From the NCBI GenBank assembly GCA_947382625.1, contig CANDAG010000042.1, forward strand, positions 1 to 32,540: DNA of 32,540 nucleotides, read 5' to 3'. Source of the stretch: an uncultured Lachnospiraceae bacterium (GTDB lineage Bacteria; Bacillota; Clostridia; Lachnospirales; Lachnospiraceae). Shown piece after piece: positions 1 to 32,540 of the stretch. The translations under genes and the position numbers were made by a program. The notes below the pieces were generated by a model. It had not been told where the DNA came from. It was given only the letters and a program-made list of their open reading frames with translations, and did no database searches. Each line of letters starts with the position of its first letter. Positions within the stretch are counted from its first letter, which is position 1.

Positions 1-1410
1 CTTCTCTTTAAAGCGCTGGCAATCCTTTTGCTCCTTCTGGTCATCTTTTATATTATGGGATCCTTATTGTCGTCACCCTTTTTTAATGCGGCCAGATATC
101 AGAAGCTGCTCACCATTGAAGAGCGGGAATTTACAGATGATATCAAAGAAGTAGATTATAAGACCATTCCGCTTCTGGACAAGGATTCCGCCTCTTTGCT
201 GGGAAACCGGAAGATGGGAAGCATGGTGGACATGGTCTCCCAGTTTGAAGTATCAGGAGATTACTCCCAGATCAATTATCAGGGAAAGCCTGTGCGGGTA
301 ACTCCCCTGACCTATGCAAGCCCCATTAAATGGCTGACCAACCAAAAAAACGGAATTCCGGCCTACATTCTTATCGATATGACTACGCAGAATACGGAAT
401 GTGTGAAGCTCACGGAAGGTATCAAATATTCCAAGGGAGAATATTTTAACAGGAACCTCTTCAGACATCTGCGGTTCCGTTATCCTACCTACATTTTTGA
501 TGATCAGATCTTCTTTGAGATCGATGAGGAAGGAACCCCCTACTGGGTGTGTCCGGTCAAAAAATTCAATATCGGGCTTTTTGGCGGACAGACCGTAGGC
601 AGAGTTGTCCTGTGCAACGCTCAGACAGGAGAGTGTGTGGACTATGCGGTGGAGGATGTACCATCCTGGATCGATAAGGTATACTCTGCGGATCTGCTGG
701 TAAATCTTTATGATTACTCCGGGCTTTTAAAGCATGGCTACTGGAATTCCATGTTAGGACAGAAAGACTGTCTGCAGTCCACCAATGGCTACAATTACAT
801 CGCTTTAGAGGATGATGTGTGGGTTTATACCGGCATCACCAGCGTCAGCGGCGATCAGTCCAATGTAGGCTTTGTGCTGATGAACCAGCGCACTATGGAA
901 ACCCGTTCCTACAAGGTAGAAGGCGCTATTGAGGATTCTGCCATGTCTTCCGCAGAAGGACAGGTGCAGAATCTCGGATACCGGGCAACCTTCCCTTTAC
1001 TCCTTAATATTGCAGATGAGCCCACTTATTTCATGGCTCTGAAGGACGGAGCCGGACTGGTCAAAAAATACGCCATGGTAAATGTCCAGAAATATCAGTG
1101 GGTTGCCATTGGCGACACGGTACAGGAATGCGAAAGAAATTATACAGACCTCTTAAGCACCAACGGTATTGTAAGTGTGTCCGCCACCGACGGCAAAAGC
1201 ATCAGCGGAAAAATAGAAAGCATTTCTCCCGTCGTGTTAGAGGGCAATACCCACTATTATCTGTGTCTGGAAGGGCAGGAGGATATTTATGACATCGACC
1301 TGTCAAATGTTTTCCTGATACAGATCATACGCTGTCAGCCGGGGGATAAGATCACATTGGAATACCGGGAAGGCTACGGTTTAAATGAAGTGGTTGACAT
1401 TTTGCCATAA
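1..1410 (+). CDS. Membrane-anchored protein of unknown function (5' partial)
   Basis: The reading frame is open from the first base, so the true start lies upstream of the window; an internal TTG at 28 is probably not the start. The visible N-terminus is a hydrophobic stretch (about 20 residues, rich in Leu and Ile, ending ...GSLLSSPFF) that reads as one membrane segment. About 430 mostly polar residues follow with no Cys-rich or catalytic motif I recognise, so a single-pass anchor with a large extracytoplasmic beta-rich domain is the simplest reading. It ends with TAA at 1408-1410, and the leuS promoter overlaps its last codons. I do not recognise the family and assign no function. Confidence is high that it is coding, low on role. 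Confidence 0.8.
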   Translation, partial: LLFKALAILLLLLVIFYIMGSLLSSPFFNAARYQKLLTIEEREFTDDIKEVDYKTIPLLDKDSASLLGNRKMGSMVDMVSQFEVSGDYSQINYQGKPVRVTPLTYASPIKWLTNQKNGIPAYILIDMTTQNTECVKLTEGIKYSKGEYFNRNLFRHLRFRYPTYIFDDQIFFEIDEEGTPYWVCPVKKFNIGLFGGQTVGRVVLCNAQTGECVDYAVEDVPSWIDKVYSADLLVNLYDYSGLLKHGYWNSMLGQKDCLQSTNGYNYIALEDDVWVYTGITSVSGDQSNVGFVLMNQRTMETRSYKVEGAIEDSAMSSAEGQVQNLGYRATFPLLLNIADEPTYFMALKDGAGLVKKYAMVNVQKYQWVAIGDTVQECERNYTDLLSTNGIVSVSATDGKSISGKIESISPVVLEGNTHYYLCLEGQEDIYDIDLSNVFLIQIIRCQPGDKITLEYREGYGLNEVVDILP

Positions 1411-1422
1411 TATAGGTAAAAT
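1394..1422 (+). promoter_or_regulatory. Sigma-A promoter of leuS
   Basis: A perfect -35 TTGACA (1394-1399), a 17-nt spacer and a -10 TAAAAT (1417-1422). The -35 lies inside the last codons of the upstream gene. The predicted transcript starts near 1429, giving a leader of about 60 nt before leuS. Confidence 0.75.
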
Positions 1423-1444
1423 TTGACTGTTCAGAAGTAATGAG

Positions 1445-1472
1445 CAGGAGAATCCTGGCAGGAGTTTCCTGC
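1445..1472 (+). promoter_or_regulatory. Tandem small hairpins in the leuS leader
   Basis: Two adjacent stem-loops with nearly the same sequence: CAGGA/TCCTG with loop GAA (1445-1457) and GCAGGA/TCCTGC with loop GTT (1458-1472). They look like a local duplication, and both place an AGGAG in a stem. They end 18 nt before the leuS start. No T-box elements are present. A role in leuS translation is only a guess. Confidence 0.35.
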
Positions 1473-1490
1473 GGAAATGAGAGGAAAAAC

Positions 1491-3905
1491 ATGGCGATAC
1501 CATATAATCACAGAGAAGTAGAAACAAAATGGCAGAAAATCTGGGATGAGGAAAAAGCATTTCAGACCTCTTCCGATTATTCAAAGCCTAAATATTACGC
1601 ATTGGTAGAATTTCCCTATCCTTCAGGGCAGGGACTTCATGTAGGGCATCCCAGGCCTTACACAGCCCTTGATATTGTTGCCCGCAAAAGAAGGATGCAG
1701 GGTTATAATGTGCTCTATCCTATGGGATGGGATGCCTTTGGTCTTCCCACAGAAAATTATGCCATCAAAAACCATATCCATCCCCGGATCGTGACCAAAA
1801 ACAATGTAGAACGGTTTAAGGGTCAGCTCCATGCATTAGGATATTCCTTTGACTGGGAGAGGGAGATCAATACCACAGATCCGGGTTATTATAAGTGGAC
1901 GCAGTGGATCTTCCTGAAGCTTTTCAATGCAGGACTTGCCTATAAGGCAGAAATGCCTATTAACTGGTGTACCTCCTGTAAGGTAGGCCTTGCCAATGAA
2001 GAAGTGGTAAACGGCGTCTGCGAGCGCTGCGGGGCAGAGGTGATCCGCAAGGTCAAGAGCCAGTGGATGTTGAAGATCACAGATTACGCCGATAAGCTTC
2101 TTGAGGGCTTAGATACGGTAGATTATATCGAACGTGTCAAGGTTTCCCAGAAAAACTGGATCGGAAAATCCACAGGAGCAGAGGTGGATTTCCTCTTAAA
2201 GGATAAAGAGGACAAAATGACCGTCTATACCACAAGGCCGGACACTCTCTTTGGCGTTACCTATATGGTTATGAGCCCGGAGCATCCTTTTATCGATAAA
2301 TACAGAGATGAGATCAAAAACTGGGAGGATGTGGTTTCCTATCGGGAAATGGCCGCCAGAAAATCAGATTTTGAGCGTACAGAGCTTGCAAAGGAAAAGA
2401 CCGGTGTGATGCTCGATGGCCTTACTGCCATTAATCCCGTAAACGGAAAGGAAATCCCGGTGTGGATCTCCGATTATGTCCTTATGAGCTACGGCACCGG
2501 TGCGATCATGGCCGTACCTGCCCATGATGAACGTGACTGGGAATTTGCCAAGAAATTCCATATGCCTATCATAGAAGTAGTGGCCGGAAGTCCGGTGGAT
2601 GTAAATGAAGCCGTTTTCACCGATGTGGAGACAGGCACCCTGGTCAATTCCGATTTTCTGAACGGTCTTTCCGTAGCGAACGCCAAAGAAAGGATCATAG
2701 GATTTTTAACTGAAAAAGGAATCGGGCATCCCAAAACAAACTTTAAACTCCGTGACTGGGTATTCTCCAGACAGCGTTACTGGGGTGAGCCTATTCCCAT
2801 TGTAAAGTGTGAAAAATGCGGCTATGTTCCCCTCCCTGAGAGCGAGCTTCCTTTAGAGCTTCCTGAAGTAGAGAGCTATATGCCTACCGACAACGGAGAA
2901 TCTCCTCTGGCCAAGATGACCGACTGGGTAAAAACCACCTGTCCCAAGTGCGGCGGTCCCGCTCTTCGTGAAACGGATACCATGCCTCAGTGGGCCGGCT
3001 CCTCCTGGTACTTCCTGCGCTACATTGATCCTTTAAATGATAAGGAACTTGCCAGCAAAGAAGCCCTTGACTACTGGATGCCTGTAGACTGGTACAACGG
3101 TGGGATGGAGCATACCACCCTGCACCTTCTCTATTCCCGGTTCTGGCACAGATTTTTGTATGATCAAAAGGTAGTTCCCTGTCCGGAGCCCTATGCCAAG
3201 AGAACCTCTCACGGTATGATCCTTGGCTCAAACGGAGAGAAGATGAGCAAATCCCGTGGGAATGTGGTGAACCCTGATGATATTGTAAGAGATTACGGTG
3301 CAGATACCCTGCGTACCTATGAAATGTTCATAGGAGCCTTTGACTTAAGCGCCGCCTGGTCTGATGAGGGCGTAAAGGGCTGTCGCAGATTCCTTGAAAG
3401 AGTCTGGAAGCTGAAGGATCTCCTTATCGATGAGGATGGATATTCCAAAGACTTAGAGGTAAAAGTGCACCAGACCATCAAGAAGGTCAGCAATGATTTT
3501 GAAAGCCTGAAGTACAATACGGCAATTGCCGCAATGATGGCTCTGATCAATGAGTTTTACCGAAAAAATGCGGTTACAAAGGGCGAGTTTCGGACACTCC
3601 TTACTCTGCTCAATCCGGTAGCTCCTCATATCACCGAGGAACTCTGGCAAGGCTGCGGCTTTGAGGGACGCGTTTATCAGACCTCCTGGCCGGAGTACGA
3701 CGAAGCCAAAACAGTGGAGTCCACTATTGAAATTGCGGTCCAGATCAACGGTAAGACAAGAGCAACCCTGAACATTGCAAGAGAGGAAGAAAAGGCATCC
3801 GTACTTGCCAGGGCAAAAGAAACTGTAGCCGGCAAGCTTACCGGAAATATTGTCAAAGAAATTTACGTTCCCGGAAAAATCGTAAATATTGTTATGAAAG
3901 GTTAA
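1491..3905 (+). CDS. leuS: Leucyl-tRNA synthetase
   Basis: Charges tRNA-Leu with leucine using ATP in the cytoplasm (class Ia synthetase). The 804-residue product has the HIGH-type signature HVGH at residues 50-53 after FPYPSGQGL, the CP1 editing domain with TRPDTLFG and [16 protein letters not shown], Cys pairs of zinc-binding type (CTSCKVG...CERCG and CEKCG...CPKCGG), and KMSKS at 584-588. The length is normal for a bacterial LeuRS. The frame extends upstream to 1440, but I chose ATG 1491 because AGAGG sits just before it and [11 protein letters not shown] is the usual family N-terminus. It has its own promoter at 1394-1422. Unlike many Firmicutes leuS genes it has no room for a T-box leader. 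Confidence 0.97.
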
Positions 3906-3914
3906 ATGATATGA

Positions 3915-3990
3915 CACGCGGCTGCCTCGCAATGCGAGACAGCCGTTGTTGACATAAGGATGGCTGGCAAAGCCTGACATCCGTTGTTTA
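3915..3990 (-). repeat. Two palindromic elements (CAAAC/CTTAT family)
   Basis: Copy 2 (3952-3990) has the typical form: ACATAAGGATG, a short stem around GGCAAAGCC, then CATCCGTTGTTTA. Copy 1 (3915-3950) is degenerate but keeps a long stem (GGCTG-c-CTCGC paired with GCGAG-a-CAGCC) and the end CCGTTGTT. The last three bases of copy 2 are the stop codon of the minus-strand gene 3988-4257. Copy 1 may also serve as a 3' stem for the leuS transcript. Confidence 0.8.
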
Positions 3991-4257
3991 TTTACGCGAA
4001 CGCATGGCCATGATCTTTTCAATCTTTGCAGCCTCCTCGGGAGATGCCTCTTTTCGGAGGACTGCCACGATCCTGCTGATCTCTTCCTCAGAAAAGGACA
4101 CGCTTTTCTCCCTCCCCTTTTTGGCTACTGCCATCAGGAATGGAAGGAGCTGCTCCTTTTTAAGACCATTACTCTCAAACATCAGTGCCTGTAAAAATTC
4201 CAGCTTATAAGGATCGATACCCTTCAGCGCTTCATCCTTCATCCAGTTATTCTGCAT
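3988..4257 (-). CDS. Conserved-looking small hypothetical protein
   Basis: An 89-residue, charged, mostly helical protein without a signal peptide or membrane segment. The start is ATG 4257, because GGAGG lies 7 nt before it; the frame runs on to 4278 without a better site. It overlaps the end of the upstream minus-strand gene by 11 bp, so the two are translationally coupled and probably act together. The centre has an acidic/basic helix pattern (SFSEEEISRIVAVLRKEASP), and the C-terminus is basic (MAMRSRK). The stop codon is contributed by a palindromic element. I do not recognise a family and assign no function. Confidence 0.75.
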   Translation of the reverse strand: MQNNWMKDEALKGIDPYKLEFLQALMFESNGLKKEQLLPFLMAVAKKGREKSVSFSEEEISRIVAVLRKEASPEEAAKIEKIMAMRSRK

Positions 4258-4813
4258 GTTGACCTCCAAACATTTCATACATTTGTCTTTGCTCCGGTGT
4301 GAGCATATTCATTAGCATATTCATCATATCAAAGCCTCCGGATGCCCCCCTGGCTTTTCCGTTTTCCCTTTCAAAGGAGGAATCATCATCCTCTCCCGGA
4401 TCGTTAAAGGGGGACTCCATAAAGGAGGCTGCATCCGGCATAAAATCTTTCATCATCTCCATGGTCTGGGACATTTCCTTATACATTTCCATGCTGCGGG
4501 AGATATTCTGAATCTGTTCAAGCTGTGCCTTTTCATTTTCCGTGCAGTAGGGAAGCAGCTCCGAGCATATCTGTGACAGATCCGGTGATTCCTCTCTTTC
4601 CAGACAACCGCATAAAGGATAGGGATGCTTTTTGAAATATTCCAGTGTATAGTTCAACTCCAGAAATTTAATATAAATTGCCATAGATTTCTGGGTTTGA
4701 TTGTCCATGTAGGGCAGCATGATCTTCAGCATCTGTATATGATTTGTGCAGAAGAGAGTATCAAATGCAATTACTTTGGAAGTACCTTCTGCGTTGTGTT
4801 CATTTGGATCCAT
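4247..4813 (-). CDS. Met-rich hypothetical protein
   Basis: 188 residues. ATG 4813 is chosen because AAAGGAG lies 6 nt before it; the frame continues to 4876 without a ribosome site. The N-terminal half is a soluble helical region with scattered Cys. The middle and C-terminus are strikingly Met-rich (SMEMYKEMSQTMEMMKDFM, then FDMMNMLMNMLTPEQRQMYEMF), separated by an acidic linker with EDDDSSFE. The Met-rich amphipathic helices suggest a protein-protein or membrane-surface contact, but this is inference. It overlaps the downstream gene by 11 bp. No family is recognised. Confidence 0.75.
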   Translation of the reverse strand: MDPNEHNAEGTSKVIAFDTLFCTNHIQMLKIMLPYMDNQTQKSMAIYIKFLELNYTLEYFKKHPYPLCGCLEREESPDLSQICSELLPYCTENEKAQLEQIQNISRSMEMYKEMSQTMEMMKDFMPDAASFMESPFNDPGEDDDSSFERENGKARGASGGFDMMNMLMNMLTPEQRQMYEMFGGQHAE

Positions 4814-4867
4814 GACTGCTCCTTTTGCCTGTTTCCATATTTTATGTTTTCGGATCAGCCTGTATGC

Positions 4868-4979
4868 ATCAAACACCGATACACTCTGCGATCCATCCTT
4901 ATGCTAACCGGACAGTTCGCAAAGCAAACTGTCCTTATGCAGACAACGGACAGCAGGCTTCGCAAGCTGTCCTTATGTC
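4868..4979 (+). repeat. Tandem array of three palindromic elements
   Basis: Three diverged units in one orientation: 4868-4903, 4905-4940 and 4941-4979. Each begins with an AAACA/CAACGGACAG-like arm, has a TTCGCAAA-like loop and ends in GTCCTTATG or ATCCTTATG. They lie between two minus-strand genes, upstream of the start of the 4247-4813 gene. Confidence 0.8.
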
Positions 4980-4980
4980 A

Positions 4981-5010
4981 AGAAAAGCAGGCTCTTTTCA
5001 GAGCCTGCCC
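4981..5010 (-). terminator. Rho-independent terminator of the Cys/Gly-rich gene
   Basis: Read on the minus strand, GCAGGCTC and GAGCCTGC form a perfect 8-bp stem with a 6-nt loop (4987-5008), followed by TTTTCTT. It lies about 35 nt past the stop of the gene at 5045-5290. Confidence 0.65.
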
Positions 5011-5044
5011 TTCAGACATGGTGAAAAGAATCCCTCAGGATCGA

Positions 5045-5290
5045 TCAGCAGCCGCAGCCACAGCTGTTATTGCTGCCGTTTCCGCAGAAGGACAGTAAAA
5101 TGATAAGCCAGATGAGATCGCAGCATCCATTGTCGGAATTGTTGCCGGACCCGAATCCGAATCCGTTACCGTTCCCACAGCAGCAAAGCAGGATAATAAG
5201 CCAGATTATGGAACCACATCCAAATCCGTTATTGTTAGAGCCCACGGAACTGTTTCCGCATCCACATCCAGTAGCTGTTAAATCACTCAT
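5045..5290 (-). CDS. Cys/Gly/Asn-rich small protein, probable spore-surface type
   Basis: 81 residues, with ATG 5290 chosen because GGAGG sits 5 nt upstream. The composition is extreme: Gly, Asn and Cys in loops such as GCGCGNSS, CCCGNGNGFGFG and SCGCGC, broken by two copies of a hydrophobic core (IIWLIILL and LIWLIILL), each followed within three residues by CGNG. It is therefore an internal duplication of about 30 residues. Clostridial proteins of this kind are often labelled chorion-class high-cysteine or YjcZ-like sporulation proteins. A sigma-K-like promoter lies upstream (5322-5350) and a terminator downstream, so it forms its own unit. A coat or crust role is inferred, not shown. Confidence 0.75.
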   Translation of the reverse strand: MSDLTATGCGCGNSSVGSNNNGFGCGSIIWLIILLCCCGNGNGFGFGSGNNSDNGCCDLIWLIILLSFCGNGSNNSCGCGC

Positions 5291-5321
5291 ATTTGCCTCC
5301 AAAAGGTTTTTGATTATGGTT

Positions 5322-5350
5322 TATCATATGTACTATGGCTTGTTTGTGTT
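5322..5350 (-). promoter_or_regulatory. Candidate sigma-K-type promoter
   Basis: On the minus strand the sequence reads AACA, 16 nt, then CATATGATA. This fits the Bacillus late mother-cell pattern (-35 mACm, -10 CATAnnnTA). It sits about 30 nt before the start of the Cys/Gly-rich gene. The pattern is short, so a chance match is possible. Confidence 0.35.
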
Positions 5351-5403
5351 TCAGGGAAATAAAAAATTTTTATATGGACATTTCGCTGTGATTATCTTAC
5401 AAT

Positions 5404-5424
5404 AAAAAAAGCCGGTAAAACGGC
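5404..5424 (-). terminator. Weak minus-strand terminator-like hairpin
   Basis: GCCG/CGGC stem (5411-5424), followed on the minus strand by seven T residues. No minus-strand gene is known to its right, so its target is unclear. It may insulate the Cys/Gly-rich gene from transcription through the repeat array. Confidence 0.3.
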
Positions 5425-5432
5425 GTTTGATC

Positions 5433-5549
5433 AACATAAGGATGGCTGGCAAAGCCTGTCATCCGTTGTTTAGCATAAGGATGGCTGGCAAAGCCTGTCA
5501 TCCGTTGTTTAGCATAAGGATGGCTCGCAAAGCGTGCTGTCTGTTGTTT
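5433..5549 (-). repeat. Three-unit tandem array, exact 39-bp period
   Basis: Units at 5433-5471, 5472-5510 and 5511-5549 abut without spacers. The first two differ only at the second base (AACAT/AGCAT). The third is diverged in the stem (GCTCGCAAAGCGTGC). The pattern is CATAAGGATG, GGC-AAA-GCC, then CATCCGTTGTTT. It ends about 20 nt before the start of the zinc-ribbon gene at 5570. Without spacers it is not a CRISPR. Confidence 0.9.
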
Positions 5550-5569
5550 GAGATGGAGAGGAAGAACAA

Positions 5570-6193
5570 ATGAGCGAAGAAAAGAAATTATATTGTACCC
5601 AATGTGGGAATCAAAATGATGCTACATCCAAATTCTGCAGTAATTGCGGTGCAAAATTAGAACGTCCTGATTCCTGGTTTGACTCCGGATCGTCTGATCA
5701 GAAGGAAGGACTATTCTCAGGCGGTGAGACCGGTGCCTTTTTTGAAAAGATTACAGAGGCGGAAGAAGAAAAGCCCGCACCGATCCCGGAAATACAGATC
5801 AATTATGGCTCTCCCCAGCAAAGCTATGATAATAGCAGAACGACAAATTCCAATACATACTATGATCCCCGTCAGTCCGGGTATTATGGAGAAGATCCCC
5901 TTACGGAGAAGCAGAGCGGCGGAAATATCGGCTTTGCCATTGCTTCCTTAGTCTGCGGTATCATCTCCCTGTTATGCTGCTGTCTGGGACTTTTCAGCGC
6001 AGTACTGGCCATAGCGGCTATTGTACTGGGTATTATCACTCTTTGCTTTAAATATGACGGAAAGGGGATGGCAATTGCCGGAATCGCAACGGGAGGCGTT
6101 GCGATCGTAATTGTGATCGCATCCCTGATCATCAGCGGCACTTCTCTTTACAATGATTTTCTCTATGAATTCGCCGATGAATTTTATTATTGA
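5570..6193 (+). CDS. Zinc-ribbon, DUF4190-type membrane protein
   Basis: 207 residues. Residues about 9-29 form a zinc ribbon of two CxxC knuckles (CTQCGNQ...CSNCGAKL). A disordered Gln/Asn/Ser/Tyr-rich linker follows to about residue 118, then a hydrophobic module with the DUF4190 look: IGFAIASLVCGIISLL, LAIAAIVLGIITL, and after GKGMAIAGIATGG a last membrane segment. Three segments are likely, with the ribbon in the cytoplasm. The start ATG has GAGAGGAAG upstream. The 3' end overlaps the next gene by 41 bp, so the trio 5570-6977 is probably one operon. The family has no established function. Confidence 0.85.
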   Translation: MSEEKKLYCTQCGNQNDATSKFCSNCGAKLERPDSWFDSGSSDQKEGLFSGGETGAFFEKITEAEEEKPAPIPEIQINYGSPQQSYDNSRTTNSNTYYDPRQSGYYGEDPLTEKQSGGNIGFAIASLVCGIISLLCCCLGLFSAVLAIAAIVLGIITLCFKYDGKGMAIAGIATGGVAIVIVIASLIISGTSLYNDFLYEFADEFYY

Positions 6194-6635
6194 TCCCGGT
6201 GAGAGAGAACATTACCCTCACCGGAACAGATACCGGGCCGATTTGATTTTTTATCAATTAGGAAAGATCGTGTGGCTTCCGTTTTGCCTGGCCGGCTTCT
6301 GGTTTGCGCAGACAGGTTATGAACGCTATGGGACACTGACCGATTGTGCGATCCGCCAAAGGTGCGGGCTGCCCTGTCCCGGCTGCGGGGGCACCCGGGC
6401 TTTTTATTATCTGTTCCGGGGTTCATTTTTTATGAGCCTGAAGCTGCATCCCGCTGTGATCTTCGGGATACTGGCCTATTTCCACTTTATGGCTCTTTGC
6501 TTTTATCGAAAGAATATAAGCGGGACAATTGCCAAAAAAGAGATTCATATAGAGTACTATCTATATCTTGCGATCCTTGTGATACTGGTCCAATGGATCA
6601 TTAAGATCGTAAGGCTTTTGACGTTTGTTTTTTGA
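6153..6635 (+). CDS. DUF2752 family membrane protein
   Basis: Up to 160 residues with the DUF2752 hallmark CGLPCPGCGGTRAFYYLFRG (Cys pair plus GGTRA) between membrane segments. The other segments lie near IVWLPFCLAGFWF, HPAVIFGILAYFHFMALCF and YLYLAILVILVQWIIKIV. The gene begins inside the preceding one. ATG 6153, 6165 and 6177 are all possible and none has a clear ribosome site, so coupling to upstream translation is likely. The stop TGA (6633-6635) overlaps a palindromic element by two bases. Function is unknown; members often sit beside DUF4190 proteins, as here. Confidence 0.8.
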   Translation: MIFSMNSPMNFIIDPGEREHYPHRNRYRADLIFYQLGKIVWLPFCLAGFWFAQTGYERYGTLTDCAIRQRCGLPCPGCGGTRAFYYLFRGSFFMSLKLHPAVIFGILAYFHFMALCFYRKNISGTIAKKEIHIEYYLYLAILVILVQWIIKIVRLLTFVF

Positions 6636-6673
6636 TCGATAAGCTTGTCCGCAAAGGGTGACAGCTCTTGATC
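6634..6673 (-). repeat. Single palindromic element, type B, reverse orientation
   Basis: On the minus strand it runs from GATCAAGAGCTGTCACC through a TTTGCGG loop to CAAGCTTATCGATC, matching the copies at 15467 and 31875. It begins within the stop codon of the DUF2752 gene. A further fragment (GACGTTTGATTC, 6682-6693) lies just beyond it. Confidence 0.7.
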
Positions 6674-6710
6674 AATGATCTGACGTTTGATTCTAAGGAG
6701 GAGATTTACA

Positions 6711-6977
6711 ATGGATACGAGAACCACAAGTATTGTGGCTTATATGACATGGATCGGATTTTTTGTCGCTTTACTGGCAGGAGATAAGGAAGGCGCCAAG
6801 TTTCACTTAAACCAGGCGCTGGTTATCCTGATATTTTTTCTCCCGGTATTTCTTCCCTGTATCGGGCAGATTTGGGGGATCTTTATGATCGTATGCTGGA
6901 TCCTGGGACTGGTTGCTGCTATCAATCAGGAAGAAAAAGAGGTTCCCCTGATAGGAAGGATACGTCTCCTGAAATAG
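6711..6977 (+). CDS. DUF4870-like small membrane protein
   Basis: 88 residues. ATG 6711 is chosen because AAGGAGGAG lies 8-9 nt before it; the frame extends to 6687 without support. Two or three hydrophobic segments are visible: SIVAYMTWIGFFVALLAG, LNQALVILIFFLPVFLP and IWGIFMIVCWILGLVAAI, with the motif AKFHLNQAL typical of DUF4870 and Tic20-like small proteins. It is the last gene of the trio and is followed by a bidirectional terminator at 7019. Role unknown. Confidence 0.8.
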   Translation: MDTRTTSIVAYMTWIGFFVALLAGDKEGAKFHLNQALVILIFFLPVFLPCIGQIWGIFMIVCWILGLVAAINQEEKEVPLIGRIRLLK

Positions 6978-7018
6978 CATACATTAATCTGAAATATCTA
7001 AATAGTTTACTTCAATCA

Positions 7019-7047
7019 AAAACGCCTGACTACTCCTCAGGCGTTTC
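7019..7047. terminator. Bidirectional terminator between convergent genes
   Basis: AACGCCTGA (7021-7029) pairs with TCAGGCGTT (7037-7045) around a 7-nt loop, with A-rich sequence on the left and T-rich on the right. It can end both the plus-strand trio and the minus-strand lipoprotein gene. The lipoprotein stop codon lies in the loop and one stem arm encodes its last residues. Confidence 0.8.
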
Positions 7048-7611
7048 TGTATTATCATTATTCTCATCAGTATCTTCATATGTAAAAATTTCCTCCGGGA
7101 TATCACCGTGCAAAATAGAAACGATATACTGGAGTCTCGTATTGGCGATCACATAATTCTGCCGTGCCGCGTCCTCTAAGGAAGCATCAAAATCTCCCCC
7201 TTCGTACGCCATATGATAATAGGAGACTGCTTCTGACATATACATACTGGCATCATCGGCAAGCTCATCTACTCCCGGAAAGCAATCAGGAACCTCTAAG
7301 GAGGCCATCTGCTGAAAGGAGGTATCCATAGAATCCAGCAGAGCCAAAAGCTCTGTGACTGCCTGATCGGACTCAGGATTCTGGATGGCATTGATGGAGG
7401 AATCAAAAACCTTTACATTCTCAAAAAACTGATTCATATTTGCCTTATAATTTTCAAGCTCGGCATTACTTCCGCAGCCTGAGAGCGTACCCGCAAGCAA
7501 CAGACATGCCGACAGATATAAAAACCCGGATTTTTTGAGCAAGGTGCCTGCCTGAAGGGAAGGACTTTCTTTTCCGGACAATATTTTGAATAAAAAAAAC
7601 GGATGTTTCAA
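7030..7611 (-). CDS. Putative lipoprotein of unknown function
   Basis: A lipobox is clear: FLYLSACLLLAGTLSGC, with the Cys as the lipid site, so the mature part is anchored on the outer face of the membrane. The mature domain is about 145 residues, acidic and helical, and ends in an Asp/Glu/Asn tail. The start is uncertain. TTG 7611 has the best ribosome site (GAGGTG, 6 nt) but leaves an unusually long leader. GTG 7620 is upstream in frame. TTG 7542 would give an ideal short signal peptide (MLKKSG...) with a weak site. It is divergent from metH and shares a symmetric promoter region with it. The family is not recognised. Confidence 0.75.
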   Translation of the reverse strand: MKHPFFLFKILSGKESPSLQAGTLLKKSGFLYLSACLLLAGTLSGCGSNAELENYKANMNQFFENVKVFDSSINAIQNPESDQAVTELLALLDSMDTSFQQMASLEVPDCFPGVDELADDASMYMSEAVSYYHMAYEGGDFDASLEDAARQNYVIANTRLQYIVSILHGDIPEEIFTYEDTDENNDNTETPEE

Positions 7612-7662
7612 GAGATCCACCTCATAATTTGTCGTATTTTATAAAATTTTTCAGCTACAACT

Positions 7663-7746
7663 AAGGTATCATAGATGTTCTTTTAAGTCAATGATCAGTA
7701 AAACTGGAAAACACTAATTGTAGTTTTGCAAAAATTATGATACCAT
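7663..7746. promoter_or_regulatory. Symmetric divergent promoter region, lipoprotein gene / metH
   Basis: TATGATACC occurs in inverted orientation at 7665-7673 and 7736-7744. Each copy overlaps a matching promoter: minus strand TTGACT, 17 nt, TACCTT (7691 to 7663); plus strand TTGTAG, 17 nt, TACCAT (7718-7746). A second inverted pair, AAAACT/AGTTTT, lies inside (7700-7727). The mirror layout suggests shared control, possibly by one repressor. The -10 hexamers are poor. Confidence 0.45.
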
Positions 7747-7784
7747 TGAAAAAGTAATGCTTTATTAACCTAAAGGAGCTGACT

Positions 7785-10292
7785 ATGACTGTAGAAGAAT
7801 TCAAACAGTTTTCTCATAATAAGATACTTTATCTGGATGGAGCTACGGGCTCTAATCTGATGCGGAGAGGAATGCCTGCCGGAGTCTGCCCTGAAAAATG
7901 GATCCTGGAGCATCCTCATATCCTTAAGGAGCTGCAAAAAGAATATGTACAGGCGGGCAGTAATATCATTTATGCCCCAACATTTACAGCAAACCGGATC
8001 AAGCTTAAGGAATACGGTCTGGAAGACCGTATTGCTGAAATCAACAGCCGGCTGATCGGTCTTTCAAGGGAGGCCGCAGAAGGTAAAGCATTGGTCGCCG
8101 GAGATATCACCATGACCGGTCGGCAACTTATCCCCATGGGAGATATGGACTTCGAAGAGCTGATCCTGGTTTACAAGGAACAGATCCGGCTGATCGCTGA
8201 GGCGGGCGCCGATCTTTTGGTGGTCGAGACCATGATGAGCCTGCAGGAAACCCGGGCGGCTCTTATTGCCGCCAAAGAGGTCTGCAGCCTGCCGGTGATG
8301 GCTACCCTTACCTTTGAACCGGATGGCAGGACTCTCTTCGGGACCGATGCAGTGACTGCAGCTGTGACCCTGGAAAAGCTGGGGGCCTGTGCTGTAGGCG
8401 CCAACTGCTCTACCGGCCCTGACCAGATGAGGACTTTGATCGAAAAGATTTCTAAGGCCGTATCCATTCCGGTGATTGCCAAACCAAATGCCGGAATGCC
8501 TGGCCTGGATGCTGACGGAAATACCGTTTATGATATGGACGCCGATACTTTTGCGGAAGAGATGAAGCAGCTGGTAACGGCCGGCGCAGGAATTCTGGGC
8601 GGCTGCTGTGGAACCTCTCCGGAATACATAAAGAAGCTGGTGATCGCTACCAGGGATATGTATCTTCCTCCCAAAGCGCCGTCCACTGTCCGCTATCTTA
8701 CCAGCGAACGACAGACCCTTGCCTTTGGGCTGGATTCTCCTTTCCAGCTGGTGGGAGAACGCATTAACCCTACGGGCAAAAAAAAGCTACAGGCAGAACT
8801 CCGGGAAGGACGGCTGGATATGGTGCTTGCCTTTGCCGAGGAGCAGGAGGAATGCGGCGCCTCGCTGCTTGATATTAATGTAGGGATGAGCGGCATCGAT
8901 GAAAAGGAAATGATGCTGAAGATCCTGGATGAAGTCACAGTGGCTTCCAATCTGCCCCTTTCTATCGATTCCAGCCATGCCTCAGTAATAGAAGCTGCCC
9001 TTCGCAGATATCCCGGAAGAGCCCTGATCAACTCCATATCCGGGGAAACAGAAAAGCTGAAAAGGCTCCTTCCCATTGCAAAGAAATACGGAGCAATGTT
9101 TATCCTGCTTCCCTTGTCAGATCAGGGACTTCCGGCCAGCCTCGAGGAAAAGATTTCCATCATTGACAGAATATGCCAGATGGCCCTGGATATGGGAATG
9201 ACGAAGGAGGATATTGTGGTGGACGGACTTGTCACCACAATAGGCGCCAACAAAAAAGCGGCAGGTGAGGTATTAGAAACGATCCGTTACTGTAAAAAAA
9301 GAGGGCTGGCTACCATCTGCGGCCTCTCCAATATTTCCTTTGGTCTTCCCGAAAGAAGCTTCGTAAATACCGCCTTTCTTACTATGGCGATCCAGGAAGG
9401 CCTTACCATGGCCATTGCCAATCCCTCCCAGGATCTTCTGGTAAATATGGCCTTCGCCTCTGACCTTCTGATGAATAAGGAGGAAGCGGATATTCGTTAC
9501 ATCGAAAGGATGGCTGCTTATCAACCGCCGGCCCGCTCCGCGAATCGGCTTGTTGATAAAGAAAAGCCCCCGGCTCCGGCAACACCGGTTCCTCTAAAAA
9601 CAGATTCCGCTCAGAAAAAGGCTGATGAAGAAAACCAACACAATATCAACCCTTACGTGGAACACCAGCTTTATCAGGATGTAATGAAGGGAAACCGGAA
9701 ACAGATCAAGGATCATACCAGAGAAACCCTTGAAAAAGAAAAGCTAGATGCCTCCGCTATTTTAAATGAAATACTGCTTCCTGCTATCAATCAGGTAGGA
9801 GAGCTTTTTGATAAAGGAAAATACTTTTTGCCCCAGCTGATCGCCAGCGCAGAAGCCATGAAGCTTTCCATTGAATATCTGGAGCCTTTCCTTGCCACCG
9901 GAACGGAAGACTCGCAAATGCCGGTGGTGGTGATCGCTACCGTAGCAGGAGATATCCATGATATTGGCAAGAATCTGGTGGCGCTGATGCTGAAAAATTA
10001 CGGATTCCGGGTCATCGACCTAGGCAAGGATGTTCCCAGGGAAACCATTGTGGAGGAAGCCATCAAAAACCATGCGCAGATCATTGCCTTATCTGCCCTT
10101 ATGACCACCACCATGCAGGAGATGAAGCTTGTGGTGGAATATGCCAGGCAACAGAAGGCTGATGCCAAAATCATGATCGGCGGCGCCGTCATTACCCCCG
10201 AATATGCAAAGGAGATTGGCGCAGACGCCTATTCCAGGGATGCCGCCGATGCTGTAAAGGTGGCCAAAAAGCTTCTTGGTATGGAGGAATAA
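7785..10292 (+). CDS. metH: Cobalamin-dependent methionine synthase, short form
   Basis: Transfers a methyl group from methyltetrahydrofolate through cobalamin to homocysteine, giving methionine. The 835-residue protein has the homocysteine domain first, with zinc ligands C208 (GANC) and C274/C275 (GGCCGTSPE). A pterin-binding domain follows (from about residue 315, GERINPTGKKK, with LLDINVG and SIDSS). After a Pro/Ala linker come the cobalamin cap and the Rossmann domain with DIHDIGKN, H725 as lower ligand. The SAM-binding reactivation domain of the roughly 1200-residue enzymes is absent, as in many Clostridia, so a separate reactivase is needed. AAAGGAG precedes ATG 7785. No cobalamin or SAM riboswitch is visible upstream. 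Confidence 0.93.
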   Translation: MTVEEFKQFSHNKILYLDGATGSNLMRRGMPAGVCPEKWILEHPHILKELQKEYVQAGSNIIYAPTFTANRIKLKEYGLEDRIAEINSRLIGLSREAAEGKALVAGDITMTGRQLIPMGDMDFEELILVYKEQIRLIAEAGADLLVVETMMSLQETRAALIAAKEVCSLPVMATLTFEPDGRTLFGTDAVTAAVTLEKLGACAVGANCSTGPDQMRTLIEKISKAVSIPVIAKPNAGMPGLDADGNTVYDMDADTFAEEMKQLVTAGAGILGGCCGTSPEYIKKLVIATRDMYLPPKAPSTVRYLTSERQTLAFGLDSPFQLVGERINPTGKKKLQAELREGRLDMVLAFAEEQEECGASLLDINVGMSGIDEKEMMLKILDEVTVASNLPLSIDSSHASVIEAALRRYPGRALINSISGETEKLKRLLPIAKKYGAMFILLPLSDQGLPASLEEKISIIDRICQMALDMGMTKEDIVVDGLVTTIGANKKAAGEVLETIRYCKKRGLATICGLSNISFGLPERSFVNTAFLTMAIQEGLTMAIANPSQDLLVNMAFASDLLMNKEEADIRYIERMAAYQPPARSANRLVDKEKPPAPATPVPLKTDSAQKKADEENQHNINPYVEHQLYQDVMKGNRKQIKDHTRETLEKEKLDASAILNEILLPAINQVGELFDKGKYFLPQLIASAEAMKLSIEYLEPFLATGTEDSQMPVVVIATVAGDIHDIGKNLVALMLKNYGFRVIDLGKDVPRETIVEEAIKNHAQIIALSALMTTTMQEMKLVVEYARQQKADAKIMIGGAVITPEYAKEIGADAYSRDAADAVKVAKKLLGMEE

Positions 10293-10293
10293 A

Positions 10294-10710
10294 ATGGACC
10301 AGACAGGAAATACACAGCTTGCCAAATTGATTGAGAATTCTGAAAAGCAACTTTTTTATGAACGTGTCAGAACCGTAGTTTCTGTCATAACAGCCCTTGC
10401 CATGATCTGCTGTCTTGTGACAGTAGTTCCGGCCATACTGAAAACAGCGGCCGACGTTGATACCGCCGTCAGCCAGGTCTCCGAAACCATCCCCCTTGCA
10501 GAAGACGCTATAAGAGGGATCACCCAAATGAGCGGCGCTATCACGGAAATGGGTGAAAACATGGATGATTTTATTATGGAAAATGCAGAAACCGTTTCCG
10601 GTCTTATGCAACAGATCGAAGCGGTGGATTTTGAAGGACTTAACAGGGCAATCAAAGATTTAGGAGATGCGGTGGAACCCTTCGCCAAATTTTTTAATAA
10701 ATTCAAGTAA
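10294..10710 (+). CDS. Single-pass membrane protein with coiled coil
   Basis: 138 residues. ATG 10294 follows GGAGG by 7 nt and starts one base after the metH stop. Residues about 27-50 form a membrane segment (VVSVITALAMICCLVTVV). The rest is a long heptad-like helix with few prolines (VSQVSETIPLAEDAIRGI, MSGAITEMGENMDDF), ending in the basic FAKFFNKFK. The shape recalls DUF948/YtxG-like proteins, but I cannot confirm homology. It lies between metH and ilvB with 22 nt to the latter, so it is co-transcribed. No function assigned. Confidence 0.8.
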   Translation: MDQTGNTQLAKLIENSEKQLFYERVRTVVSVITALAMICCLVTVVPAILKTAADVDTAVSQVSETIPLAEDAIRGITQMSGAITEMGENMDDFIMENAETVSGLMQQIEAVDFEGLNRAIKDLGDAVEPFAKFFNKFK

Positions 10711-10732
10711 TGAAAGGAGTGTATATATAAGA

Positions 10733-12346
10733 ATGATAGGAGCAGAAGCAATTGTAAAATGTTTGGAAGAAGAAGGCGTAGAATATGTTTTCGGCTATCC
10801 GGGAGTAGCCATCTGCCCGTTCTACAATAGTATTTTGGAGTCACCTGTCCATACTATTTTGATCAGAACCGAGCAAAATGCTGCCCATGCGGCCAGCGGA
10901 CTTGCAAGAGTTTCCGGAAAGGTGGGTGTCTGTGCCGTCACCTCCGGACCGGGTGCAACCAATGTGATTACCGGTATCGCTACTGCCTTCGCAGACAGCA
11001 TCCCCATGGTATGCATCACCGGTCAGGTTAATTCCGAGCTGATCGGAAGCGATGTGTTCCAGGAGGCTGACATTACAGGGGCAGTAGAATCCTTCGTGAA
11101 ATACAGCTATCTGGTAAAGGATGCCAATGAGATTCCCCGCATTTTTAAGGAAGCGTTCCATATTGCCAATACCGGAAGAAGAGGGCCGGTGCTGATCGAT
11201 GTCCCCATTGATGTCCAGAACGCGGAGCTTAAGAAATTTGTTTATCCCGAATCGGTTTCTATGCGTACCTATAAGCCCACCGTAAAAGGAAATATGGTAC
11301 AGATCAAAAAGGTAGCGGCAGAGCTTGCAAAAGCAAAGCGCCCTATCATCTGTACCGGAGGAGGCGTTCTGCTTTCCCATGCGGAAAACGAATTCCGGGC
11401 TTTTTGTGAAAAGCATGATATCCCGGTAGTTTCCACCATGATGGGAATCGGCGTGATGCCCACCAGACATCCCCTGTATTTCGGTATGGTGGGAAATAAC
11501 GGAAAACCCTGCGCCAACCGTGCCATGAATGAATCCGACCTGCTCATCATGGTAGGGGCAAGAGTGGCGGACCGGGCAGTAAACCAGCCGGACCTGATCA
11601 CAAATAATAAGGTACTGATCCATATAGATGTGGATCCCGCTGAAATCGGCAAGAATGTAGGACCTACCATTCCATTAGTCGGAGATGCCAGACATATCTT
11701 TGAAGACCTCCTTGAGCAGGAGATCACCTGTGAACATAAGGAATGGCTGGAGACCCTGAAGGATTACCGTGAATCCATGGCTCCCAAAAGAACCCCCGAT
11801 CCCGCCTATGTGGATCCGGCAGGATTTATCACCATGCTTTCCGACAAAATGCAGGAGGATGGTATCTATGTTGCCGACGTGGGACAGAACCAGATCTGGT
11901 CCTGTGGCTATCACGTTGTAAGGAAGGGCAGATTTTTGACCTCCGGCGGTATGGGAACCATGGGCTACTCTATTCCGGCGGCTATGGGCGCCAAGCTGGC
12001 AGATCGATCCAAACAGGTCATTGCAGTCTGTGGAGACGGTTCCTTCCAGATGTCCATGATGGAGCTTGCTACTATGCGCCAGCACGATATTCCGGTTAAG
12101 ATCATCGTACTTAAGAATAATTATCTGGGAATGGTACGGCAATTTCAGCATTTTACCTACCATGACAATTATTCTGTGGTAGACCTTTCCGGAAGCCCGG
12201 ATCTTGAAAAGCTGTCCTCTGCCTATGATATGAAATTCCTGCGCCTTGAAAATATGGATAAAGCGAATGAGATCATAGATGAATTTCTGGCGAAGGATGA
12301 ATCTGTACTGCTGGAGTGCATCATTGATCCCATGGATTTAGTCTGA
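10733..12346 (+). CDS. ilvB: Acetolactate synthase, catalytic subunit
   Basis: Condenses two pyruvates, or pyruvate with 2-ketobutyrate, in the first shared step of valine, leucine and isoleucine synthesis. The 537-residue product shows the thiamine diphosphate fold: FGYPG near the start, catalytic E47 in RTEQNAAHA, the SGPGATN loop, the central FAD-type domain (VGARVADRAV), and the C-terminal diphosphate site GDGSFQMSMMELAT with KNNYLGMVRQ. Length is slightly short for the family. The start is ATG 10733, with GGAG 13 nt upstream, an unusually wide spacing. Two regulatory subunits follow, so this is the biosynthetic rather than catabolic (AlsS) enzyme. No T-box or leader attenuator is visible. 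Confidence 0.93.
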   Translation: MIGAEAIVKCLEEEGVEYVFGYPGVAICPFYNSILESPVHTILIRTEQNAAHAASGLARVSGKVGVCAVTSGPGATNVITGIATAFADSIPMVCITGQVNSELIGSDVFQEADITGAVESFVKYSYLVKDANEIPRIFKEAFHIANTGRRGPVLIDVPIDVQNAELKKFVYPESVSMRTYKPTVKGNMVQIKKVAAELAKAKRPIICTGGGVLLSHAENEFRAFCEKHDIPVVSTMMGIGVMPTRHPLYFGMVGNNGKPCANRAMNESDLLIMVGARVADRAVNQPDLITNNKVLIHIDVDPAEIGKNVGPTIPLVGDARHIFEDLLEQEITCEHKEWLETLKDYRESMAPKRTPDPAYVDPAGFITMLSDKMQEDGIYVADVGQNQIWSCGYHVVRKGRFLTSGGMGTMGYSIPAAMGAKLADRSKQVIAVCGDGSFQMSMMELATMRQHDIPVKIIVLKNNYLGMVRQFQHFTYHDNYSVVDLSGSPDLEKLSSAYDMKFLRLENMDKANEIIDEFLAKDESVLLECIIDPMDLV

Positions 12347-12373
12347 TAAAACTTTGAAAGGAGCATGACAACT

Positions 12374-12859
12374 ATGAAAAGAATTTATTCGGTATTGGTA
12401 GAAAATCGTTCCGGTGTGCTCTGCAAAGTGGCCGGGCTGTTTTCAAGACGCAGCTTTAACATTGATTCCCTTGCAGTGGGGGAAACCGATGACTCCGAAG
12501 TTTCCTGCATGACTATCGTCAGCAGCGGAGACAAGCGTACCATAGAACAGATAGAAAAGCAGCTTAACAAAAAGCTGGATGTCATTAAGGTAAAAACCTT
12601 CGATGAGGCCAGCAGTATCAGCCGGGAGCTGCTTCTTATGAAGGTGAAATACAACCGGAACAACCGTCGGGATATTATGGAGATCTGTGAGATCATGAAT
12701 GCTGAGATCGTGGATATGTCCAAGAGCATGATGCTGATCCAGATGTGTGACATTCCGGAAAGGATACAGCTCTTTATCGGTATGTTCAAATCCATCAGTA
12801 TTGTAGAAGTCGCCCGTACCGGCACTCTTGCCCTTCAAAAGTGTATGGAGACCGATTAA
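12374..12859 (+). CDS. ilvN: Acetolactate synthase regulatory subunit, copy 1
   Basis: 161 residues. The N-terminal ACT domain (YSVLVENRSGVLCKVAGLFS, then RRSFNIDSLAVG) binds the feedback inhibitor valine in characterised enzymes. The C-terminal domain (SRELLLMKVK, then IVDMSKSMMLIQM) activates the catalytic subunit. ATG 12374 is preferred over ATG 12365 because AAAGGAG is 10 nt before it and only one base before the other. It follows ilvB by 27 nt. A second, different small subunit follows it, which is unusual. Confidence 0.92.
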   Translation: MKRIYSVLVENRSGVLCKVAGLFSRRSFNIDSLAVGETDDSEVSCMTIVSSGDKRTIEQIEKQLNKKLDVIKVKTFDEASSISRELLLMKVKYNRNNRRDIMEICEIMNAEIVDMSKSMMLIQMCDIPERIQLFIGMFKSISIVEVARTGTLALQKCMETD

Positions 12860-12863
12860 AGCG

Positions 12864-12892
12864 TTGACTTTTGAAAGGGATATTGATAAAAT
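12864..12892 (+). promoter_or_regulatory. Internal sigma-A promoter before the second ilvN
   Basis: TTGACT (12864-12869), 17 nt, TAAAAT (12887-12892), in the 59-nt gap between the two small-subunit genes. The predicted start is near 12899. It would allow the second subunit and ilvC to be transcribed apart from ilvB. Confidence 0.65.
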
Positions 12893-12918
12893 AAATTTCG
12901 TGTCAGGAGGATAATTAA

Positions 12919-13416
12919 GTGCGTAAAAAAGTGTTGCAGCTTTTAGTAGATAATACTTCCGGTGTACTGAGCCGGATTTCCGGCCTTTTTTCGAGAAGAG
13001 GCTATAACATAGACAGCATCACTGCAGGTCTTACGGCAGATCCCCGCTTTACAAGGATCACCATTGTGACCTCGGGCGATGATGAGATCCTTGACCAGAT
13101 TGAGAAGCAGGTGTCCAAGCTGGTGGATGTAAGAGATATCAAGGAACTGAAGCCGGAGAACAGCGTTTACCGCGAGCTTGCCATGATCAAGGTCAGGGCA
13201 GGAAGCGAACAGAGGCAGGGAGTCATTTCCATTGCGGATATTTTCCGTGCCAAGATCGTGGACGTAGCTCCTGACAGTCTGATCATCGAGCTTACAGGGG
13301 ATCAGAACAAGATCGATGCATTTATCAGCCTTTTTGAAGGCTATGAGATCCTGGAGCTTGCAAGGACCGGTATCGCAGGCCTTGGACGTGGTACAGAAAA
13401 CGTTACTTATCTGTAA
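12919..13416 (+). CDS. ilvN: Acetolactate synthase regulatory subunit, copy 2
   Basis: 165 residues with the same plan as copy 1: an ACT domain (LQLLVDNTSGVLSRISGLFS, RRGYNIDSITAG) and a C-terminal domain (YRELAMIKVR, then IVDVAPDSLIIELTGD). Identity to copy 1 is clear but moderate, so this is an old duplication rather than a recent one. The start is GTG 12919, fixed by AGGAGG 9 nt upstream. It has its own promoter and probably runs on into ilvC. Plant regulatory subunits join two such repeats in one chain; here they are separate genes. It could bind a different amino acid from copy 1 (inference). Confidence 0.92.
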   Translation: MRKKVLQLLVDNTSGVLSRISGLFSRRGYNIDSITAGLTADPRFTRITIVTSGDDEILDQIEKQVSKLVDVRDIKELKPENSVYRELAMIKVRAGSEQRQGVISIADIFRAKIVDVAPDSLIIELTGDQNKIDAFISLFEGYEILELARTGIAGLGRGTENVTYL

Positions 13417-14565
<1,149 letters not shown>

Positions 14566-14574
14566 GATTATTTT

Positions 14575-14604
14575 GAAAGAAGCCTGAAAGGGCTTCTTTC
14601 TTTT
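14575..14604 (+). terminator. Terminator of the ilv operon
   Basis: GAAAGAAGCC pairs with GGGCTTCTTTC around a short loop (14575-14600), followed by TTTTC. It starts 10 nt after the ilvC stop. Confidence 0.85.
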
Positions 14605-14639
14605 CACACAAAGGATTTTACGGAGGTTAATGGATCAAA

Positions 14640-15098
14640 ATGGATTATAAGATTGTGCGGCTGGTGGACAAACCAGATCTTAAGGAGCAGGCAGCTTCCT
14701 GGTTTAGCGATAAATGGGGGATTCCTCTGGCGGAATACCAAAAAAGTATAGAAGAATGCTTAACCAAAAAGAACCCTGTCCCGCAGTGGTATGTCGCCAT
14801 GGAGCATGACAGGATCATTGGCGGAATGGGCGTTATCGAAAATGACTTTCATGACCGGAAGGATCTTACGCCTAATGTCTGTGCGGTTTATACGGAAGAA
14901 GATATGCGGCGAAAAGGGGTTGCCGGGGCATTGCTTCATTTTGTATGTGCCGATATGAAAAAGAAAGGGATTGATACCTTATATCTTTTAACAGACCATA
15001 CTTCATTTTATGAGCGTTACGGATGGAAATTTTTTTGTATGGTACAGGGAGACGGGGAAGAGGAGCTGTCACGGATGTATGTTCATCATGAAAAGTGA
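14640..15098 (+). CDS. GNAT family N-acetyltransferase
   Basis: 152 residues with the GNAT fold: beta strands around QWYVAMEHDRIIGGMGVI, then the acetyl-CoA loop in VCAVYTEEDMRRKGVAGALL (RRKGVA fits the Q/R-x-x-G-x-A motif), and the FYERYGWKF C-terminal motif. It should acetylate a small molecule or protein amine; the substrate cannot be told. GGAGG lies about 12 nt before ATG 14640, and an out-of-frame ATG 14629 lies between them. It follows the ilv terminator, so it is either read-through or has a promoter I could not find. Confidence 0.88.
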   Translation: MDYKIVRLVDKPDLKEQAASWFSDKWGIPLAEYQKSIEECLTKKNPVPQWYVAMEHDRIIGGMGVIENDFHDRKDLTPNVCAVYTEEDMRRKGVAGALLHFVCADMKKKGIDTLYLLTDHTSFYERYGWKFFCMVQGDGEEELSRMYVHHEK

Positions 15099-15172
15099 TT
15101 TTATGAGTGATTTCGTTGTAAGAAGTTATGGAAAAATGGTCTGCCAGCAGGCAGCAGAAAGGCTTTTATCTA

Positions 15173-16156
15173 ATGAAGAACGAAGAACCCCCAAAGACAA
15201 TTGAGGTTGTTTACTCACCTCTTTGCGAATCTACAGGTGCCATGATTGGGAAACTCAGACAATGGCTTGACGGAACCGGCGTTCAGATTCATATTTTCCC
15301 GTTCGATTGCTGCCCCCAAGGTCTGAAAAGTATGTTTGGAAGGGGAGAAAACTGCTTTATCGACGTTTTTTATTGTGGTAATAGGATTGATTCCGTACCA
15401 TTACATCAGGACAAAATTTATGCAAGTTTAGGTATCATGCAACGTCTGTCAGATGAGCCGGCGGAAGATCAAACGCTGTCACGCTCCGAAGGCCAGCTTA
15501 TTGATGGAAACACAGCGTCATCGGCTATTACCACCAGAGAGTTGCTGATCAACGCACTCAGATCAGGCGATATCTCTTTCCTTCCGATCAGTCCCGATAA
15601 TTATGTGGACGAGATGTCAATGTGTCTGTGCAACTATCCGTTTGGAAATCCGCCGAAACAATTTCACCGGGAGTGTATGACAATAAAGTCCCGGGTATTT
15701 TCCGATGTCTGGGACAGGGAAGACATTGCAGGAATCTATGCGAAATACAAAGGAAATGTCATAGGTTTGTTAGAAGTAATGCCCAGAGAGATTTTAAAGA
15801 AATATGGATATATGACCGGTACGCTGGGAAATGACAACGCATATCTGTCAATCGGCTGTTATGAAGTGGGGTATGGCATTCCAAGGATTGATATGATCGA
15901 TCTGCTCATGCAACATTTGGAAGCAATATTCCCGCTGTTCCATTGCAAACAGATCGAAGGGGTTGGAATCTATGACTGGGACGATGGTTTTAATCCGTAT
16001 TGGGTTTACAAAAAATATGGTTTTCAGGAGACAGAAAAACTATCAGAAAATGTTGTAGTCATGTCCAGATCTATGACCAACGTTCCAAACCATCAAACGC
16101 CGATATGCTCCGCGAATCATCTTATTGACCAAACGTTGCCACACTCCGCAAGGTAG
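15173..16156 (+). CDS. Thioredoxin-fold/GNAT two-domain protein carrying palindromic inserts
   Basis: 327 residues from ATG 15173; an in-frame ATG 15128 is an alternative with no ribosome site. Residues about 8-90 look like a thioredoxin-type fold (IEVVYSPLCESTGAMIGKL, then a CC pair in FDCCPQG). Residues about 116-305 look like a GNAT domain (VIGLLEVM, then NPYWVYKKYGFQETEK), as in YoaP-like proteins. The linker between them contains a 39-bp palindromic element read as DQTLSRSEGQLID (residues 99-111). The tail is a second element, HQTPICSANHLID (307-319), plus part of a third that supplies the TAG stop. Substrate unknown. Confidence 0.75.
   Translation: MKNEEPPKTIEVVYSPLCESTGAMIGKLRQWLDGTGVQIHIFPFDCCPQGLKSMFGRGENCFIDVFYCGNRIDSVPLHQDKIYASLGIMQRLSDEPAEDQTLSRSEGQLIDGNTASSAITTRELLINALRSGDISFLPISPDNYVDEMSMCLCNYPFGNPPKQFHRECMTIKSRVFSDVWDREDIAGIYAKYKGNVIGLLEVMPREILKKYGYMTGTLGNDNAYLSIGCYEVGYGIPRIDMIDLLMQHLEAIFPLFHCKQIEGVGIYDWDDGFNPYWVYKKYGFQETEKLSENVVVMSRSMTNVPNHQTPICSANHLIDQTLPHSAR
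15467..15505 (+). repeat. Palindromic element inside a coding region (domain linker)
   Basis: 39 bp from GATCAAACGCTGTC to CCAGCTTATTGAT, starting exactly on a codon boundary and adding 13 codons (DQTLSRSEGQLID). It lies between the two domains of the host protein. Confidence 0.85.
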
Positions 16157-16167
16157 CCTATTGAATG
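16091..16167 (+). repeat. Two palindromic elements forming the 3' end of a gene
   Basis: The first unit (16091-16129) is 39 bp, codon-aligned, and read as HQTPICSANHLID. The second (16130-16167) begins in the same register (QTLPHSAR) and then supplies the TAG stop at 16154-16156. Both end in CTATTGA or CTTATTGA. The pair lies between convergent genes. Confidence 0.85.
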
Positions 16168-16169
16168 AA

Positions 16170-17084
16170 TCACCCCAAATCCCCATGATCATATCTGCAA
16201 TAATCTATCAGTATATCTGCCGCCTCAGGCAGGGCAGATTTTGTCATATAAGCAAACCCGATCTGCCTTTTGGGGATCCTGTGGCCTAATTTTATTTCCC
16301 GCAGGATTCCTTTTGCGATATCCTGCTCCACAAAATCCCGGATCACGCAGGCAATACCAAGACCGGCTCTGGCGAACTCAATGGCCAGATCCATGTTATT
16401 GACCTCCATTACATTCCGAAAAGCTATTTTGTGCTCCGCGAGAAAAGCATCCACATGTTTTCGGGAAATATTTTCACTGTTGAGCATGATAAAGGATGCT
16501 TTTTCCTGTATCTTTTCTCTGCGGTCATTTTGAAAAGACGCCAGATAAGAATCGGTAGCTGCAAAAATATCCTCTATTTTTCTGAGAGGCAGATAGGTCA
16601 TAGCTGTATTGTTCTCCAAAACGGTCTGGGACGGAAGTCCAACCAGACCAATATCAATGGAACCTTCCCGCAAAAGCGCTAAAGTATCATAGGTTGACTG
16701 ACAGGAAATGGAAATCTTAATATTGGGATTTTCCTCCATAAAACTTTTGAGAACGGGAAGAAGAACATACTTACAAAGCGTTGTACTTACTCCTATGGAA
16801 ATATGACTGATCTTCTGGGTGGAGGCGGCCAGCAGCTGTTCTTCACCGGATTTCAGGGCATCAAGAGCCTTTTCCACATAACGATATAAAAGCTCTCCTT
16901 CGCGAGTCAGACAAACGCCCCTCGAAGAACGGTGAAAGAGAGTGGTATTTAAGCTCTCTTCCAATTTGGAAATCGCTTTGCTGATGGCAGGCTGGCTGAT
17001 ATACATTTTTTTTGCCGCTATGGAGAAATTATGGCAATTGGCCACTTCAAAGAAGACCTGATATAAATTCAGATTTTGTTCCAT
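16170..17084 (-). CDS. LysR-type transcriptional regulator, probably of leuCD
   Basis: 304 residues. The N-terminal winged helix-turn-helix is typical (FFEVANCHNFSIAAKKMYIS, then QPAISKAISKLEESL and LFHRSSRGVCLT). The effector domain starts near residue 90 (ISHISIGVSTTLCKYVLLPV) and has the usual GLGIACVIRDFV near the end. The chosen start is ATG 17084, 10 nt after AAAGGAG; TTG 17105 is in frame upstream. It is divergent from leuC, and a palindrome overlapping its own -35 lies in the shared gap, the standard layout for autorepression and activation of the neighbour. The co-inducer may be a leucine-pathway intermediate (inference). Confidence 0.9.
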   Translation of the reverse strand: MEQNLNLYQVFFEVANCHNFSIAAKKMYISQPAISKAISKLEESLNTTLFHRSSRGVCLTREGELLYRYVEKALDALKSGEEQLLAASTQKISHISIGVSTTLCKYVLLPVLKSFMEENPNIKISISCQSTYDTLALLREGSIDIGLVGLPSQTVLENNTAMTYLPLRKIEDIFAATDSYLASFQNDRREKIQEKASFIMLNSENISRKHVDAFLAEHKIAFRNVMEVNNMDLAIEFARAGLGIACVIRDFVEQDIAKGILREIKLGHRIPKRQIGFAYMTKSALPEAADILIDYCRYDHGDLG

Positions 17085-17117
17085 AAAATAAATACTCCTT
17101 TTCAATAACTAAATGTG

Positions 17118-17146
17118 ATTTTATCATATCTATTCCATAACTACAA
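17118..17146 (-). promoter_or_regulatory. Promoter of the LysR gene
   Basis: On the minus strand, TTGTAG (17146-17141), 17 nt, TAAAAT (17123-17118). The -35 lies within the palindrome at 17137-17151, so a bound regulator would block it. Confidence 0.6.
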
Positions 17147-17151
17147 GTTAT
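17137..17151. promoter_or_regulatory. LysR-type operator palindrome
   Basis: ATAACT-ACA-AGTTAT, a perfect 15-bp inverted repeat with the LysR T-N11-A form. Flanking ATATCTAT and ATAGATGATAT extend it imperfectly. It is centred about 60-65 bp before a likely leuC transcription start (TACACT -10 at 17197-17202), the usual activator position. Confidence 0.6.
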
Positions 17152-17243
17152 AGATGATATGAGCAGATACTATTTTCCTTTTCAGAAAATCTATGCTACA
17201 CTTTCTTATACGGAAACAGGAAGCAGTTTATCAATAGCTTCAA

Positions 17244-17280
17244 AGCGGCGGACAGCACGCTTGTATAAACTGTCCCATAT
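17244..17280 (+). repeat. Palindromic element in the leuC leader
   Basis: GGCGGACAGCACGCTTG, then AAACTGTCCCATAT, a diverged copy of the unit at 13432. It lies between the predicted leuC promoter and the leuC ribosome site, so it would be in the mRNA leader. Confidence 0.6.
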
Positions 17281-17301
17281 AAAAAAAGGAGGTAAGATAC
17301 C

Positions 17302-18564
17302 ATGGGAATGACAATGACCCAGAAAATACTGGCAGCACATGCCGGACTTCCCACAGTGGAGGCCGGGCAACTGATCGAGGCAGATTTGGATCTTGTGCTG
17401 GGAAACGATATCACCAGTCCGGTAGCCATTAAGGAAATGGAAAAAATGAAGGTGGAGGGGGTATTTGACAAAGATAAGATTGCCCTTGTTCCCGATCATT
17501 TTGTACCCAACAAGGATATTAAATCAGCAGAACACTGCAAATGCTTGAGAGAATTTGCACACCGCAATCAGATCACCAACTATTTCGAAGTGGGTGAGAT
17601 GGGAATTGAACACGCCCTTCTCCCCGAAAAAGGCCTGACAGTCGCAGGAGATGTAGTGATCGGAGCCGATTCCCACACCTGTACCTATGGTGCGCTGGGC
17701 GCTTTTTCAACCGGAGTGGGCAGCACCGATATGGCCGCAGGAATGGCAACAGGAAAGGCATGGTTCAAGGTACCTGCCGCCATCAAATTTAATTTAACAG
17801 GCAAGCCTTCCAAATGGGTAAGCGGCAAAGATGTGATCCTGCATATCATCGGCATGATCGGGGTAGATGGGGCTTTATATAAATCCATGGAATTTGTAGG
17901 TGACGGGATTGCAAATCTGACCATGGATGACCGCTTTACCATTGCCAATATGGCTATTGAAGCCGGCGGAAAAAATGGTATCTTCCCTGTGGATGAGCTG
18001 GCTATCGCCTATATGAAAGAGCATTCCAAAAAGGAATATACCGTCTATGAGGCAGATGAGGATGCGGTTTATGATGAAGAGTATACCATTGATCTGAGTA
18101 CCCTTCGCCCCACCATTGCATTCCCTCATCTTCCCGAAAACACCAAAACCATTGATGAGATCACAGAGGAGATCAGGATCGATCAGGTGGTGATCGGCTC
18201 CTGCACCAACGGACGTATTGACGATATACGTACTGCCGCAGAGATCCTCAAGGGAAGGCATGTAGCTCCCGGTATACGCTGCATCGTCATCCCGGCAACC
18301 CAGTCTGTTTATCTTCAGGCTATGGAAGAAGGGCTCTTAAAGATCTTCATTGAGGCCGGCGCAGTCGTAAGCACCCCTACCTGCGGTCCCTGCCTGGGTG
18401 GTTACATGGGGATCCTGGCAGAAGGAGAGCGCTGCGTTTCCACCACAAACCGCAATTTTGTAGGCCGTATGGGTCATGTAAAATCCGAAGTCTATCTTGC
18501 AAGCCCGGCGGTTGCTGCTGCAAGCGCCGTTACCGGAAGGATTTCAGATCCTGCCCGGATCTGA
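17302..18564 (+). CDS. leuC: 3-isopropylmalate dehydratase, large subunit
   Basis: With LeuD it isomerises 2-isopropylmalate to 3-isopropylmalate in leucine synthesis, using a 4Fe-4S cluster. The 420 residues match the shorter, archaeal/clostridial LeuC type. The cluster ligands are C301 (VIGSCTNGR) and C361/C364 ([10 protein letters not shown]). The substrate motif [15 protein letters not shown] is at about 121-135. AAAGGAGG precedes ATG 17302. leuD follows after 54 nt, so the two are one operon, probably activated by the divergent LysR protein. leuA and leuB are not in this window. Confidence 0.95.
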
Positions 18565-18618
18565 TCGTACGGCTACCTGAAACATACAGAATATGATAGC
18601 AGAAAGGAATGGATAAAT

Positions 18619-19107
18619 ATGAAAGCAGCAAAAGGAACTGTATTTAAATACGGGGACAATGTGGATACAGACGTTATCATCCCTGCCAGATACCTGAATT
18701 CCTCTGATCCGGCAGAGCTGGCAGTCCACTGCATGGAGGATATTGATAAGGATTTCATCCATAATGTAAAAAAAGGCGATATCATTGTGGCAGACAAAAA
18801 CTTCGGCTGCGGTTCTTCGAGGGAACATGCCCCCATTGCCATCAAGGCTGCCGGGGTAAGCTGCGTGATCGCGGAAACCTTCGCAAGGATCTTTTACCGG
18901 AACGCCATTAACATCGGACTTCCCATCATCGAATGTCCGGAAGCCTCCAGAGGGATCGAGGCCGGTGACGAGGTGGAAGTGGATTTTGACTCCGGTATGA
19001 TCAGAAATCTCACAAAGGGAACCCAGTTTAAGGGGCAGGCCTTCCCGGAATTTATGCAGAAGATCATTGCGGCAGAAGGTTTGGTAAATTATATCAATCA
19101 AAAATAA
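18619..19107 (+). CDS. leuD: 3-isopropylmalate dehydratase, small subunit
   Basis: 162 residues, the usual size for the partner of the 420-residue LeuC. It forms the swivelling domain that closes the active site. Motifs include [16 protein letters not shown] at residues 11-26, [13 protein letters not shown] in the middle (the substrate-recognition loop) and [22 protein letters not shown] precedes ATG 18619. No clear terminator follows; the next gene has its own promoter. Confidence 0.95.
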
Positions 19108-19158
19108 GGAAGCTCTTTCTTTTACGAGAAAAATGTAGTAGAATAACAAAGGTATTCA

Positions 19159-19186
19159 CAGGAAAAACACAAATTCCTGATAAAAT
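19159..19186 (+). promoter_or_regulatory. Extended -10 promoter with inverted repeat
   Basis: TGATAAAAT (TG at 19178-19179, -10 at 19181-19186) lacks a good -35 and fits the extended -10 type. CAGGAA (19159-19164) and TTCCTG (19174-19179) form an inverted repeat across the spacer and could be an operator. Confidence 0.4.
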
Positions 19187-19196
19187 AGGCTTTGTG

Positions 19197-19243
19197 CCAT
19201 GGCGCAGTATTTGCCGCCATGGATTTATGCCGCAGTTTTGCGG
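19197..19243 (+). promoter_or_regulatory. Two 5' leader hairpins of the foldase-like gene
   Basis: CCATGGCG pairs with CGCCATGG (19197-19222) and CCGCA with TGCGG (19230-19243). The first would begin within about five bases of the predicted transcript start (near 19193), a place where stems often stabilise mRNA against 5' decay. Confidence 0.4.
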
Positions 19244-19281
19244 TACATTGCTACGATTGAACGTGAGGAGGAACTTTTTAA

Positions 19282-20595
19282 ATGGCTAAGAAAACAACGC
19301 CTGAAGCAGCAGGATCGAAGGCAGAACCCAAGGTTACAGAGAAGGTTCAGACAAAATATGACCGGAAAATGGAGGCCAGGAGGCAGCAGAAGCTGAAGGA
19401 GGCCAAGCAGGAGAAGATCACCAAAATAGCAGGCTCCGCGATCGGTATCCTGATCGCAGCAGCGCTGGTGATCTCCATAGGTGTTTCCATTGCCGGTAAA
19501 CGTGCCGTAACCCATGGCACCTATGTCAAAGTGGGAGACCATCAGCTTTCACAGCTTGAGTACAATTATTATTTCAACTCAGCTGTCAATACCTACGGCG
19601 CATATATGGGCATTGATGCATCCATGGACTTAGAGGCCCAGCCTTATACGGATGATCTGACCCTGAAGGATATGTTTGATGAGATGACCGTAGAGCAGAT
19701 CCAGCAGATCAAGGCTACCGTAGATGAGGCATCCCGGAATAATTTTGACTATAGCTCTGATGAAGAATATGCAACCTTCCAGGACAGCTTCAAGGAAGCC
19801 GCTGCTTCCGCCGGAGTGAATGTGAAAGAATATTATAAACAAAACTTCGGAGATTATGCTACTGAGAAGAATATGGAACCCATCATCAGAGAAAATCTTC
19901 TGGCAGGCGCGTACTACAACAAAATGTTAGAGGATAATGCTCCTTCAGAGGATGAAGTTACCGCTTACTACCAGGAGAACCAGCAAAGCTATGACCGGGT
20001 AGATTACAGGAGCTTCGTATTCAGTGCCGATCTGGCAGAGGATGCAACAGAAGAAGATCTCGCCGCCGCTATGGATGAGCTCAAGGCCAAAGCGGATACC
20101 ATGGCAGAAGAACGCAAGGCAGGAGAAGATTTTGAGGAGCTTTGCCTTCAGAATGCTTCTGAAGAAAATAAGGCAAACTATGAAGACCCTGAAACAGAAT
20201 ACAGCCTTGCAGAGGGCAGAAGATATGCCGGAGTTGCGTCTGCAATTTCTGACTGGCTCTTTGAAGAAAGCCGGAAAGAAGGCGATATCACTGTATTGGA
20301 GGATGAATCCAGCCATCGCTATTATGTAGTGGAGTTTATCAACAGATATTTTGATGAGGCTGATAACGAGACGATCTCCAATACCATTGCAAGTCAAAGG
20401 ACCACTGAGTATATGTCCGGTTTAGTAGAAAATTATCCGGTAGAGGATGTAAAGGGCAATTTGAAATACTTAACCGTCAGCACAGAGGATGCTGACAGCA
20501 GCGCAGAGGAAAGCACCGATGAGACACAGGAGCCTTCCGAAGATGCCGGGGATACGGAATCCGAAGCTGTCGATACAGAAAACGACGGAGAATGA
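19282..20595 (+). CDS. Membrane-anchored SurA/PrsA-like foldase
   Basis: 437 residues. A basic, Lys-rich N-terminus (about 45 residues) precedes one membrane segment (IAGSAIGILIAAALVISIGVSI), so the rest is outside the cell. A SurA N-terminal-like helical domain follows, with the ENLLAGAYYNKML segment and YYQENQQSYD as in PrsA-type proteins. The parvulin-like region (about 235-355) ends with YYVVEFINRY but lacks the usual GDLG and MPxF motifs, so isomerase activity is doubtful. The last 45 residues are a Glu/Asp/Ser/Thr tail. AGGAGG lies 9 nt before ATG 19282. It probably helps fold secreted proteins. Confidence 0.8.
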   Translation: MAKKTTPEAAGSKAEPKVTEKVQTKYDRKMEARRQQKLKEAKQEKITKIAGSAIGILIAAALVISIGVSIAGKRAVTHGTYVKVGDHQLSQLEYNYYFNSAVNTYGAYMGIDASMDLEAQPYTDDLTLKDMFDEMTVEQIQQIKATVDEASRNNFDYSSDEEYATFQDSFKEAAASAGVNVKEYYKQNFGDYATEKNMEPIIRENLLAGAYYNKMLEDNAPSEDEVTAYYQENQQSYDRVDYRSFVFSADLAEDATEEDLAAAMDELKAKADTMAEERKAGEDFEELCLQNASEENKANYEDPETEYSLAEGRRYAGVASAISDWLFEESRKEGDITVLEDESSHRYYVVEFINRYFDEADNETISNTIASQRTTEYMSGLVENYPVEDVKGNLKYLTVSTEDADSSAEESTDETQEPSEDAGDTESEAVDTENDGE

Positions 20596-20616
20596 TCTTC
20601 AATACCGATATCTATT

Positions 20617-20652
20617 ACAGCACCATAGCTTAAAGGCTATGGTGCTGTTTAT
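20617..20652 (+). terminator. Strong terminator of the foldase-like gene
   Basis: ACAGCACCATAGC (20617-20629) pairs perfectly with GCTATGGTGCTGT (20636-20648) around a 6-nt loop, followed by TTATAT. It lies 21 nt past the stop. The opposite strand could also serve the convergent gene. Confidence 0.85.
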
Positions 20653-20662
20653 ATCAAACCTT

Positions 20663-20706
20663 TATCAAACACTGTCCTGCAAAGCTGGCCAATGGGTCAG
20701 CTTTTT
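20663..20706 (+). repeat. Diverged palindromic element between convergent genes
   Basis: TATCAAACACTGTCC, a TGCAAAG loop, and GGTCAGCTTTTTAT match the type B pattern less closely than other copies. Its end touches the stop codon of the minus-strand phosphatase. Confidence 0.45.
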
Positions 20707-21490
20707 ATCCTTGAAAGGCCAGTGTAAAAGACCCGGCAGAGGAGACAGGTTCATTGTTTGCCAGCAAATGCTGCACATCCCCGATCGTCTGCACCCTGAA
20801 ATAAGCCTCATTGCTCCAGCGTTCCTCACTGGAAACCACCGTGATCGATGAAGTCGGAAGAAAGAAGCCATGTACCAGAGCCGGAAAGGAAATATTCAGT
20901 AAATAAGAGAGCACCAGACAGGTGATCCCAAGATGGCAGAAGATCACGATCACAGGCTCATCGGCAGAATCCGGAAGCTCGCTTAAGGCATTCGGGCGGG
21001 AAGGAGAAACTGTATGAGGGATAAACCGTTCCTCAGCTTCCGGCATACGGTAAAAACAGCCTTCCCTCACATAACCATAAGAAGCCAGAAGATTGTCAAA
21101 GCTTTGGCATACTTCCCTGTAATTCACAGCGATCTGAGGATTCGTACTCATAATTTCAGCATCCGGCCATCCCTTAGCGTCCAGCATCAAAGCATCAGAG
21201 GTCCAGCAGGACGGGACAAAATCCCAGGGAATCCCCCGTTTTCCGTTCAGCGGATCCTCAATATCATGAGAAAACTCCTTCATCCAGTCTAAGGTAACTG
21301 CTGTCCGGTTCATTTTATTAAGTGTACAGGATGCCGTGTCCTTCGCTCTTCCAAGAGGAGAGCAGTAGAAATCCGTTACCCTCCATTTACTGATGCGCTC
21401 TGCCAGAAAACGGGCCTCACGCCATCCTTTTTCAGTCAACGAGTCCCGGGTATAATCAGGTTCCCCGTGACGGACAAATATAATCCTCAT
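20705..21490 (-). CDS. Histidine phosphatase family protein
   Basis: 261 residues of the phosphoglycerate-mutase-like superfamily. The catalytic RHG lies at the very start (MRIIFVRHGEPDYTRDSLT), followed by LTEKGWREA and YCSPLGRAKDTA; the second catalytic His is in IVIFCHLGITC (canonical SHGG-like site, here CHLG). The middle, with WDFVPSCWTS and several Trp/Phe residues, is larger than in small GpmB types, so the substrate cannot be inferred. ATG 21490 is preferred over ATG 21496, because AAAGGAG is 9 nt before it rather than 3. It has its own promoter at 21545-21573. Confidence 0.88.
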   Translation of the reverse strand: MRIIFVRHGEPDYTRDSLTEKGWREARFLAERISKWRVTDFYCSPLGRAKDTASCTLNKMNRTAVTLDWMKEFSHDIEDPLNGKRGIPWDFVPSCWTSDALMLDAKGWPDAEIMSTNPQIAVNYREVCQSFDNLLASYGYVREGCFYRMPEAEERFIPHTVSPSRPNALSELPDSADEPVIVIFCHLGITCLVLSYLLNISFPALVHGFFLPTSSITVVSSEERWSNEAYFRVQTIGDVQHLLANNEPVSSAGSFTLAFQG

Positions 21491-21544
21491 ATGCATATAC
21501 TCCTTTTAAGTTAATCCTTTTGTCTCTTATCATCTGACGCTTTT

Positions 21545-21573
21545 ATTCTATTATGAACAGGACGATATTGCAA
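21545..21573 (-). promoter_or_regulatory. Promoter of the histidine phosphatase gene
   Basis: On the minus strand, TTGCAA (21573-21568), 17 nt, TAGAAT (21550-21545). The predicted start is near 21538, giving a leader of about 45 nt. Confidence 0.55.
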
Positions 21574-21595
21574 TGAAAACAACGAAAAACTCCCC

Positions 21596-21624
21596 TTGAT
21601 ACATATGTTCGCCTATGATAAAAT
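21596..21624 (+). promoter_or_regulatory. Sigma-A promoter giving a nearly leaderless mRNA
   Basis: TTGATA (21596-21601), 17 nt, TAAAAT (21619-21624). Only seven bases separate the -10 from ATG 21632, so transcription should begin at or within a base or two of the start codon. Confidence 0.6.
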
Positions 21625-21631
21625 AATTCCT

Positions 21632-22015
21632 ATGAGCAGATTCAAAAAGGATATCATACTTTTATCGGGAATCTGTGCCGTGGCACTTTTACTCTGGCTG
21701 ATTCCCTTCTTATTAAATAGAATAAACCAAAGCGCCCCGGCCATTGTCAGTATCTATCAGGACGGACAGAAGCTGGCCGATTATCCTCTTTCTGAGGATC
21801 AGACTCTGGTGATCCCCTGGGAGGATAAGGGCTATAATCTGCTCCTGATCGAGGATGGCAGGGCCGCTGTCACAGATGCAGACTGCCCGGATCAGCTCTG
21901 TGTCAGACAACGGAGCATTTCCCGAAATGGAGAAAGCATTATCTGCCTGCCCCATAAGCTGGTACTGCAGATTGCCGGGGAGGAGGAAGGCGATTTAGAT
22001 GCCGTCACTTACTGA
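21632..22015 (+). CDS. NusG domain II-type membrane-anchored protein
   Basis: 127 residues. One N-terminal membrane segment (IILLSGICAVALLLWLIPFLL) is followed by a small beta domain of the NusG_II family: VSIYQDGQKLADYPL, then AAVTDADCPDQLCVRQRSI and ESIICLPHKLVLQI, with the typical CPDxxC pair. These proteins sit outside the membrane and often neighbour Gx transporter and ApbE genes; their role is unclear. The start is ATG 21632, which has no Shine-Dalgarno sequence and lies seven bases after the -10. The frame runs on to 21596 but that would be within the promoter. The next gene overlaps by 17 bp. Confidence 0.85.
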   Translation: MSRFKKDIILLSGICAVALLLWLIPFLLNRINQSAPAIVSIYQDGQKLADYPLSEDQTLVIPWEDKGYNLLLIEDGRAAVTDADCPDQLCVRQRSISRNGESIICLPHKLVLQIAGEEEGDLDAVTY

Positions 22016-22550
22016 AAAAAATTCCAACGGATCTGCACGGATCCAAAACAGGTCCTATGTGGGCCACACTGCCTGCATGGGACTTTTGCTGGCATTCGCC
22101 CTTATTTTGTCTTATGTCGAAATGCTGATCCCCTTTCAGCCGGGGGTTCCCGGTATCAAGCTGGGATTGGCCAATCTGGCAGTTCTTTTATGTCTTTACT
22201 TATGGGGATGGAAGGATGCGCTTCTTTTGACCATTATAAAGGCTGTTTTCAGTGGATTTCTTTTTGGAAGCCTGTTTATGATCCTTTACTCCCTTGCAGG
22301 CGCCATCATAAGCGCCCTTGTGATGATCCTTCTCAAAAGGACCGGAGGCTTTCATCTTCCGGTGGTGAGCGCCGCAGGAGGCGCGGCTCACAATATGGGA
22401 CAGCTTCTTGTGGCATTTTTTGCAGTGGAAACCTATGGCGTACTTTATTATGCTCCGGTGCTTTTGGCAGCCGGAACGATCACGGGAATCCTGATCGGTA
22501 TGACATCATCCCTGGTATTGCCCTATATTCAGCGTATCTTGAAAGGATAA
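21999..22550 (+). CDS. Gx transporter family protein
   Basis: 183 residues with about five or six membrane segments (CMGLLLAFALILSYVEMLIP, LANLAVLLCLYLWGW, AVFSGFLFGSLFMILYSL, VVSAAGGAAHNMGQLLVAFF, LLAAGTITGILIGM). The motif GVPGIKLGLANL near residue 47 is the signature of the Gx family, once labelled heptaprenyl diphosphate synthase component I. It resembles ECF-type substrate-binding membrane proteins, so it may move an isoprenoid- or flavin-related substrate (inference). ATG 21999 has GAGGAAGG upstream and overlaps the NusG_II gene. ruvA follows within four bases. Confidence 0.85.
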   Translation: MPSLTEKNSNGSARIQNRSYVGHTACMGLLLAFALILSYVEMLIPFQPGVPGIKLGLANLAVLLCLYLWGWKDALLLTIIKAVFSGFLFGSLFMILYSLAGAIISALVMILLKRTGGFHLPVVSAAGGAAHNMGQLLVAFFAVETYGVLYYAPVLLAAGTITGILIGMTSSLVLPYIQRILKG

Positions 22551-22553
22551 AAT

Positions 22554-23162
22554 ATGATCGCATTTATAAAAGGAACAATTGAAGACATTTCGGAAGAAAA
22601 CGTGGTAGTGGATGTGGGAAATATAGGCGTCAATATCAAAATTTCCGCCAGAACCTCCTCCCTTCTTCCCGGAACGGGTGCTTCTGTGAAGCTTTTTACC
22701 TATACCCAGGTCAGAGAAGATACCTTCAGCCTTTACGGCTTCTTAAGCCGGGATGATCTGGAAATCTTCAAAAAACTGATCACTGTAAACGGGATCGGCC
22801 CCAAAGGCGGATTGGCAATCCTCTCTGTGATGAGTGCAGACGATTTAAGATTTGCAGTGATCTCCGGTGACGGAGCCGCCATCGCCCGTGCGCCGGGTGT
22901 CGGCAAAAAGACCGCCGAAAGGGTCATCCTTGACCTGAAGGATAAAATCTCACTTGAAGATACCCTGATCCATAAAGAAATGCAGACTCCCGGCGAGGAT
23001 AACATCCCTGTAAATGACAAAGCCAGAAATGAAGCCGTGGAAGCGTTAGTGGCTCTTGGCTATTCCTCAGCAGAGGCCCTGCGGGCCGTAAAGAGTGTTC
23101 AGGCCGGGGAGGACATGGATGCAGAGGCTTTGCTTAAGCTGGCACTTAAAAATATGTTTTAG
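22554..23162 (+). CDS. ruvA: Holliday junction branch migration protein RuvA
   Basis: 202 residues. RuvA tetramers bind the four-way junction and load RuvB. Domain I is the OB fold ([20 protein letters not shown]). Domain II has the helix-hairpin-helix pairs [13 protein letters not shown] and [20 protein letters not shown] linker leads to domain III ([21 protein letters not shown]), which contacts RuvB. The ribosome site is GAAAGG. It is in one operon with the Gx gene and ruvB, with 8 to 23 nt to ruvB depending on its start. Confidence 0.96.
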
Positions 23163-23185
23163 AAAGATGGATGAAAGAAAGATCA

Positions 23186-24184
23186 ATGGCGAAACGAACA
23201 ATCGAAACCAATTTACAGGAAGAAGATGTACGGATCGAGGGCTCTCTGCGGCCTCAGACCTTGAATGACTATATTGGTCAATCCAAGATCAAGGAAAGTC
23301 TCAAAATTTATATCGAAGCCGCCAGACAGCGTGAGGACTCCTTAGACCATGTGCTTTTTTACGGGCCTCCCGGCCTTGGCAAAACCACTCTGGCAGGGAT
23401 CATTGCCAATGAAATGGGCGTAAACATGAAGGTCACCAGCGGACCAGCCATTGAAAAGCCGGGAGAAATGGCGGCTATCCTTAACAATCTCCAGGAAGGG
23501 GATCTTCTGTTTGTGGATGAGATCCATCGGCTCAACCGTCAGGTGGAGGAGGTTCTTTATCCTGCAATGGAGGATTTTGCCATTGACATTATGATCGGGA
23601 AAGGTCCCACGGCCCGTTCGATCCGGCTTGACCTGCCCCATTTTACTCTGGTAGGCGCTACCACAAGGGCAGGCTTACTGACCGCTCCTCTGCGCGACCG
23701 GTTTGGCATCATTCACAGGCTTGAGTTTTATTCTGTGGAGGAGCTGCAGATGATCATCATGCATTCAGCCCGTATTCTGGATGCTCCCGTAGAGCTTTCA
23801 GGCGCTATGGAAATGGCCAAAAGAAGCCGCGGTACCCCAAGACTCGCCAACAGGATATTGAAAAGAGTCAGGGACTACGCCCAGGTGAGGCATAACGGTA
23901 TCATCACGGAGGAGGTTGCCATGACCGCCCTCGACCTGATGGATGTAGACCGGATGGGATTAGACCATATTGACAGGAATATCATCCTTACCATGATACA
24001 GAAGTTTGGCGGCGGCCCGGTAGGACTTGACACATTAGCAGCCGCCATCGGGGAGGATTCCGGAACCATAGAGGATGTCTACGAGCCTTATCTTCTCAAA
24101 AACGGCTTCATCAACCGAACCCCCCGGGGCCGTACAGTAACAGATTTGGCTTATCAGCATTTAGGGCTTGAAATTCCACGATAA
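23186..24184 (+). CDS. ruvB: Holliday junction DNA helicase RuvB
   Basis: 332 residues from ATG 23186, an AAA+ ring motor that pulls DNA through the RuvA-bound junction. Walker A is GPPGLGKTT at about 60-68, Walker B is [10 protein letters not shown], sensor 1 is in [11 protein letters not shown], the arginine-finger region is APLRDRFG, and the C-terminal winged helix includes [14 protein letters not shown] 23171 is in frame, 15 bases upstream. Neither start has a strong ribosome site; I prefer the second because MAKRTIET matches the usual family N-terminus. The zapA promoter overlaps its last codons. Confidence 0.95.
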
Positions 24185-24196
24185 TCTGATTATAAT
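24168..24196 (+). promoter_or_regulatory. Strong sigma-A promoter of zapA
   Basis: TTGAAA (24168-24173), 17 nt, TATAAT (24191-24196), overlapping the 3' end of ruvB. The predicted start is near 24203, giving a 47-nt leader to ATG 24250. Confidence 0.75.
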
Positions 24197-24249
24197 ATTT
24201 CGTAAGGAACTTGGACAAGCTGTATATTTGTACATGGAGGATAAACCGG

Positions 24250-24654
24250 ATGTCAGTTAAAACAGATACGGAAGTGATTATCGGCGGCAAAGTATTTACT
24301 CTGAGCGGTTATGAGAGTGAAGAATATCTACAGAAGGTTGCGTCCTACATCAATAACAAGACAGCAGAGTATGCAAAGGTGGAATCCTTTAAGCGTCAGC
24401 CTTTAGATACTCAGAGCGTCCTGCTTCAGCTCAACATTGCAGACGACTACTTCAAAGCCAAAAGACAGATCAGCCTTTTGGAAGAAGAGATCCAGAATAA
24501 GGACAAAGAGCTTTATAATCTGAAGCACGAGCTGATCGCCTCTCAGATTAAGTTAGAGAACACTGAAAAGAACGTAAAGGCTCTCCAAAAAGAAGCAAAC
24601 GAAAACGCAAAAAAGATCGTAAGGCTGGAAACAGAACTGAAAAACAACGGATGA
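24250..24654 (+). CDS. zapA: Cell division protein ZapA
   Basis: 134 residues. ZapA binds and bundles FtsZ at the division ring. The N-terminal ZapA domain is clear (TEVIIGGKVFTLSGYESEEY, LQKVASYINNKTAEY, LLQLNIADDYFKA), followed by a long coiled coil (EEEIQNKDKELYNLKHEL to the end, rich in Lys, Glu and Asn). ATG 24250 has GGAGG 9 nt upstream, while the frame runs on to 24211 without a site. It has its own promoter and a terminator after it. Confidence 0.9.
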   Translation: MSVKTDTEVIIGGKVFTLSGYESEEYLQKVASYINNKTAEYAKVESFKRQPLDTQSVLLQLNIADDYFKAKRQISLLEEEIQNKDKELYNLKHELIASQIKLENTEKNVKALQKEANENAKKIVRLETELKNNG

Positions 24655-24658
24655 TCAT

Positions 24659-24687
24659 AAAGCTGTCTTAACCAGACAGCTTTTTAT
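24659..24687 (+). terminator. Terminator of zapA
   Basis: AAAGCTGTCT pairs with AGACAGCTTT around TAACC, with a T-run TTTTTATT. It lies just after the zapA stop and immediately before a repeat array. Confidence 0.85.
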
Positions 24688-24688
24688 T

Positions 24689-24772
24689 AACATAAGGATG
24701 GTGTGGAACACGACATCCGTTGTTTAACATAAGGATGGTGTGGAACACGACATCCGTTGTTTAACATAAGGA
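24689..24772 (-). repeat. Tandem array of identical 37-bp palindromic elements
   Basis: Units at 24689-24725 and 24726-24762 are identical, and a fragment (AACATAAGGA, 24763-24772) starts a third. Each reads AACATAAGGATGGTGTGG, then AACACGACATCCGTTGTTT. The stem GGATG/CATCC with inner TGT/ACA is kept. Identity suggests a recent duplication. It ends about 8 nt before the ribosome site of the next gene. Confidence 0.9.
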
Positions 24773-24790
24773 GCAGCTAAAGGAGCAGGC

Positions 24791-27046
24791 ATGGGAAAGG
24801 CGGAATTATTATCGCCGGCAGGAAATTTCGATGCTCTGAAAGGAGCGATAAACGCCGGAGCAGATGCGGTTTATTTAGGCGGGGAGCGCTACGGTGCACG
24901 TGCCTACGCAGATAATTTTACAACGGACGAAATTTGTGAGGGGATCCATTTTGCTCATGTTTTTGGCAAAAAAATTTATCTTACTGTCAATACTCTTGTA
25001 AAAGAAAAGGAATTAGATGACTTGTATTACTTTATCCTTCCTTTTTATGAAAAGGGCCTGGACGGTGTGATCATACAGGATCTGGGCGTCCTTCGTTTCC
25101 TGAGGACTTATTTCCCCGGACTCCCCCTTCATGCAAGTACGCAGATGACAATAACCGGCGCAGAGGGTGCCGCGCTGATCCAAAAAGAAGGAATTTCCAG
25201 GATCGTTCCTGCCAGAGAGCTTTCGCTTGATGAACTGATTTTCCTGAAACAAACGACCGGAGTAGAGATTGAGACCTTTATCCATGGTGCCATGTGCTAT
25301 TGCTATTCCGGACAGTGCCTTTTCAGCAGTCTCTTAGGCGGCCGGAGCGGCAACCGTGGCCGATGTGCCCAGCCATGCCGTCTGCCCTATCAGGCAGCCA
25401 CAGGCGATCCAAAGCCTGCAGGCCCTGTTTTTGGCAAAACCTGTTATCCTTTAAGCATGAAGGATATGTGCATCATCGAATTGCTTCCGATGCTGATAGA
25501 GGCAGGGATCGATTCCTTCAAAATAGAAGGAAGAATGAAAAATCCGGCCTATGCTGCAGGCGTTACTGCCATTTACCGCAAATATATAGATCTGTATGAG
25601 CAAAACAAAGAAAACTACCATGTTGCCCAAAAGGACAAAGAGCTTCTCAGTTCTCTGTATATCAGAAGCGAGACGGGAGAGGGCTATTACCGGAAAAGAA
25701 ACGGCAGGGAAATTATCAGCCTTTCCTCTCCTGCCTACTCCCAGACCGACGAGGCTCTGCTTGCCCTGATCCGGCAAAAATATATCGATACCCCTCTTCT
25801 TAGCCATAAAGCCAGGGCAGAAGTGCGCTTAAAGGCCGGAGAGAGGGCTGCGCTTACTTTAAAGACAGAGGAAGCAGAGATTTCCTGTCAGGGCGCGGTG
25901 GCAGAACAGGCCAAAAAGCAGCCCCTTACCTTGGCCAAAATAGAGGAGCAACTAAAAAAGAGCGGAAACTCTCTCATTTCGATTGAACAGGCTGTCATTG
26001 AGGGAGCCGAAAACATCTTTATGCCGATCAGCGCTTTGAACGAGCTGCGAAGAAGCGGGATTTCCGCTTTAGAGGATGAGATCGTCCGGGTTAAATTCCC
26101 TGATCATGAGAACCGGAACGCCATTCCCTTTTCACCGTCCCATACCAATACACCTGAAAAGCATTCCTCTGACGCCGATTTTGGCGGTCATGGCTCACTG
26201 CATGTTTCCGTAGTCACCAGTGAACAGCTACGGGCTGCTTTAGCCGGTCAGGTGGAACGGATTTACTTAGACTACGGGCTATTAGCGGAATCCAATGAGA
26301 TTTCCGCAGAGATAATATCCGAAAACGAAGCGGAGCTCTATGCCGCAACCCCTTATATCGTAAGGGAAAAGGACAAAAAATATCTGCAAAGGATACTTAC
26401 ACTTTTCTTATCAGGAAGCATCAAGGGAGTGCTTGTAAGGAATCTGGAGAGCGCCGCCTTTTTTGCCGGAAAAATCCCTAAAAGCAGGATCGTGCTGGAT
26501 GCCGGCCTTTATATATGGAATCGTGCTTCCCTTGGTTTCGGGGAAACCTGCGGAGAGGAATTTTATCTTCCCACAGAGTGCAACAGCCGCGAATGGCGGG
26601 AGCTCTTAAGTGCCTGCCCGGACCGAAAGCTCAAGGCCTCGGCAGTGGTTTACGGGAGACTGCCTATGATGGTAACCGCAAACTGTATCAAAAAAACTAC
26701 TGGAAAATGCAGTCATGAAAGAGGCCTTACCTTACTGGAAGACCGGTATGGAAAGCAATTTCCCGTATACTCAGACTGCCTGTGCTGCTATAATATCATC
26801 TATAACAGCGTTCCTTTATCCCTTCACCGGCAGCTGCGGAGCCAAATACCGGCAGATGGCAATTACCGTCTGGATTTTACCATAGAGAAGGAAGATGCTG
26901 TACGGCAGATCATCCGCGATTTCCGACAGCTTATTTTCCACAGCGGCAGTGATAGCGCCCACAGGTCCGGTCACGGCCAGATTCAAGATCCTGCTCTTTT
27001 TTATAAGGAATATACAACAGGACATTTTAAAAGGGGAGTTGAATGA
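24791..27046 (+). CDS. U32 family protein, RlhA-type (peptidase U32 and DUF3656)
   Basis: 751 residues. The N-terminal U32 TIM-barrel starts ELLSPAGNFDALKGAINAGA. It carries the Cys-rich signature: C169, C171 and C176 in FIHGAMCYCYSGQC, and C192/C196 in RGRCAQPC; a late Cys-rich patch (SDCLCCYN) is also present. The C-terminal half is of DUF3656 type. E. coli RlhA of this layout makes 5-hydroxycytidine in 23S rRNA with an iron-sulfur cluster, so rRNA hydroxylation is likelier than peptidase action. AAAGGAG precedes ATG 24791. It overlaps the next gene by four bases, starting an operon that runs to about 31874. Confidence 0.85.
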   Translation: MGKAELLSPAGNFDALKGAINAGADAVYLGGERYGARAYADNFTTDEICEGIHFAHVFGKKIYLTVNTLVKEKELDDLYYFILPFYEKGLDGVIIQDLGVLRFLRTYFPGLPLHASTQMTITGAEGAALIQKEGISRIVPARELSLDELIFLKQTTGVEIETFIHGAMCYCYSGQCLFSSLLGGRSGNRGRCAQPCRLPYQAATGDPKPAGPVFGKTCYPLSMKDMCIIELLPMLIEAGIDSFKIEGRMKNPAYAAGVTAIYRKYIDLYEQNKENYHVAQKDKELLSSLYIRSETGEGYYRKRNGREIISLSSPAYSQTDEALLALIRQKYIDTPLLSHKARAEVRLKAGERAALTLKTEEAEISCQGAVAEQAKKQPLTLAKIEEQLKKSGNSLISIEQAVIEGAENIFMPISALNELRRSGISALEDEIVRVKFPDHENRNAIPFSPSHTNTPEKHSSDADFGGHGSLHVSVVTSEQLRAALAGQVERIYLDYGLLAESNEISAEIISENEAELYAATPYIVREKDKKYLQRILTLFLSGSIKGVLVRNLESAAFFAGKIPKSRIVLDAGLYIWNRASLGFGETCGEEFYLPTECNSREWRELLSACPDRKLKASAVVYGRLPMMVTANCIKKTTGKCSHERGLTLLEDRYGKQFPVYSDCLCCYNIIYNSVPLSLHRQLRSQIPADGNYRLDFTIEKEDAVRQIIRDFRQLIFHSGSDSAHRSGHGQIQDPALFYKEYTTGHFKRGVE

Positions 27047-28512
27047 GTCATCTGGAAATCTATGTCAGCGAATATTCCCGCTATGTGATTACTCTGCTGA
27101 TCATATTATATACTTATGAAAGCTTTGCCGTATTCAGGTATGCCAAAGAAGAGCAGCGAAAAGGAATTTATGCAAGGCAGTGCTTTTTGATGTTTGCCTT
27201 TCATTTCAGCTGCTTTGTAACCATCTGCTTTGAGACAGGAGATATCACGTATCTGTTTTTTTATGCCTTTCAGCAGATCATGCTATACGCCTTTACGGTT
27301 TTGTACCGGATGCTGTATCCAAAGTCAAACCGTCTTGTGAGCAACAATATGTCCATGCTGCTTTGTATCGGATTTGTGATCCTTACAAGACTTGATATGA
27401 CAAAGGCCATCAAACAGTTTATTATTGTGACAGGTTCCCTGGCCATCGCCCTTGTGATCCCGTTTTTTGTCCATAAATTCAAGCTGCTCAAAAAAATGAA
27501 ATGGATCTATGCTCTCGCAGGCGTTGCCGCCCTGGGGATCGTAATGATCCTGGGCCAGACAACCTATGGCAGTAAGCTTTCTTATTCCATTGCGGGCATC
27601 ACCTTTCAGCCCTCGGAATTTGTAAAGATCCTGTTTGTATTTTATATTGCCAGCTCTCTCCACGAGGAATCCGGCTTTTTTGAAGTCTTTACCACCGCGG
27701 TAGTGGCTGCCGCTCATGTGATTTCCCTTGTGATCTCCAAGGATCTGGGCAGCGCCCTTATCTTTTTTATAACGTATGTGCTGATGGTTTTTGTGGCAAC
27801 CCGAAATTATCTGTATGTACTGGCAGGCGCTGTGGGCGGTTCCGGAGCGGCATACGTTGCCTTTCAGGTTTTCCGGCACGTTCAGGTCCGGGTACAGGCC
27901 TGGCGGGATCCCTGGAGCGTCATCGATTCTGACGGCTTTCAGATCACGCAGTCCCTGTTTGCCATATCCAGCGGCGGTTGGTTCGGACTGGGTCTGTATA
28001 AAGGGACTCCCGGATCCATTCCCTTTGTGGAAACCGACTTTATTTTTTCCGCCATTGCGGAAGAGCTGGGAATCCTGGCCGCTATCAGCCTGATCCTGAT
28101 CTGTGTCAGCACTTTTCTCATGGTTATGGCTATTGCATCAGGAACCCGCGATAAATTTTATCAGCTCATTGCCTTTGGTCTGGGAGTTACTTATATTTTC
28201 CAGGTATTCCTCACCATTGGGGGCGGCACAAAATTTATTCCCCTTACAGGCGTTACCCTTCCTTTTATAAGCTATGGAGGCAGCTCTATCCTCACTACCA
28301 TCGTTATGTTTGCCGTAGTCCAGGGGCTTCAGATCATACGTCGTGAGGAAGAGGAAGCGCTGGAGCTGGCTCTTAAGAAACGGCGGATGAAAAAACGGCG
28401 GCTCCAAAAACAGACACAGGGAAATCAAAAGCTGTCACGCTCCGCGAGTCAGCTTAATGATTTAAAGCATAGGAATGATCTGGCAGGAGATGAGATTGAA
28501 GACGAAGAATAA
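27043..28512 (+). CDS. FtsW/RodA/SpoVE family glycan polymerase
   Basis: 489 residues of the SEDS family, which polymerises lipid II into peptidoglycan with a partner transpeptidase. About ten membrane segments are visible. Conserved motifs include FQPSEFVKILFVFYIAS, SKDLGSALIFFI, the R-x-x-x-W-x-D/P region with VQAWRDPW, GGWFGLGLYKGTPG and TGVTLPFISYGGSS. It overlaps the U32 gene by ATGA, and the PBP gene begins inside its 3' end, which fits a SEDS-PBP pair. The cytoplasmic tail is very basic (KKRRMKKRRLQKQTQ) and contains a palindromic element read as NQKLSRSASQLND (residues 461-473). Whether it acts in elongation, division or sporulation cannot be told. Confidence 0.9.
   Translation: MSHLEIYVSEYSRYVITLLIILYTYESFAVFRYAKEEQRKGIYARQCFLMFAFHFSCFVTICFETGDITYLFFYAFQQIMLYAFTVLYRMLYPKSNRLVSNNMSMLLCIGFVILTRLDMTKAIKQFIIVTGSLAIALVIPFFVHKFKLLKKMKWIYALAGVAALGIVMILGQTTYGSKLSYSIAGITFQPSEFVKILFVFYIASSLHEESGFFEVFTTAVVAAAHVISLVISKDLGSALIFFITYVLMVFVATRNYLYVLAGAVGGSGAAYVAFQVFRHVQVRVQAWRDPWSVIDSDGFQITQSLFAISSGGWFGLGLYKGTPGSIPFVETDFIFSAIAEELGILAAISLILICVSTFLMVMAIASGTRDKFYQLIAFGLGVTYIFQVFLTIGGGTKFIPLTGVTLPFISYGGSSILTTIVMFAVVQGLQIIRREEEEALELALKKRRMKKRRLQKQTQGNQKLSRSASQLNDLKHRNDLAGDEIEDEE
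28423..28461 (+). repeat. Palindromic element inside the FtsW-family gene
   Basis: 39 bp from AATCAAAAGCTGTCACGC to CAGCTTAATGAT, codon-aligned and giving NQKLSRSASQLND in the cytoplasmic tail. The register is the same as in the 15467 copy. Confidence 0.85.
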
Positions 28513-29944
28513 AAAAGACGGCCTGCGGCCTCCAAAAAATAAAGAAATCCTGATCGTAGCCTGGTGCTTTGTTCTGCTTTTTGCGGGAATGTCCGGGTAT
28601 ATCACTCATTACTGTGCAACCCACAGACAGGAGCTGATCAATAACAGCTATAACGGCAGACAGCAGATGCTGATCGCCCAAAACAGAAGAGGGCGGATCC
28701 TTTCAGCGAAGGGAGAGGTGCTTGCCCAGACCATAGAAGACGAAGAGGGAAACGAAAAAAGAGAATATCCTTATCAGAATCTTTTTTCCCATGTGGTAGG
28801 GTATGCCACCAACGGAAGAATGGGCGTGGAAGCCCAGGCAAACTATTATCTGATCAACTCAAACGCTCCTTTATCCCAAAAGGCGGGGCTGGAGCTGGCC
28901 GGGGAAAAATATCCCGGAGATGATGTGTATACCACCCTTGACGTCAATCTTCAGCAGGTGGCGTCCACTGCTCTGGGCGTTTACCAGGGGGCGATCCTGG
29001 TGACCGAGCCGGATACCGGCAAGATTCTGGCTATGGTCTCCAAACCTGATTTTAATCCGGAGGAAATTGCAGCCATATGGGAGGACCTGATCGCGGATGA
29101 AGACAGCAGCATTCTCCTAAACCGCGCAACCCAGGGACTCTATCCCCCCGGTTCCACATTCAAGATCATGACAGCCTTAGAATATATCAGAGAAAACCCG
29201 GATTCCTATTCAGGCTACAGCTACAGCTGTACAGGCGCCCTTACCAGAGGACAGGACAGGATCCAGTGTTATCACGGGACAGTGCACGGCGGCGTGAATT
29301 TCACCACCTCCTTTGCCAAGTCCTGTAATACCTCCTTTGCCAACATGGGATTTACCTTAAACAGAGTCTCCTTCGGGGATACCTTAGAAGGCCTTTTGTT
29401 CGGGCAGGAGCTGCCTGTAGCCTTTCAGTCCAATATCAGCCGTGTGGATATGTCTGCAGATACTGCTGACTCTGAAATGATGCAGATTTCCATCGGGCAG
29501 GGCACCACCTCTATTACGCCGCTTTTGCTCAACATGATCACCTGCGCAATTGCCAACGATGGCGTTTTGATGGAGCCTTATGTGGTAGATCATATAGAAA
29601 ACAGCGCCGGAAATTCCGTGAAAGCATTCAGTTCTTCCTCCTATGGCAAGCTTATGGAGCCGGAAGAGGCACAGATCCTGAAATCGCTGATGGAGGACGT
29701 GGTGGAAGAGGGGACAGCCTCCCGGTTAAAGGGACTTTCCTACACCGCCGCAGGCAAGACCGGTTCTGCAGAATATGGAACCGTAAAAGGCGATTCCCAC
29801 GCCTGGTTTACAGGCTTTGCCCCTGTGGATGAGCCCCGGATCTGTGTGACCATCATTATCGAGGGGGCAGGAGCCGGAGGGGATTATGCGGTTCCCATTG
29901 CCAAAAGGATCTTTGACGCTTATTTCCAAGAGGTAGCAGAATGA
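28490..29944 (+). CDS. Class B penicillin-binding protein (transpeptidase)
   Basis: 484 residues. It crosslinks peptidoglycan, probably with the FtsW-family protein encoded just upstream. A membrane segment (ILIVAWCFVLLFAGMSGYI) is followed by a short N-terminal pedestal with RRGRILSAKGEVLAQT. The transpeptidase motifs are STFK (S222-K225), SCN (S278-N280, in AKSCNTS) and KTGS (K423-S426). The pedestal is shorter than in PBP2 or PBP3, closer to PbpA types. The start is uncertain: ATG 28490, TTG 28496 (AGGAG 6 nt upstream) and ATG 28475 are all possible. It overlaps the previous gene by 23 bp from the chosen start. Confidence 0.9.
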   Translation: MRLKTKNKKDGLRPPKNKEILIVAWCFVLLFAGMSGYITHYCATHRQELINNSYNGRQQMLIAQNRRGRILSAKGEVLAQTIEDEEGNEKREYPYQNLFSHVVGYATNGRMGVEAQANYYLINSNAPLSQKAGLELAGEKYPGDDVYTTLDVNLQQVASTALGVYQGAILVTEPDTGKILAMVSKPDFNPEEIAAIWEDLIADEDSSILLNRATQGLYPPGSTFKIMTALEYIRENPDSYSGYSYSCTGALTRGQDRIQCYHGTVHGGVNFTTSFAKSCNTSFANMGFTLNRVSFGDTLEGLLFGQELPVAFQSNISRVDMSADTADSEMMQISIGQGTTSITPLLLNMITCAIANDGVLMEPYVVDHIENSAGNSVKAFSSSSYGKLMEPEEAQILKSLMEDVVEEGTASRLKGLSYTAAGKTGSAEYGTVKGDSHAWFTGFAPVDEPRICVTIIIEGAGAGGDYAVPIAKRIFDAYFQEVAE

Positions 29945-30300
29945 AATTTTATAAATACCTTTATATCGGTGATACAGTCAGTAATCCGGCTAAGATCAAA
30001 CGGAGGCTGAAGCTTCATATGGGAGTATCGGTTTATGTGATCGCGCTTTCCATGGGGCCGGATCAGCTGGAGATTTTTCATGGCGGATATCTGAAGCAGA
30101 AATATTACAGATCGCATCCCCCCATAATCGTAGGGATCGCTTCCTGCCATGAAGAGGCAATGGAGATCGTTTTGAAGATCACCCAGGAATGCCTGGACGC
30201 CACCGGAGGCTGTGATCTGAAAACGTATCTAAAACAACGGACAGTACGCCCCACGAACTGCCCTTATACTAAACAACAATGCAGCAACAGCGGAGGGTAA
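29941..30300 (+). CDS. Small hypothetical protein with repeat-derived tail
   Basis: 119 residues, overlapping the PBP gene by ATGA. The first 97 residues look like one small alpha/beta domain (KFYKYLYIGDTVSNPAKIKR, GVSVYVIALSMGPDQLEIFH, PPIIVGIASCHEEAMEIVL) without a signal peptide or membrane segment. The last 22 residues are odd: KQRTVRPTNCPYT (98-110) comes from a palindromic element, and the rest is Gln/Ser/Asn/Gly-rich. It is located in a cell-wall operon, so a cytoplasmic accessory role is possible (inference). The family is not recognised. Confidence 0.8.
   Translation: MKFYKYLYIGDTVSNPAKIKRRLKLHMGVSVYVIALSMGPDQLEIFHGGYLKQKYYRSHPPIIVGIASCHEEAMEIVLKITQECLDATGGCDLKTYLKQRTVRPTNCPYTKQQCSNSGG
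30232..30269 (+). repeat. Palindromic element at the 3' end of a coding region
   Basis: AAACAACGGACAGTACGC, then ACGAACTGCCCTTATAC, a type A unit in the codon-aligned register. It encodes most of the host protein's tail. Confidence 0.75.
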
Positions 30301-30301
30301 T

Positions 30302-31285
30302 ATGATCACGATACTTCTAACAATTTTAAAGGTTCTGGGTATCCTTCTCCTTATCCTGCTCTCTGCGTTGATCCTGCTGATCCTTCTGGTACTGTTTGTA
30401 CCGGTCCGCTACCGCGTCAGACTGTGCAGAAAAGCAGAGGATGGCATTCCGATAACCATAGATCTTAAGGTTACCTGGCTCATGCACCTGATAAATGCAT
30501 CCTTTTCCTATCCGAAGGCGGCTTTTTTGAAGGTAAGGCTTCTTTGCTTTACGGTTTTCCGGTCTGATAAGAAGAAAACGGCTTCCGCTCCGTCTGAAAA
30601 GAAAAAGAAACACAAGGAGATAAAAACGGAAAATCAAACGGATGAGGGGATGACGACGCCCCAGAAGACAGCGCCCGAACCAAAACCCCCAAAATACCGA
30701 AGCGGACCTGAAAACACTGAAAGCACTGAAAATGCCGAAAAAGCAAACGCGGCAGAAGATGCGAAAGAGGAAACAAAGAAAGAGACTCAAGGCACTGTCT
30801 TTTCAAAAATAAGAAGGGGTCTGGAGCGTTGTAAGGAATTTTTTCAAAAACTCCTGTCTTTGTTTCAAAATATCCGGTACACAATTACCAGGATATGTGA
30901 TAAGATAAAACATATTGTAAATCATATCCAATATTATATGAAAATCCTGAAAAGCGATACCTTCAGCCGGGCATGGACAGTATGCTCAGGGCAGGCTCTT
31001 TCCCTGTTAAAGAGTATTCTTCCGGGGAAGTTTACCGGAAGTCTTGTGATCGGCACAGGAGACCCTGCCGGCACAGGGCAGGTATTGGCCGCTTATGGTA
31101 TGTTATACCCGCTGCTTGGCAATCATATAAATGTCACGCCGGATTTTGAGCGGCAGATCATCGAGGGTGAGCTTTTTATCAAAGGAAAAATAACCATATT
31201 TAAAGGATTAAAAACCGCATGGAAGATTTACTTCAACCGGGATCTGCGGCGTGTGATCCAACTATTTAAAAGGGAGGCAGCATAA
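30302..31285 (+). CDS. DUF2953 family protein (YtfI-like)
   Basis: 327 residues. A long N-terminal hydrophobic helix (LLTILKVLGILLLILLSALI onward) is followed by a beta-rich part (VPVRYRVRLCRKAEDG). A 100-residue Lys/Glu/Pro/Thr-rich linker with little fixed structure comes next, and a C-terminal domain contains GSLVIGTGDPAGTGQVLAAY, the DUF2953 signature. In Bacillus the related ytfI sits directly before ytfJ (gerW), as here, which supports a forespore-membrane or sporulation role. ATG 30302 follows GGAGGG. The next gene begins immediately after the stop. Confidence 0.88.
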   Translation: MITILLTILKVLGILLLILLSALILLILLVLFVPVRYRVRLCRKAEDGIPITIDLKVTWLMHLINASFSYPKAAFLKVRLLCFTVFRSDKKKTASAPSEKKKKHKEIKTENQTDEGMTTPQKTAPEPKPPKYRSGPENTESTENAEKANAAEDAKEETKKETQGTVFSKIRRGLERCKEFFQKLLSLFQNIRYTITRICDKIKHIVNHIQYYMKILKSDTFSRAWTVCSGQALSLLKSILPGKFTGSLVIGTGDPAGTGQVLAAYGMLYPLLGNHINVTPDFERQIIEGELFIKGKITIFKGLKTAWKIYFNRDLRRVIQLFKREAA

Positions 31286-31687
31286 ATGGCAGAAAACAAT
31301 TTTGCAGGAGTGATCGATTCTCTGATGAAGGGGATGAGTACTGTTCTATCAACCAAGACAGTGGTAGGAGAGGCCACCAGTATCGGTGACACCATCATCC
31401 TTCCTCTGGTAGATGTAACCTTCGGCGTAGGGGCCGGGGCCAGTGTAGGAGACAAGAAGAACGGCGGGGCAGGCGGATTTTCCGGAAAGCTGACTCCCAG
31501 CGCAGTATTAGTCATCAAAAACGGCAGCACCAAGCTGGTAAACATCAAAAATCAGGATACCGTCACCAAGGTACTTGACCTGATCCCGGATATCGTTGAC
31601 AAATTTACCGTACCCAAGGAAGAAATGATAGAGGATGATACGGCAGTAGATATTGCTTTTCCGGAAGAAGATGTGGACACGCAATAA
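31286..31687 (+). CDS. gerW: GerW family sporulation protein (YtfJ)
   Basis: 133 residues, the usual size. The family pattern is present: SLMKGMSTVLSTKTVVGEA, GDTIILPLVDVTFGVGAGAS, a Gly-rich loop with GGAGGFSG, and TPSAVLVIKNG. In Bacillus, YtfJ/GerW is made in the forespore and is needed for germination responses. GGAGG lies 9 nt before ATG 31286. It directly follows the DUF2953 gene, as in Bacillus. It ends with an acidic tail (PEEDVDTQ). Confidence 0.92.
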   Translation: MAENNFAGVIDSLMKGMSTVLSTKTVVGEATSIGDTIILPLVDVTFGVGAGASVGDKKNGGAGGFSGKLTPSAVLVIKNGSTKLVNIKNQDTVTKVLDLIPDIVDKFTVPKEEMIEDDTAVDIAFPEEDVDTQ

Positions 31688-31736
31688 AAGGAACGCAATT
31701 GCATAAGATAAAGTAAAGCATAGGCAGAGGACTCCC

Positions 31737-31874
31737 ATGAAAAGACTGATCGGATTTATAGCATTCTGGATTGCAGTGGGAATGCTGCTTATGCTTTTTC
31801 TTGCCCATCACTATCTGATCGCGCTGATCATCATTGCCCTTCTTTTACTGCTTGGCTATAATTTTTATCTATAA
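31737..31874 (+). CDS. 45-residue hydrophobic membrane peptide
   Basis: MKRLIGFIAFWIAVGMLLML begins a small protein with two hydrophobic helices joined by AHHY, ending LLGYNFYL. AGAGG lies 7 nt before the ATG, and the gene follows gerW by 49 nt in the same direction. Similar short membrane proteins occur in Clostridia. The stop codon is followed directly by a palindromic array. Function unknown. Confidence 0.7.
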   Translation: MKRLIGFIAFWIAVGMLLMLFLAHHYLIALIIIALLLLLGYNFYL

Positions 31875-31988
31875 CATCAAACGCTGCCTCGCAAAGCGAA
31901 ACAGCTTATTGAATCAAACGCCGGCCTGCTTCCGCGAGACAGCTTATTGAATCAAACGTTGCCTCGCCCCGAAAGCGGGCTTATGGAC
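31875..31988 (+). repeat. Tandem array of three type B palindromic elements
   Basis: Units at 31875-31911, 31912-31949 and 31950-31988, each opening with ATCAAACG and closing with CAGCTTATTGA or GGGCTTATGGA. Loops are TCGCAAAGCGA, CTTCCGCG and CCCCGAAAG. The stems differ between units, but changes are paired, so folding is kept. The array starts at the base after a stop codon. Confidence 0.9.
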
Positions 31989-31989
31989 G

Positions 31990-32020
31990 CAAAACAGCCC
32001 GCTTAAGATCTTAAGCGGGC
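31990..32020 (-). terminator. Terminator of rpmB
   Basis: GCCCGCTTAA/TTAAGCGGGC, a perfect 24-bp palindrome with GATC at its centre (31997-32020). On the minus strand it is followed by TGTTTTG. It lies 31 nt past the rpmB stop and can also stop plus-strand transcripts. Confidence 0.75.
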
Positions 32021-32050
32021 AGCAATTGCTTCATTCGAAGAAAAACAAAA

Positions 32051-32236
32051 TTATGCTCTTTCAACTCTTCCTGATTTTAAACAATTGGTACAAACGTGCA
32101 TTCTCTTGGCAGCTCCATTTACCTTACATTTAACTCTCTTAATGTTTGAATGCCAAATTCTGTTGGATCTTCTATGAGAATGGCTTACATTATTTCCGAA
32201 ATGAACGCCCTTACCACAAATATCACACTTAGCCAT
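32051..32236 (-). CDS. rpmB: 50S ribosomal protein L28
   Basis: 61 residues, a normal length for L28. Motifs are MAKCDICGKGVHFGNNVSHS, the basic RRSNRIW and KRVKCKVNG stretch, and CTNCLKSGRVERA. It is a zinc-type L28, with CxxC pairs at CDIC and CTNC. AGGAGG lies before ATG 32236. It is monocistronic, with a promoter at 32282-32310 and a terminator at 31990. It is divergent from the peptide gene at the window end; in related bacteria rpmB often faces the Asp23/DAK/recG cluster, which would lie outside this window. Confidence 0.96.
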   Translation of the reverse strand: MAKCDICGKGVHFGNNVSHSHRRSNRIWHSNIKRVKCKVNGAAKRMHVCTNCLKSGRVERA

Positions 32237-32281
32237 TGTTACACCTCCTGACATCAGATTATAGATACACACAACAATCAT

Positions 32282-32310
32282 ATATTACCAGAAAATATTC
32301 CGGATGACAA
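32282..32310 (-). promoter_or_regulatory. Sigma-A promoter of rpmB
   Basis: On the minus strand, TTGTCA (32310-32305), 17 nt, TAATAT (32287-32282). The predicted start is near 32275, 39 nt before the start codon. Confidence 0.65.
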
Positions 32311-32374
32311 GCGGAAAATTCATAGTTTTTCAATAAAAATTTTAATTTTCTTTTCATAAAAAAATTATTGTTTC

Positions 32375-32417
32375 TTTTTTTGCACTTTACGGTTATAATA
32401 CAATATATATGTTCTTA
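32375..32417 (+). promoter_or_regulatory. Candidate promoter of the 24-residue peptide gene
   Basis: A consensus TATAAT (32394-32399) lies about 35 nt before the ribosome site, with a T-rich -35 region. A second reading, TTGCAC followed by ATATAT, is also possible. The -10 is strong but the -35 is not fixed. Confidence 0.4.
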
Positions 32418-32433
32418 AATAAGGAGGCAGCCT

Positions 32434-32508
32434 ATGAAAAATTCTTCCATGAGAGAAACTTCCATGAACACGCATATGGGTAATGTCGGTACTTTGACAG
32501 TTGAATAA
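32434..32508 (+). CDS. 24-residue peptide, possible leader peptide
   Basis: Begins MKNSSMRETS and ends MGNVGTLTVE before TAA. AAGGAGG lies 6 nt before the ATG, a near-perfect ribosome site, and a consensus -10 is upstream. The peptide has four Met after the first half and several Thr and Ser, with no Cys, signal or membrane segment. A GC-rich hairpin at the window end (32527-32540) follows 18 nt after the stop and could be an attenuator or terminator. I do not recognise it, and the window ends before any downstream gene. Confidence 0.5.
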   Translation: MKNSSMRETSMNTHMGNVGTLTVE

Positions 32509-32526
32509 AGCTAAATTCCCTAGAAA

Positions 32527-32540
32527 CCGCCAAATGGCGG
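32527..32540 (+). terminator. Hairpin at the window edge, possible terminator
   Basis: CCGCC and GGCGG pair around AAAT and end exactly at the last base of the window. Whether a T-run follows is not visible. Confidence 0.4.

Follow-up and report, generated by a model that had tools for sequence, protein, structure and literature searches.

REP-like palindromic repeats of Lachnospiraceae and their probable hairpin-directed insertion

We describe a family of small palindromic repeats that follows a testable polarity rule, in which units point toward the A-tract at the foot of a hairpin, which is often a terminator. The repeats are probably non-autonomous, mobile, REP-like hairpin elements, with insertion directed by hairpins and carried out by a putative enzyme acting in trans. 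The family is abundant and structurally conserved in gut Firmicutes, and it thrives also in genomes without a match to a Y1 transposase. The ways in which small palindromic repeats spread are understood only in part: RAYT transposases are associated with GTAG REPs, while the account of CGTC REPs names no known enzyme (PMC3733652).

A genome-wide family of folded palindromic units

The window, a stretch of 32,540 nucleotides, had been predicted from its sequence to contain a dense family of palindromic elements of about 39 bp, listed at 23 start positions. The family proved to be real. A covariance model (R1; E ≤ 1, filters off) matched 20 of the 23 starts, 18 of them by construction, as these belong to its training set. 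The other three (6634, 17244, and 20663) gave no R1 match and look by eye like decayed copies. In total, R1 yielded 27 matches in the window, comprising the 20 listed copies, one extra copy within metH (9517-9558, E = 2.4e-9, outside the training set), and six weak matches of at most 17.1 bits. Four of the weak matches represent the opposite strand of listed copies. The remaining two (24640-24689 and 24654-24687) take in a plain terminator, and weak R1 matches may therefore be ordinary terminators. A second model of the core (R2), for which 10 of 64 training rows came from window copies, gave 16 window matches at E ≤ 0.01. Strict two-ended patterns detected 95 units in 0.79 Mb of DNA from the same genome, about half of which was chosen around hits, compared with a single unit in the same DNA reversed. 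These patterns were used instead of a relaxed regular expression, which performed poorly (67 units, with 33 in reversed DNA).

Copies were also found beyond the window. The covariance-model search of the source genome returned 129 matches among 150 scored candidates, showing that the family is genome-wide. A separate sample of this genome held 30 copies in 360 kb, corresponding to approximately 350 per genome, and the copy density of the window is approximately 6-fold above that of the sample. In the genus (Parablautia and relatives), 31 of 37 genomes contained R1 matches. A sample of 42 genomes from other genera contained none, and the distribution is patchy elsewhere in the family Lachnospiraceae. 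Three strict patterns each returned zero hits in IMG/VR, so no viral carriage was seen there. By eye, no clear flip with replication strand was apparent in G007 and CE91-St56 among the matches listed.

Each unit spans 37-39 bases and consists of a 34-nt hairpin core with short, subtype-specific ends. The core contains a conserved lopsided internal loop, with AC opposite TTA, between covarying stems. Paired changes in the stem, which had been proposed for this family, were borne out in 64 copies from the source genome, in which 89.9% of cells pair (75.5% when shuffled) and 110 two-sided changes occur where 41.0 are expected. Covariation reaches the outermost pair, which differs by lineage: T-A in 45 of 61 type B units of the genus, A-T in 10 of 15 units of G382, and C-G in 8 of 10 units of G132. 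At their ends, the units conserve CAA(A)CG and CTTAT(T)G, and flank profiles place AA or AX dinucleotides, specific to the subtype, next to the units on both sides. Subtypes A and B were both recovered, and further subtypes are present in relatives. We considered a presumed likeness of TTATGTTAA to Xer/dif sites and dropped it because other subtypes alter those bases with compensation. Neither alignment A6 nor the flank profiles contain a GTAG or CGTC tag. A search of the window at Rfam gathering scores gave no matches, and none of the papers listed by searches of the open-access literature described such repeats from Lachnospiraceae. The view that no standard feature type explains the elements is nevertheless too strong, since REP-like palindromic repeats are already a known kind.

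Orientation toward A-tracts and hairpins

Isolated units have an A-rich tract on their TTAT side only, separated from the unit by a short, constant distance, and in about half of clean cases a stable hairpin starts at this tract. Among clean flanks, 104 of 197 on the right held a stable hairpin, compared with 35 of 214 on the left; the figure for random sites matched for AAAA was 43 of 600. At the threshold used, the other 93 right flanks lacked one. Likewise, a strict terminator was found in 48 of 198 right flanks, 14 of 216 left flanks, and 46 of 1000 random positions. These counts left out pattern copies with another unit-like core in the 45-nt flank; of 314-316 unique copies, 197-198 had a clean flank on the right and 214-216 on the left. 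The P values of the flank comparisons are too small because copies in orthologous places and relatives within arrays are not independent. Survival may account for some of the location bias, although this would leave the one-sidedness unexplained. The original prediction did not include an orientation toward hairpins.

Of the 11 ends of units or arrays in the window, only 3 face a stable hairpin. A head-to-tail array of three units on the plus strand is made up of a hybrid or decayed unit (4865..4906, R1 22.5 bits) and two type A units (4907..4938, R1 23.4 bits; 4942..4979, R2 49.0 bits). The TTATG end of the last unit points toward an A-tract and hairpin at 4983..5012, seen from sequence and folding, with a right-flank fold of -18.6 kcal/mol. 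Three type B units on the plus strand (31877..31912, R2 23.8 bits; 31914..31950, R2 27.5 bits; 31953..31986, R1 18.5 bits) form a second array, the third unit of which faces an A-tract and hairpin at 31991..32020 (-18.9 to -19.8 kcal/mol). This hairpin is also present at the unit-free site of a relative, G012. On the minus strand, two tandem type A units (24689..24724 and 24726..24761, each R2 39.5 bits) lie downstream of ORF 24211-24654, which we take to be zapA-like. The first directs its TTATG end toward the terminator hairpin 3′ of this ORF (24659..24685, recognized by sequence comparison with relatives), with a right-flank fold of -14.5 kcal/mol, and is absent in G012. A tandem minus-strand array of type A units with a 39-bp period (5433..5470, 5472..5509, and 5511..5548; R2 55.4, 52.6, and 41.7 bits) faces, from its 5433 unit, a short G+C stem and then a run of seven T; the fold there is weak (-6.3 kcal/mol). 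Two further tandem pairs were found: a decayed unit (3914..3949, R1 16.7 bits, E = 0.014) with a type A unit (3951..3988, R2 53.8 bits) on the minus strand, and two type A units (13433..13470, R2 48.8 bits; 13472..13509, R2 33.3 bits) on the plus strand. At the orthologous place, G012 lacks the latter pair and carries other sequence.

Some window copies, all on the plus strand, lie within ORFs. The metH copy, absent from the original list, is a type B-like unit in frame (9520..9557, R2 46.2 bits). It is likely an insertion because it occupies a variable linker at which three orthologues differ in sequence and gaps. ORF 15128-16156 carries two type B units in frame by translation, one internal (15468..15505, R2 46.7 bits) and one near its end (16092..16129, R2 40.4 bits), and the tandem partner of the latter, also type B, holds the stop codon (16130..16163, R1 26.6 bits). 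No homologue of this ORF was found in 149 genomes drawn from other genera. A type B unit lies within the 3′ end of an ORF assigned by Pfam to the FtsW/RodA family (28424..28461, R2 52.6 bits), and the 3′ end of ORF 29941-30300 contains a type A unit (30233..30270, R2 37.1 bits); both units are absent in G012.

Across the larger set of 242 model hits (deduplicated to 219 in the orientation table), 231 fall outside called genes in DNA that is 80% coding. This location, the proximity of units to stops and terminators, and the conserved fold could be expected if the units were functional components of gene ends, as RNA or DNA, that selection maintains for termination or for protection of mRNA 3′ ends. 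We regard this explanation as very unlikely, given that type A units occur in both orientations to transcription (35 sense, 53 antisense; P = 0.07), that units are present or absent between species at the same gene end, and that their distribution is patchy.

Mobility and the putative partner enzyme

The claim that units are moved or copied is upheld by several sites that hold a unit in one species and are empty in relatives. Exact junctions and target duplication are not fixed by these sites because the intergenic DNA has diverged. At the zapA-like gene end, different subtypes are found by species on either side of the terminator, facing the hairpin. The window has its two type A units downstream in minus orientation; G021 and G023 have an ACAA-type unit and a remnant upstream of the terminator in plus orientation; G034 has units on both sides, facing inward; and G012, G013, G015, and G033 have the terminator without a unit. 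In G028, a short fragment resembling the right end of a unit lies downstream of the terminator and points away from it. No insertion was seen between near-identical strains, the closest pair (G021 and G023) being only 95% identical.

Close neighbors are arranged head-to-tail in 22 of 24 pairs in the source genome and in all 41 pairs in other genomes, with gaps of 2-7 nt, and 9 of 63 head-to-tail pairs are of mixed type. Array neighbors are more alike than random pairs, and the overlapping loci of G021 and G023 share units and differ by one 38-nt unit. Such arrays and the one-unit length difference could arise by replication slippage, hairpin-primed copying, or gene conversion without a dedicated enzyme, and CGTC-type REPs are likewise described without a known transposase (PMC3733652). 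We consider this origin improbable, as the many scattered single copies, the one-sided flank orientation, and the arrays of mixed subtype require directed insertion.

A REP-type Y1 tyrosine transposase, suggested originally as a partner to look for, did not find support. Small hairpins in high copy number with a one-sided orientation resemble REP/RAYT and IS200/IS605 systems, 21 of 37 genus genomes have a Y1 match (PF01797), and REPtrons can be lost by deletion (PMC3733652); the units could thus be classical REP repeats mobilized by a RAYT or another Y1 (IS200/IS605-type) transposase, present or later lost. However, among the 16 genus genomes without a Y1 match, 11 have R1 matches and 7 have at least 26, including G007 (100% complete, 45 matches), G013 (98%, 43), G020 (94%, 71), and G002 (97%, 26); the remaining three are 59-88% complete. 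R1 counts did not differ with and without Y1 (P = 0.30, 37 genomes). The source genome, at 88% completeness, contains a single Y1 match, located next to a tnpB-like region, and the 2,690 bases around it contain no credible unit, only a non-significant model hit (9.2 bits, E = 0.32). The units also lack a GTAG tag. We therefore rejected Y1/RAYT as the general partner, rate the classical REP explanation as unlikely, and think a Y1/RAYT enzyme unlikely in the element-rich genomes without Y1. The claim that no transposase accompanies the units agrees with their neighbors: we clustered 1194 ORFs located within 400 bp of units at sampled loci, and none of the 15 widest clusters read as a mobility gene. 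Nor did any of the 20 ORFs inspected, out of 26 with units on both sides, read as a mobility gene, including the transposase of a MITE parent.

We propose that a putative trans-acting enzyme recognizes the unit as folded from a single DNA strand. It would then link the TTAT end of the unit to a target hairpin, at the 5′ foot of that hairpin, in single-stranded DNA. Insertion on either side of terminators would follow from this single joining rule, since both strands of a bidirectional terminator offer an A-tract foot. The same rule would yield head-to-tail arrays, because the unit's own CAAAC foot resembles the target, and would account for most copies lying outside genes. A cellular role for the units is not required. 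In its most specific form, which we hold tentatively, the folded 37-39 bp unit would be attached, always in the same polarity, to the A-tract at the 5′ foot of a DNA hairpin already in place, whether a terminator or an earlier unit, by a recombinase or transposase of a class not yet linked to palindromic repeats.

A different route to terminators would be copying via RNA by a reverse transcriptase that targets them, as in group IIC introns, which insert at intrinsic terminators and, in a smaller fraction, at attC motifs (PMC4424553). This too appears unlikely, since units occur on both sides of terminators and no Rfam match to group II introns or their catalytic domains was found in the window plus 416,658 further bases (396,658 from the source genome). 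If hairpin-directed joining is correct, one rule explains both head-to-tail arrays and terminator-side location, and intrinsic terminators are a safe harbor for genome-wide spread in Lachnospiraceae. It would also point to a hairpin-handling enzyme in common gut bacteria and offer a natural assay for single-strand hairpin insertion.

Comparison with known hairpin and repeat systems

The units share single traits with several systems. IS200/IS605 elements and RAYTs use hairpin ends and a one-sided orientation to the target. In contrast, the units lack an internal gene and are not consistently partnered by Y1, and their target includes a hairpin foot. Integron attC sites are, like the units, imperfect hairpins with unpaired bases; by eye, we saw neither the attC core motif nor a cassette arrangement in the units. 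Rickettsia palindromic elements can also sit in frame inside genes, and they are longer, unrelated in sequence, and from a different phylum. CRISPR repeats are separated by unique spacers of similar length, whereas the units have gaps of 2-7 nt and dispersed copies. Group IIC introns are ribozymes of far greater size that come with a reverse transcriptase, in contrast to units of 37-39 bp found on both sides of terminators. The introns make the same target choice, intrinsic terminator motifs (PMC4424553).

The closest likeness is to REP repeats, which are imperfect palindromes of 20-40 bp in high copy number, mostly intergenic with some in ORFs (PMC3733652). The units are short, high-copy palindromic hairpins as well, yet unlike REPs they have an asymmetric AC/TTA internal loop and lack a GTAG or CGTC tag. 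The RAYT or Y1 partner of GTAG REPs was not found consistently, as 16 of 37 genomes, some of them incomplete, have no Y1 match and 11 of these have R1 matches. In the absence of an associated transposase gene, the units resemble CGTC REPs, which occur mostly as HH dimers with negligible HT dimers (PMC3733652), whereas pairs of units are head-to-tail. GTAG REP families do include HT dimers, and a small number of REP families are located within target palindromes (PMC3733652); the units instead lie beside the hairpin foot in fixed polarity. The main text of that study does not contain the strings "Firmicutes" or "Clostridi". Taken together, the units are a variant of REP-like palindromic repeats without the tag of either the GTAG or the CGTC super-family.

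Structure, abundance and taxonomic range of the hairpin repeats

The original prediction listed 23 copies of the repeat in the window. We oriented and read all of these and aligned 18 (alignment A1) to build a covariance model, R1. At E ≤ 1 with filters off, R1 regained 20 of the 23, including the 18 training rows; the copies listed at 6634, 17244 and 20663 were not regained and are decayed at best. The same search of the window found an extra unit at 9517-9558, within metH. A second model of the core, R2, was built from alignment A6, which holds 64 copies from the genome containing the window, 10 of them from the window itself.

From the outside inward, each unit consists of an outer stem, an asymmetric internal loop in which AC (5' side) lies opposite TTA (3' side), a 4-5-pair inner stem, small mismatches, three pairs that are mostly G+C, and a loop. 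The type A sequence is AACA-AC-GG...CC-TTA-TGTT and that of type B is TCAA-AC-G...C-TTA-TTGA. As predicted, the stems carry compensatory changes: in A6, 89.9% of cells were paired, compared with 75.5% in shuffles, the covariation score was 0.386 (0.155 when shuffled), and two-sided changes occurred at 9 of 12 pairs. When the structure was slid along A6, only 22-42% of cells paired. The outer pair beside CAA/TTG shows a compensated change between lineages, being T-A in 45 of 61 type B copies from Parablautia and relatives (hereafter, the genus), A-T in 10 of 15 copies in genome G382 and 15 of 21 in G021/G023, and C-G in 8 of 10 copies in G132.

The window corresponds to contig 42 of a draft genome of 4.18 Mb, 88% complete. 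A genome-wide search confirmed copies beyond the window, with at least 129 R1 matches among the 150 candidates scored of 1,658 found at first look. To estimate density, we took one 20-kb stretch from each of 18 contigs; 15 of these lay at bases 40001-60000 and 3 were shifted to avoid DNA already analysed. R2 matched 30 times in these 360 kb, or about 350 times per genome; leaving out the 3 shifted stretches gave 24 matches in 300 kb, or about 330 per genome. The window, which was flagged for its copies, is approximately sixfold denser (16 R2 matches at E ≤ 0.01 in 32.5 kb; Poisson P = 3e-8). Strict patterns found 95 units in 0.79 Mb of the genome's DNA, about half of it picked around hits, versus 1 in the same DNA reversed.

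Within the genus, R1 matched in 31 of 37 genomes; among other genera it matched in 0 of 42. The complete genome of CE91-St56 contains 23 R1 matches. A wider scan of the family with R2 yielded matches in 18 of the 397 genomes scanned, representing 17 of 334 genera. Sixteen of these positive genomes lie beyond the genus. Twelve of them gave a single hit, in some cases close to the threshold, and G260 gave two; G132, G382 and G252 have at least 19, 18 and 8, respectively, all counts being lower bounds with few candidates (17) scored per genome. A search of IMG/VR with three strict unit patterns found nothing.

Genomic location and polarity of the flanks

In the sampled loci, where the coding share is 80%, 231 of 242 model hits lie outside called genes. 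Genes were called by a simple script that missed some ORFs (e.g., 15128-16156), and 25 of the 231 hits had no called gene on one side. At codirectional sites, type A units were sense in 35 cases and antisense in 53 (P = 0.07). The median distance after the upstream stop was 17 nt for sense and 96 nt for antisense type A units; the latter spacing would fit a terminator between the stop and the unit.

A few units lie in frame within genes, namely a DUF308 gene (L102), an amine-oxidase-like gene (L108), a glycosyltransferase-like gene (L066) and, for one type A unit, a RAMP-superfamily (CRISPR-type) gene (L077, 4391-4996). Around the unit in L108, the NAD-binding match is spread so that 84 residues cover 65 profile positions, as an insertion would be expected to do. 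Window ORF 15128-16156 also carries units in frame, and a match to its C-terminus is found in translated DNA at G000:C4:17192-17260; the ORF has no Pfam match and no homologue among 149 genomes of other Lachnospiraceae genera. Elsewhere in the window, a small minus-strand ORF at 5045-5302, between two unit arrays, encodes a Gly/Cys/Asn-rich peptide, and an A+T-rich tandem repeat of 23-24 bp occupies 32326-32379 in about two copies. Further dispersed repeats, about 60-190 bp long, are present in several copies in genome G007 (L237, 7366-7569; L236, 16972-17136).

The two flanks of isolated units in the genus differ. The left flank is weakly A/T-rich beyond two or three bases. On the right, type B units (n = 33) are followed by A in 91, 88, 82 and 82% of cases at offsets 4-7 after TTATTG, and type A units (n = 127) in 84 and 86% at offsets 2-3 and 81, 79 and 72% at offsets 6-8. 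Of 197 clean right flanks, 104 fold at ≤ -10 kcal/mol, compared with 35 of 214 left flanks read outward (Fisher P = 4e-15) and 43 of 600 random sites matched for AAAA at that offset (Fisher P = 9e-41); because flank copies are not independent, these P values are only a rough guide. The other 93 right flanks fall short of this threshold; among the 11 ends of units or arrays in the window, 3 attain it (4942-4979, 24689 and 31953-31986). A strict terminator definition was satisfied by 48 of 198 right flanks, 14 of 216 left flanks and 46 of 1,000 random positions. The units show a directly testable polarity rule, in which the TTAT end faces an A-tract and, often, a hairpin; the enzyme and chemistry behind it are inferred.

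Units close to one another lie head-to-tail, separated by 2-7 nt, in 22 of 24 pairs from the genome containing the window and in all 41 pairs from other genomes. The subtypes are mixed in 9 of the 63 head-to-tail pairs (3 own, 6 other). Neighbours of the same type resemble each other somewhat more than random pairs do (0.868 versus 0.794 own; 0.912 versus 0.853 others), which suggests that some arrays also grow through local duplication. Since a unit's own 5' foot (CAAAC or AAAC) is similar to the A-rich target, a single rule could serve both arrays and terminators.

Occupied and empty sites across species

We compared one gene end, that of window ORF 24211-24654, across many species. In the window, a terminator follows the ORF, and immediately downstream of it lie two minus-oriented type A units. 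G034 has a like terminator with units on both sides: two of type A, in plus orientation, lie upstream, and two of the ACAA type, in minus orientation, lie downstream. In G021 and G023, the upstream side carries a single plus-oriented ACAA-type unit and the remnant of a second, which face a hairpin that looks different but occupies the same position (-22.0 kcal/mol). Upstream units are also present in G020 and G002, where they are degenerate. Clear full-length units at this gene end all point their TTAT end toward the hairpin. The counter-case is G028, where a short fragment resembling a unit's right end lies downstream of the terminator and points away. G012, G013, G015 and G033 carry the terminator without a unit; G029 has no clear unit, and G007 and G018 have neither terminator nor unit. 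In G015 and G033, the weak R1 hits fall on the terminator itself and were not treated as units.

We aligned eight window regions to G012, the nearest syntenic genome available for comparison, in whose 20-kb stretch R1 finds nothing at E ≤ 0.05. At 13432-13511, 24689-24763, 28423, 30232 and 31875-31988, the flanks align and the units are absent from G012; elsewhere, the flanking sequence has diverged too far or the gene is missing. Units of G018 were compared with G007 at six places, and at several of these they are absent from G007, in noisy alignments. G021 and G023 (95% identity) have their units in common in overlapping loci, with a length difference of one 38-nt unit in one array. From these comparisons, insertion is visible between species and not in progress. 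Collectively, the repeats are real, abundant and inserted again and again over evolutionary time.

Partner enzyme and comparison with known repeats

The suggested partner, a REP-type Y1 tyrosine transposase (PF01797), is not supported: the one Y1 match in the genome containing the window adjoins a tnpB-like region, with no credible unit near. This match, at L050 (G000:C99), belongs to an IS605-like element whose tnpB-like region is split over two ORFs. A Y1 search of 37 genus genomes left 16 without a match; R1 counts in these include 72, 71, 54, 45, 43, 41 and 26, with 3 of these 7 genomes 59-88% complete. Mean R1 counts were 30.9 with Y1 and 23.3 without (P = 0.30; at most 82 candidates scored per genome). 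No mobility genes were seen beside units among the listed neighbouring ORFs, and no group II introns in the DNA scanned.

We found no earlier description of these repeats in Lachnospiraceae in the open-access literature searched. In the REP survey PMC3733652, most REPs bear GTAG or CGTC tags, CGTC elements lack an associated transposase and form mostly HH dimers, HT being negligible, and a few REP families are located within target palindromes. In contrast, the units here have neither tag, are arranged head-to-tail and lie beside a hairpin, not inside it. They are REP-like yet distinct, because size and number are alike while tests for the tag and the Y1 partner were negative. The very high per-genome counts in RepRanger (PMC12306157) suggest that its definition is looser. 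With group IIC introns (PMC4424553), the units have terminators as targets in common.
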